From the NCBI GenBank assembly GCA_030549495.1, contig JAUIRK010000011.1, positions 83,868 through 147,867 of the forward strand: 64,000 nucleotides of DNA, written 5' to 3'. Positions 1 through 64,000 of the stretch are shown here, one piece after another. The DNA is from Nectonema munidae. Its lineage: Eukaryota; Nematomorpha; Nectonematoida; Nectonematidae. The notes below the pieces were generated by a model that saw nothing but the letters and a program-made list of their open reading frames with translations, made no database searches and had not been told where the DNA came from. A program made the translations under genes and the position numbers. Position 1 is the stretch's first letter. The number at the start of each line of letters is the position of its first letter.

Positions 1-218
1 TGTCAAATCTACAAATGCAAGATATTCGGTAGACACAAGTTCATCACCTGATCTAGTTGATTCTACTAAAGATCTTTACACCTCGACTCTATCATTTACT
101 CCATCGAGAGACTCCTTCTACGTTTATGCTGTACATGCTAAGGATAGAGAAGTTGCAACTAAAGACGAATTTGAAGATATGGGTCTGAAGACTTTCCAAC
201 TGAACTTAATGACACCAC
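1..218 (+). CDS. Domain exon B0 (3' part, cut by window start)
   Basis: Only the second half of a type-B domain is present. The window opens inside the Val codon before the KSTNARYSV stretch, and the exon ends with ACA CCA C before donor GTAAAA at 219. The residues match B1, B2 and B4 almost throughout; B0 has SPDLVDSTKD where B1 has SRDLEDSTKD. If the donor is ignored, the frame runs on through a hydrophobic stretch (KIILFYFITIV) to a stop at 314-316, with an AATAAA at 346-351. It shows that the A/B array continues upstream of the window. Confidence 0.88.
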
Positions 219-452
219 GTAAAATAATTTTGTTTTATTTTATCACAATCGTGAGTAATTGGCTGCGGTATAAAAATCATCTGCATGAAATTAATGTCAA
301 TTTACACACATTGTAAAATGTCTATAATCGATATAATTAAACTTCAATAAATTTACTAAGATTATCCTCATAATTTGGAATGAAGGTACATACACAAATT
401 TGGACACTTCCGTGCTAAACTTTTGTTAAATTGAAAGAATAATTTATATACA
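219..452 (+). other. Intron after B0, 5' segment
   Basis: Non-coding and AT-rich. It is closely similar to the sequence after B1 (6278-6500) and B4 (23098-23257), so the intron was copied together with the exons. It ends at TATATACA (445-452), the target duplication of the inserted transposon. Confidence 0.8.
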
Positions 453-3260
453 ATTTAGGGGGCAGTAAATTTCTGCTATAAGCTGCACTTTTCAGGCATT
501 TTGAATCTTCATGCAGATTCAAAACGATATGCCAAATTTCAGGCTGATTGGCAAACTTTTAGTCTGCACCATTTTTAAATGAAATATAAATAGTTATCAA
601 ACAGTTAAATTTTTCTTATGTTTTTGTTACAGTTGTTGTGAGAACAATGATTGTTTATTTATTATCATAACTTTTCATTTTTTTATATTTAGTTTAACTA
701 ATTTTTGAAATGGATTCTCAAGTTGCTCTATTGACAAGAGCTGCCATGCAGCATGCATTGCTTGGTTCTTCAAGTGTTCTTCCAATTGGCAAGCTCCCTT
801 CAAAAAGCGATTGCTAAAGAACTGCTGGCATCATAAGTGTGAAAAGGGAAAATTTGCCGATGTCTCAGTGATTATAAAAATAGCTTCTCAAAATTGTTCA
901 GAGATATGGGAAAAAGCAATTGGAGATATAAAAGTGGTCCCACTACGTAGCTAAAAAGTTATTGAGGAAAAATTGAAAAAATTATACCATAGGAGAAAAG
1001 CAAAAAAGCTGCATTTCAAAACGAAATGAAAGAGTTGTTTGACATATGTACATATTTTTGTCCTCTAGATTCTTGTCAAGATGTAAGATACAAAACTAAA
1101 AAATATGATGGATTAAACTGTCCTTGTGATATAAAAGTTCCCAAACAGGAAGTACAGTTCTTACTTGACCAGCGAAGTGAAAGAAAAATGAAGATCGGAA
1201 GCATTGACATTAAGGTAACAAGAATTTGGAAAAAAAGACTGTAAGAGAAACTTTATGAAGAAAGATTAAGCAAGCAGCTTGAGCAGGAAAATAATTTAAA
1301 AAAATGATAAGCGGTGACGCTCTTTGTAAAGAAGATAATTTCGATGATGTAAGTGATATTTCTCCTGACAACCCTGATTATGATTTAGATTTTATACCCC
1401 AACCAAAAGCTCTGACAGACAGCATCTCACAGAACAGAACAAAACTTCCCACACTTGCTCCTACTTGTAACAGATACTTGATTAGAGATTATGCTGGAGC
1501 TGCCATAGCACAATGGCATTATCACAAAGAATGACAAAAGTCAAATTATCAGCTCACATAAAGTGCGATATGAAAGAAAGAAATACCGTCTAAAAATACA
1601 AAAAAGTGAAGAGGCAAGTTTAGAAAACGTAACATCATTGTATTTTGACGATAAAAAGACGGCCACTCGAGTGATGAAAGGAAATGAAAAAACTAAAAAA
1701 TGGAATTTAAAGATAATGGTGAAAGGTCATTATGACATCATGGTTGAGCCTGGCAATGAGTATCTAACAGATATCACACCTGAGTCTGGACATGGAAAAG
1801 AAATTGCCATAAGTATTCATAAATTCTTAGTACAGAAGAATTTAATCCACAACCCAATTGTATGTGTTGGTAGTGATGGTACCAATGCAAATGTTGGCTC
1901 AGAAAACGGAGCTTTTCATAACCTTCAATGTTATTTGGCCGTCCACTTCATTATTTCATCTGTCAGCTTCACGGAAATGAGCTGCCTTTTCGTGCAATTT
2001 TAAATAAATATGATTAAGTGTTCTGCGCATTGGTGTGGTCCGATTGGAAAGCAGATAAAAGAGCCTTTATCTGAGCTGCAAGCAATCAACTTTACTGTTT
2101 TTTCAATCCTGAATGAAGTAATAAAGAAAGATTTGTCTTGGGGTCAAAAATATTTGTATAGAATTTGCAATGGAGTTGTTAGAGGTGTTGTTGATAGTGA
2201 TTTGGCCGCTATCGAGCCAGGTCCTTTATGTGCGTCAAGGTGGAATACTTTATGGAGTAGAATTCTCAGGGTGTATGTAGCTACATCAAGTCCTAGCTAT
2301 GAATTGAAAAGAATTGTTATTGTAATTATAAAGTTTAGTTCACCAATGTGGTTTTTCATAAAGTTCCACAATGATGAAAAGATGCTAATAAAACGATCTG
2401 TTCAGAGAAATGCTTTTTTTGAGCACACAGATCAGCTTTTTCTTAGTATGTGTACAGATAAAGATATAAATGTAAGAAAAAATGCCGTTTCAATGATCAA
2501 AAAAATTAGAAAAAAGAAAAACTGCCTGTGAGAAGAATGTATAGAGAGATTTACTGGTGATAAAGAAGATTCTGCCTGTCATGTTGATGAAGAATTTCCA
2601 AAAAATGCACATAATGAAGAAAAGAGAGAAAAAATTTGAAAGATGATGTGCATTCTGTAATCAACATAAGAAAATTGGTGATACCCAAATTGAAATGGCA
2701 TGCACAAAATTTTTATTCTATGATTAACTGGACAAAAGAACTCAAGACTGAGAGCCCCCTTATATTGCGTCTTTATCAGATCTAAAGATTACTGACATTA
2801 TCACGACCCCATTAGTGGTACCAAAGAGGACAAAACATACTCAGGCTGTAGAAAGAGGAATAAAAGTTATGACTGAAGCTTGCAATGAAGTAGCCGGGTA
2901 TAGAGCAAGAGATGGATGGATATATCAGGCAAAGATTGTTGTCTCGGAAAATGATGCCCCAGTTTCGCACAAAACGGGATCTTACTATTAACTTGAAATA
3001 ATTAAATATTATGCACGTGATTAAAAAAAATAAAATTTAAATAATATATGTATAATTTACTTTTATTCTAAAAAACATTAAGTTATATAAAGTAGTTTAG
3101 CGTAAAACAAATGTTTCTAAAGTATCGATCGCGATGCGGCGGCAGTCTAAAGAGACATAAAACGAGCTGAATTTTTGCAAAAGACTTTTTTTGAGAATAG
3201 AAACAATGCCTGAAAAGTGCATTTTGAAACTCTTATTTTTTTAGTTTTTCACTGCGCTCC
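453..3260 (+). mobile_element. Unclassified DNA transposon with 8-bp TSD (TATATACA)
   Basis: The sister intron after B1 has one TATATACA (6494-6501), as does the one after B4. Here the same 8-mer occurs at 445-452 and again at 3261-3268, with 2.8 kb between. The ends are roughly inverted (GGGGGCAGTAAA near 458; the complement of the right end reads GGAGCGCAGTGAAA). A longer inverted match, TGCACTTTTCAGGCATT at 484-500 against 3205-3221, lies inside. An 8-bp duplication occurs in hAT, P and Zisupton-like superfamilies; I cannot decide between these or another group. A decayed protein-coding region fills the middle. Confidence 0.75.
712..2992 (+). pseudogene. Decayed transposon-encoded protein with SDGTN motif
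   Basis: Three longer open segments (1026-1244, 1563-2003, 2010-2531) and smaller ones in shifting frames look like one broken protein of perhaps 700 residues. Visible pieces are a Cys-containing part (FCPLDSCQDVRYKTKKYDG), a stretch ending RDYAGAAIAQ, a HYDIMVEPGNEYL strand, VCVGSDGTNANVG, the start of a region with LSWGQKYLYRI, and PGPLCASRWNTLWSRILRVYV. The D in SDGTN inside a hydrophobic strand suggests an RNase H-like catalytic core (inference). I associate it from memory with a multicopy uncharacterised family in invertebrate genomes and cannot confirm this here. Several stops and frameshifts make it inactive. It sits between inverted ends with a TSD, so it belongs to the mobile element rather than the host gene. 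Confidence 0.6.
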
Positions 3261-5208
3261 TATATACATATAAATAATAATTGAAGGAACTCGTCAAACA
3301 ACCAAGTGAAAATTACAAAAGCCAATTTTAATTTGTTAAATATAAATAATTTTAAAGATTGATTTATAACTCAACGGAGACTGAAAAACATTTGTAATTA
3401 AATACCTAAAAGTTCTTCAACTTGATAAAGACTCGTGAAGACGAAATTTCATTTTATTTAAATAAATTTGTTTGAAACTTTACTCTTTTTGTTTAAAATA
3501 TAAATACATGCAATAAGTAACAATAAAATGAAATGAACTAAATTGTTAATCTATGGACCTTTTATTTTATATCTCTTTAGCTTCACTATATCTTCTCGGT
3601 ATTCTTAATGGACATATAATAAAGGATTGAATCAAAACAGAACGGGTGCAAAAGCCAAAACTATGGAGAAATTAAATAAATTTGCAATAAACTTATACTG
3701 CGTTTCTTAATACCTTGTTAATTATTATTCGCTCTTTCATTTTGCTCATTAATTATTTTATTTAATTTCTCTTCTCTTCAAAATTTTAATTTTTAATTGA
3801 TCTAAATTTGTATACTTGATTTAAACTGGCGAATTTTTATTATAATTATACTTCGCTAAAATGGAATTTAGTGAATTGTATCTAATAAAGTTATTATCCA
3901 AATAGTTTTGTAGATTTTAAATTAGAAAAATTATAATTGGAAATATGGTGTTTAAATTTTTAGAAATGATAAAAGTCAGAAATAAATAGTATGACACTAA
4001 TGAAAATGTTTTGAGCACAATGAAACAAAAAGAACCAACATTCTAAAGAAAAATTTATAAGAAAAAATGGGAATGGGACATGGCGCGGAATTTTTTTGAG
4101 CTGAAATTATAATTTACCAAATTTGTGCATTCACTGTAACAATTTTTAAGTAAAACATACAAATACCGAACTTCCATAGCTCATTTGTTATTTTTCAAAC
4201 AAACGACATTTTATACCCTCTCACTTTGGTAAAAGATTGAATCTAAAAAACGAGTTGCAGAAATCATCATAATATTTGAGTTCTACCAAAAGAATTAGAT
4301 CAAGAAAAATTTTCAAGCAATTGGCAATGCAATTTTAGGGGAGGGGGGGGCGTAGGCCGGTTCCACCCCCTTTAAATCCTCTAGTGTATTAAAACAATGT
4401 ACTACTTCCACGTTGAGGTGTACTTTTTTGCTGTACACTATGTTAAACTTAGAAAGTTTTAGAATCGTTATAATACATTACTAGCGGTTAAAAAGCAAGA
4501 AGTAGTCTCTATAATAAAATGATAGGCTAAAATTGGGAGAGAACGTAAAAATCACTTCGCATCTTTAAATTTTTTAAATCAAAATTTGATAATATATAGG
4601 GCATTATCGTGCTTTTGAAGACATTTTTAAAATTCCAAAGGGTTTTAAAACAAACCCTTATATGTTAATAACTCTGAATATGATTAATAGTTTAACCAAG
4701 GCATTATGTATTAAATAAAAGTCAAAGACATTTTGCAAATGTTTTTTAAATTTTTTGTAACAGGTCTCATTTAATTTTAGGGGGGGGGGGGCGTACGTCG
4801 GCTCCGCCCCCTCTAAATCCGCCTATTTTACTTACCTGATAGGTTAAATTAAGTAAATTAAAAATTAAGTAAATAATAAGTAATATTAAGTAAATATAAA
4901 TATTTACTTAATGATAACTTAATATGTGGTGCATGATTATGTACAATATTCCAATGTTGTTTCTTATAATAATATCTTCATAAATCGCTCGTAATTTTCA
5001 TTATCTGAAAATAATAATTTTAACTTAATTTTTTTGAAAAATATTTTAAATTTCTTAATGGTTATATTAATCTCTAATTCATACAAATTTTTGCCTCCGA
5101 AAGCGCAATATTTCAGAAAAATATGGACCACTACAACTATAATTTTTAATATACAACTAAAATTTCATGAATTCAATTAATAATTCGATGTTTTATTAAT
5201 TTCTATAG
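3261..5208 (+). other. Remainder of B0-A1 intron
   Basis: No gene seen. 3261-3550 matches the introns at 6494-6693, 8995-9100 and 23245-23530. 3655-4215 matches 9105-9165 plus 12001-12530. 4916-5208 matches 12560-12847 just before exon A2. These matches show that the whole intron was duplicated as part of the A/B unit. The piece from about 4216 to 4915 has no counterpart in the A2 intron and is treated separately. Confidence 0.75.
4216..4915. mobile_element. Intron-specific insertion with two G-run hairpin motifs
   Basis: About 700 bp present before A1 but absent from the matching intron before A2 (around 12530-12560). It carries two direct copies of one motif, at 4332-4382 and 4774-4822: AATTTTAGGGG, a run of G, CGTA, GCCGG/GTCGG, then a CCCCC block and CTCTAAATCC. 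Each can fold G-run against C-run. The ends are not defined and no ORF is present. It may be a fragment of a non-autonomous repeat; family unknown. Confidence 0.4.
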
Positions 5209-5574
5209 AAATGCCATCTTGTGAGTTAAGTGACGGAGATATGGACGAAGAAGAAGTTTCAATAACTCGTGAAGAAAGATTGACTCTCACATTCGTTGCC
5301 AAATGCGAACGAGTACTAGACGCTACATTCGTTCCTCATTTTGTAGTGGAAAATGAAGTTGTCAAAAGAAGCAACGACAAATATACGGTACAAATTGGAG
5401 TTGAAACAGAACTAGACGATCCAAATAAAGTGATCGTTACATCGAGCATAATCTTTGTTGTTCCCTTTGAAGAACAAGACATCGTTGTCAGCTTAGGCTT
5501 TGAAGATAATGAAATGGATTTATCTGCCGTTAGAGGAAATGCATTGAAGACCTTCCATTTGACTCAAGATACAG
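5209..5574 (+). CDS. Domain exon A1
   Basis: Acceptor TTTCTATAG ends at 5208; the exon opens AA ATG CCA TCT TGT, so the ATG is an internal Met and not a start. It closes ACA G before donor GTTACT. Spliced from a B exon the junction codon is CAA (Gln). The domain has 122 codons: Cys in PSCELSDGD, an acidic loop (DMDEEEVS), strand LTLTFVAKC with the second Cys, PHFVVENEVVKRS, KYTVQIGVE, VTSSIIFVVPFE, and the final strand NALKTFHLTQ. By hand it differs from A2 at about ten residues, with about six silent changes. Between B0 and B1 in the array; no known function. Confidence 0.9.
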
Positions 5575-5917
5575 GTTACTCTTTTCCATAGTTTTGCTTA
5601 AAAGCTTTATTGAGATATATATATATGCATAAGTATAACTGTTAGCACGATATATGAAGATGTGAAACTTTTTTTATAGATTGACTTATAACTGGAAGCA
5701 ACTGAAGAATCTTTGTAATTAAATACTTAAAATGTATTTTATATATGTCAATATTTATTTATAACTATTATTAGATTTTTCGCAACAATATGATTAACAT
5801 TTATAACATATTTCCCTATTTAATTTTTATCTAATGAAAAAAGATTTTGAACTTGCCTTATTCCGTATTGTGATAATATAATTATTGATCATCTTATTTT
5901 CATAATTTATTTTTCAG
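5575..5917 (+). other. A1-B1 intron
   Basis: 343 bp with GT/AG ends and an acceptor tract TTTATTTTTCAG. It is nearly identical to the A4-B4 intron (22397-22737). No gene or repeat seen. Confidence 0.85.
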
Positions 5918-6277
5918 ATATTTGTGAATTAGTTCTGGGTGATGGAAGTGATGCAAATGTCATGTTTAGAAGGGGACAGAGAGTGACACTGAATGTTGTA
6001 TCTAAATGCGTTCGTGGAGATTCACACTATGTTCCATACTTCTTTGTAGAAAGCGAGGTTGTCAAATCTACAAATGCAAGATATTCGGTAGACACAAGTT
6101 CATCACGTGATCTAGAAGATTCCACAAAAGATCTTTACACCTCGACTCTATCATTTACTCCATCGAGAGACTCCTTCTACGTTTATGCTGTACATGCTAA
6201 GGATAGAGAAGTTGCTACTAAAGACGAATTTGAAGATATGGGTCTGAAGACTTTCCAACTGAACTTAATGACCCCAC
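5918..6277 (+). CDS. Domain exon B1
   Basis: Acceptor TTTTTCAG ends at 5917. The exon opens AT ATT TGT GAA (junction codon GAT, Asp, after an A exon) and ends ACC CCA C before GTAAAA. 120 codons: first Cys in DICELVLGDG, RRGQRVTLNVVSKC with the second Cys, HYVPYFFVESEVVKS, ARYSVDTSSS, LYTSTLSFTPSRDSFYVYA, and the last strand GLKTFQLNL. The GQRVTLNV and TLSFTPS strands look like Ig B and E strands, but there is no F-strand Cys. Read-through would add a hydrophobic tail with a stop at 6370-6372, followed by AATAAA at 6402-6407. Confidence 0.9.
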
Positions 6278-6693
6278 GTAAAATAATTTTATTTTATTTT
6301 ATCACAATCGTGTGTCTGCTGCGGTATAAAAATAATCTGCATGAAATTAGTGTGAATTCGGGCACCTTGTAAAATGTATATAATCGATATAATTATATTT
6401 CAATAAATAAGATTATCCTCATATTTTGGAATGAAGGTTTGGACAAATTTAGACACTTCCGTGCTAAACTTTTGTTAAATTGAAAGAATAATTTATATAC
6501 ATATAAATAATTGAAGGAACTCGTCAAACAATCAAGTGAAAATTACAAAAACCAATTTTAATTAGCAAAATGTAAATAATTTTAAAGTTATTGATTTATA
6601 ACTGAAAGGAGGCTGAAGAACCTTTGTAATTAAATACTTAAAATTTGTACTTCAACTCGATAAAGACTCGTGGGGACGGAGTTTCATTTTATT
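6278..6693 (+). other. B1-A2 intron, 5' segment
   Basis: Non-coding. It contains the single empty site TATATACA (6494-6501) for the transposon found after B0, and it is interrupted at 6694 by a piggyBac insertion. Confidence 0.8.
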
Positions 6694-8994
6694 CCCTCAT
6701 CCGTACAAGCTGCTACAATTTGTAGTTAATAAAATTTCAATCTACACGCGTTAGCTACATATAAATGTTTTGAAGCGAATAATCCTTGACGATGTGTATT
6801 TGTGTATAGTGAACATGCACACACTATTTTATTCCATGATCTATTACCTAATTCGTAAATTTTCTGTTTTTTTCTTTATAGTACAACGTAATATAATTTG
6901 TAGTATAGGCGAATCACTGTCGATACGTATTTATGTATAGTGGATCAGTGTTTTCATTCATAAATTTATTGTCTGGCGCCAAAACAGGAAATTACCTCTT
7001 AAAAGCAGTAAGCTTCTATCTTCATCTTTTTTGTAATACACAATTCATTCAATTTCCTTGCTTCTCACACTGTTTTGACTTGTTTTTCTTAATTTATTAG
7101 AGATACCATTTCACACATTTTGCTATTTTTTCTTTCTTTTCAATGAAAAAATATCAAAGGTCATCGTTTCAATTGGCACGTGCTTTAATTTCTCTTTGTG
7201 ATGAATCGGATGATAATGATGATGATGGTGATGATGAAAGAAGCAATTTGGAAAAAACTGATGAAAATGTTTGTGAAGAAGTTATTGAAGAATCGTCTGA
7301 ATCTTTGGAAAATAATGTGGAAATAGAAACGAACAAAGGTGATATTGACATGTTTGAAGACAACATCTCAGATGATGATAGTCTGAGTGATGTAATTGAA
7401 GACGATGAACCCTGTACTACCGCCAATAGCTTTTTCATGAACGAATTTGACGATGAAGAGTTTATTTTTTATAATGACCTCAAGTATTCAAAAAGACAAC
7501 GCCTGGTTATATCTTTATCAAGAAATATTTTGAATCAAAAGCATATGTGATCCCAGAATCGAAGCTGAATCTTTTTTCCTTTTTTACAAGGAAGACATGT
7601 TTCTTCATATTACAAGATACACTAATAGAAAAGTTTCTGATGAAGTTAGGAAGTATTTAGTCAAAAATAAAAGAAAAACTTATCCTATTTTCATGAAACA
7701 ATATTCTTGTGAACAAATAAAAGCTTGCTATGGTATTATAATTAGGGCAGCTTCTGATAGAGACAACATGACTTGTTTGGTTTCTTTATTATCTCCAAAT
7801 GACTCAAAACCATTTTACAAAGCTACAATTGGGTTTCAAACATTCAAAATTTTTTTACACTGTCTTCGATTTGACAACTTCAGAGAGAGGGAAACAGTGA
7901 GAAGATCAGATAAGCTTGCAGCTGTCAGTGAAATATGGACAATGTTACAGAAAAATTTATTGGCTTTCAGGATACATTTTTCGGGAAAAGAAATTGGCAA
8001 AGATAAAAACACAGAACGAGCTTCTACAACAGTTTTACGGTTAGTCAAACCATTTGAAAATAGTGGCAGAGATATAATAACTGACAGGTATTTCACTTCT
8101 CACTTCTTGGCTACAGAACTTTTAAAGAAAAACTTGACGCTATTTGGAACAATTAATAAAAGAAGAAAAGAAATTCCTGCTTTCTTAAAATCAGCCAAAA
8201 ACCAAGACGCCCATACAACCTTAGCCTTGTATGATCATGAAAACAAAATCTTCCTATGCTAATATGTTCCCAAAAAAATAAAAATGTGTTGATGTTGTTC
8301 TCTTCTCATTTGTTATTTAAATATCAGAGAGGTTAGATAAAAAACCTCGTATAATTTTGAACTACAATCAAGGTAAGTATGGAGTTGATTTGCTTGATTT
8401 TATAATTGAAGAGTTTTCTTGTCGAAGAAAAACCAACAGATGGCCAGTTCTCTTAAACTATAACTTTATTGATGTAGCATGGAGTAATGCATTTATTTTA
8501 ATGAAGAAAAATGATTATCCCAAAACCGAAGAACTTTTTTGAAAAACCTATCTTTTCAACGTGCGTTAGAATTCTCAAGTAAAAGACTTCAAAGTCAAAG
8601 TTTATGGAAAATTATAAAAGAGGCAGGAATATTTGTCGGATATATAAAAACAACTCCCGCACCTTCTAAAAGAAAAGTAATAAATTATTCCAGGCCTTGT
8701 AAATATTGTAAAAAGTAATGTGGGAGTGCTTGTGAAATTTGTGACGCTGCAATTTGTTCCAGTCATAGAATCAAGAAAACTACAGAGTTTTGTATTTTTT
8801 GTGAAAAATAGACAATACATTTATAATTTCATTGAATAAAACTTTGTACAACTTTATGTGATATATATATTTACAAAAATACAAAAAAATGTATATTCAT
8901 AAATCTCAACCTTAATAAGTTTATGAATTTGCTATATTACAAAATGTAACATCTTGTACAGAACTGTGTCCAGTTTATAGTGTACGGATGAGGG
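6694..8994 (+). mobile_element. piggyBac transposon with perfect 14-bp TIRs
   Basis: CCCTCATCCGTACA at 6694-6707 and its exact complement TGTACGGATGAGGG at 8981-8994 bound a 2.3-kb element. CCC-type termini are typical of piggyBac. The intron sequence stops at ...TTTCATTTTATT on the left and resumes TTTTAAATATATTTGTTTG on the right. Sister introns at about 3450-3475 and 23437-23462 read straight through a TTTAAA in the same context, giving two empty sites. The TTAA duplication itself is no longer intact on the left. Subterminal copies of a TGTATAGTG-ending repeat lie near 6790-6820 and 6920-6945. A decayed transposase is inside. Confidence 0.9.
7143..8810 (+). pseudogene. piggyBac transposase, decayed
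   Basis: The order of parts fits the DDE_Tnp_1_7 family. It opens with an acidic N-terminus (7143-7550, rich in D/E/S). Next is the segment with HITRYTNRK (7597 on), then a block with FQTFKIFLHCLRFDN. The strand ending DIITDRYFTSHFLATELLKK carries one expected catalytic Asp, and FGTINKRRKEIP follows. After a gap come YNQGKYGVDLLD and a C-terminal Cys-rich tail (8695-8810: C-x2-C, C-x2-C, CIFC) like the piggyBac RING/PHD-type end. Frameshifts, a deletion before the DRYFTS strand and a stop in the Cys-rich tail make it inactive. It lies between perfect TIRs. Family assignment is from recognised motifs, not a search. Confidence 0.88.
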
Positions 8995-9165
8995 TTTTAA
9001 ATATATTTGTTTGAAACTTTACTCTTTTTATTTAAAATATAAGTATACATACAATACATAACAATAAAATGAAATGAATAATAAAGGATGGAATCAAAAT
9101 AAACGGCTGCAAAAATCTAAAACGATTGAGAAATTAAATAAATATGCAATAAACTTATACAGCGT
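8995..9165 (+). other. Intron fragment between two transposons
   Basis: Continues the B1-A2 intron after the piggyBac; it matches 3470-3706 of the B0-A1 intron with small gaps and ends at the TTAA target of the next insertion. Confidence 0.75.
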
Positions 9166-9399
9166 TTAAAAAATTAATTGTACAAAATTGGCCGAATCAT
9201 GTCTCTTCAAATTTCGTGATTTTTCCTAAAATCGCTAGCTGCATCTTTTGATAACAGTTTCATGGTAGTTGAATGACACTTTCATGTCCAAAACTCTCAG
9301 TCAAAATTAAAAATTAACATTTTTCAGCAAAATTTTGACATTATCTTTAGTTAACATTATAACTTATTATCTATATATATACTCCCTTGAAATTTATAA

Positions 9400-10690
9400 T
9401 TATATACAGTTTTGAACGCATGACACTTTATATATTTAATTTTTTCAATAATCATGGCTACTTTTTAGAAAATGTCAATCAAAAATTAGATTAATCAGAA
9501 ATATATCTAATTAAATATTCCTTCAAATTTTACATAAAATATATGTTTTTATACTAAATCGGCTATGCTGGTTTCATTTCTGTACTCATTTTTTACATTT
9601 AGGATTTGAAAATATTTATAAGTGTTAACCAAATTTGCGGTATAATTTTAAAAATTGTCTCCAAAATATTCCTTCAAATTTTACATAAAATAAATCGGCC
9701 ATGCTGGTTTCATTTCTAGACTCATTTTTCACATTTAGGATGTGAATATACCTATAAGTGTTAATCAAATTTGTGGTTTACTTCTAAAAATTGTCTTCAA
9801 AAACATTTATTCAACTTTAACAATGAAATAAATGCTTTTATACCAAATCGATCATGCTAGTTACATTTCTGGGCTCAGTTTTTGCTTTTTGAAAATTAAG
9901 AATCAATAAAATATGCGGTTTAGGTTTGGAAACTGTTTTCAAATATATCTCAAATTTTATATGAAATATATATATTTATACCAAATCAACCATGCTAGTT
10001 TCATTTATGGACTCAATTTTTGCAGTTTGGTTTTGAAAATACCTATAAGTATCAATCAAATTTGCGTTTAGTTCTAAAATTTGTTTCCAAAAATAATTGA
10101 TTCAAATTTTACATAAAATTTATGTTTTTATAGCAAATAGATCATGATGGTTTCATTTCTGAAAGCAGTTTTTCCATTTAGAGGTTTTACTGCCAGTTTC
10201 AATCAAATTTGCGGTTTATGTCTAAAAACTATATCCAAAAATATTCTCTCTAATTTTACATGAAATATATGTTTTTATACCAATTCAACCATGATAGTTT
10301 TATTTCGGAAATCAGTTTTTGCATTTAGAAGTTTTAAATGTCTGAAAGTGTCAATCAAATGTTCGACTTACGTCTAATGTCTACAGAAATATTTTTGAAA
10401 TTTAAATAAAATATCTGTTTTTATGTCAAATGGAAGATGCTGGTTTCATTTTTGGACTCAGATTTGGCATTTATTGTTTTAAAATATCTGAAAGCTTCAA
10501 TCAGAATTGTGGTTTACTTCTAGATACTGTCTTCAAAAAAATAAAATACCTCTTTCAAATAAAATATCTGTTTTTATACCAAATCGACTATGCTTATTTT
10601 CTTTGTATACTCCATTTTGGCTAATACGGTTAAAAAATATCTCGAAGTGGCAATTGAATTAGTAATGTATGCCTTAAAATCAGTTCTGTA
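9400..10690. repeat. Alpha tandem array, about 145-bp units (copy 0)
   Basis: The phrase ATGCTGGTTTCATTTCTG, or a close variant, recurs near 9564, 9700, 9853, 9991, 10143, 10290 and 10434, giving spacings of 136-153 bp. Each unit also has CAAATTTGCGGTTTA and a TTCAAATTTTACATAAAATAT stretch. Units are diverged, so the array is old. It lies entirely inside the TTAA element. Confidence 0.85.
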
Positions 10691-11589
10691 AAAAATTTTC
10701 AAAAAACGGCTGCATATTAGATATATAGTAAAAATATACTTTTTTTTGTATATTTTGGCTTATAATACATTCTACAATCATCTTGAGTATAAAATATTTA
10801 TTTAAAAAAAACAAAACGTATTATAAAATCTTTTGAAAATTTGTATGAGAGAAGGAACCAAGTTGAAAACTAATTGAAAAGAAAACATGTGATCAAAATA
10901 AATAATTAAAAAAAATATATATCTTGACTAAATGGAAGATCTACCAAGTTCTAATGAACTAGGAAGTGCTGTAAAGATCTAATATTAGGTGCTTCAAAAA
11001 AGATTTTAATTTGAAAAAGAAGTTCCTCTTTTACAAATAAAAAATATTTAAATTTATAACTTATCTTTTAGGTCTAGCATTAGAATGATCATTTAGTTAA
11101 GATGGGTAGGAAATCTGAAAATTTAGAACAGGTCAGATTTATCAAAAATAGCACAGATGGCGATATGTGAGAATTTAGTCTCTATCAAGATATTTTTTAA
11201 TTTAAATTGAATTTGTCAATCTTTTTCCTTTTGCGTCAAAGAGAGAATCTTTTAGATGAAGAACGTGGACAACTTTTTGTAATTGAACAATGAACATCAC
11301 GAATGATTCATCAGAAAAAAACCTTTGAATTGAGATTGGTTGAAAAATATTCAGGCCTGATAATAAAATACACGATACTGTTAAAAAAGTCTAAGATCAT
11401 CAAGAAGATTTTTTAATCAGAATGCTTTCAGAGAGGAAAAAAGTAAATTTATCATTATAAAAAATTTTTCGAACACACATTGAAGATTATAAATTTCTAA
11501 TGAAAAAAGAGCTACCAAGAAGGATCATCATAGAATGAATAGCAAAATTAAATACTGTAAAGTATAGAAGATGTGATGTAGAGACTACG

Positions 11590-11890
11590 AGCCAATAATG
11601 AATTTGTAGCCAAAAAGATAGATAAAATGTTTCTTTTTAAGATAAGCTGTCATATATAAGTCTATTTTTTGATAAGTTTGATTGATTTTCATAAAAAAAT
11701 GAATAACACCACTGTATTTCGCATATTTGAAAATGGGTATATGTGTAATAAACTTTATATAATTATTTAAATAAAAAGTTCCTTTTTGAGATGAGTTGTC
11801 AAATATAAATGAATTTTTTGACAGGTTTGATTGATTTTGATAAAAAATGGACATCACCACTGAATTTCGCATAGTTGAAATATATATGTA
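11590..11890. repeat. Beta repeat units, two copies (copy 0)
   Basis: Two units of about 150 bp, complementary to those at 45.1-46.2 kb, containing TGAATTTCGCATA or TGTATTTCGCATA and a CTGTCA...TGACAG-like pair. Close to the right end of the TTAA element. Confidence 0.75.
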
Positions 11891-12000
11891 ATATTAAAAT
11901 TTTTTATAAAAATTATTAATTTCTCAAAAAAATATGGGAGGGTACTTTACGCCCCCCAGCACTTGAGCGGACCTATTTAGCCCAGCACTAATAGGGTTAA

Positions 12001-12847
12001 TACGTTGTTAATTTTTCTCTCTCCCTCATTTTGCTCATCATTCATTTTAATTAAGTTCTCTTCTCTTCAAAATGTTAATTTTTTAATTGATCTAAATTCT
12101 ATACTTGATTTAAAACTAGCGAATTTTATTATAATTACTTAGCTAAAATGGAATTTGGTGAATTGTATCTAATAATGTTATTATACTAATAGTTTTGAAG
12201 ATTTTAAATTAGAAAAATTATAATTGGAAATATCGTGTTTAAATTTTTAGAAATGATAAAAGTCAGAAAAAATAGCATAAGACACGAATGAAAATGTTTT
12301 AAGCACCATGAAACAAAAAGAACCAACATTCTGAAGAAAAATTTATTTCGTTTAAAACATGTAAGGAAAAATGGGAAGGTAACATGGCCCAGAAATTTTT
12401 TGGTCTGAAATTTTAATATGGAAAATTTGTGCATTCATTGTAACAATTTTTAAGTAAAACATACAAATACCGAACTTCCATAGCTAATTTGTTATTTTTC
12501 AAGCAAACGACATTTGATAGTAATTATTGTTTTGAGGTAAAATATTGTATTATGTATATAGGTATGTGGTGCATGATTATGTACAATATTACAAAGTTGT
12601 TTCGTATAATATCTTCATATATCGCTCGTAATTTTCAAATTATCTGAAAATAATAATTTTAACTTAATTTCTTTGAAAAATATTTTAAATTTCTTAATGG
12701 TTATATTAATCTCAAATTCATACAAATTTTAGCCTCCGATAGCGCAATATTACCGAAAATGATCTACCACTAAAACTATAATTTTTAATATACAACTAAA
12801 ATTCCCATGAATTCAATTAATATATCGATGTTTATTAATTTCTATAG
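12001..12847 (+). other. B1-A2 intron, 3' segment
   Basis: Resumes the intron exactly where the B0-A1 sister continues after its TTAA (3711 on). The final 130 bp, with CCTCCGATAGCGCAATATTA and TTCAATTAATATATCGATG, is a block kept before every A exon. No gene seen. Confidence 0.8.
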
Positions 12848-13213
12848 AAATGCCAACTTGTGAGTTAAGTGACGGAGACATGGACGAAGAAGATGTTTCA
12901 ATAACTCGTGAAGAAAGATTGACTCTCACATTCGTTGCCAAATGCGAACGAGTACTAGACGCTACATTCCTTCCTCATTTTGTAGTCCAAAATGAAGTTG
13001 TCAAAAGAAGCAACGATAAATATACAGTACAAATTGGAGTTGAAACAGATCTAGACGCTCCTAATAAAGTGATCGTTACATCGAGCATAATCTTTGTTGT
13101 TCCCTTTGAAGATCAAGACATCGTTGCGAGCTTAGGCTTTGCAGATAATGAAATGGATTCATCTGCCGTTAGAGGAAATGCATTGAAGACCTTCCATTTG
13201 ACTCAAGATACAG
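12848..13213 (+). CDS. Domain exon A2
   Basis: Acceptor TTTCTATAG ends at 12847; the exon opens AA ATG CCA ACT TGT and ends ACA G before GTTACT. 122 codons in the A pattern: TCELSDGDM, LTLTFVAKC, LPHFVVQNEVVKRSND, VETDLDAPNK, IIFVVPFEDQDIVASLGFADN, ALKTFHLTQ. Against A1 it has Leu for Val before PHFVV and Gln for Glu in VVQNE, both shared with A3, but keeps the SND variant shared with A1 and A5. That mosaic suggests exchange among A copies. Confidence 0.9.
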
Positions 13214-13653
13214 GTTACTCTTTTCCATAGTTTTGTTTAAAAGCTTTACTGAAATATAAATATGCTTAAGTTAGTGTCAGTACGATATATGAAGTTGTAA
13301 CTTATAACTGGAAGCAGACTGAAGAACCTTTGTAATTAAATACTTAAAATGTATTATATATATCTCAATATTTATTTACAATTATTATTAGATTTTTCGC
13401 AACAATATGATTAACATTTATAACACATTTCACTTTTTATTTTTATCTAATGAAAAAAATTTAGATTGAGAGTGTATAAAAAATACCATCAAAATAATTT
13501 TCATATTTAATTATTATAGTTTAATGTAAAATTTGAAAGTTACAAATATATATATTCTAATTTATAAAATTCAAACACGATTTGAACTTTGCCTTATTCC
13601 GTATTGTGATAATATAATTATTGATTATCTTATTTTCATAATTTATTTTTCAG
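13214..13653 (+). other. A2-B2 intron
   Basis: 440 bp. It matches the A1-B1 intron except for about 100 bp of extra AT-rich sequence around 13460-13570. No gene seen; an apparent ATG ORF from 13533 into exon B2 is intron read-through. Confidence 0.8.
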
Positions 13654-14013
13654 ATATTTGTGAATTAGTTCTGGGGGATGGAAGTGATGCAAACGTCATG
13701 TTTAGAAGAGGACAGAGAGTGACACTGAACGTTGTATCGAAATGCGTTCGTGGAGATTCACACTATGTCCCATACTTCTTTGTAGAAAGCGAGGTTGTCA
13801 AATCTACAAATGCAAGATATTCGGTAGACACAAGTTCATCACCTGATCTTGATGATTCCACCAAAGATCTTTACACCTCGACTCTATCATTTACTCCATC
13901 GAGAGACTCCTTCTACGTTTATGTTGTACATGCTAAGGATAGAGAAGTTGCTACTAAAGACGAATTTGAAGATATGGGTCTGAAGACTTTCCAACTGAAC
14001 TTAATGACACCGC
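13654..14013 (+). CDS. Domain exon B2
   Basis: Acceptor TTTTTCAG ends at 13653; opens AT ATT TGT GAA and ends ACA CCG C before GTAAAA. 120 codons in the B pattern: ICELVLGDGSDANVMF, GQRVTLNVVSKC, YVPYFFVESEVVKST, SSPDLDDSTKD, STLSFTPSRDSFYVYVVHA, LKTFQLNLM. It is closest to B4 (both SPDLDDS); the YVYVV variant (YVYAV elsewhere) is unique. Read-through ends within 20 codons of the donor, with no AATAAA nearby. Confidence 0.9.
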
Positions 14014-14145
14014 GTAAAATAATTTTGTTTTATTTTATCACAATTGTGAGTAATTGCATTGGTAAAAAATAATCTGCATGAAATTAGTGTGAATATGGGC
14101 ACCTTGTAAAATATATATAAAATATATTATTTTGAATTATAAAAG

Positions 14146-14270
14146 AGACGTGAGTAAGGTTGGTTAGATACTGTGTTTGGATTACTTAAAGTCTTTCGTT
14201 CGATCCTGCATCAAGCCTGCTTTCCTCATAGTTCGATACAAGCTGCGCAATTGGGCCTGCATTGAAATGA
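14146..14270 (+). mobile_element. tRNA-derived SINE (family 1)
   Basis: tRNA-like head with GGTTGGTTAGATACTG (D-arm/box A region) and GTTCGATCC (box B, 14198-14206), then a body TAGTTCGATACAAGCTGCGCA. The same head and body occur at 15112-15246 and 39909-40040. No poly-A tail is obvious, so it is probably 3'-truncated. Confidence 0.7.
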
Positions 14271-15111
14271 TTGAATTTTACCGTCTATCATGGTTAAATA
14301 AAAGATTGGTACAAAGTTTCAATTCACAACGAAAAATTATTTTTTTTTCTAAATAAGACCTAGCTTAATTACTCGCCACATTCTAAATATTATTGCAATG
14401 TTTTTAAATTTGAAAAAAAATTCAAAGTTTATCCCACCCTTACTCCTACTAAGATAGGAAATTAACATTGAAAAAGTGTTTTATTATCTATCTATCTTCT
14501 AGACTATGTCACTATTTTTTAAAATTTCAATGTCTTCTAATTTTAACAAAATTAAATGAAACTTGATTAAAATTTGATACAATCAAAAACTTATTTTTCT
14601 TAACACATATGTCAAGTTTGGTTGTTTTTTAATGACCCCAAGAAAAGTTACAAGTGTTTAAAATTTTCCAACTTTATATACTATATATTTTGCACGCTTC
14701 TCTCCATAGGAAATGCCTCTGAAGCTTTGCCATTAAATGGACAATGATAAATGATATTTGAATCAAAATAAACGAGTGCAAAAAGCCAAAACTATCTTTG
14801 ATTGAAATTATCGGAAACAATACTAAGACATTGTGTTAATTGTTTTGTAATACTTTTTATCTAATCAACTTATTATTAGATTTTATCATAAGTTTGAAGA
14901 TTTTAAATGAAAGAAACTGTAATTGGAAGTAATGGAACAAAAATAAGCGACATTTTGAAGAAAAATTTATTTTGTTCAAAACAAGTAAGAGAAAACTGGA
15001 AAGTGACATTTTGGTTCGGTCCCTTTTGGCGCAGAACTTTTTGGTCTAAAATATTAATTAAAAAAATTTGTAATTTCACTATAACAATTTTTCAGTAAAA
15101 AGGTAAATGTA

Positions 15112-15246
15112 CATGGGGTGTTTTCATCGAGAAGGCACAATTGCGCCGCTTGTATCGAACTATGGAGAAAGCAGGCTTGATGCAGGATCGAACCCAAGAC
15201 CTTGAGTTATCGAATACAGCATCTAACCAACCATACTCACATCCCA
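15112..15246 (-). mobile_element. tRNA-derived SINE (family 1)
   Basis: Reverse-strand copy: box B complement GGATCGAACC at 15185-15194, body complement TTGTATCGAACTATGGAG, 3' tail complement GGGGTGTTTTCATCGAGAAG. It forms an inverted pair with the copy 0.9 kb upstream in the same intron. Confidence 0.72.
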
Positions 15247-16755
15247 TATTTAGGTAAACACAGTAATACCGAACTTACATAGTTCATTTACACTCCTTCA
15301 AAGAAAGGAGATCTTAAATCATAATTTTTATTATAGTAATATTGTGTTGAGGTAAAATATTGTATTATGTATATGTATGTGGTGCATGATTATGTTCAAT
15401 ATTCCATGGCTGTTACGTAAAATAATATATAGTGAGAATATCGCTCATAATTATCAAATTAAAGAAAATATTTTAGCTAACATTTTTTCATGTTTATACT
15501 AATCTCAAATTCTTTCTACTTGATCGGTTTTATATGATCACTGATCAGTGTTTGGCTTAGGTTCCATGATACTATTGTGTCATTTTAGTGGGTTGGTAAT
15601 AAGGTCGCTTTTGATTTTATAACATATGATGAAAATGAATTTGGTCTGACAATCCGAGTTTATCATCTGATTTGTTTGATATTCAGCTAATGATAACACT
15701 TGGCCTATGAAATGGCCTATGTTGATAGTGTTAATTCATCGTTTGGGTTTCCGATGGGGTACAAATCGAAATTTTTGTGGATTGATTGAACAGAGCATCT
15801 TCCATTTTTATTTAATATTTTCATGGTTGATTCTATAAGGTGTGGGTTTTATTTGAATAATCAAAAATAGTGATGATGAAAACAATTTTTCCATAATTAT
15901 TAATTTCGCGCCATAAAGTTTCGTGACTAAAGAAACGACATCAAAATCGATTGCGCACAAAAGGGGCCCCAGATCTGCTACGCCTGAACCAAAAAGTCTC
16001 TATACCCTAAAATTTATATCGTTCTAATTATGCTTTATTTCTCTACTTTGATTGATTAAAGCTCTGAAAACCACTGTCTTCTCTCGCATAAATAAGTTTT
16101 GGCGACTTTTCAAGTCTGAAACGTAAAAGAATTCACCTTTGGAAGCGTCTAGAGAACCTTCAGAAAAAACCCTATTTGATCTTTCGACAAGAGGTCTTTG
16201 TAATTATCTATAAATTTAAAAATCCAAATTAAATCAAGTTATTTTATTTTTAAATTGCAAGCAAATCTGATTCCAGAAAGTAAACTAGATAAACTCACAA
16301 GTTTTAAAATGTCAAATCTTACTAAATTTTGATTTACAGGCGCTTATAGATCAATTAGTTCATTTTTTTCTGAAGAAATTTAAAATGATGTTTGCTAACG
16401 TTTTAGATCAAAAATTAACCCATTGAAAATTTGTTGGAATCCTATGATTTCTTTGCCCGGAACGAATGGGAATCAGTATAAAAGTATTCGAAGAAAGTCA
16501 GTTCCATGTTTTAATTAACTTTTCGTGTTTCAGAGTACGAAGTTCACCAAAATATTTTTATGAAAGGGGCATGAGGATTTCTTTCTTAAATTTTCAGATA
16601 AGCTTTCAAATCAGGGAGGAATTATAATCATAAAAATTTTAGACTCCGATAGCGCAATATTAGAGAAAAATATGGACCATTAAAACGATCATTTTTAATA
16701 TATACAACAACAATTTCATTAATTCAATTAATAGATCGATGTTTTATTTCTATAG

Positions 16756-17121
16756 AAATGCCAACTTGTGAGTTAAGTAACGAAGATATGGACGAAGAAG
16801 ATGTTTCAATAACTCGCGAAGAAAGATTGACTCTCACATTCGTTGCCAAATGTGAACGAGTACGAGACGCTACATTCCTTCCTCATTTTGTAGTCCAAAA
16901 TGAAGTTGTCAAAAGAAGCAAAGGCAAATATACGGTACAAATTGGAGTTGTACCAGAACGAAGCGATCTTAATAAAGTGATCGTTACATCGAGCATAATC
17001 TTTGTTGTTCCCTTTGAAGATCAAGACATCGTTGCCAGCTTAGGCTTTGGAGATAATGAAATGGATTTATCTGCCGTTAGAGGAAATGCATTGAAGACCT
17101 TCCATTTAACTCAAGATACAG
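16756..17121 (+). CDS. Domain exon A3
   Basis: Acceptor TTTCTATAG ends at 16755; opens AA ATG CCA ACT TGT and ends ACA G before GTTACT. A-type domain with the most changed loop: KYTVQIGVVPERSDLNK where the others have VETDLDDPNK-like text. It carries R (VRDAT), L (FLPHF), Q (VVQNE) and KG (RSKGK). The two Cys and all strand residues are kept. The following intron was hit by a LINE, but the donor is intact. Confidence 0.9.
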
Positions 17122-17285
17122 GTTACTCTTTTCCATAATTTTGCTAAAAGCTTTACTGAAATATAAATATGCATAAGTAATTGTCAGCACGATATATGAA
17201 GTTGTGAATGTTTTTTTATAGATTGACTTATAACTAGAAGCAGATTGAAGAATCTTTGTTCAAAAACGATTTTGAACTTTGCCTC
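17122..17285 (+). other. A3-B3 intron, 5' remnant
   Basis: Matches the start of other A-B introns up to GAATCTTTG, then jumps to GATTTTGAACTTTGCCTCAT, which in the A4-B4 intron lies about 120 bp further on. A deletion is therefore present beside the LINE insertion. Confidence 0.7.
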
Positions 17286-20200
17286 ATGTGCTAACTGCAA
17301 ATCTCATGGGCTTGAAAATGTGAGTCATCCGCAATGGATTTTAATTGTCATATTGTTAAAAAAGAAATTAATAGAGTTACATTGAATCTTAATTTAAGGT
17401 TTTCGTCTAATGCTGAATTTTCATTTTTCATGATAACTTAAAATCTACTTCTTTTTACTTGCAAAGAGCTATGCCTCAGTCTGAAATACTCGATTCAACC
17501 TGTTGTTCTTTTAGAAGCATTAATGATATCCAGATTTTAATAACTTTGCCATACTTAGCCTGAACGTACAATCTTTGAATAATAAGTTAAGTTTACTTGA
17601 GATCTTTCCCAATGGACTGTATGAAAATACCATCACAAAATTGATGTTCTTTGCTTAGAAGAATGTTGGTTCAAAGATTTTTGTTCTTATCACATGGATG
17701 ATTACATTTTTCTGTATTACGTCGGTGGGCTATCATTACAGAGCGGATTAGCGTTCTTTGTCAATAAAAAACTAGATTATGAAATTGTTAAAAAATTTTC
17801 TTCTCCAGAAAGTTTTGAACATTTTGCAATTGAATTGTTTCCCGGAAACCAACAATTTCTGACCATAAACAATTTTTACCGGGCTCCACATAAATATCTT
17901 CAAACATAGACTTCTTTCTTTCTTATATTGACTACCTTTTGTTTAATTGCAAAGCATCGAGCACTAATATTCTTCTTGGTGACTTCAATTTAGACATCTT
18001 TCAGAAAAACAGCTTTATTGTCAACTTTGTGAACACGGTTTATTCTAATAATTTTAAAGTTTCTATTTCATCACAGACTTGTCTCAGTTCTGGGACATGT
18101 ATTGATAATTTTCTCCTTCCACATTATTTAAAAGAATATAAAACTGGTGTTTTCAACACTTGCATCTCTGACCATTTACCTACTCAGCCTAGAAAGTGTA
18201 CATTCATCCAATCGTGAAAAATCTCGTTTTCTTTTGAAAAGCTTTTTCTTGAAATTTTTTTGCCCTTGATTGGAATCGTCTTATGAATAGGAATTGCAAT
18301 GAACCTGAGTGTCTTTTAGAATCTATAAACTGTTCCCTTTCAGAAATAATAAGATCTTCAGACAAGCAAACCTATGTTAATTCCAGTAAAAAGTTTAGAC
18401 AAAAACAAAAAAGTTGGATGACGAATGAGGTTTTATTTTTAATTAATAAAAGAGATAAAAATTTTCCAAAAGGAAGAAGAACAATACTGATATTTCTACC
18501 ACCACTACTTTCAAAAAATTACGAAATTACATTAAAAACAAGATAATTTATTTGAAAAAAGAGCATTACAAACTTTAATTTTCGCAAAGTATGAACTCCA
18601 AAAATACATGGTCAGTACTTAACTCGGTTATTAAAAATCGCAAAAAATCCTGTAACTTCATTGTTATAAATGATCAAACTTTTTCTTTTATACAATTTCT
18701 AATAAACTAAATGAATTCTTCACAGATGCTGATACTTCTGAAATTACTGATTCGTTCTATGATAACTTGAATATTGAAAGTAATGCTTTAATTCCACCTC
18801 CATTTTTGTGAACCTATTTCAAGTTGAAAAGGCAATTGAAAAACTTAGTCAAAGCAAATCGTGCGATGCGTACGGTATCAATATTCACCATATTAAACTT
18901 GTAAAAGCCAGCTTCTCGTTCATTCTGTCTTTTTGTTTCAATAGATGTTTAGAACATTCCATTTTCCAAAAAGGCTAGCAACGCTGAAATTACTAATTTT
19001 AGACCAATATCTATCATTCCTATGATCTCGAAGATCTTTGAAAAGACTCTTTATTCTTTAGTCGTACCTTTTTTTGAAAACATTGCTTTCCAACAACCAG
19101 TTTGCTTTCAGGAAAGCTTTTTCAACTGAGTTTGTCAACACCTATTTTCTAGACAAAGTTATTTCGCACCTGGAACAAAAGAAGGACGTTGGCGTAGTTT
19201 TCTTAGAAATATCAAAAGCGTTTGACAGCCTCTCGCATAAACGTTTCCTATTGAAACTCCATAAATATGGTTTTAATAGCAAAGCACGGAACTTTTTCGA
19301 TTCATATTTGAAAAACGGAAAACAATTCGTTCAGTTTAATGGCAATGACTCACAAATTCTTCCTCTTTCCAAAAATATGTCACAAGGCTCTTTTCTGGGG
19401 CCAATATTTTTCATAGTTTATATGAACGATTTGATCAGAACTTCTAAGTTTTTGACTACTTAGTCTACGCAGATGACGTAACTCTTCTTTTCCGTCCCCT
19501 TTCATATAAAAATCTCTCCTTTTCTGAGAATTTTTTTCAAGTTAAACGATGGTTCGCTTACAATAACTTGACAATAAATAAATTTAAAACTAAAGCCATG
19601 ATTATTTCTTCAAGTTCTCAACCTGCTTTATCTTTCTTTCAAAAAGAAAACCTTGATGTTGTGACGGAATTTGATCTCCTTGGTTTACGTATTGATAGTA
19701 AATTGAATTTCTATAGCCACATTCTAATCTTTCAATGAAACTCAGTAAAATCATAGGTATTTTAAAATATTATAGAAAGTATTTTCCTCTTTATGTCAAA
19801 TTGCTTTTATTCTTGCCTCAGATTTCTTACAGTTTGATAAATTTTGGACATGCAAACTTGCATTCTCTTCAAGTTTTGTACAAAAAAGCAATAAGAAATG
19901 TTGCCGGTACAAGCAAATATTTTCATTCTAACAACTTGTTTGTGGAATATGATCTTCTTAAACTCAAAGATCTCTTCTCCCAAATAAGTGGACTATTTCT
20001 CATTTCTTCATTTAATGCGACGCATGGACTTTTTCTGAACCTCATTACGTACAAACAGAAAGACTCTTATTCTTTTCGCTGCCCACTCTCATTGAACAAA
20101 CCAAATTTCAGGTTAGCACTTTCAAAACTGTCCATAAGATACAAAGTTGTCGATTTTTATGAATGTCATAAAAGTTTAATTGGTGAAAGCTGTTGCTCGA

Positions 20201-20640
20201 CAAAAAAATTCAAAACGTTATCCAAGCTTCTTTTCACAGACAACTACAAACTTGCCACGTGTGTGTAACAATAATTGTTTTTCATGTAAATACTCAAGTT
20301 AAATACAATTAATATTTATTTTTTTTCTTTTTTGCGAAGGTCCTGCATGCGGTTTTCATAAACCTTTGGAACTAGGCAAACTTTATGATTTCATTTATTT
20401 TCTTTATGATTTCAATTGTTTTCTGTTGCTTCACTCGTTTTATTTTTACACCACATGATGTATTCATTAATATATTTGTAAAGATGTGTACGAGTAAGTC
20501 TGTGTGTGCTTAATTAATTAGTCTTCTTTTGTTGTTTGTTTATTTTCATTTTAATAAATTTTCTTCTTCAAATTTTCTTCTTCTTCATGCCGTATAAACA
20601 AAAAATTTTAAACCATCTCCTCTCTTTTTTTCGAAATGAA
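17286..20640 (+). mobile_element. CR1-like LINE, 5'-truncated, in the A3-B3 intron
   Basis: Starts inside the end of an ORF1 (a zinc-knuckle fragment with CANC) and continues through a complete but broken ORF2 to a 3' part with CTTCTT-rich sequence near 20565-20590. The flanks are the two halves of the A-B intron found intact at 22397-22737. The exact 3' end is uncertain. Its ORF2 motifs resemble the LINE at 57-61.5 kb, so both probably belong to one clade. Confidence 0.85.
17540..20268 (+). pseudogene. LINE ORF2 (endonuclease-reverse transcriptase), decayed
   Basis: Endonuclease pieces: LEIFPNGLYENT-like start region, GGLSLQSGLAFFVNKKLDYE, NILLGDFNLDIF and CISDHLP (the SDH catalytic motif). 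Reverse transcriptase pieces: FAFRKAFSTEFVNTYFLDKV, VVFLEISKAFDSLSHKRFL (motif A Asp), a changed motif B (SQGSFLGPIFFIVYMNDL), and YADDVTLL in another frame near 19465. The C-terminal region with INFGHANLHSLQVLYKKAIR follows at 19735-20268. At least six frameshifts or stops make it inactive. Confidence 0.88.
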
Positions 20641-20725
20641 TGTAAAAAATGATCTAATACACATAAATTTTAACATTGTCATAATATAGTTATTGATCAT
20701 CTTATTTTCATAATTTATTTTTCAG

Positions 20726-21085
20726 ATATTTGTGAATTAGTTCTGGGGGATGGAAGTGAGGCAAACGTCATGTTTAGAAGAGGACAGAGAGTGACACTGA
20801 ATGTTGTATCTAAATGCGTTCGTGGAGATTCACACTATGTTCCATACTTCTTTGTAGAAAGCGAGGTTGTCAAATCTACAAATGCAAGATATTCGGTAGA
20901 CACAATTTCATCACGTGATCTAGAAGATTCCACAAAAGATCTTTACACCTCGACTCTATCATTTACTCCATCGAGAGACTCCTTCTACGTTTATGCTGTA
21001 CATGCTAAAAATAGAGAAGTTGCTACTAAAGACGAATTTGAAGATATGGGTCTGAAGATTTTCCAACTGAACTTACTGACACCAC
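20726..21085 (+). CDS. Domain exon B3
   Basis: Acceptor TTTTTCAG ends at 20725; opens AT ATT TGT GAA and ends ACA CCA C before donor GTGAAA (GTAAAA in the other B exons). 120 codons: LGDGSEANVMF, GQRVTLNVVSKC, YFFVESEVVKST, VDTISSRDLEDS, STLSFTPSRDSFYVYAVHAKN, GLKIFQLNLL. It carries several private changes (E for D, I for S, N for D, I for T) but no disabling one. Intact despite the LINE just upstream. Confidence 0.9.
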
Positions 21086-22030
21086 GTGAAATAATTTTGA
21101 TTTTTTATTTTACTTCAATTTTTCTTTTATCAAGCAAATTTGTCCTATTTCAGTGCATTATAATTGAAAGAATAATTTATATTCAAACAAATAACTGAAG
21201 ACATTCTTAAAATAACGACCTGAAAGTTAAAAAACCAACATTGAGAAAAAAATCATTTCGAATTAACATTTAAATTAGTAAACGCACTTTTCCAAATTTT
21301 CACTAATTTTAATTAGTAACGCTTTCCAACGCGTAAGTGTGACTTTAATTTACTTTGTTCCAAAATTAGTTTAACATGCTAACTAAATTAGTAAAAGTTC
21401 TTGTCCAAAAATCAACTAAGGAATTTATAAGTTTTACCAGTTTGACACTGCAACCTACCAGCCAAGTTAGTAAAAAGTTTGGCCCAATTATTAATTATAG
21501 TTTCGAATTTGCAGAACAATATATTTTATATGTTATATATTTACTCTGTATTTTAATTTTAACTTTGAAAACATTATTTTATTTTTGTTCGAAGAAAAAG
21601 TTATACTTTTGATGGAATAAATCTTCTTCTACTTATAGTTTTTACTTTTGTTAAATAAATTATTAAATACATATTTTAAATAAATTTCAAAGAATGAAAC
21701 TATAGCTAACCAGTAAATATTAATAGTACTGTTCTTAAAATTAAAACATCCCAGACAACTTTCTTTTTATCGAATAAAGGGGTGAGCCAAGTTAATAGAA
21801 ATCCAAATTTAAAGTAAAACTAAACAAATTAAAAAATTGAATTAACTTAATTTCTTTGAAAAAAAAATTAAAATTCTTAATGGTTATATTAATCTCTAAT
21901 TCATACAAATTTTAGCCTCCGATAGCGCAATATTACCGAAAATGATCTACCACTAAAACTATAATTTTTAATATACAACTAAAATTTCATGAATTCAATT
22001 AATATATCGATGTTTTATTAATTTCTATAG
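21086..22030 (+). other. B3-A4 intron
   Basis: 945 bp. The first 800 bp does not resemble the other B-A introns. The final 150 bp is the conserved pre-A block, nearly identical to that before A2. No gene, RNA or repeat recognised. Confidence 0.7.
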
Positions 22031-22396
22031 AAATGCCAACTTGTGAGTTAAGTGACGGAGATATGGAAGAAGAAGAAGTTTCAATAGCTCGTGAAGAAAG
22101 ATTGACTCTCACATTCGTTGCCAAATGTGAAAGAGTACAAGACGCTACATTCGTTCCTCATTTTGTAGTCGAAAATGAAGTTGTCAAAAGAAGCAAAGGC
22201 AAATATACGGTACAAATTGGAGTTGAAACAGATCTAGACGATCCTAATAAAGTGATCGTTACATCGAGCATAATCTTTGTTGTTCCCTTTGAAGATCAAG
22301 ACATCGTTGCCAGCTTAGGCTTTGCAGATAATGAAATGGATTCATCTGCCGTTAGAGGAAATGCACTGAAGACCTTCCATTTGACTCAAGATACAG
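22031..22396 (+). CDS. Domain exon A4
   Basis: Acceptor TTTCTATAG ends at 22030; opens AA ATG CCA ACT TGT and ends ACA G before GTTACT. 122 codons: TCELSDGDMEEEEVSIARE, LTLTFVAKC, ERVQDATFVPHFVVENE, RSKGKYTVQIGVETDLDDPNK, FEDQDIVASLGFADNEMDS, LKTFHLTQ. It combines Val/Glu (as in A1) with KG (as in A3), another sign of reshuffling between copies. Confidence 0.9.
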
Positions 22397-22737
22397 GTTA
22401 CTCTTTTCCATAGTTTTGCTTAAAAGTTTATTGAGATATATATATGCATAAGTATAACTGTTAGCACGATATATGAAGATGTGAAACTTTTTTTATAGAT
22501 TGACTTATAACTGGAAGCAACTGAAGAATCTTTGTAATTAAACACTTAAAATGTATTATATATATCTCAATATTTATTTACAATTATTATTAGATTTTTC
22601 GCAACAATATGATTAACATTTATAACATATTTCCCTATTTAATTTTTATCTAATGAAAAAAGATTTTGAACTTTGCCTCATTCCGTATTGTGATAATATA
22701 GTTATTGATCATCTTATTTTCATAATTTATTTTTCAG
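22397..22737 (+). other. A4-B4 intron
   Basis: 341 bp, GT/AG, nearly identical to the A1-B1 intron; the cleanest reference for an undisturbed unit intron. No gene seen. Confidence 0.85.
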
Positions 22738-23097
22738 ATATTTGTGAATTAGTTCTGGGGGATGGAAGTGATGCAAAGGTCATGTTTAGAAGAGGACAGA
22801 GAGTGACACTGAACGTTGTATCGAAATGCGTTCGTGGAGATTCACACTATGTTCCATACTTCTTTGTAGAAAGCGAGGTTGTCAAATCTACAAATGCAAG
22901 ATATTCGGTAGACACAAGTTCATCACCTGATCTTGATGATTCCACGAAAGATCTTTACACCTCGACTCTATCATTTACTCCATCGAGAGACTCCTTCTAC
23001 GTTTATGCTGTACATGCTAAGGATAGAGAAGTTGCTACTAAAGACGAATTTGAAGATATGGGTCTGAAGACTTTCCAACTGAACTTAATGACAGCAC
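22738..23097 (+). CDS. Domain exon B4
   Basis: Acceptor TTTTTCAG ends at 22737; opens AT ATT TGT GAA and ends ACA GCA C before GTAAAA. 120 codons: LGDGSDAKVMF, GQRVTLNVVSKC, YFFVESEVVKST, SSPDLDDSTKD, TLSFTPSRDSFYVYAVHAKD, LKTFQLNLM. The read-through tail seen after B0 and B1 is shortened here by a deletion (stop at 23136-23138) and the AATAAA is lost. Last B copy of the array. Confidence 0.9.
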
Positions 23098-23836
23098 GTA
23101 AAATAATTTTGTACAGTGTGAATTCGGGTACCATGTAAAATGTCTATAATCGATATAATTAAATTTCAATTCATAATTTGAAATGAAGGTATAGACAAAT
23201 TTGGACACTTCCGTGCTAAACATTTATTAAATTGAAAGAATAATTTATATACATATAAATAATTGAAGGAACTCGTCAAACAACCAAGTGAAAATTACAA
23301 AAGCCAATTTTAATTAGTAAAATGTAAATAATTTTAAAGTTATTGATTTATAACTGAAAGGAGGCTGAAGAACCTTTGTAAACTTAAAATTTGTACTTCC
23401 ACTTGATAAAGACTCGTGAAAATGAAATTTCATTTTATTTAAATAAATTTGTTTGAAACTTTACACTTTTTGTCTAAAATATAAATACATGCAATACATA
23501 ACAATAAAATGAAATGAACAAAAATGTTGCTCTATGGGCCTTTTATTTTATTTCTCTTTAGCTTCACTATTTAATGGACATATGATAAAGGATTGTATCA
23601 AAACTGCAATTTTCTATCTCCATAAAGAAGTGACGAAAAGTAGGGAAAAGAAGAAGCAGCATCATTCTTTAATTTTCATATAGCCATTCAAATCAGGGAA
23701 TTATAATCATAAAAATTTTAGCCTCGGATAGCGCAATATTACCGAAAATGATCTTCCACTAAAACTATAATTTTTAATATACATCTAAAATTTCATGAAT
23801 TCAATTAATAATTCGATGTTTTATTAATTTCTATAG
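23098..23836 (+). other. B4-A5 intron
   Basis: 739 bp. The first 480 bp matches the B0-A1 and B1-A2 introns without their transposons, and supplies empty sites for the elements at 453-3260 and 6694-8994. The last 150 bp is the pre-A block with the A3-type junction (TTCAAATCAGGGA). No gene seen. Confidence 0.82.
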
Positions 23837-24202
23837 AAATGCCAACTTGTGAGTTAAGTGACGGAGATATGGACGAAGAAGAAATTTCAATAACTCGTGA
23901 AGAAAGATTGACTCTCACATTCGTTGCCAAATGTGAAAGAGTACGAGACGCTACATTCGTTCCTCATTTTGTAGTCCAAAATGAAGTTGTCAAAAGAAGC
24001 AACGATAAATATACGGTACAAATTGGAGTTGAAACAGATCTAGACGATCCTAATAAAGTGATCGTTACATCGAGCATAATCTTCGTTGTTCCCTTTGAAG
24101 ATCAAGACATCGTTGCGAGCTTAGGCTTTGAAGATAATGAAATGGATTTATCTGCCGTTAGAGGAAATGCATTGAAGACCTTCCATTTGACTCAGAATAC
24201 AG
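23837..24202 (+). CDS. Domain exon A5 (last A copy)
   Basis: Acceptor TTTCTATAG ends at 23836; opens AA ATG CCA ACT TGT and ends ACA G before GTTACT. 122 codons: TCELSDGDMDEEEIS, LTLTFVAKC, ERVRDATFVPHFVVQNE, RSNDKYTVQIGVETDLDDPNK, FEDQDIVASLGFEDNEMDL, ALKTFHLTQNT. The next exon is type C, not B, so the tandem array ends here and the read-through frame beyond the donor is no longer the GYSFP-stop seen after A1-A4. Confidence 0.9.
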
Positions 24203-25090
24203 GTTACTTTATTTACTTAAAAACTTTAATTAAATATAAATATGCATAAGGAGATTATGGAGAAGAAGTTAATTTTCAACATCAGATTAAAGGAGAAATT
24301 TAAAATTAAAACAGGGTGTTATAGGAACATAAGAATAATATATAAATTAACTAAAAATAAACAGATTGAGATTGACAATTCGTATCATAGCCATGTCATG
24401 GATTTGTAACTAAGTAACTGTCAAAAGGAGATATGAAGATGTAAAACTTTTTTTAAATGTTTGACTTTAACTGCAATGAGACTCCATGTTTTACAAAATT
24501 AAATAAAATATGAAAATATATTATTATCTATATAAATAATATATTGATGAAAAATAAGATATAAAAGTTTCTCTTTCTTCTTATTGGACTCTTCTTTTTC
24601 TTAATCTCACAGTATGATTGCTTTAAACTCTTCTCAAATTTCGAGATATATTCAGCACCCCTAACGTTTTTATATGAAACATATTTGATGTTTAGGTGTG
24701 CAAAAGATAGAACTCATATCCATTTTCACAATCCTAACGATTTCAGGACCAGGATTTTGAAGAATAATCGTTTGCTTTCTTTTAGTAGTAAATAAGCATG
24801 AAAATTAATTTGTTAACAAAATCTGTAATTAATAATATCAGTATATCTATATTATTATTAGAGTTTGGAAATTAGCGATGATTTCCTAATTTTTTGTTAT
24901 TGCTTTAATTAACTTACATAGGGTAAGGATTTAATTTATTTTTATATATACAATATAATATAAATTCAAAGATATTTGCGCTTTTCTGTATCTGAGACAG
25001 AAAATTTTTTGTTGAGCTTCTCCTGTACGCTATAAAAAGTGCGTATTATGATTTTTAGTGGTCCCTTTTTGATTATCACTTTACTTTTAG
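24203..25090 (+). other. A5-C intron
   Basis: 888 bp, AT-rich, unlike the A-B introns after the first few dozen bases. No gene, repeat or RNA recognised. Confidence 0.7.
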
Positions 25091-25444
25091 AAGGCTGCTT
25101 CCTTGATTCTGATGGGCCAATGGGGCAAATGGCATTAAAGGGTTTGTACAACGCATACACAACGCTTAAGCTGGAGACACGGTGTCGAAAATTTGACGCC
25201 AATCTTTTGAAAAATTATGTTGTCGTGAATGATGTTCTCCAAACTAATTCACTTCATTCTGAATTACACGTTGAATCTACAATCTCTAATGTAATTGACA
25301 ATGAGTTCACAAACAGACTGACCGTCACCGTTTTAGTCATAGAAAGTTCAAATATATATCTTTTACCAGCTAAAGAGTCACCCGATATAACTGTTGATTT
25401 TGTGAAGCAACATGCACTAATGCACTATCTCATAACGCCAACAA
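25091..25444 (+). CDS. Domain exon C
   Basis: Acceptor TTACTTTTAG ends at 25090; opens AA GGC TGC TTC and ends CCA ACA A before GTAAGA. Phase 1 at both ends, like the A and B exons. 118 codons: first Cys in EGCFLDSDG, second in LKLETRC (28 residues between), then NYVVVNDVLQTN, SELHVES, RLTVTVLVIESSNIYLLPA, and QHALMHYLITP as last strand. Divergent from A and B but position-for-position the same domain. The apparent ATG ORF beginning at 25039 includes intron; the acceptor decides the start. Confidence 0.85.
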
Positions 25445-26009
25445 GTAAGAATCATCTTCTTTTATGCGTATACATTTTAATTCTTTTGGAAATTTAAATT
25501 TTGCTTTTGAAATCGCGATCTCTCATTTGCTAAGGTTCGCGTTTTCTTTAAATTCTTTATCGCGCCTACACAGCACTGTCATTTATCTCTTTCACCAAAA
25601 TCTAAATGGAAAATAAATGGCCGGCGTGATAATTCATAAAGAGGTAGAAAGGTTTTAAAAATATGGGTAAGGATAGCAATCCTCCCAATTACGCGGTTGC
25701 TGGCGTGAACATCTGTCATTGATAAATAAATTGAGAACGCATTTTTTAGTTTATTTCTACCTTTTCATTTCCATGTTATTATTTTGATTTTTATCTGCAT
25801 CTACGATTTATCCATCTAAGAATTACCATCAAATCAATTATTATTAAATCTCAACTTCATATCGGACATATGTGGAGGCGTATCATTTTTTTCTTTGGTA
25901 ATATATTTATTTAGTAAGATATATAATATTTAAAGGCTATACAACTTATTATATAAGAATTATTTGGTATAAAAGTAAAAATTTATGACGGTATTATTAT
26001 ATATATATA
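25445..26009 (+). other. C-D intron, 5' segment
   Basis: 565 bp without gene or clear repeat, ending in an AT dinucleotide stretch at the Tigger insertion point. Confidence 0.65.
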
Positions 26010-26550
26010 CAGTGGAACCCCGGTTAACGACCACCCCGATGTTAAGACCACCCCGCAAATCCGACCACTTTTTCATGGACCGGTTTAAAAATGTATTCAT
26101 ACACACATAGTAAAGTTTCGGTATTAAGACCACCTATATTTCGCTATTGAGACCACTAATTTTTGTAGAAAACTTTTAACTACACCTAACAATTTTCATA
26201 AAAAGTTTTTTCCAAAAATGCTATAATAAATCTGAAAATTTGCTCTAGTACTATTAAATAAGATGGAAAAATTTTTGAATTTTTTGACAAAAAACATTTT
26301 TTAGAATAAATTTTCAGTTCATCTTGTTCAAGTTTTAATCTGGTTTATGTTTTATATTACCACGTGTTTAAGATATCTTTTTCATACATAAACTTTTTCT
26401 TTTTCTTCTAACATAGTTAGTCAATTTATTATTCTTATTTTTTAAATGATATTAAAACTTTCCTTAGATTAGCTAGATTCATCACAATTTTTTTTTAATT
26501 TATTAAGATTTTTGCAATTTTGTAATTGAAACTTTCTAAATTCAAATTTT

Positions 26551-26949
26551 TAGCTCTTGTTTTTTAGTTAAATCAATACTAGTACATTGTCATTTATTCT
26601 TATATTTTTTTTCTCTTTAAATTTTTTTCCTTTCTTTAATATTGAATTTGAATATCTTATTTAGATTTATTAGATAGAGAGAAAATTTTTTAGCTCTTGT
26701 TTTTTAGTTAAATCAATACTAGTACATTGTCATTTATTCTTATATTTTTTTTCTCTTTAAATTTTTTTCCTTTCTTTAATATTGAATTTGAATATCTTAT
26801 TTAGATTTATTAGATAGAGAGAAAATTTTTTAGCTCTTGTTTTTTAGTTAAATCAATACTAGTACATTGTCATTTATTCTTATATTTTTTTCTCTTTAAA
26901 TTTTTTTCCTTTCTTTAATATTGAATTTGAATATCTTATTTAGATTTAA
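26551..26949 (+). repeat. Tandem triplication, 140-bp unit
   Basis: TAGCTCTTGTTTTTTAGTTA starts at 26551, 26691 and 26831, exactly 140 bp apart. The first two units are essentially identical and the third lacks one T and the final bases. It lies in the 5' untranslated part of the Tigger, just before its transposase; near-identity means a recent local amplification. Confidence 0.92.
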
Positions 26950-26955
26950 GCATAA

Positions 26956-28314
26956 ATGTGTGAAAAAAAGTTAAAAAGAAATGAGCTAAGTTTGGGAGAA
27001 AAAATTGAATTGTTGAAAGATTCGACTGGCAGAAGTCAAAGGCAGTTGGCAGAAAAATTCAATGTAAGCAAAACCTAAGTCCTATCTATTTTGAAGCGTA
27101 AAAATATAATCATGAGTTCAAATACATCAATGAATAGGAAAAGAGTTTCAACATCCTCGAACTTTGAAGATATAGATGAGCTAGCTTGGCAATGGTTCCA
27201 GAAAGCCAGAAGTATACATGTGCCTATATCTGGACCAATGATACAAGAACAGGCACTTATTTTTGCTGAAAAACTGGGTAAACATGATTTTAAAGCATCA
27301 CAGGGTTGGTTGAATAGATTTAAAAACAGGCATTCAATAAAATTTGGAGCAATTTGTGGCGAAAAAGGATCCGTAGATATGGAATCCGTAGAAGAATGGA
27401 AGGTGAAAGTTGTAGAATTGATTAAAAATTATAAATATGAGGATATCTAAATATGGATGAGACGGGCTTATTTTACAGATGCTTACCTGATAAAACTTTG
27501 AAAGTGAAAGGGGAGCAGTGTATAGGTGGAAAAAAATCGAAGAATAGAATCACAGTCTCGCTTTGCGTTAATATGAATGGTCAATTTGAAAAACCACTCA
27601 TCATTGGACACAACAAAAAGCCTCGTTGTTTTAAAAATGTTAATGTTGATAAGCTCAACTTTAAATCGTCATACAACAAAAAAGCTTGGATGACTTCAAG
27701 CGTTTTCAGCGAATTGTTGAAAACCTTTAATCATAAACTTCGACGTCAAAAACTTTTCTCTTTTTAGATAATGCACCATCTCACACCAAAATTGAAATGA
27801 CGAACATCAAATTAGTTTTCTTGCCAGTCAACACCACTTCTGTTCTTCAACCACTCGATCAAGGAATAATCCAGTTTATCAAAACAACATGTCGAAAACA
27901 ACTTTTACGGCACATTTTGTTGAAGATCGATTCTGCGGAAGATGCTTCGAACATGAGTAAGTTGGTTAATGTGTTACAAGCTTGTAACTGGATTACACAT
28001 GCAGTTTCAAAATGTAAACAGTCTACTGTTCAAAAATGCTTTCAAAAGAGTGGATTTCATTTTGATGAAATAACCAGTGAAGAAGAAACTGAAAACTATC
28101 ATTCACTGAATGGACTGATAGACGAAGTGACAAGTAGGTTAAATATAACTAACAAAATGACAGCTGATCTGTATAGCTCAATAGATGAAGATGTAGAGAC
28201 GTCAGAAAAGCTCTCTGAGGGTTGGGAAGAAAGAATGGTGAATGAATATCTTTGAAGCAGATAAAAATGAAAGTGATGATGAAGAAGATAAGGAGGAAGA
28301 AACGGTTTAGTCTG
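26956..28314 (+). pseudogene. Tigger/pogo transposase, decayed
   Basis: Parts in order: N-terminal helix-turn-helix (SLGEKIELLKDS, SQRQLAEKFNVSKT) with a stop at the next codon; a CENP-B type DNA-binding domain (WFQKARSIHVPISGPMIQEQ, ASQGWLNRFKNRH); then the DDE catalytic core with NMDETGLFYR (first Asp), ITVSLCVNMNGQFEKPLIIG, LDNAPSHTK (second Asp, after a frameshift near 27750), VFLPVNTTSVLQPLDQGIIQ (third Asp), and an acidic C-terminus. The catalytic Asp residues survive, but stops near 27077 and 27448 and the frameshift abolish function. This is the JRK/TIGD-type family (established knowledge). Confidence 0.92.
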
Positions 28315-28350
28315 GCATTAGCTCAAATGAAGCGTTACATATGATTATCT

Positions 28351-31104
28351 AGAAGTGATATTTATTAAATTTTACTAAAATTTAAAAGTATAGGAACTAT
28401 TCCAAATAAACTAAAACGGGTTCTTCTCAAAAATTGATATAAAAAATGTTCTAATTAGGGCATCATAATAGAATTCAAATTCTCTTCAAGAAATAAAAAC
28501 TTTTTGAAGATTTGTTTCGAACTTTTTGATGAAAATATTTCAACAGATCCAATAAAATGTATTTATAGAAAAAAATTTAAAAAGTTATATTATTAAAGTT
28601 GTATGTATGCAACCATATGAAAAGGAATTTAGAAAAATGTACTCACAAATGCGATTATTTGCCTCTTTTTTCGTTTACCAAGTTTTAATATCAATCATCA
28701 AGCAATTTCACTTAAACCTAGAAATGACATTTTGTAATAAAATAGTAAATTAACCTTAACCTTGACTTTTTATAATTTTATAGGAATCTGCAAAAACTTA
28801 AAAGGGGTCCACTATTGAAAATTGTTGCACTTAATTTCGTTTAAAAAGTTATGAAATTGCACAGAAATTAATCTTACTTCAAAATATTTTTGTTCCTTTT
28901 TAAACCTGTCTTTAAACTATTATCTACATTACAAACAAAAATGCATATCGTTTATCTTTAAAATAATTTTAAACTCAAAATTTACACGTTTCACATATGT
29001 GCATCGGTTCTTTGTTAAAATTTTTACTTAAAATTAATTTTTTCACAATTTGATGACAATTTTTTTTAATTAACCCAGACTCTCAACAGGATCAGATATT
29101 CACTGTTAAGTATTTATTAAAAGTTTTTACAATTCTGTCTGTTTCACATATCCACCGCTTAGGCACTATGGAACGGTAAACGGAGAACAGTTTCCAGCAG
29201 AGAAAAGTTCCCACATTGCTAGGTGTTAACTGCTTTTTCATTCACAATAGTAGTGTAGAGAACCTTAGTTCTGTTACAGTAGAATTAGTATCTGAAGAAA
29301 CAATAGAGGATCCGCTCTCCTACAATGATATCACACACACACCGTGTAAACTTTAACCAATCATTGCTTTAGATATTCATATTCAAAATTTTAGTATAAA
29401 GTGATTGTAGTAATTTTAATAATTCAATATTATTATGCTTGCTTTTCCCAATTTATCTTTACTCAAAATGTTTCATGAAGGCTATAAGTATACTTTGAAA
29501 AGCGAGACGAAATCCACATCCACTTATATTTGTACGAAGATAAATTCAAAGTTTTGTAAATTTTTCTTATTTAAATAGAAAAAGTTTTTCTTTAGAACAA
29601 ATTTTTATTCGTTTTTGAAGTATTAATATCTTTTTTGTATGTATCCTTATCGTAGCACTTTTTTGAAAGAGCGAAATATCCTTGGATAAACACTTAAGAA
29701 TATGTTTGTAGTTCAATTTTATATGTTATTCTTCATTCTTAAGGGTGTTAATGTACATTTAACAAATGAAATGTGTTAAATTAATAAAGGTTAAAAAAAT
29801 GTGGGACACTTTTAAACGATTTTCGTGAATTCTGAATTCCATTAATAAAGCCAATGTTTTATTTCAATTTTCCTCTTACATATACTAGCCAAAACAAAGT
29901 TGAAAAAATTGATCTGACTCGCTAGCTTTTTTAAAAAATTTTAAAATCATTAAATATTCAGTCATGTTTAATTTTAGTTATTTTAACAAATAAAAAAGGT
30001 ATATTATATAAGATTGTATTTAAACATAAAAAGGTCTAAAAACAACAATGATACATACAAAGTATACCGTTCCTAGTCAAATTCAGACTTTGGCTTTTTA
30101 AGTTTCTGATTTTGAATAGGTTTAGATGTTTTTTCATGGCATCAGCACAATCTATCTTTTCTTATTTTGATATCAAATATGAAAAACTTTATACGTTTTT
30201 ATACTTTTATATTTTTTTCTTTCAAGTTGTTCCATAAAAAAATTCCTGGATACGCCCCTGCCAAAGTTGATTAGTAACATTCGTAAACTTTTGGAAAAAT
30301 TCTTTATGACAATCATTTTCAATCTGAAGCGATGCTTCGCTATTGTTTCAACACAATGCGTGGGGTATCACTGTAGGAGAGCTGATGCTCTATTGTTTTT
30401 CATATATAATGTGTACTGCAACATAGAAGCAGTTCATTAAAAGCACTTAGCACTTAGCCCACTTCCATTCTTGAAACTTTTGTATTCTGGAAACTTTTCG
30501 CCTAGAACCGGAACGGTAAACGATTAAGCGATATAAGATAGAGAGACTTAGGTTAACGCGATACTTTTAAAGCGACAGACATTTTAAGCAATGACCGCTT
30601 GAACAATGCAACAATGTCAAATATTTCCCAATATTTAGTACAATGATAAAGGTAATTTGTCTTACTAAAAAAGTACTCAAATCTGTACCACTCTATAATG
30701 TATCGTTTGAAAGAATTATTGTTCTAACGTATATCTCTCTGCAGTATATCGCGCAGTTCTTTATCTATCATAATTTAATAAAAACCTTTAGAAACATTTA
30801 ACACAAATTCAATCATTTCTCTGTAAATTGCAAATTGAACCGTATTCATGAATAGATCTTTTAGAAGGAGACCACTTAAGATTGAAAATCTTTGTTTTTT
30901 TCTAAGCTGTATAACTTTTGACAATAAACATACAGAGGGAAAAGTAAACTGTATTCCACTTTTATGAAATACTGATTTATATATGTTTGAATGTACGTAA
31001 AAATTATAATTTTATCTATTATTTTTCTCCCAATTAGATGTAACAAAACAGCAAATGCGCTGTATTAAGACTATTCTATTACTCTATGAAGAATCTTTTT
31101 TTAG
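28351..31104 (+). other. C-D intron, 3' segment
   Basis: 2.75 kb without an exon that I can recognise. It holds two coding-like islets in opposite orientation (29183-29356 and about 30330-30440), described separately. The rest is AT-rich and featureless. Confidence 0.6.
29183..29356 (+). other. Coding-like islet of unknown origin
   Basis: A locally GC-richer stretch is open in one frame after a TAA at 29177 up to TAA 29354-29356, with text such as SSVTVELVSEETIEDPLSYN. Part of it is repeated inverted near 30345-30385. It may be debris of an LTR retrotransposon pol linker region, but this is a weak guess. No splice-bounded domain pattern like the host gene. Confidence 0.3.
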
Positions 31105-31449
31105 CTTTGTGTAAGAAGCTTCCAGAAAGAAATAGAGCAGAATACGTTCTTTTAAAAGGACAAAGTGTCAGCATTACAATGAAAGCTTCTTGCCCGAATG
31201 ATCCTGATCTTGAACTTGAACCTTTCTGGGATATAAATCAAGAAATGATCGCTGTTGGTGATCCTAGTTATACATTCACTTCGTCGGAAGAAGTTGAAGA
31301 AGGAAGAATGATTAAAAGTTTCACAATATCCTTTATTCCTCAAGCACCACTGTCCAACTTGTTTGCTCTAGTCAGTGAACCGCATGAAGGAATCAACAAA
31401 TGGTACGTAGCTACTAATGCAATTCGAAAAGCATCAATCAAACTTTCAG
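31105..31449 (+). CDS. Domain exon D
   Basis: Acceptor TTTTTTTAG ends at 31104; opens CT TTG TGT AAG and ends CTT TCA G before GTACAT; phase 1 at both ends. 115 codons: first Cys in LCKKLPERN, then LLKGQSVSITMKASC with the second Cys (26 between), LEPFWDINQEMIAVGD (an Ig-like Trp-containing strand C), SFTISFIPQAPLSNLFALV, and AIRKASIKLS as last strand. The KGQSVSITM and FTISFIP strands align with GQRVTLNV and TLSFTPS of type B. Confidence 0.85.
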
Positions 31450-33098
31450 GTACATTTTCTTTTAATTAGTATCAAGTTCAGAAGTTTGGCAGGCATTTTC
31501 CTCCTTCGCATTCCAGGAAGGAATCCAACAGGTGGGGGATGAAAACCACTTTTGGTAGTGCACTTGCATATTATTACGCATGCTATCATCGCTTGTATTC
31601 CCAATGTGTGCATTGTTGGTGAAGAGCCTTGAAAAGAGTGAATATTTTTGCGAAGATTGATGTTTTTATCAGTGTTTTAATTTAGAGAAAAATTGCCAAA
31701 AATAGCTATTTTATTTAATTTTACACATGTAATTTTGCCTTTTAAATACACAGATTTTCAAAAAAAACATTTATGTTTCTTTAACTTTGAAAATAAATAA
31801 TTTGTAATTTTAGAGTAATTTTGGTATTTTTTGACTAAGTTTGACTGTTTGACTAAAGTGACACAATTTCTAAAAAAAAATAACTTTCATTAAACTTTCA
31901 AATTAGTTGTGCGAATTGAGTCCAAGGTGGGCATCTTTTGTAAGCACAAGTATTTTCATTTTAGCAAGGCATACTTTTTAAACAAATGAATGGTATGAGA
32001 AAATTTATTCAATTGCTTTACGATTTACAATTTTAAAGGGCTCAATATTGGAATAAGCATACTTTAATAAACTATAATTAATATGAGGAAGATAAATAGT
32101 TTCATAGATTATTATCAATCTTAATTTTAAAGGAAAAAACTTTTTGTAAACTTAATTATCTCAATTATCTTACTTAGCTTTATAAATAACGCATTGACAT
32201 TCTCTTGGAAAGTGAGACCATAATTTATATACAAATCAAGAAGATTAAACTTGTTAGCAATATCTACACCCTTGATTTGAAAAATTAAAGGATCAACACC
32301 AACTTTTTTGATACAATCATTGGATTAGTCTTATTTTTGTTTATAGCTAGTGGGTTAGTACCAAACCATTTGTTGTAAACCTTTTTCAAGTTTTGGAAAA
32401 GGCTTTCTCTCATCTTCAAATCATATTTAAAATGTAATGTAGTGTCATCTGCATAAATTATGTATTCAAAAAGATTAGAACATTTGTGAAAATCATTCAT
32501 ATAAATTGTGAAAAACAAATGACATACAATTGATCTTTGTGGTACACCACTTGTAACATACCTTATATCAAAACATACGTTATTCAAACAAACAAATTTT
32601 TTTTATTTTTAAATAAAAAGACATTAAAATACAAGTTTTCTCAGTAAAGCACTATTTGAAAATTTTATACATCAAAACATCATGCGGGATCAAATGCCTT
32701 TGATAGATCAAAAAAAATAACTCCAGCTTCATCTTTATTTTCTAAGAAGGTAACAAGTTTACCAATCAAAAAACTATAAAGTAGTTCACTTGAAAAATTC
32801 TTCCGAAAAGCAAATTGATGATTGAACTATAAATTATTTCAAGTGAAGAAATTTGAAATTTGCGTATTAAGAATTTTTTTTTAATTATTTAGAACGGCCG
32901 AATATTTGAGACCGGTCTGAAATTAGAGATGGTGAAGACATCGCCTTTTTTTAAACTGAATTCACTGTATAAAGTTTGAGTATTGGCGGGAAAAGAAAAC
33001 TGAATATATCTATTGAAACAATATGATACTTATAAGAGTTTTGAACACAAAATCGGATATAAATTTCAGAATTCCAAAAGCTTTTCTTTTTTTTTTAG
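31450..33098 (+). other. D-E intron
   Basis: 1.65 kb with a reverse-strand LINE reverse-transcriptase fragment at about 32280-32960. The first 800 bp shows no gene or repeat. Confidence 0.75.
32285..32960 (-). pseudogene. LINE reverse transcriptase fragment
   Basis: Read on the minus strand: FRKNFSSELLYSFLIGKLV near 32810-32760, then VIFFDLSKAFD (motif A) near 32735-32700, a gap, then VTSGVPQRSIVCHLFFTIYMNDF (motif B, changed PQGS) and IIYADDTTLHF (motif C) within 32285-32587. Both ends are truncated and the fragment is frameshifted. Different from the CR1-like copies at 17 and 58 kb; clade not assigned. Confidence 0.85.
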
Positions 33099-33446
33099 TT
33101 CTTTGCACTTCATCAGAGCCTTCTGATCCAATTCAAATTAATGCGTTGAGAGAAAAAGCTTTAACACTTACTTTCACCTCCCAGTGTGAAGATGTCAACT
33201 CAAAGCGTGTTCGTGAATACGTCATGGTGAATGGGGAAATGCATACCAAGAAATCTCCCTTTTTTCAGAAATTCAAATTTAAGATTCATAGTACACAACC
33301 ACTCTCATTTTCGAGAGAGGTCACAATCAAATTTACTCCATCAGAAGACACAGATCTCCGGCTCATGACACATGAAAGAAATCGTAGAATAGACCTCTCA
33401 TATCTACAGACTCATGCACCTTTCCATGTCAACGTTCAACTAGCAA
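33099..33446 (+). CDS. Domain exon E
   Basis: Acceptor, a long T tract then TTTAG, ends at 33098; opens TT CTT TGC ACT and ends CTA GCA A before GTTTGC (a weaker donor). Phase 1 at both ends. 116 codons: first Cys in LCTSSEPSD, REKALTLTFTSQC with the second (26 between), VREYVMVNGEMHTKK, FKFKIHST, REVTIKFTPSEDTDLRLMTHE, QTHAPFHVNVQLA. The open frame extends into the intron on both sides, but the splice sites fit the shared pattern. Confidence 0.84.
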
Positions 33447-34695
33447 GTTTGCTTAAACTTTCTATATTTCAATATAATAAGAACATGGGTATACAATAAA
33501 TAATACTTTAAGGAAAGAAATGACAGACCATTCTTTGATTTATTTTTTCTGTGACATACTAACTGACATAAAACTAAATGGGATTTTGAAAATTTTGCAA
33601 TTTTTATATTTCTTAAGAAAAATATTAATTTACGATTAAAGACACAATTGAAATAATTATTATACACATTAATTTCAATAACTTTTACTATTCTCTTTAT
33701 CACATCGAAAAAGACATTTTCAAAAATATATGAACATGTCTTTATTTGGATCGAAGTTATACCAGAAGCATATATCAACTGTGCGAGATAAATAAGTTTG
33801 ATTGTTAGCTAATTATAATTGGTTCACTTCTTCTTCATTGACTACACCCTGTCTCAATGTAATTGGTTCACTTGACAATATACTATTTTTGAAAATCTAA
33901 ACGATTTTACATTTTAAAATTAACACACTCATATACACTGCAGGGGTCGGCAACCTACGGCACGCGTGCCACACGTGGCATGCGAAGCAATTTTCAGTGG
34001 CACGCAAAAATTCTAAGGTTTACAATTAAAATTTTTCATTTACACATAAAGTAAGATAAATTTTTAAACCATTTTTATAATAGATCTTAAAGGCAATCGA
34101 ATGTGCTTTTAACTATGCGCAACCATTTTTATTTAGTATTGTGCCGATATTGAAGAGTTGGCTAAAGTTATCAAAGAGTCAAGCACTAATTACTTATATA
34201 ATTTTTTTATTCCTAATTATAATTTTACTTATTACTGTATATTTATGTAAATGTGTATATAAAAATTAAATAAATTATAAAACAATTATGTTAATTTTAG
34301 TTTGGATAAATATACATATGAGGTTGGCACACGAGATGATTTGAGAAGTGTTAATTTCGCACGCCGTTAGCATAAGGTTGCCGACCCCTGATATACAGTA
34401 TATACGAACCCACACACACAATTATATTCACACGCACCCACCCATACACTCCCATATACACATAGTCGTATAAACACACTACAGATCTGATTTAGAAAGA
34501 GAAACTTTTTGCCAGGCAAAAATCTTTATCCTACAGAGTACTGTATAGCGTGTATCAATTCTGGTAAAAAATTAAGATTTGCAAAATCAAAGATGCCATC
34601 TCCAGTAAAAAGGCGCATGTTCTAGTGATAGGATTTTTAGCATTTGTTTTACTTATTTTTTATTATCAATTTATTCTAAATGTGAAAATTTTTAG
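33447..34695 (+). other. E-F intron
   Basis: 1.25 kb, with a hAT-type MITE at 33941-34390 and a CA-rich low-complexity patch near 34411-34475. No gene seen. Confidence 0.8.
33941..34390. mobile_element. hAT-type MITE, CAGGGGTCGGCAACCT termini
   Basis: CAGGGGTCGGCAACCT at 33941-33956 and its complement AGGTTGCCGACCCCTG at 34375-34390, 16 bp perfect. CAGGGGTCGGCAAC termini are typical of hAT elements. The flanks ATATACAC (33931-33938) and ATATACAG (34391-34398) may be a worn 8-bp duplication, with two extra bases on the left. 450 bp, no coding capacity. Confidence 0.85.
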
Positions 34696-35052
34696 AGACT
34701 TGTACAGAAGAAGCGGACAATAAGAGACGTTCTGTTGAAAAGTTTTTAGTTGGTGAACTTGTGAAAATTGAAGTTGGCGCGGAGTGTTCTTCAGAAATTA
34801 CAACCGCAATCACGTACTTTTCAATCAACGATCAACTCGTGAGTAGAGCGATTCCTTCATCCACATTTCAAACTTCGGTGGAAAGAACTGAGATTCCTGA
34901 TTCCGATCAGTTCAGACTTTCAACCCTCCTCTCTTTTACCCCGATAGAAGATGAATACGACGTTTTTGCAACCACGATGGAGAGCAGTCATGAAATTGAT
35001 GCGTCCTACGTTAGAACCCATTTTCACAAAAGAGTTAATCTGGAGAAGGCAG
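34696..35052 (+). CDS. Domain exon F
   Basis: Acceptor AATTTTTAG ends at 34695; opens AG ACT TGT ACA and ends AAG GCA G before GTATCC. Phase 1 at both ends. 119 codons: first Cys in TCTEEADNK, LVGELVKIEVGAEC with the second (27 between), ITYFSINDQLVSRA, TFQTSVERT, LSTLLSFTPIEDEYDVFATT, THFHKRVNLEKA. LLSFTPIED matches the B-type LSFTPSRD strand closely. An ATG-only ORF call would miss the first 22 codons with the first Cys. Confidence 0.86.
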
Positions 35053-35599
35053 GTATCCTATTTTTTTAATTATTAACAGTATGGAACCCAAGGAAAAAAT
35101 AATTTTCATAGCTGGACAGATGGAAAGGGTAGTCACGATCTGAAAAACCGAGACCATCGGAATCGAGAACCTAAGCTCCCACTACTAGGCCATCTTTTGG
35201 CGGCATAAAATTTATTAAGTGAATTTTGTCAATAATGTTTTCATTATTAATTTCAATTATGTACCCTTCCTTTTTGAGAGAGTCTTATTTTGTAGTGTTA
35301 AAAAGTAAAAAATATCATTATTAAAAATTTAGTTATTCAAAATCACAGATACAATCAATTCTCTCCAATCGGAAATTCTATTATCTCGAAATCTCTATAT
35401 CCAAACAAAATCCTTGAAAGCGAAAAAATATTGTTATTCTAGACAGAAATATTTCAAATTGAATATATGATTTGTATAAACGTTAAATTTAATGAAATTC
35501 TAAAGCATTTAAACAAAATTTGTTTATTACTTAAAAAATTGATTTTTTATTAAATTTTTTAGTTATATCTCTAAATTCTCAATATCAACTGTTAACTCA

Positions 35600-35764
35600 A
35601 CAGGGCTGGTGGGCTGATAGGTAGAGGCGTTGCCTATGGATCCAAAGCCTTTGGGTTCGAATCCCGCCGATGCCATCGACTTATTATAAAAATTTCATCA
35701 GTGCAGATATGGAAGTTTATACTTCCCTTGCATGAAACACCCTGTCAAAAAAAAAAAAAAAAAA
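35600..35764 (+). mobile_element. tRNA-derived SINE with poly-A tail (family 2)
   Basis: tRNA-like head GGTGGGCTGATAGGTAGAGG with perfect box B GGTTCGAATCC (35654-35664) and an acceptor-like CCGATGCCA. The tail reads CTTCCCTTGCATGAAACACC, followed by about 18 A. Imperfect direct repeats AACTGTTAAC / AACTGTGAAC flank it. The tail resembles that of the family-1 SINEs (TGAAACACCC-like), suggesting a shared LINE partner. Confidence 0.85.
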
Positions 35765-35962
35765 CTGTGAACAATATTCATACAATATATCAATACAACT
35801 TATTTAAATATATTTTATATGTTCTATTATTTAATGAAACATCAGCTTAGATATAGTATTTTCAATTGTTGCAAAAATATGCCTGATACAATTTTACAGA
35901 ATGTTTTTATGAAGAGAATAGAGGATCAGCTTATATAAAATGAAGAAAATTTCACTTATGTT

Positions 35963-36056
35963 TGTGTGTGTGAGCGGCCGTGTGTGTATCTGTGTGTGTG
36001 AGCGGCCGTGTGTGTATCTGTGTGTGTGAGCGGCCGTGTGTGTATCTGTGTGTGTG
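35963..36056. repeat. 28-bp GT-rich minisatellite
   Basis: GAGCGGCCGTGTGTGTATCT followed by GTGTGTGT, with GCGGCC at 35974, 36002 and 36030, exactly 28 bp apart; about 3.3 units, nearly identical. Confidence 0.9.
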
Positions 36057-37252
36057 GCTCTGTGGGTTTTGTATTTGCATATGTAGGTAGTCAGTCTTTA
36101 GAAAAGTTGAATGCAATGCAATAGCCGCGTAAACAACATGAGCAAAATTTAATGCTTTTTTAAATAAAACTGTTTCATATTAATTTTACTTTATAAACAA
36201 ATAAGAATTACGTTAATTTTCATCAGTGCTATGCCATGAGTCCTCTCCCCAAAGGAATTCTCTGCGACAGCCATTTATGCATGTCTAACTGTAAAAGCAT
36301 TTGTGTAGTTGACATATTTTGGTCCTGTGTTTTCAAGTCTTACAATATATTTTGCATAAAAATGTTAACATCATATTAAGAATTTCAACTTTTTCCTAAT
36401 TCCAAAGGCATAAAAATCTGACCTGATTTGGCAAAATTAATGGCATTTTGGAATCAGCACGCAAAATACATAAAGAATTAGCTAAGAAACCCCGCACCTT
36501 ATGATTTTTTTTCAAATGCACCCCAATGTAATTGTTAAGAAAGAACTAATGGTAAAAAACTAAATACATGAAACGACGAAAACATCTGTAATCATATATC
36601 TTTTGAACCAATGTCATTGTTTTGAAAAAGGAACATTCTAATTAAACTAAGTTAGTTAATCTTTTTTCACTTTTATTAGCACTATCACTAACGGCTAAAG
36701 ACTGAACTCTCTTAAATAACGTTTGTATGCTTCATGAATAATATACTAAACACAGAAGCAATACGGTTCTTGAAACATTATGGTTTGTTCTTTGCTGAAA
36801 GTCTATGTCCAATAAAAAATAATATTAAATATGATTTCATATCTATGATTTTGTTTTTTCAAATAAACAGTGAATCTAGTTAATTTTATAGAAAATTTTA
36901 CATGCATATTTGTAAGCCAATGTTAAAAGCATGTATTCAATTTTTACGGGTTTAAGATATCTGGATGCATAGTTTTCGTGTTACGGGTTCGGATATTGAT
37001 GCTTACCTGCTTTAAGATTCACAATGTAACAAAAATTTGTTTCATTCAATTTCTTTATGTCTTTTATATAATTCAATGATGGTAAGTTCTTTGCAATTAA
37101 TTATTTTATTTCATCTTCAATATTTTTTACATGATTCTATACTTTGTGTTTTGCAGCTTTTTAGATAATAATTGGAGTTTTTTAAACTTTTAAAAGTTGT
37201 TTTTACTTACGCATATCATAGTTTTGTTTTTTGAAACATTTAAGATTGAAAA

Positions 37253-38943
37253 ATGTCAAAAAAAACATGTAAAATAGATCTCGATCATTTGCTATGTCTG
37301 TGGCGAGTATATTAATTCTAAACAAGTCAAATTTAACATATCCTCAAACAAGTTACTTTGTTGAATATAAAAAATATTTCAGCATTTCCATTGGTGACCA
37401 GGACAAATCTTGGGCACCACATGTGATTTGCGGATCTTGCAAGTCACTTTTGGAAGGCTGGTTAAGAGGAATGAGAAAGTCTATGCCGTTAGCTGTTCCA
37501 AGAGTATGGAGGGAACCTACCAATCATTTAAATGATTGCTATTTTTGTATGGTTGATCTTAATTTGTATAAAAAGCTCACAGACAAGAAAAAACTTGTTT
37601 ATCCGAACATTCCTTGTTCTTTAGCTCCTATTTTACATAGTATAGAGCTACCAATTCCATCTTTACCACAAACTTCTGCAACTGATGAAGAGGATGATGA
37701 TGATGTCAATAATGAAGAGACTTGGATACCAACACAAATACAATTCATTGAAAGTCAACATCACTTTCCAAACCAGGATGAACTCAATGATTAGTGAAGG
37801 ATTTGAATTTGACTAAATCATCTTCAGAGCTTTTAGCTTCTCGATTGAAGGAATGGAATTTGTTATCTCCAGGAGTGAAAATTTCAAAGTATAGGCATAG
37901 ACACAAAGACTTTTCACGTTTTTATTCTATGTCTAATACTCTGTGTTTTGTTCAAATATTTCAGGTTTGTTTGAAGAAATTGGAGTATCTCATCTTTCCA
38001 ACCAATGGCGTTTATTTATTGATTCGTCCTTAAAAAGTTTGAAAGCAGTTTTGCTTCATAACGGTAACAAATATCCCTCAATACCTATCGGTCATTCCTC
38101 ACAACTTAAAGAAAGTTATGAAAATTTGAAAATTTTTACTTGAATTGATAAAATATGAAAAGTATAATTGGGATATTTGCGGAGATTTCAAAATAATTGT
38201 TTTGCTTTTGGGAATGCAGGGTGGATATACAAAGTGTCCTTGTTTCCTTTGTTTATGGAACAGTAGGGAGAAAGAAAAACATTAAACAGAAAATGTCTGG
38301 CCGAAAAGAACATATTTTAAAATTGGGTGTCATAACGTCAAGTTTACTCCACTGTTACAGAAAGAAAAAGTCCTTTTACCACCACTCCATATCAAACTTA
38401 GCTTGGCTAAACAATTCATCACGGCTTTGTCTTCTGACAGTCAGGTGATATGTGAGTTGAGACGAATCTTTCCAAAAGTTTCTGAAGCAAAGTTAAACGT
38501 CGGTATATTTAATGGTCCTCAAATTAAAAAATGCTCAATTCGAAAATTTTTGAAAGTCAGAAGACGAAAAATGAGAAAAAAGAATGGATGGCATTCAGAA
38601 ATGTTGTTGAGGGGTTCTTAGGGAAAAATAAGTCTGAAATCTTCAAGGAATTGATTTCGGAACTGATTAAAAGTTACAAAGAGTTGAATTGTAGAATGTC
38701 AATTAAAATGCATAATTCGCATTCTCATTTGGATTTTTTCAAGCCAAATCTTGGAGATGTATCGGAAGAGTATGGAGAGCGGTTTCACCAAGATATTAAA
38801 GAGATGGAAAAGCGGTATCAAGGAAGATGGGATGCAAGTATGATGGGAGATTACGTTTGGAATTTAACTCGGCAAAGTTCAGATGATAACAAGCGAAAGA
38901 GACGAACTAATACACGATTTGGATTTTTTTTTGTATTTTTCTA
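37253..38943 (+). pseudogene. Decayed transposon-like gene with DQDKSWAPH motif
   Basis: A broken protein of about 550 residues. It opens with MSKKTCKIDLDHL, then after a frameshift GDQDKSWAPHVICGSCKSLL, a Cys/His N-terminal domain (C-x2-C, later CYFCMVDLN). An acidic linker (EEDDDDVNNEE) and SSSELLASRLKEWNLL lead to WRLFIDSSLKSLKAVLLHNG, PSIPIGHSSQLKESYENLK, PLHIKLAWLNNSS-like text in shifting frames, NVGIFNGPQIKK, GFLGKNKSEIF, MHNSHSHLDFF and EEYGERFHQDIKEMEKRYQG near the end. I recall this as a multicopy uncharacterised family in invertebrate and cnidarian genomes, probably transposon-derived (from memory, not verified). RLFID and GERFHQD may hold acidic catalytic residues. At least five frameshifts; no terminal repeats identified. 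Confidence 0.65.
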
Positions 38944-39318
38944 AAAAATAAACATTTGAAAAAATAAAAAATTCAAATATAAACTTTAAATAAACATTTA
39001 TAAAATCATTTAGTCACACATGTATATACAAATATATATGTATATGCAATTTATTCAATTTGAAAAAAATATGAAAACTTATAGCAGTGCAAAAATAAAG
39101 CAGATTTTCAGAATCAGCATGGCTTAAATGCTAGAAAAACAAAAGAAAACTTTTTGAAACAAAATTTTTTTATTTTTTTGTTACACGTACTGAAAAATAT
39201 AGACCACTACCAAAAGTAATATTCTCTAACTTGACCTTTTAATTTTAAGCATATTTTACAATATTTATATCACTTTTCTATACTTATGCTAATAGAAATT
39301 CTTGTTTTTTGTATCTAG

Positions 39319-39669
39319 TTATTTGTCGAGCAATGGAGAGAGAAACTAATGACGAGGAATATCCAAGCAAATTCGTAACTGCAAGGAAAGTTGTTTTGAA
39401 TGTTTTTGCCATATGTGGAGCAGAGAATCTGAAGTACAAAGCTTATGCAGTTGTCAATAACAGACTTGCCCAAAAAAGCGATGTATTCCGAATGCGTTTG
39501 TACACGGAGACAGAGTCAAACGGCTTTGCAGTGAGACGAGCTAAACTCACATTGAAACCGTCGGAAGAGTCAACAGATGTCAAGATTTTGATTCATGAAA
39601 CAAATAAAAAGATAAATAAAAACTTTGTAATCAAGCAGTATATAAAGCGATTCACACTTATCAAGTCCA
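39319..39669 (+). CDS. Domain exon G (last one seen)
   Basis: Acceptor TTTGTATCTAG ends at 39318; opens TT ATT TGT CGA and ends AAG TCC A before GTAAGC, a strong donor. Phase 1 at both ends. 117 codons: first Cys in VICRAMERE, TARKVVLNVFAIC with the second (29 between), YKAYAVVNNRLAQKS, RMRLYTET, RAKLTLKPSEESTDVKILIHE, QYIKRFTLIKS. If the donor is not used, the frame continues 24 residues through a hydrophobic run (LFLQFITTLISFYLLA) to a stop at 39744-39746, which could act as a short membrane or GPI-type tail; this is speculative. Confidence 0.85.
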
Positions 39670-39908
39670 GTAAGCTAAATCTTTTTTTGCAATTTATCAC
39701 TACTCTAATCTCATTTTATTTATTAGCGCAAACAGTTACAGGTTAAGTGATTTATTTTTTGTTCTTATCAATTATATTGAACTTGACGATAGATGCCCCA
39801 ATGATCCTAACATATGTTCGATATAACATTTTCTAGTTCGTATTTGTCAGTCCATGTAATACTTAAACTTTTCAACTCCACAAGGTACAAGGTATAGGTT
39901 AATGTATC

Positions 39909-40040
39909 TTGGAGTGTTTCATTTACAAGGCACAACTACACTGCTTGTGTCGAACTATATGAATAAAGAAGGTTTGTTGCTGGATTGAACGCAAGGCCTC
40001 GTGGTTTCAAAACCTAGTATCCAACCAATCTTACTCTATA
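39909..40040 (-). mobile_element. tRNA-derived SINE (family 1), diverged
   Basis: Reverse-strand copy of the SINE at 14.1 and 15.1 kb: head complement CCAACCAATCTTACTC, box B complement GGATTGAACG, body complement GCTTGTGTCGAACTATATG, tail complement GGAGTGTTTCATTTACAAGG. Confidence 0.7.
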
Positions 40041-42031
40041 TGTGGATCTTTTTATTACTATACATTTATACTTTCCTATAAAATTTAACCATTCATATCT
40101 ATTTACATATACTTTTATAAGTTGTAGGTATATGCAATCCACAATATAACGTACAAATTCACTTTCATACGATTAGTTTCTTTCTAGTATCTCTAAAATC
40201 GGCAAAACAAATTATAGAGATATTTAAAAAAATTAATTAAACTTTATGTAAGCTGGTAAAAATGAATGAATGATATATATTAAATATTTAGCTATTTACC
40301 CTAAAGATTGTTATTATAAGTTTAAATTTCTTGAAGTATAGTCTAAAAAAGCGGATATGACAATATCTCACTAAAAAAAGTAATATAATTACTATTTCAA
40401 TAGTAAAAAATGATAAAGTTAATTTTACTATTAAATTATTATAATTAGATACCGTTAATATGCAGATGACCGACAATATCGTATAGATATTTAATAATAA
40501 AAATTTCGAAAAATTTATATATAAATTATTTTTTTCAATAAAAAATAAAAAATTGGATTTTTTTAAAAGTTTTTTTTATTTTTTTTGAACATTTATCCGA
40601 ATATCAGTATTGGTAAATTTCTTTACAATAAATTTTTTTATAGTTTAATGTTCAAAATTCATTTTCTGGAATTGACATCTAACAGTTACTTATGCAAAGG
40701 TTGTTTGCTTTTTGAGTATTACGACATGAAAAAGCCTGCAAGTAGTAAAATATGTTATTTATTTGTTTAAGAAACTAAATAAAATGCTACTAATTCAAAA
40801 TTAAATATCCGTTTCGAGGTAGAGTAGAAAAGGGATACTAGTAATGTCTTAGTAATGTCTATACTAGCTCATATATTCGCAGCTACTACTTTTTTCAGTG
40901 TATCCCTTGCAATATTTTTTTTACTTAAAATAAACGTCTTTTTGTGCTAATTTTTGGAAAAAGTTCTAACTCAAAAAGATCAAGTTATTTCAGGTGTACA
41001 TTTTAATTGAAAAGACTGAGTACGAATCGGTAGGAAACTGAAATTTTAAATTTGCATTCTCACTAATTCGGAATGCACGGCACTGCTCTGTTTCTGGATT
41101 AGTGATTTTTCGGATTATCATTAGGTAAAATTTAAATTTATTTGACTCATAATTTTAATCGTCTACTTTTGATTTATAAATTTACTCTAAAATGTAAAAC
41201 AAAAATCGGAAAAATATGATTTTATTGAAAGAAAAAGAAAGAATTAAAAATTTTTAAAATAAATAAAAAGAGATAAAATAATTCTAAAATAGGGGAAATG
41301 TTGAAATAATAATGAATTTTCCAAATGTGTTTCAAATGAAGAGGATTTTTGAGAGACTTTATTTGCTTACATTTCAAATTTAACAAGGGCGTTAATTTTA
41401 ATCATAACAAATTTGATAGGGAACAAATTTTGCAGCCCCTTCTTTATCGATTGGGGGTTAGGAGTAATAGCACGAAAGCGTTGACATCATAGTAAAGAAA
41501 CTTCAGTATATTTGTGAGCATTATTAAAAGAAGAAATAATGGATTTACAATATATTATTAATTGAACGCAAATAATATGCAAGATGATTTTTAAAACATG
41601 GGAAATAAGAGTAAATTTCTCAATCTGAAGTCAGTTTTCTGTAGATTCAAATCATACTTTGCTTCTGCATTCCTTTGTGAATCCTTTTCTCATTTTAACA
41701 CGATTAAATCCACGCTAAGATCGGGCATTATAAATTCAAATCTTGAAGAATGTTGAAGAACAGCTTTATCAAAATGCACACCTAACTTTAGGAATTTGAT
41801 TTCAGAGCCAAGTTTATTTATTGTTTCATATCTATGTATATTGTATAAGTCTGAATATCTATGAGGGTGTATGTGTGTACGTCTGTGGTGTGTCTGTAAT
41901 CTGTATGCGCGTACGTGCGTTTCGATGTATCTTTAAGTTTTATTATGATGAGTACTCATATCATAAAAATACTTTAGGATATATTGTGCTCTCCAAGAAG
42001 TTAAGATATTTTTGCGCTCTTACTATGGGAA

Positions 42032-42047
42032 AGGTTGAGAACCGCTG
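42032..42047. repeat. Possible solo hAT terminus (AGGTTGAGAACCGCTG)
   Basis: Matches the complement of the CAGCGGTTCTCAACCT terminus known from SPIN-like hAT elements. No opposite terminus or target duplication was found within 1 kb, so it may be a truncated end or chance. Confidence 0.35.
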
Positions 42048-43249
42048 TGTTAGCATAAAGTCATGTCAAATGTATGATATACCAATCTTAGAATTTCTAT
42101 AGCTACCAAAAAAATATTAACTTTATACTCTCAATATCCTAAAGATTATTGTGTATGCTAAATTCTTTTGATTGACTTTTAGTAAAAAAAAGTGATAACT
42201 ATACCTATTTGTGTATCTCTTGTTAACTTTTTGCAACCCATCTATTCAGGCTATTTCTGCGTTGTTTATTTCGAAGTACTAAACCAAACAAATCAGGCTT
42301 TTGTATGTGGAGTTTAGTTTTATTGAGGGGAAGGGGATTTAAATGATTCGAAAAGTCTAAATACAAATTTATCAAAAAATTAGAAGCTTTCAAAAATTCA
42401 ATTGTTATATATTCTTTAATATTTTATCTATTACCCAATGATATCATAAAATTGTATAAAATGGAGTTCAGTGTAAAATGTATACACAATTTTTTTACAT
42501 TTCTAACTGTTCTCATATTAAAGATGATATTGAAGAACAAGAATTGAATTTTAAACCAACTGTTTTTTTTTTATTTAGATCTCCAATAGAAGTTTTATCC
42601 GAAAATATCTAAAACATCACCACCAATGTTTAATTAAATACGATTTTTAAATAAATTCGATTACTATATTCTCTATATATTTTCAATTTGTCTTTATAAT
42701 ACATGTTTTATTCTACTCCTTATATAGCTAGCTTTATCGCTTAACTCACCTAGCTCGTATATATTTGATATAATTTATGGGAATGGTTGGAAATAATTGA
42801 ATTTTATAGAAGATCACAAATGAGATTTTGCGTAATCAACCGAAGTGAGAGTAAAAATAAAAAATTGTAAACATTTCAATTATTAGCTTATTTTTTATAT
42901 TCCAATGAGCCTGAAAAGCAAAAATTAATTTGCATTAATTGAAATGGGAGTAGAAAAAAATCCTGCTCAAGATGAATATCGTTTGCTACTAGCTTTGCGT
43001 TGGTATCTGCCTATACCTTGAAATGAACTATATTTGGCCTCATGTAATCACGAAACTTAAAAATTTGAGTGATTCTAGATTGATATTCAAAAAAATTTAT
43101 GAAAAGTAAAAATTATTCCTTTGTACCTATTGTATAGTTTATAGTTTGTAGGTTGTTTGATGCGCCTCGCATACATAAGCCACCTATGCTGGTTTACAGG
43201 CAACAACACGTTACTCGGCCTTACGGCTGAAAGTGCTTTGATATCTCCA

Positions 43250-43273
43250 ACCAACCAACCAACCAACCAACCT
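43250..43273. repeat. CCAA microsatellite
   Basis: About six CCAA units, preceded by a GC-richer stretch (43147-43245) of unknown nature. Confidence 0.85.
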
Positions 43274-44245
43274 ATTGTATAGAGATAGACTGATTTAAAA
43301 TGTTTTTTTTTATTAAAAAAAATAATAATAAAAGTGGAAAAAATGTAAGATAAAATTATCTGCTCATGAAATAAAGTTCACTTAACGTCAATGATCTTAT
43401 AAAAACGTTATATTTTCAATATTATTTTGTATTTGTTCCATGGAAACTTTGAAGGGAACATTTAAACTATGAGATATTGTATTTACAAAAGACTTGCTTA
43501 CAAGGTTTAGATTATGTTTGCAATTAAAGGGCTAGTATTCATTTTATTAAATTTTTCTTTTTCCTCTCATTTAGAATCCAAAATTCATTTTCTTATTTTT
43601 TTTGAGAAAAAAATTAAACTTATCTTTAAAATTAAAAAAATTTTCTGTTGAAGTTTAACAATAATTAAACACATGTTTATTGTCATATATCAAAAACAAT
43701 GAAAAGAAACTTTTTATGAAAAAAATCATCAAAAAAAAAGTTGAAACTTTTTAATAAAAAGCATTACAATCAAAGATACAATGTATACGAAATTCAATTA
43801 AAAAAAAATTTTAAAAATTTATTACTGCCTTTTTCTTTTTTTGCCAATTTAAATTTCATATACGATATCCAACACTCAGTATATTTTTTGTTTATGGCAA
43901 TCAATCTTCTTCCAATGGTTATGAGAACTTTGTTATAAAAAGATCTTTGTTTTTCGTATAAAATATTGTTTCTGTAGTATTGTCTAGTTATCAAAGCATT
44001 TTGAAATAATGTTGTCTAAAAATTTAAAGTTGAAATAATGTGTAGAAAAATATAATTATAAAAAATCAAATTAAATACCTTTTTTTATTTTAGTGTTACT
44101 TTTCTTATCCCTCGTAATATTATGGTTACTCTTTTGTCTATATTTTGAATTTTTTATTTGTATATTTTCATCCAAGGTTTTTTATGGCTCTTTTTTTTAT
44201 ATATATAAATAATATTTTTCTTATTTTATAAATCTTCTTTTCCAA

Positions 44246-44390
44246 ATGAAACTTAAAGCTAATTCAAAGAGTAGCCATGATATATCTTCTGTTTCTACTT
44301 CTAATTGGTCTTGTTCCAACTATACTAATATTTATACTAATATGTTAAAGTGTAGTTCATGCCTAAAGTGGTATTGCCACACTTGTCAAT
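44246..44390 (+). pseudogene. LINE ORF1 N-terminus, PHD-like finger
   Basis: From ATG 44246: a short Ser-rich lead, WSCSNYTN, then LKCSSCLKWYCHTC before a stop at 44390. The C-x2-C-x4-C-x2-C core with its Trp resembles the PHD-type finger of the LINE ORF1 at 60433-61524 (CHSCGEWFCYDC). Sequence beyond the stop is probably decayed ORF1. Confidence 0.65.
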
Positions 44391-44476
44391 AACGATCTGA
44401 TATCTACAATTGAAAAGTTGGAATCTTCTGGCATTCGGTGGTTTTGAATGACTTGTAGAAAAGAAGATATACCTAC

Positions 44477-44940
44477 TAGGGTTTGCTCGCGGTTCTGAAA
44501 TCCCTGGACGTTCCCTGTTCTAAAAATTGGGGAACCGTCTCGGAACCGAAAAGTATTCACGGTTCCGAGAATAACTTAGTTGTACTTGATTTATTTCACT
44601 ATGCAATTCTTTGCATAAAACTTTACTGCACTTCATTCATATAAAATCTTTTTTTCATTGTCATCTCATTTTAATGGTAAACGAAGAAAAGTGGGCAAAC
44701 GACAAAAGAGTTTATTTTTCTTTTTTTTTCTTTGCTACACACTTTTCTCCTAGAACCATTTTAATGATAATGGTATAGAAAGAAAAAGTGTACATCTGTT
44801 TATAATAAATCAAAAATGTCAATTTCATTGCATCTTTTTGCTGTCTATATATCTCCTTAAGGAACCGGGATTTCCCGGTTTTGTAAGTTCTTTTCGGTAT
44901 CTGTACAGGTTCCTAATTTTCGATACTTATGCAAATCCTA
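44477..44940. mobile_element. hAT-type MITE with perfect 8-bp TSD (ATACCTAC)
   Basis: ATACCTAC at 44469-44476 and again at 44941-44948 flank a 464-bp element starting TAGGGTTTGC and ending GCAAATCCTA (9 of 10 inverted). Inside are GGTTCC/GGAACC-rich inverted stretches (GGAACCG near 44531 and 44545; GGAACCGGGATTTCCCGG near 44861). The 8-bp duplication and short termini fit hAT. No ORF of note. Confidence 0.92.
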
Positions 44941-45119
44941 ATACCTACTCTTAAAAAACTACTAGCTAAAGTTGATGATGATTTATTGGTTCTTAACCCT
45001 ATTAGTGCTGGGCAAAATTTGTCCGCTCAAGTGCTGGGGGGGGGGGGGGGCGTAAAGTGCCCCCTCCTATTTTTCTCAGATATTAATAAGTTTTTATAAA
45101 TATTTTTAATGTTACATAT

Positions 45120-46230
45120 ATATTTCAACTATGCTGAATTCAGTGGTGATGTCCATTTTTTATAAAAATCAATCAAACCTGTCAAAAAATTTATTTATAT
45201 TTGACAGCTCATCTCAAAAAGGAACTTTTTATTTAAATAATTAAATAAAGTTTTTTACGCATGTATACCCATTTTCAAATATGCTGAATTCAGTGGTGAT
45301 ATTCATTTTATATGAAAATCAATCAAACCTGTCAAAAAATTGATCTAAATGTGACAGCTCATCTCAAAAAGGAACTTTTTATCTAAATAAGTATATAAAG
45401 TTTTTTACACATGTATACCCATTTTCAAATATGCTGAATTCAGTGGTGATATTCATTTTTTATGAAAATCAATCAAACCTGTCAAAAAATTGATCTAAAT
45501 GTGACAGCTCATCTCAAAAAGGAACTTTTTATCTAAATAAGTATATAAAGTTTTTTACACATGTATACCCATTTTCAAATATGCTGAATTCAGTGGTGAT
45601 ATTCATTTTTTATGAAAATCAATCAAACCTGTCAAAAAATTGATCTAAATGTGACAGCTCATCTCAAAAAGGAACTTTTATCTAAATAAGTATATAAAGT
45701 TTTTTACACATGTATACCCATTTTCAAATATGCTGAATTCAGTGGTGATATTCATTTTTTATGAAAATCAATCAAACCTGTCAAAAAATTTATCTAAATG
45801 TGACAGCTCATCTCAAAAAGGAACTTTTTATCTAAATAAGTATATAAAGTTTTTTACACATGTATACCCATTTTCAAATATGCTGAATTCAGTGGTGATA
45901 TTCATTTTTTATGAAAATCATTTAAACCTGTCAAAAAGTGATTTACATATGACAGCTCATCTCAAAAAAGAAACTTTTTATCTAAATAATTATAAAATGT
46001 TTTTTACACACATATACCATTTTCAAGTAGGTGTGTTTACTGGTTATATTCCTTTTTTTTTATATAAAAAATTAGTAAAACCTGACAAAATAATTTAAAT
46101 ATGACAGCCCATGTCAAAATTAAAATTTTTATTCTTTTAAAGTTTTTTATACATTTCAAGTATGCAGAATTTAATGGTGATGTTCATTTTTTATGAAATC
46201 AATAAAACCTGTCAAAAAATCGATTAAACC
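45120..46230 (+). repeat. Beta tandem array, 149-150-bp units (copy 1)
   Basis: ATGCTGAATTCAGTGGTGAT recurs near 45131, 45281, 45431, 45581, 45730 and 45880, with two diverged units after. The middle units are almost identical, so the array was recently homogenised. Each unit has CTGTCA and TGACAG about 17-18 bp apart, an inverted pair. Confidence 0.95.
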
Positions 46231-47319
46231 TGTAAATCAATGTCAAATATATAAACATAAAAATAACTTCTACTTGCAGTATTTCTTTGGTAATTATTTT
46301 CTTAATTTATTTAATAAACCAACTTTAGGTGTTTAATTCACTCAAAATATTTCATTCTACAGTAACTTATGTAACTCGATAGGACCTCCATCTTTTTGGC
46401 TACAAATTCGTTATCGGCTCGTAGTCTCTACGTCATATTATAATTTACAGTATGTAATTTTGATATTCATTCTATGATGATCCTTTCTTGGTAGCTCTTT
46501 TTTCATTAGAAATTTATATTCTTCAATGTGTGTTCGAAAATTTTTTTATAAGGATAAAATTACTTTTTTCCTCTCTCAAAGCATTCTGATTAAAGAATCT
46601 TCTTGATGATCTTAGACTTTTTTTATCAGTATCGTGTATTTTATTATCAGGCCTGAATATTTGTCAACCAATCTTATTTCAAAGGATTTTTTCTGATAAA
46701 TCATTCGTGATGTTGATTGTTCAATTACAAAAAGTTGTCAAAGTTCTTCATCTAAAAAATTATCTCTTTGACACAAAAGGAAAAAGATGAACAAATTCAA
46801 TTTAAATTAAAAATATCTTGATAGTGACTAAATTCTCGCATATTGGCATCTGTGTCATTTTTGATAAATCTGACCTATTCTAAATTTTCAGATTTCCTAC
46901 CCATCTTAGCTAAATGTTAACTGTAATCCTAGATGATAAGCTATCGATTTAAATATTTTTCATTTGTAAAAGAGGAACTTCTTTTTCACAGTCAAAATCT
47001 TTTTTGAAGCATCTAATATTATATAATTAAACCACTTCCTAGTTCATTAGAACATTGTAGATCTTCCATTTAGTCAAGATACATTTTTTTTTAATTATTT
47101 GTTTTGATCACATGTTCTCTTTTCAATTAGTTTTCAACTTGGTTCCTTCTCTCATACAAATTTTCAAAAGATTTTATAATACGTTTTATTTTTTTTAATA
47201 AATATTTCATACTCAAGATGATTGTAGAAAGTATTAGCCAAAATATACAAAAAAAAAGTATATTTTTACTATATACCTAATATGCAGCCATTTTTTGAAA
47301 AATTTTTACAGAACTGATT

Positions 47320-49060
47320 TTCAGGCATACATTACTAATTCAATTGCCACTTCGAGATATTTTTTAACCGTATTATCCAAAATCCAGTACAGAAATAAAA
47401 TAAGCATAGTCGATTTGGTATAAAACAGATATTTTATTTTTTTGAAAATATTTTTGAAGACAGTATCTAGAAGTAAACCACAAATCTGATTCAAGCTTTC
47501 AGATATTTTAAAATCATAAATGCCAAACCTGAGTCCAAAAATGAAACCAGCATCTTCCATTTGGCATAAAAACACATATTTTATTTAAATTTCAAAAATA
47601 TTTCTGCAGACATTAGACGTAAATCGAAAATTTGATTGACACTTTCAGACATTTAAAACCTCTAAATGCAAAAAATGATTTTAGAAATAAAAATTATCAT
47701 GGTCGAATTGGTATAAAAACATATATTTCATGTAAAATTAGAGAGAATATTTTGGGATATCGTTTTCAGACATAAACCGCAAATTTGATTGACAATAGCA
47801 GTAAAACCTCTAAATGCAAAAACTGTGTTCAGAAATCAAATCATCATGATCTATTTGCTATAAAAACAAATTTTAGAACTAAACGCAAATTTAATTGATA
47901 CTTATATGTATTTTCAAATTCAAACTGCAAAAATTGAGTCCATAAATGAAACTAGCATGGTTGATTTGGTATATAAACATATATTTAATTGTAAAATTTG
48001 AATGAATGTTTTTGGAGACAATTTTTAGAAGTAAATCGCAACTTTGATTAGCACTTATAGGTATTTTCACACCCTAAATGTAAAAAATGAGTTCAGAAAT
48101 GAAAACAGCATGATTGATTTGGTTTAAAAACATATATCTCAAGAGAATATTTTTGGAGACAATTTTCAGAAGTAAACCGCAAATTTGATTAATACTTATA
48201 GGTATTTTCATATCCTAAATGTAAAAAATGGGTTCAAAAATGAAAACATCATGATCGATTTGGTATAAAAACAAATATTTCATTAGCTTTTAGAAGTAAA
48301 CCGCAAATTTTGACTGATATTTTAAAATCTCTAAATTTGAAAAATTAGTTCAGAAATGAAAACAGCATGGTTGATTTGGTATAAAACATATATTTCATTG
48401 TAAAATTTGAATGGATGTTTTTGGAGACAATTTTTAGAAGTAAACCGCAAATTTGATTAACACTTATAGGTATTTCCAGATCCTAAACGTAAAAAAATAG
48501 TCTAGAAATGAAACCAGCATGGCCGATTTAGTATAACACATATATTTTATGTAAAATGTGAAGGAATGTTTTTGGAGACAATTTTCAGAAGTAAACCGCA
48601 AATTTGATTAATACTTATAGGTATTTTCAAATCCTAAATGTAAAAAATGAGTCCAGAAATGAAACCAGCATGGCCGATTTAGTATAACACATATATTTCA
48701 TTGTAAAATTTGAATGAACGTTTTTGGAGATAATTTTTAGAAGTAAAACGCAAATTTGATTAACACTTATAGGTATTTCCAGATCCTAAACGTAAAAAAT
48801 TAGTCCAGAAATGAAACCAGCATGGCCGATTTAGTATAACATATATTTTATGTAAAATGTAAAGGAATGTTTTTGGAGACAATTTTCAGAAGTAAACCGC
48901 AAATTTGATTAATACTTATAGGTATTTTCAAATCCTAAATGTAAAAAATGAGTACAGAAATGAAAACAACATGACCGATTTAGTATAAAAACATATATTT
49001 TATGTAAAATTTGAAGGTATATTTTATTAGATATATTTTTGATCAATCAAAATTTTGATT
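47320..49060 (-). repeat. Alpha tandem array, about 145-bp units (copy 1)
   Basis: Complement of the alpha units at 9.4-10.7 kb: GAAACCAGCATGGCCGATTT and variants recur about every 140-180 bp (for example near 48507, 48660 and 48818), with TAAACCGCAAATTTGATTAA between. Roughly eleven units, diverged. Confidence 0.88.
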
Positions 49061-49422
49061 GACATTTTCTAAAAATTAGCCATGATTATTGAAAAAATTA
49101 AATATATAAAGTGTTATGCGTTCCAAACTGTATATAATTATAAATTTTCAGGGTATTATATAATATAGATCCTAAGTTATAAGGTTAAGTAGAGATAATG
49201 TCAAAATTTTGCTGAAAAATTTTAATTTTTTATTTTGATTGACAGTTTTGGACATGAAGGGGTCATTCAACTACCATGAAAATGGTTTCAAAAGATGCAG
49301 CTAGCGATTATAGGAAAAGTCACAAAATTTGAAAGGATATGATTCAGCCAATTTTCTACAATTAATTTTTTAGTGAAGGGGGGGGGGCGTTTTATGCCCC
49401 CCCCCAGCACTAATAGGGTTAA

Positions 49423-50415
49423 AATAGCATAGATAAAATTATCAAAAGTATTAATGAAGAAATAAGTGAAAAAGTTAACAAAGTTTATGAACATAACAAG
49501 CATCTTACAAATACGATAGAAACGTCATGCACTAAATTAAACGCAAAACTTAAAACCATGTTAGAAAAATAGTCTAATAAGTCTGAAAAAAGTATACCGG
49601 CATCTTCATCTATTCCTGAGTTTAGAAAATTTTCCAAAATACCTTACAACACGAGCATGGAGTCAACGAATTTAACGATGATGGTGATAGAATAAAGGAT
49701 GTTGAATTCGTTCGTGATTTACTTAATACTCAACGCATTAATTTGGCTTCTATAAGCTAAAATCTACAATAATCCAATTATTAGAATTTCATAACGATAT
49801 TGCCACCATATTATTTAAAATTGTTTAACTGTTGACGTTCTTTACTTTGATTAAAGCTTTTGATAAAGTGTATTTACTCAAAAAAATAGAAGCGCATAGC
49901 ATAAATACTAAAGTTTTAAAATGGATTGAATCTTTTTCAAAGAATAAAACCCAACAAGTTTCTGTCAATGGACAGCTATCAAGTTTACTCGATCTAACAA
50001 GTGGTGTTATCCAAGGTAGTGTGCCTAGACGTGTTATTCAATTTATATCATAAAGCTCTGTACGAATGGTGCAACTTGGGGTATAGATCTTAACTTGTCT
50101 AAATGTAGTCACCTTCAAATTGGCTCAAAGAATAATGTCACCTATTACATAGCTAGCTATGCTAAAAAAACAAGTTGACATTATTTGCGATCTTGGGGTC
50201 ACTATCGACAAAACTTTGCGTTTTGAAGCCCATTTTTCAAAAGCTATTTCAAAGGCTTAATCAATATTTTTTAAGATTTTGGACACTTCATTGTATTCAA
50301 TACTGGAATAGCACTACCATTATACAAAGCCCGGATACGACCCCACTTTGAATATGGTAATGCAATATCCCATCCAACGCGTACAAAAGATATGAAAAAT
50401 TTAGAAAAGGTGCTA
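49423..50415 (+). pseudogene. LINE ORF1 end and reverse-transcriptase fragment
   Basis: 49425-49570 reads as a charged helical stretch (INEEISEKVNKVYEHNKHLT), likely a coiled-coil part of ORF1. 49832-50053 has LIKAFDKVYLLKKIEAHSIN (motif A region), QVSVNGQLSSLLDLTSGVIQGS (motif B), then LNLSKCSHLQIGSKNN, and IALPLYKARIRPHFEYGNAI near 50310-50360. Many frameshifts; motif C is deleted. The LINE breaks off near 50415 at the next TTAA-type element. Confidence 0.75.
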
Positions 50416-50759
50416 AGTTGTTTAGATCAACTAAAATTTCTCTTGTTTCGTGATATTTCCTAAAAGTGATAGCTTCATCTTTTGATACCATTTTTATGGC
50501 AGTTGAATGACCTTTTCTTGCCTAAATCTGTCAATCAAAATCAAAAGTTAAACTTTTTCAGCAAAATTCTGACAGTATCTCTAGTTAAGCTTATAACTTT
50601 GGTTCTATATTATATCCTTATTTGAAAATTTATAAATGTATACAGTTTTGAAAATAGAACACTTTATAGTTTAAAATTTTTTCAAAATCATGGTTACTTT
50701 TTGGGAAATGTCAATCAAAATTTTGATTGATGAGAATATATCTAATAAAATATACCTTC

Positions 50760-51510
50760 AAATTTTACATGAAATATATTTTTTTATATCAAATCGGGCA
50801 TGCTGATTTCATTTTTGGACTTATTTTTGGAATTTAGAAATTGAAAATACCTATAAGTGTGTAACAAACTTGCGGTTTACTTCTAAAATCTGTCTCGGAA
50901 AACATTCATTCAAATTTTACATGAAATATACACATTATTATAACAAATCAACAATCGCAATTTCATTTATAAATTATTTTTGCATTTAAAATTTGAAAAT
51001 GCTAATCAATGTGAAACTAATTTGCGGTTTATTTTTAAAATCTGTCTCCGAGAACATTAATTAAAATTTTACATGAAATATACATGCTTTTATAACAAAT
51101 CAACAATGCCAATTGGATTGTTTTTGCATTTAGAATTTGAAAATACTTATAAGTGTGAAACAAAGTTGCGGTTTATTTCTAAAATCTGTCTTCGAGAACA
51201 CTCATTCAAATTTTAAATGAAATAAACGCATTTTCATATCAAATCAACAATCTCAATTTCATTTATAGATTCTTTTTGCATTTGGATTCAATATTAACTA
51301 TAAGATTAAAATAAATGTGTAGTTCACTTCTAAAAAATTTTCCCCAAAACAAAATTTGCTGTTTACATCTAAAATCTGACTACGAGAACATTCATTCAAA
51401 TTTTACATGAAATACACACATTTTTATAACAAATCAACTTATAGATCATTTATAGATTGTTTTTGGATTTAGAATTTGAAAATACTTGTAAGGGTGAATC
51501 AAATGTGAAA
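50760..51510. repeat. Alpha units (copy 2)
   Basis: About five units of roughly 145 bp with TTCAAATTTTACATGAAATA and TTGCGGTTTA, diverged from those of copy 0. A single beta-like unit follows at about 51515-51640 (AGGCTGAATCCAACAGTGAT). Confidence 0.75.
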
Positions 51511-51639
51511 ATCAGGTGTTTTACACATATGTATCCATTTTTAAGTAGGCTGAATCCAACAGTGATGTTTATTTTTTATAAAAATAAATCCTATCTGGCA
51601 AAAAATGATTGACATATGACACTTCAACTGAAATAAAGG

Positions 51640-52130
51640 ACTTCATGATTAAATAGTTATACGTAGCTATATATGTAATTTATTTTGTCACAGAACAAAT
51701 AGAATTATAAGTAGGCAAAACAAAATTGCAAAAAAAGAAAATATAACTGAAAATGATATAGAACTAAAAACGGGATTTTATACCGAATTCAATGAGGTGA
51801 TTTTTTTAATGAAATTAATTAAATACAAAACAAGGACTCTGTAGAGGCATATTTTGATGCGCATCATTTTATTTGAAGGAGAAAGACAGTTCGTTTATAC
51901 CATTCACTCTGCAATATTCGAAAATTTGTCTTTTTGATAATCAAGATTCAAAAAAACATTTCCATTCAAATAAGAAAAGCGGCTACTGTCCATTTTTTTT
52001 GTTTTTCTATTTGTGGAATAATTTCTTATTCTCTGATCGACTATATCCGTTCCACCTTTAGAAAAAGCGTACTGTTTAAAAATTGCAAGTTTACCTTTTT
52101 CATCGCCTACTGTAATTCCTAAAATGGAGG
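51640..52130. other. Unrecognised part of copy 2
   Basis: 490 bp between the alpha units and the transposase relic. Two overlapping short ORFs show no known motif. It ends in a G-run (52129-52140). Confidence 0.55.
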
Positions 52131-52135
52131 GGGGG

Positions 52136-53823
52136 GGGGGGTCTGGAAGTCAAAACTAATACATTTTTCTTTCCTTTTGATTTAGAAAATACTACATAAC
52201 TATGAATTGATAAAAATTCTTTATCTATATCCCAGCAAATCTTATAAGAAAATTCATCTCTATTATCTAAACTTTTTATACTTTGCGGAATACCTTTTCT
52301 TCTTGTGTCTATTGTACCGACTATAGTTAATCCTTTTTTATACAGCCAATCAGCTAGCTTTATAGAGGTATACAAACGGTCAATGGTTAAATTTCGACCT
52401 CTCCAAGATAAATGTGCAGTGATGATGGCTCTTATAAGTGTATAAGTTCTATATAATTTTTCTCAATATATACATCGTTACCTTGGCAAAACTTGGATAG
52501 CATTTTCTGAAGAAGAGGGAGCTTACTTTATATATACAAATGTAAGAAAGTTTGAGAAGTTATAACTTCATTCCTCTGAAATAGAAACCTATAAAAATTT
52601 TGCATATCTGTATGCACATATAAATGGAATATTCAAAGTTTGAAAAATTTGGCTTGAAAGATATTAGTGATCATACAAAAATACATGATTTCTTTGGTTT
52701 GAAAAACAATTAAACTATACCAATTTAAACGGGAAATTAGTTTGAAGCCAGAAAAGATGTGACTAATTTAAACAGAAAAACAAGAATATAAATATTTTCT
52801 GATTTTGGTTCAAAATTTCAGGAGTAATTCGATTCGATAAGATTGATAAATTAGAAATCGTGTATCTGTTTTTTATGCATGTGAAATGTTAAATTTATCA
52901 TATTCTTAGAAAAATATATAAGATAATAATAATTGGAAAAAAGCGTAGATACAAAAAAAAATCTTAAATTTTTAAATGTTTTTTGTAGATTCAAGTTTTG
53001 GTTTTGAGCGTTTTGGTTTTCGGCCGTTTTGACTCGAATTAATACAATAGGCATACATTTTACTGGATATATGTATCATCTAATCTCTTTGTCTTATTGT
53101 AACAATCTTCTAGAATTCCAAGTTATATATTATATCTATTTATATCACCAGAATTATATCCACGAAAACTATAAGAGCTAACTGAGATATTTAGGTCATC
53201 TTTACGTCACTAGATACACATATAATTTAATTTATAATGTATAAATACACATATAACTTATATACTAATGTAGCAAACTATAGAATTCTGCAATATTATT
53301 TCATAAGTGATTGTTTGTAAGACAGATCGTCACAAAAAACAAAGTTTTTCTAGGGCACATAACTTTTTCATGAATTTTCATTTGTATAGGGCATTTGATT
53401 ATAAAACCAATCATGTACTGCAAAAGAAGATTCTACGTTATCATTCAAAAAGTCATTTCAATATATATTTGACATATAAAATTGGAGAAAAAAGCTTACT
53501 TGAAGTTGAATTTTATGTGAGTCGTGGTACACTTGAATATGTGTTGGATCAAACTGTCAGTGAAAAAAAGCTTGAAAATCGAGAAAGGAGAAGTCAAAAA
53601 TTCCGCTCCGTTTCTAGGACCAGGAGGATGCGTTATAATGTCTCTGATATTACCGCGTGGAGGTCGACCTTTGTTAGACCTCTTGGGTGTGCCAGAAATA
53701 CTCTGTTTTATCGGGAGCAATAAGAGAGTCAGAGGTAATATCCTCTTGAATATCAGTAGAAGTAGTACTATAATCGGAAACATATGTAGAACTTGAAGTT
53801 AAGTCACTATCAGACGAGCTCAT
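52136..53823 (-). pseudogene. piggyBac transposase, decayed, inside copy 2
   Basis: Minus strand. From ATG at 53823, an acidic/Ser N-terminus (MSSSDSDLTSSSTYVSDYST) reaches a stop. A shifted frame gives the basic NKGRPPRGN region and FKLFFTDSLIQHIFK, the usual start of the DDE_Tnp_1_7 domain. After a long damaged gap, HLSWRGRNLTIDRLYTSIKL holds one catalytic Asp (DRLYTS), followed by GLTIVGTIDTRRKGIP and a KSKGKKNVLVL strand near 52170. Frameshifted and internally deleted, hence inactive. Distinct in sequence from the piggyBac at 6.7-9 kb. Confidence 0.85.
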
Positions 53824-55190
53824 ATTCGAAGAACCGAAGCAAAAGTGGAAGAGAAGGAAACAAAGAATAGAGAATGCAAGTTTTCAGAGTGTTTCAACCA
53901 TACGTCAACAAATTTTTTATGTTATGATTTCTTATCTTCAACAAAATGTAAAACACTATTGGGATATCCCAATAGCAATATAATGAAGTTCGTCATCTAC
54001 GGCATACTAATGATCTTCATGCGTTGTACTATGATTCATATATAAACCATTTGTTTCATTTGTTTTACATTTAGTTGGAGAAAAGAATAATCTCTAATAC
54101 GTCAATCTTCAATACATAAATATCACATCACAAGTATAATTCATTCACACTGTTTTCAATTTTACATTCAATATCCATTTATATGAAAAACGTCACTTTT
54201 TGAGAAACTAAAACTGATAGTATAAGATGAATATAACACAAGTTCAGAAGTTGAAGTTTTTCTGGATCTTAAAGTTTTTAATATATGGAGTTTAGAAATT
54301 GTGTTTTGCATAGAAAATACTATCACAAGTTGCTGTCTAGAGTTGGTTGAATCACAGCTTCGAACATTCACCTGTTCGAATCACGATCTAAAAAGCTTAT
54401 GCATAGTTCAACACAAGCGCCATAAAAGTATTTTCTTGATGAAAACATGCTGTGTATCTTCATTAATTTGAACAAATCATGAATTGATAACTTTTAGAGT
54501 TCACTAAAAAAACTTAACGCCACCTGGAATAAAAATAAATTATGCAAAGAAAGAATTTCACACAATCATTATCAAATTCATTAAATTAGCCTTCTAAAAA
54601 ACACAAAAAGAGTTGTAAAATAAAACAAACAGAAAGGATGGAAAACATGATAGAAAAAAAGTGTAAAAAAATATCATAAAGATATAATAAAAGGATTTTT
54701 TTGATTGCAAAAAAATTTGAAGATATTTAATATTCTTATTGAGTTTTTTACGAATAGATCGTCCTACGCGTTTTGTGAAAATTGCTGTCCTGTGGGGGTT
54801 AAAAAATGATGTAATTATGAAAACACCAGTTGAAATATAATTCACATCGTAATTTTCATTCTATAGTCCAAAAATGAAAAAAAAAATTTGAACATAAATA
54901 TATGAATCAATTTTATAGTATAATGATTAGTATCAAAATTAATATTCGTGCTTCATTGGAAATTTTGATACTGAAAAAAATTGTTTTATTATAGATTCTA
55001 AATAAAATCTAAACTTCAAAGAGAAACAAATTCATTTATGAAACTAAAAATTTGAATATAGACTTTGGAGAATAGCATGAAAACAAATCGTTCAAAAATC
55101 AGTACAATATATCTGACCGCAAACATACCACGATATTAAAAAAATCACAAATTTATCAAAAATGTTTAAAAAAAACTTTTTATAACTACT
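53824..55190. other. Unrecognised part of copy 2, transposase side
   Basis: 1.4 kb, AT-rich, lying upstream of the transposase on its strand. Short ORFs only; nothing recognised. Confidence 0.5.
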
Positions 55191-56190
55191 TAAAAGATTA
55201 CATTTTTTCAATTAGGCTGTCATATATCAATCAATTTTTGACAAAGTTTGATTGATTTTTTTTATAAAATAAACGTGACCATTGTATTCAGCATACATGA
55301 AAACTGGTGTAATAGAAAACTTTGTATAAACATTTAAACTATAAGGTTCTTTTTTAAGCTGAGCTGTCATATATCAATCAATTTTTTGACAGGTTTGGTT
55401 GATTTTTAAAAAAAATTAACGTGATTATCATATTCAGCATACATTAAAATGGGTATATATGTGTAAAAAAACTTTATATAAGCAATAAATTTAAAATTAT
55501 CTTTTTTCAGTTCAGCTGTCATATATCAATCAATTTTTTGACACATTTGGTTGATTTTTAAAAAAATAAATGTGACCATCGTGTTCAGCACACTTGAAAA
55601 TGGGTATATATGTGTAAAAAACTTTGTATACCCATTTAAACTAAAAGTTTCGTTTTTTAGTTGAGCTGTTATATATCAATCAATTTTTGACAAGTTTGAT
55701 TGATTTTTAAAAAAAATAAACGTGACCATCGTATTCAGCATACATGAAAACGGGTGTATATAAATAGAAAACTTTGTATACCCATTTAAACTAAAGGTTT
55801 CTTTTTTTAGTTGAGCTGTCATATATCAATCAATTTTTTGACGGGTTTGGTTGATTTTTAAAAAATATTAAACGTGACCTTCGTGTTCAGCACACTTGAA
55901 AATGGGTATATATGTGTAAAAAATGTTGTATACCCATTTAAACTAAAAGTTTCTTTTTTTAATTGAGTTGCCATATATCAATCAATTTTTTGACAGGTTT
56001 AGTTGATTTTAAAAAATAAACAAACGTGACCATCGTGTTCAGCACACTTGAAAATGGGTATATATGTGTAAAAAATGTTGTATACCCATTTCAACTAAAA
56101 GTTTCGTTTTTTAGTTGAGCTGTCAAATATCAATCAATTTTTGACAAGTTTGATTGATTTTTATAAAAAAATAAATGTCACGATCAGATT
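55190..56190 (-). repeat. Beta tandem array (copy 2)
   Basis: About seven units of 140-150 bp, complement orientation relative to 45.1-46.2 kb: GAGCTGTCATATATCAATCA, then TTTTTTGACAGGTTTG and TTCAGCATAC or TTCAGCACAC. The CTGTCA...TGACAG pair is kept in most units. The unit sequence differs from copies 0 and 1, so arrays evolved separately in each element. Confidence 0.88.
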
Positions 56191-56319
56191 CGCAATCAAT
56201 CATTTAGTAGGTTCACGCGAAAATTTTGTAAAAATTTGCAATCAGGGGGGAGGCTAAAATAGCCCCCCCCCCCCCTTTCCCGTCACTGAGGAAATGAAAA
56301 TAGGCACTAATTGGGTTAA

Positions 56320-56640
56320 CATACACGTACAACCATACTGATATGATCACGGTATTCAATATAATCAACAAATGCATGGAAGTAAACTCTTCTCTTTTGC
56401 CTGCTTTTTCTCTCAGGAATTCAAGAAAGCATGGAAAAAAATGTATGAAAAAGAGATGCACAAAACGTTTTCTCAAGGCCTCATTTTCGAATAGAATTAT
56501 AAGCGACTGGAATAGGCTCCCTAAGCATCCTGTTGATTCCCTTTCTTTGCCGCCTTGATTTTTATTGGACTGCCTAACATAACATCATCGTACATGTTTT
56601 ATCTATTCTTCTGCAACTTGTCTAACCCTTTCAGCGCCAT
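56320..56640 (+). pseudogene. LINE ORF2 C-terminal fragment
   Basis: 56343-56558 encodes FNIINKCMEVNSSLLPAFSL, a Lys/Arg-rich stretch and FSNRIISDWNRLPKHPVDSL. The F-S-x-R-x-x-x-x-W-N-x-L-P pattern is the common C-terminal end of LINE ORF2 proteins. It begins right after the TTAA of copy 2 and continues the broken LINE. Confidence 0.8.
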
Positions 56641-57126
56641 AAGGTTTGGAAAATAGTTTTTTACTTCTTAATACTATATTAGTTTTTTGAAACAACTGAA
56701 AAAAGTTTTTATAAACAATTTTTATTTATAAAAAGTTTCATGGATAAAAAAAATTTTGTGACACATATGTCACAATAATAAACTTAGGAAAATTTTTCAA
56801 AAACGTTTTTGTGTATATATCTATATATTATGTGATAATCTAAAAGTTTATTTAAAAAGTTTACACACAATTATAAATGAAAAATTTTAAAGCAATTTCT
56901 TTTTTTAGTGAAAAACAAATAAACTTCACATTTGACACAAAAACTGTCAGTTTTGCTCTCAGCTTTTTTTCTTCAGCAAAAAAACATCTGTCTTTTTAGC
57001 TGTTTGATGATCTGGTGCTCAGACGTATTTGGCTGTAAATTTGAGGAAAGCCTTTTAAAATAATCAACTTGAGAAGCTCTTTGTCTTGAAGAATATTTAT
57101 TTATTAAAGATTTAGCAATAATTAAA

Positions 57127-57158
<32 letters not shown>

Positions 57159-57250
57159 TTTATTTTCAAAAGTATATATTTTAAAAGAAATTTGCGAACA
57201 AAAATAAATATGGATAGATCGGCATCGAACCAAAAGTATAAGGAGATTAA
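56641..57250. other. Gene-less stretch with AAT microsatellite
   Basis: 610 bp with no gene. A run of about ten AAT (TAA) units at 57128-57158 may be the 3' tail of the minus-strand LINE to its right. Confidence 0.65.
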
Positions 57251-57468
57251 AGGCAAAATTTACTTTTGAAGGTTGGTATCAAAGGCCATTAAAACCGCTG
57301 AAAGAGACATCAACCTGCTTTTAAAATCTTGATGTTAACAGGGAATATATGTTGGAAATGCCATAAAAAGAATCGTAATAAAAGTGAAGATATGAGGAAG
57401 TGAAAGAAAAAGAGAAACATAATCTATAATTAAGAATAGATTACATTCCTAAATAGGTATAGAATCCA

Positions 57469-60446
57469 TTAGAGAGAAGTGGTTATGTTTTTGCAAACAA
57501 AACAATTTGATGATACGCATTGAGTGATTGAAGCATAGGAACTATTAAAATTTGCTAAGACCATCTTTTGAAATGCTTTAATATTTGTAAAAAACTGATT
57601 GAAAAAAAGTTCATTGGTATTGTAGAGTGTAGAAATTTTGTATGTAAAGCATTCTCTTGATTTGAAATAATTATAAAAAGGTATAGACATTTTACCAGCA
57701 AAACGAGGAGACCTTCTGTTTTTCTCAAAGTTAAAAGAGATAAATATGTTGAAAATTGGAGGCAACATATTGTGCAAAAATTTGTACAACGTATTATTTA
57801 CATTGAAATTATATATATCTTCAAGTTTGAGCAAGTGGTGTTCGTGAAATATTCTGTTTGTATGAGAAATTGGATGAAGGTTGAAGACAACTCTTAGTGT
57901 TTTTTTTTGTAATGAAAAGAGAGTTGTGTCTTTTGTATGTCCCCAGTTGAATATGCTGTATCTAAGATGAGGTAGAAAAAGGGTTTTATAAAGAAGTAGC
58001 ATTGTTTTAGTAGGGAGGAATCTTTTGGCTTGTCTTAGAATACCAGAGATATAAGCCAATTTGTGAGAGATATAAGATAAATGGCTTTGCCAAGAGAGAT
58101 TACTCTTGACAATCAAACCCAAGTAATTAAATTCGTTAACCTTTTCATAACCAAGCTTTTCTAAGTAGTTTGCATATTGAGTATCGCCAAATCTGTACGA
58201 AAAGGAAATATATTTAGACTTTTTTTGTTCAAAGACAAGCCATTTTGCATAAACCAATTTTGTAACATCCTAACATTTCTCTCGAGAAAGTGATCATTTA
58301 AATTTTCATGTTCCAAAAGTACTGTTATGTCATCCGCATACATTAGAACTCTTGCATCTGATGTGACACTAGCAATGTCGTTCATAAAGATGTTGAAAAG
58401 AACTGGGGCTAAAATTGTACCTTGAGGCACTCCAGAAATCACTTTCTTTTTATCAGATATGCAATCATTGACATAGACCCTTTGAGATCTGTTTTCAAGA
58501 TACGATTTGAAGAATTCAATAGTGGCATCAGTAAAACCATATAGTCTTAATTTGGACAAAAGTAAGGAATGGGGTAGGGAGTCGAATGCGCGGCTTGTAT
58601 CTAGAAACAGAGAACAAACTTGGTTTCTTCTGTCAAGGGAAGAGATTACGCAGTTCAAGAAGTAAGTATGCAAAATTTCTGTAGAATAGTGCTTTCTAAA
58701 TCCAAATTGAAATGGAGATAAGAGGTTGTGAGTTGTAAGGTAGTTATCGAGCTGTTTGTGAATAATTTTTTCAAAAACTTTTGAGACAGAACTTACGATT
58801 GATATAGGTCGGTAGTTTACAACATCACTTTTGTCACCCTTTTTGTGGACAGGAATTATTTTGGTACTTTTCAAAATTTCAGGAAAGGTGTTATTCTGGA
58901 TGCATAAGTTGAATGATTTCATCAGGGGATGTGCAATGTAGTTTTGAACTTTTTTCAAATCATAAACTGATAGGCCATACACATCTTCAGAGCGACTACT
59001 TTTTAAAGAATTGAAGGACAAAAGAATATCATTCATAGAGATATCTTTGAGAAAAAATGTTGAAGATTTAGATTCAAGGGTAAGTGTACTATCTTTGTGT
59101 ACGTAAGTACTATTAAAGCTTTCAGCGAAGTAATCACTAAATAGTTTACAGATAGAAACATCCCTTGATACTTCGACATCATTAACAACCATATGGGAGA
59201 TTTTAGACTTGGCTCTAGGCTTTACAAAAGAATTAATAATTCTCCAGGTAAACTTTGTATCCTTATTATTACTTAGTATTTTTTCAAAATAATTTCTTTT
59301 TAAATTTTTGGCTGTATATTTAACTTGATTTCTCAGAAAGACAAAGATATCTCTTAATTCGTAAGTCTTTGATTTTTTCCATTTAGAGTAGGCCTTATTT
59401 CTTTTATTAATTAATTCTATAAGGTTTTCATTGACCCAACTATTTTTTATTTTCCTAGTATGAGGGTTAGAAAAAAAACATTTCATTGATAAATTTTTTA
59501 ATTCTGAGATTTTTGAAATAAGAGAGCTTAACAAATAAGAGGGATCGTTCTCTTCTTGATTAACAAAAGAGATCCAATCATATTCAGAAACTAGCTTTAA
59601 AAAAACTTTTTCATCAAAGAAAGAATTATTTTTAGTTTTTGAAAGAGAAGCATGTTTTAAAGATAACCAAATAGGGTAGTGGTCTGATATGTTTGTATTA
59701 AGTACAAATGCTGAATAATCAAATTGACGATTTGGTATCAAGATATTGTCCAGTAAGGTGTCACTATTCGGACGGGTCATAGTAGTAATTGTAGGAAGCA
59801 TCGAATGAGAGATACACAAAGTGAAAAACCTATTAATAGCTCGACTTTCAATATTAAAAAGATTGAAATTAAAATCTCCAATTAAAATATTAGTAAAATT
59901 GAGAGGAAGCTGATTCAGATAGATTTCAAACTGGTCATTAAAAGACTCCTCAACGCTGGATATATTTGTTGGTAGTCTATAGAAATTATGCAGCATAAAA
60001 AAACGTCTATTAATTATTAGTTCCACGCAAAAATACTCAGCAATAGACTCAAAACTACCAGAACTAAAAATTTTATATGAGAGATTTTCATGAATAAAAA
60101 AACATAAACCCCCATGCTTTGAGATAACTCTCGGCGATGATAAAAATATATAAGAGGCAAGAGTAAAACTAGAAAAATCAGAATCTGTGAGCCAAGACTC
60201 TTGCAAACATATAACCGATATAGGGTGGGTGGAATGCCAGTTTAACGTACTTATAAGTACTTCTAGCTCTGAAAATTTTGCTCTTAATGATTGAATATTA
60301 AGACTAATAATATTTAATTCATTAGTTTCTATAACCGAATCAGGGGTTAGAAAGGAACTAGATTTTATATTAATGTTATCATCGAATATGTTTAAAGAAA
60401 ATATATCATTAAAATTAGATATACCTAAAAAATTATTCGTAGTCAT
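57469..60446 (-). pseudogene. LINE ORF2: endonuclease-reverse transcriptase, one frameshift
   Basis: The preferred start is ATG 60446-60444 (MTTNNFLG), which overlaps the ORF1 stop by a few codons; a longer frame opening at 60623 would lie inside ORF1. APE endonuclease: ISLNIQSLRAKFSELE, CLQESWL (catalytic Glu), ILIGDFNFNLF, NISDHYPIWL (SDH). Reverse transcriptase: IIPVHKKGDKSDVVNYRPIS, FLDTSRAFDSLPH (Asp), SGVPQGTILAPVLFN, VLMYADDITVLLEH. The frame breaks at a run of seven T (58220-58226, seven A on the coding strand) and resumes one frame over (KYISFSYRFGDTQYANYLEKL region) to a stop at 57469. About 1000 residues in all. The break could be a sequencing error in a homopolymer. Confidence 0.92.
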
Positions 60447-61524
60447 AGACAGTATGTTTTTTAACAAAGTTGATTTCTTTCTGGACAAATTTACAAGTTT
60501 TGTTAAATGCTGAATGATTAATGTCTGGGCATTTACTTTTATTACAGTTAGCACATTTGTATTCAGATTCAGTGACTGTACATGAACTACCGTTATGACT
60601 TTCACTACAAAACTTACAAACACTCGTATTCTTACACTCAGATGCTGTATGACCCATTAAACAACAGTTAGAGCACTGTTTATATGAATAAAAAGGTAAG
60701 ACCCTAGAATGAAACAAACCAAAAAACAGTCTATAGTTGCACATACTAATGTATTTAAAAACAGAAGAAGATACTTTTAGTACCGCAATCTTTAAATTTT
60801 GATCCTTGAAAGGTTTAGAGAATAAAAATTGCATCATACCACCACTGTCCAAAATAGTTTGAAGACCATCATTTTTTGACAAAATAGAAGAAACTATGGA
60901 TTCATTGTCGAATGATGTAGGAACTAACAAAGAAACTTTAGGATAAAATTTCACTTCTTTGATGATTTTTAATTTGCTACTCTCTATAATTTCTTTTGCC
61001 TTATCAGATGATGCTTTGTTTGGAAAATTTAAAGCAATTGAGTTTTTAAGATTGATGGCTTTTTTAATTGGGATAAATTTCAATTTTTCATCAAAGCTTG
61101 ACAAGAGTTTCTCTCGATCATTATTTTCAGTAGATACGATTAATTGATTTATTGGGCTTTTTACCACATCTGAATATAAAGGCCTTTCAACAGCATATTC
61201 ATTGGATTTATTTTTCTTTTGTTGGGTAAACATAGGAAAGGAGTCTAATTTATGTTCTATTTTGTTGAGTGTTTTAAGAATTTGGGAATTGTTTGTTTTG
61301 TCTTTCTTGGATTCTGTTTGTGAAGAAGGAGAAGAGATACATGACTTACATAACCATCTTATTCCTAAATGAAAAAATTTATCGATGACTTCACTAAATT
61401 CTTTATCAAGATTTTGACAATCATAACAAAACCATTCTCCACATGAATGACAGTGAGCCATATCCTTACATGAAGAATCTTTACAGAAGAAGCACGACCA
61501 AGGAGTCTTTGACTTTTTTTTCAT
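60433..61524 (-). CDS. LINE ORF1: PHD-type finger plus zinc knuckles
   Basis: 363 residues, uninterrupted. Residues 8-60 form a PHD/RING-like finger (WSCFFCKDSSCKDMAHCHSC, then GEWFCYDC, WLCKSC). A Lys-rich linker follows. The middle (about 130-260) has alternating strands and helices as in an RRM-like or esterase-free ORF1 core (fold not assigned). The C-terminus has CSNCCLMGHTASEC and CKFCSESHNGSSC knuckles and a third Cys cluster (CANCNKSKC). It probably binds element RNA. The stop overlaps the ORF2 start, suggesting coupled translation. Confidence 0.9.
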   Translation of the reverse strand: MKKKSKTPWSCFFCKDSSCKDMAHCHSCGEWFCYDCQNLDKEFSEVIDKFFHLGIRWLCKSCISSPSSQTESKKDKTNNSQILKTLNKIEHKLDSFPMFTQQKKNKSNEYAVERPLYSDVVKSPINQLIVSTENNDREKLLSSFDEKLKFIPIKKAINLKNSIALNFPNKASSDKAKEIIESSKLKIIKEVKFYPKVSLLVPTSFDNESIVSSILSKNDGLQTILDSGGMMQFLFSKPFKDQNLKIAVLKVSSSVFKYISMCNYRLFFGLFHSRVLPFYSYKQCSNCCLMGHTASECKNTSVCKFCSESHNGSSCTVTESEYKCANCNKSKCPDINHSAFNKTCKFVQKEINFVKKHTVYDYE

Positions 61525-61560
61525 GGAGAGAGAAAAAAAAATGTCGCGAAAATTTTAGGA

Positions 61561-64000
<2,440 letters not shown>

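Follow-up and report, generated by a model that had tools for sequence, protein, structure and literature searches.

The window analysed here is a 64,000-base stretch of the Nectonema munidae genome (C11:83868-147867) that reaches the end of contig C11 of a 211.6-Mb assembly in 748 contigs. An HMM seeded with the seven domain types of the window and then iterated over the examined contig pieces finds 59 matching stretches in those pieces, some of which are halves of one exon. Of these, 34 are on C11, which carries 34 exons that each encode one copy of the same domain of about 113 residues. They form two groups, X1, B' and a1 to a6 (8 exons, 32.7-41.4 kb) and X2-A'-B1-(A-B)x9-C-D-E-F-G (26 domains, 50.4-123.5 kb), and the window holds the last 15 domains of the second group, the first of which (A5) is cut by the window edge (Table 1). 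Within the limits that we chose, all 34 exons have a length that is a multiple of three and contain neither a stop nor a frame shift. A preliminary description of this DNA had reported ten exons alternating between types B and A over 24 kb, followed by five divergent exons of the same domain, and this is confirmed by the exon coordinates, by BLAST and by the HMM. Plain BLAST between exon types links A to B (6e-18), F to D (3e-6) and E to C (4e-5), and the window exons match the iterated HMM with E values of 6.1e-19 to 4.6e-44, which are partly circular because the same exons feed the HMM. The start of the array has to be moved: the first exon in the window is A5, the array reaches about 28.6 kb further upstream (B1 at C11:55267), and the gene that carries it reaches about 33.6 kb upstream of the window.

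Table 1. Features of the locus and of the related sets on C748 (window positions unless a contig is named).
Feature	Position	Strand	Evidence or remark
A5, 3' part of exon	1..218	+	whole exon C11:83726-84085
Domain exon B6, class 1-1	5209..5574	+	family HMM, open frame
Domain exon A6	5918..6277	+	open frame; AlphaFold2 domain model an Ig sandwich
Domain exon B7	12848..13213	+	family HMM, open frame
Domain exon A7	13654..14013	+	family HMM, open frame
Domain exon B8	16756..17121	+	family HMM, open frame
Domain exon A8	20726..21085	+	family HMM, open frame
Domain exon B9	22031..22396	+	family HMM, open frame
Domain exon A9	22738..23097	+	family HMM, open frame
Domain exon B10, last of array	23837..24202	+	family HMM, open frame
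Divergent domain exon C	25091..25444	+	family HMM, open frame; colinear in C624
Divergent domain exon D	31105..31449	+	open frame; AlphaFold2 model an Ig sandwich
Divergent domain exon E	33099..33446	+	open frame; weak donor GTTTGC
Divergent domain exon F	34696..35052	+	family HMM, open frame
Divergent domain exon G	39319..39669	+	family HMM, open frame; 99% identical in C624
Candidate unspliced continuation of G (hydrophobic tail, then stop)	39670..39746	+	AATAAA at 39962
Transposase piece (DDE_Tnp_1_7)	7534-8262		intron of array gene
Reverse-transcriptase pieces	19062-19463		intron of array gene
Tc5/DDE_1 transposase piece	27079-28255		intron of array gene
LINE-type element	57469-61554	-	long reverse transcriptase and endonuclease frame
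Perfect (AC)n run	61787-62149		363 bases
C748 paralogous sets	93-103 kb, 186-196 kb, 206-216 kb, 229-239 kb

Short exons encoding a hydrophobic leader, recognised by eye, lie upstream of X1 and X2 (C11:32559 and 50293) and give the peptides MFSCKLIVNLVTFILLFSKLN and MFSYNNLILSVCAFILLFSRLS; both exons have a phase-1 donor and a TATA-like box about 42 bases before the ATG. Because there are two leader exons with TATA-like boxes, C11 probably carries two genes, with the array in the second, the alternative being two promoters of one gene. The leaders, as putative signal peptides, also speak for the earlier proposal that the product is extracellular. At the other end of the gene, exon G has a good donor (GTAAGC), yet if this site is not used the frame runs on into a hydrophobic tail and then a stop; the same tail is open in a related copy on contig C624, with one residue changed, and is a possible C-terminal anchor. 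A search for 3' exons on C748 through hydrophobic frames gave nothing firm.

Several mobile or repetitive elements share the region. In addition to the frame given in Table 1, the LINE-type element has two others, an upstream one that overlaps it and carries cysteine-rich motifs, and one downstream. C11:26548-29264 is an interspersed repeat present in many copies, of which several lie less than 4 kb from contig starts (C77, C240, C666, C723). Elsewhere in the assembly, C107:2133-3401 encodes a COX1 that is highly divergent, reads TGA as Trp and is flanked by repeats. Among the best 120 of 7,998 matches, its top hits are arthropod proteins; identity to the arthropod entries is 45-52%, and about 47% to the best-scoring ones. 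Taken alone, this COX1 would point to an arthropod or a rapidly evolving relative, and its divergence is too great for assignment to a particular group.

Predicted fold and family membership of the domain

Cys29 is invariant and Cys1 nearly so among the C11 domains, and both are invariant in 14 of the 14 full domains of the window, in agreement with the two-Cys domain first described. AlphaFold2 models of A (A6) and D, with pLDDT values of 85 and 87, both form an Ig beta-sandwich over the whole domain, with a short helix before the last strand. A VIA structure comparison gave Ig-superfamily matches with Z scores of 9.7 (A) and 9.1 (D), which are modest, since models without a clear match typically reach a best Z of 7-8. 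Among the matches listed for A and D, the chains belong to the Ig superfamily, judging by their titles, and include LRIG3, SYG-2, titin and Dscam chains. The best Foldseek match, at 2.6e-3, missed the E threshold of 0.001. A structure-prediction search of single domains had been proposed at the outset, and for A and D it favours a predicted Ig fold; the domain as such appears to be an Ig-superfamily beta-sandwich.

At the level of sequence, no Ig profile of Pfam came near its cut-off with seven single domains (E up to 10), with a 30-domain alignment (E up to 1) or with a seven-domain product, the last of which also gave no fibronectin III or Ig match. The nearest Ig-type entry was ICAM_N, for D alone (E 0.21-0.22, 11.7 bits vs. 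a cut-off of 21). The 30-domain alignment found no sequence relative in the PDB, and neither this alignment nor the seven-domain product found one at E 0.001 in a large protein set, in a search that requires shared 5-residue words and similar length; this negative carries some weight because the set includes nr and UniRef arthropod records. Together, the Pfam, PDB and protein-set searches agree with the initial remark that the domain could not be recognised as a named family, and we found no published description of such a family in the open-access literature. Strand F (about residues 84-92 in A6) has no Cys in the 30 aligned domains and hence there is no canonical B-F disulfide; a Cys1-Cys29 bond would replace it by tying the N-terminal segment to the end of strand B. 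The domain resembles the I-set and V-set of the Ig superfamily in its predicted beta-sandwich and tandem arrangement, but differs from them in having no Pfam or PDB sequence match and no B-F Cys pair, and in the helix before the last strand. What had been called an undescribed system is one in so far as the Ig-like domain family is uncatalogued, whereas the gene is of the familiar tandem-domain kind.

Growth, exchange and splicing of the array

Mean nucleotide identity is 96.0% among the nine A copies and 95.1% among the ten B copies, and dN/dS (ratio of means) is 0.18 for A over 36 pairs and 0.33 for B over 45 pairs. The introns adjoining the A copies differ by 0.21 and 0.27 vs. 0.04 for the exons, and those adjoining the B copies by 0.10 and 0.17 vs. 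0.05. Given the low dN/dS and introns that have diverged more than the exons, the array copies look constrained, and the label "fast-evolving" given to the product earlier does not fit the array; family members outside the array are divergent. A dN/dS of 1.07 for a1-a6 (15 pairs) was dropped as the product of misalignment, since equal-length pairs were compared without gaps and the minimum identity was 0.27.

Five short B-to-A introns can be aligned, with 2-7% difference, and distances among A copies correlate with those among the preceding B copies (Mantel r 0.48, p 0.037) and not with those among the following ones (r -0.09, p 0.61). Both observations make B-intron-A the most likely unit of duplication, and the idea that a two-exon unit was duplicated along with its introns is thereby upheld. 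The copies also appear to have exchanged sequence. In the four-gamete test, 140 of 253 informative-site pairs fail for B2-B10, and in 200 recombination-free simulations for B the failing pairs averaged 7.5% and reached 40% at most. For A1-A9, 14 of 36 pairs fail, a level reached in two of 200 simulations. A mosaic origin of the B copies through exchange is thus well supported by the sequences, and exchange among the A copies less so. In the five units with a short intron, NG86 dS (0.04-0.19) tends to lie above the intron difference (0.02-0.07), an excess that does not follow from plain duplication; over all pairs, fourfold sites differ by 0.107 among the A copies and by only 0.057 among B2-B10. 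B1, whose exon is three bases shorter, was excluded from the four-gamete and fourfold counts. The array would have grown by duplication of the B-intron-A unit, combined with unequal exchange and conversion.

Splice sites were scored in all three phases, without a phase assumption, using a matrix written from general knowledge. Splice dinucleotides were found in 34 of 34 C11 exons, the best donor is in phase 1 in all of them and the best acceptor in 33; for exon D the best acceptor in the scanned range is in phase 0, and a phase-1 site also exists. The exons being symmetric in phase 1, gain, loss or fusion of copies leaves the reading frame intact. The junctions had been described as phase 1 with consensus splice sites, of which the phase stands but the consensus does not hold for the array, where the donors are weak (GTTACT in B exons, GTAAAA or close to it in A exons). 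None of the 19 array exons has a G at donor position +5, which 13/15 other C11 domain exons do have, a contrast that is only suggestive because the 19 derive from two ancestral exons and are not independent. Weak array donors could nevertheless leave room for a Dscam-like regulated inclusion.

Related copies in the assembly

A shorter relative lies on the minus strand of C624 (5177-27397), with X, B, C, D, E, F and G in the same order as on C11 and one stop in B. Its X is 98.2% identical to X1 and its G 99.1% identical to G; divergence is 5.0-6.8% for B10, C, E and F and 4.7%, in a gapped alignment, for D. The C624 B exon is marginally nearer B4 (95.6%) than B10 (95.1%), and its flanks align best at B10. 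From its sequence, C624 looks like C11 minus the region between X1 and about B10, resembling a fusion of the 5' end of the first gene to the 3' half of the second. Beyond the gene, the only match between the C624 pieces (27.4-48 kb) and C11 is a 1.3-kb segment. It lies after G on C11 and before X on C624, keeps the same orientation, and is near full length at those sites only, among the 40 of 72 candidates scored. This placement suggests tandem gene copies, a better fit than haplotypes.

On C748, the examined pieces hold sets of 4, 4, 3 and 3 family domains in the order first-CVLH-CDIQ/CSIQ-CEI/CQF; two of the four pieces include the first domain. Two of these sets, about 20 kb apart and in the same orientation, are 98-99% identical over aligned stretches, and one of the two has a split CVLH exon. 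Further members occur on C380, C405, C98, C734, C121 and C157, with weaker matches on C606 and C697; all counts outside C11 are lower bounds. C734:302188-303042 is a single open frame with two domain copies, unlike the one-exon-one-domain rule of C11. C121 and C157 are 98.8% identical over 2,785 bases and are likely a retained haplotype pair. Two C11 flank pieces tried for a haplotype test were both repeats and uninformative.

Candidate explanations and comparison with known systems

We think it rather probable that the product of the gene of about 73 kb (C11:50293 to about 123.8 kb) is a rod, secreted or anchored in the membrane, of at least 26 concatenated noncanonical Ig-like domains. Behind a signal peptide, each of these domains would come from one class 1-1 exon, and a single transcript would join exons X2 to G. 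From the leader exon, the fold and the repetition we infer a long modular rod that would act in adhesion or recognition. The array could instead be a bank of Dscam-like alternative cassettes, from which each transcript would draw a single B-A pair or a few, giving isoforms of different length or sequence. The symmetric exons would keep any subset in frame, the array donors lack the +5 G that most other C11 domain exons have, and X1 and X2, each with its leader exon and TATA-like box, recall the promoter-linked cassettes described for chelicerate sDscam in the cited part of PMC4835542. Near-identical copies (A 0.960, B 0.951) with sequence exchange among the B copies would, however, be poor material for isoform diversity, and two alternating exon types are unlike one mutually exclusive cluster. 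Moreover, the copies here are homogenised, whereas for the Daphnia and Drosophila Dscam arrays the cited passages of PMC3236188 report no evidence of gene conversion, their authors suggesting selection against it; we regard a cassette bank as unlikely. A further reading, in which recent local duplication has left an array without function or the locus is in decay, seems to us very improbable: transposon pieces in the introns, the stop in the C624 B exon and the split exon in a C748 copy would agree with it, but within the limits used all 34 C11 exons are free of stops and frame shifts, dN/dS is low for both exon types and the splice dinucleotides are complete.

A side question, independent of the two preceding ones, is whether C11 and C624 represent alternative haplotypes of a single locus, in which case the array would be a large copy-number polymorphism of 26 vs. 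7 domains and not a difference between paralogs. The shared exon order and the high identity of X and G speak for this, and both haplotypes seem to have been kept elsewhere, at C121/C157. The differences in B10, C, D, E and F nevertheless exceed that between C121 and C157, and the only match beyond the gene follows G on one contig but precedes X on the other, which leaves the haplotype reading doubtful.

To return to the concatenated rod, what is new is the domain variant and the homogenised two-exon array, the gene layout being of a known kind. Titin-like proteins consist of concatenated Ig domains with repeating super-units. The present gene has the same concatenation in repeating super-units, but titin-like proteins are intracellular, whereas the by-eye leader exons speak for an extracellular product here, and the domain is an unmatched Ig-like type. 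The Alr proteins of Hydractinia represent an invertebrate cluster of unusual Ig-superfamily genes. The likeness to Alr lies, by description, in such a cluster (see also the cited part of a Botryllus review, PMC12065747). A point of difference is the arthropod-like COX1 on C107. The nearest published layout that we found is that of chelicerate sDscam, with its tandem promoter-linked Ig cassettes, as far as the cited part of PMC4835542 describes it. Tandem duplicated Ig-domain exons are common to Dscam and sDscam (cited parts of PMC4835542 and PMC3236188) and the present locus, where more than one promoter is also likely. The present locus differs in that one exon is a whole domain, two types alternate, the copies are near-identical and the B copies exchange sequence; in addition, the seven-domain piece compared with Pfam has no fibronectin III or Ig match, although the gene may have further 3' exons.

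A more far-reaching scenario, which we consider improbable as a whole, is a so far undescribed, lineage-specific cluster of Ig-like receptors or adhesins in which the number of B-A pairs varies between individuals, and in which conversion and regulated inclusion through weak donors would generate a recognition pool varied in length and sequence. The locus provides a readable natural case of protein growth by whole one-exon domains, in which the unit, the phase rule and the traces of exchange are all legible in the DNA. With its apparent Ig fold, different cysteine pattern and lack of a catalogued relative, the domain is one more example of an Ig-like family that escapes sequence searches. Any variation in array length between individuals would constitute a testable polymorphism in recognition or adhesion.
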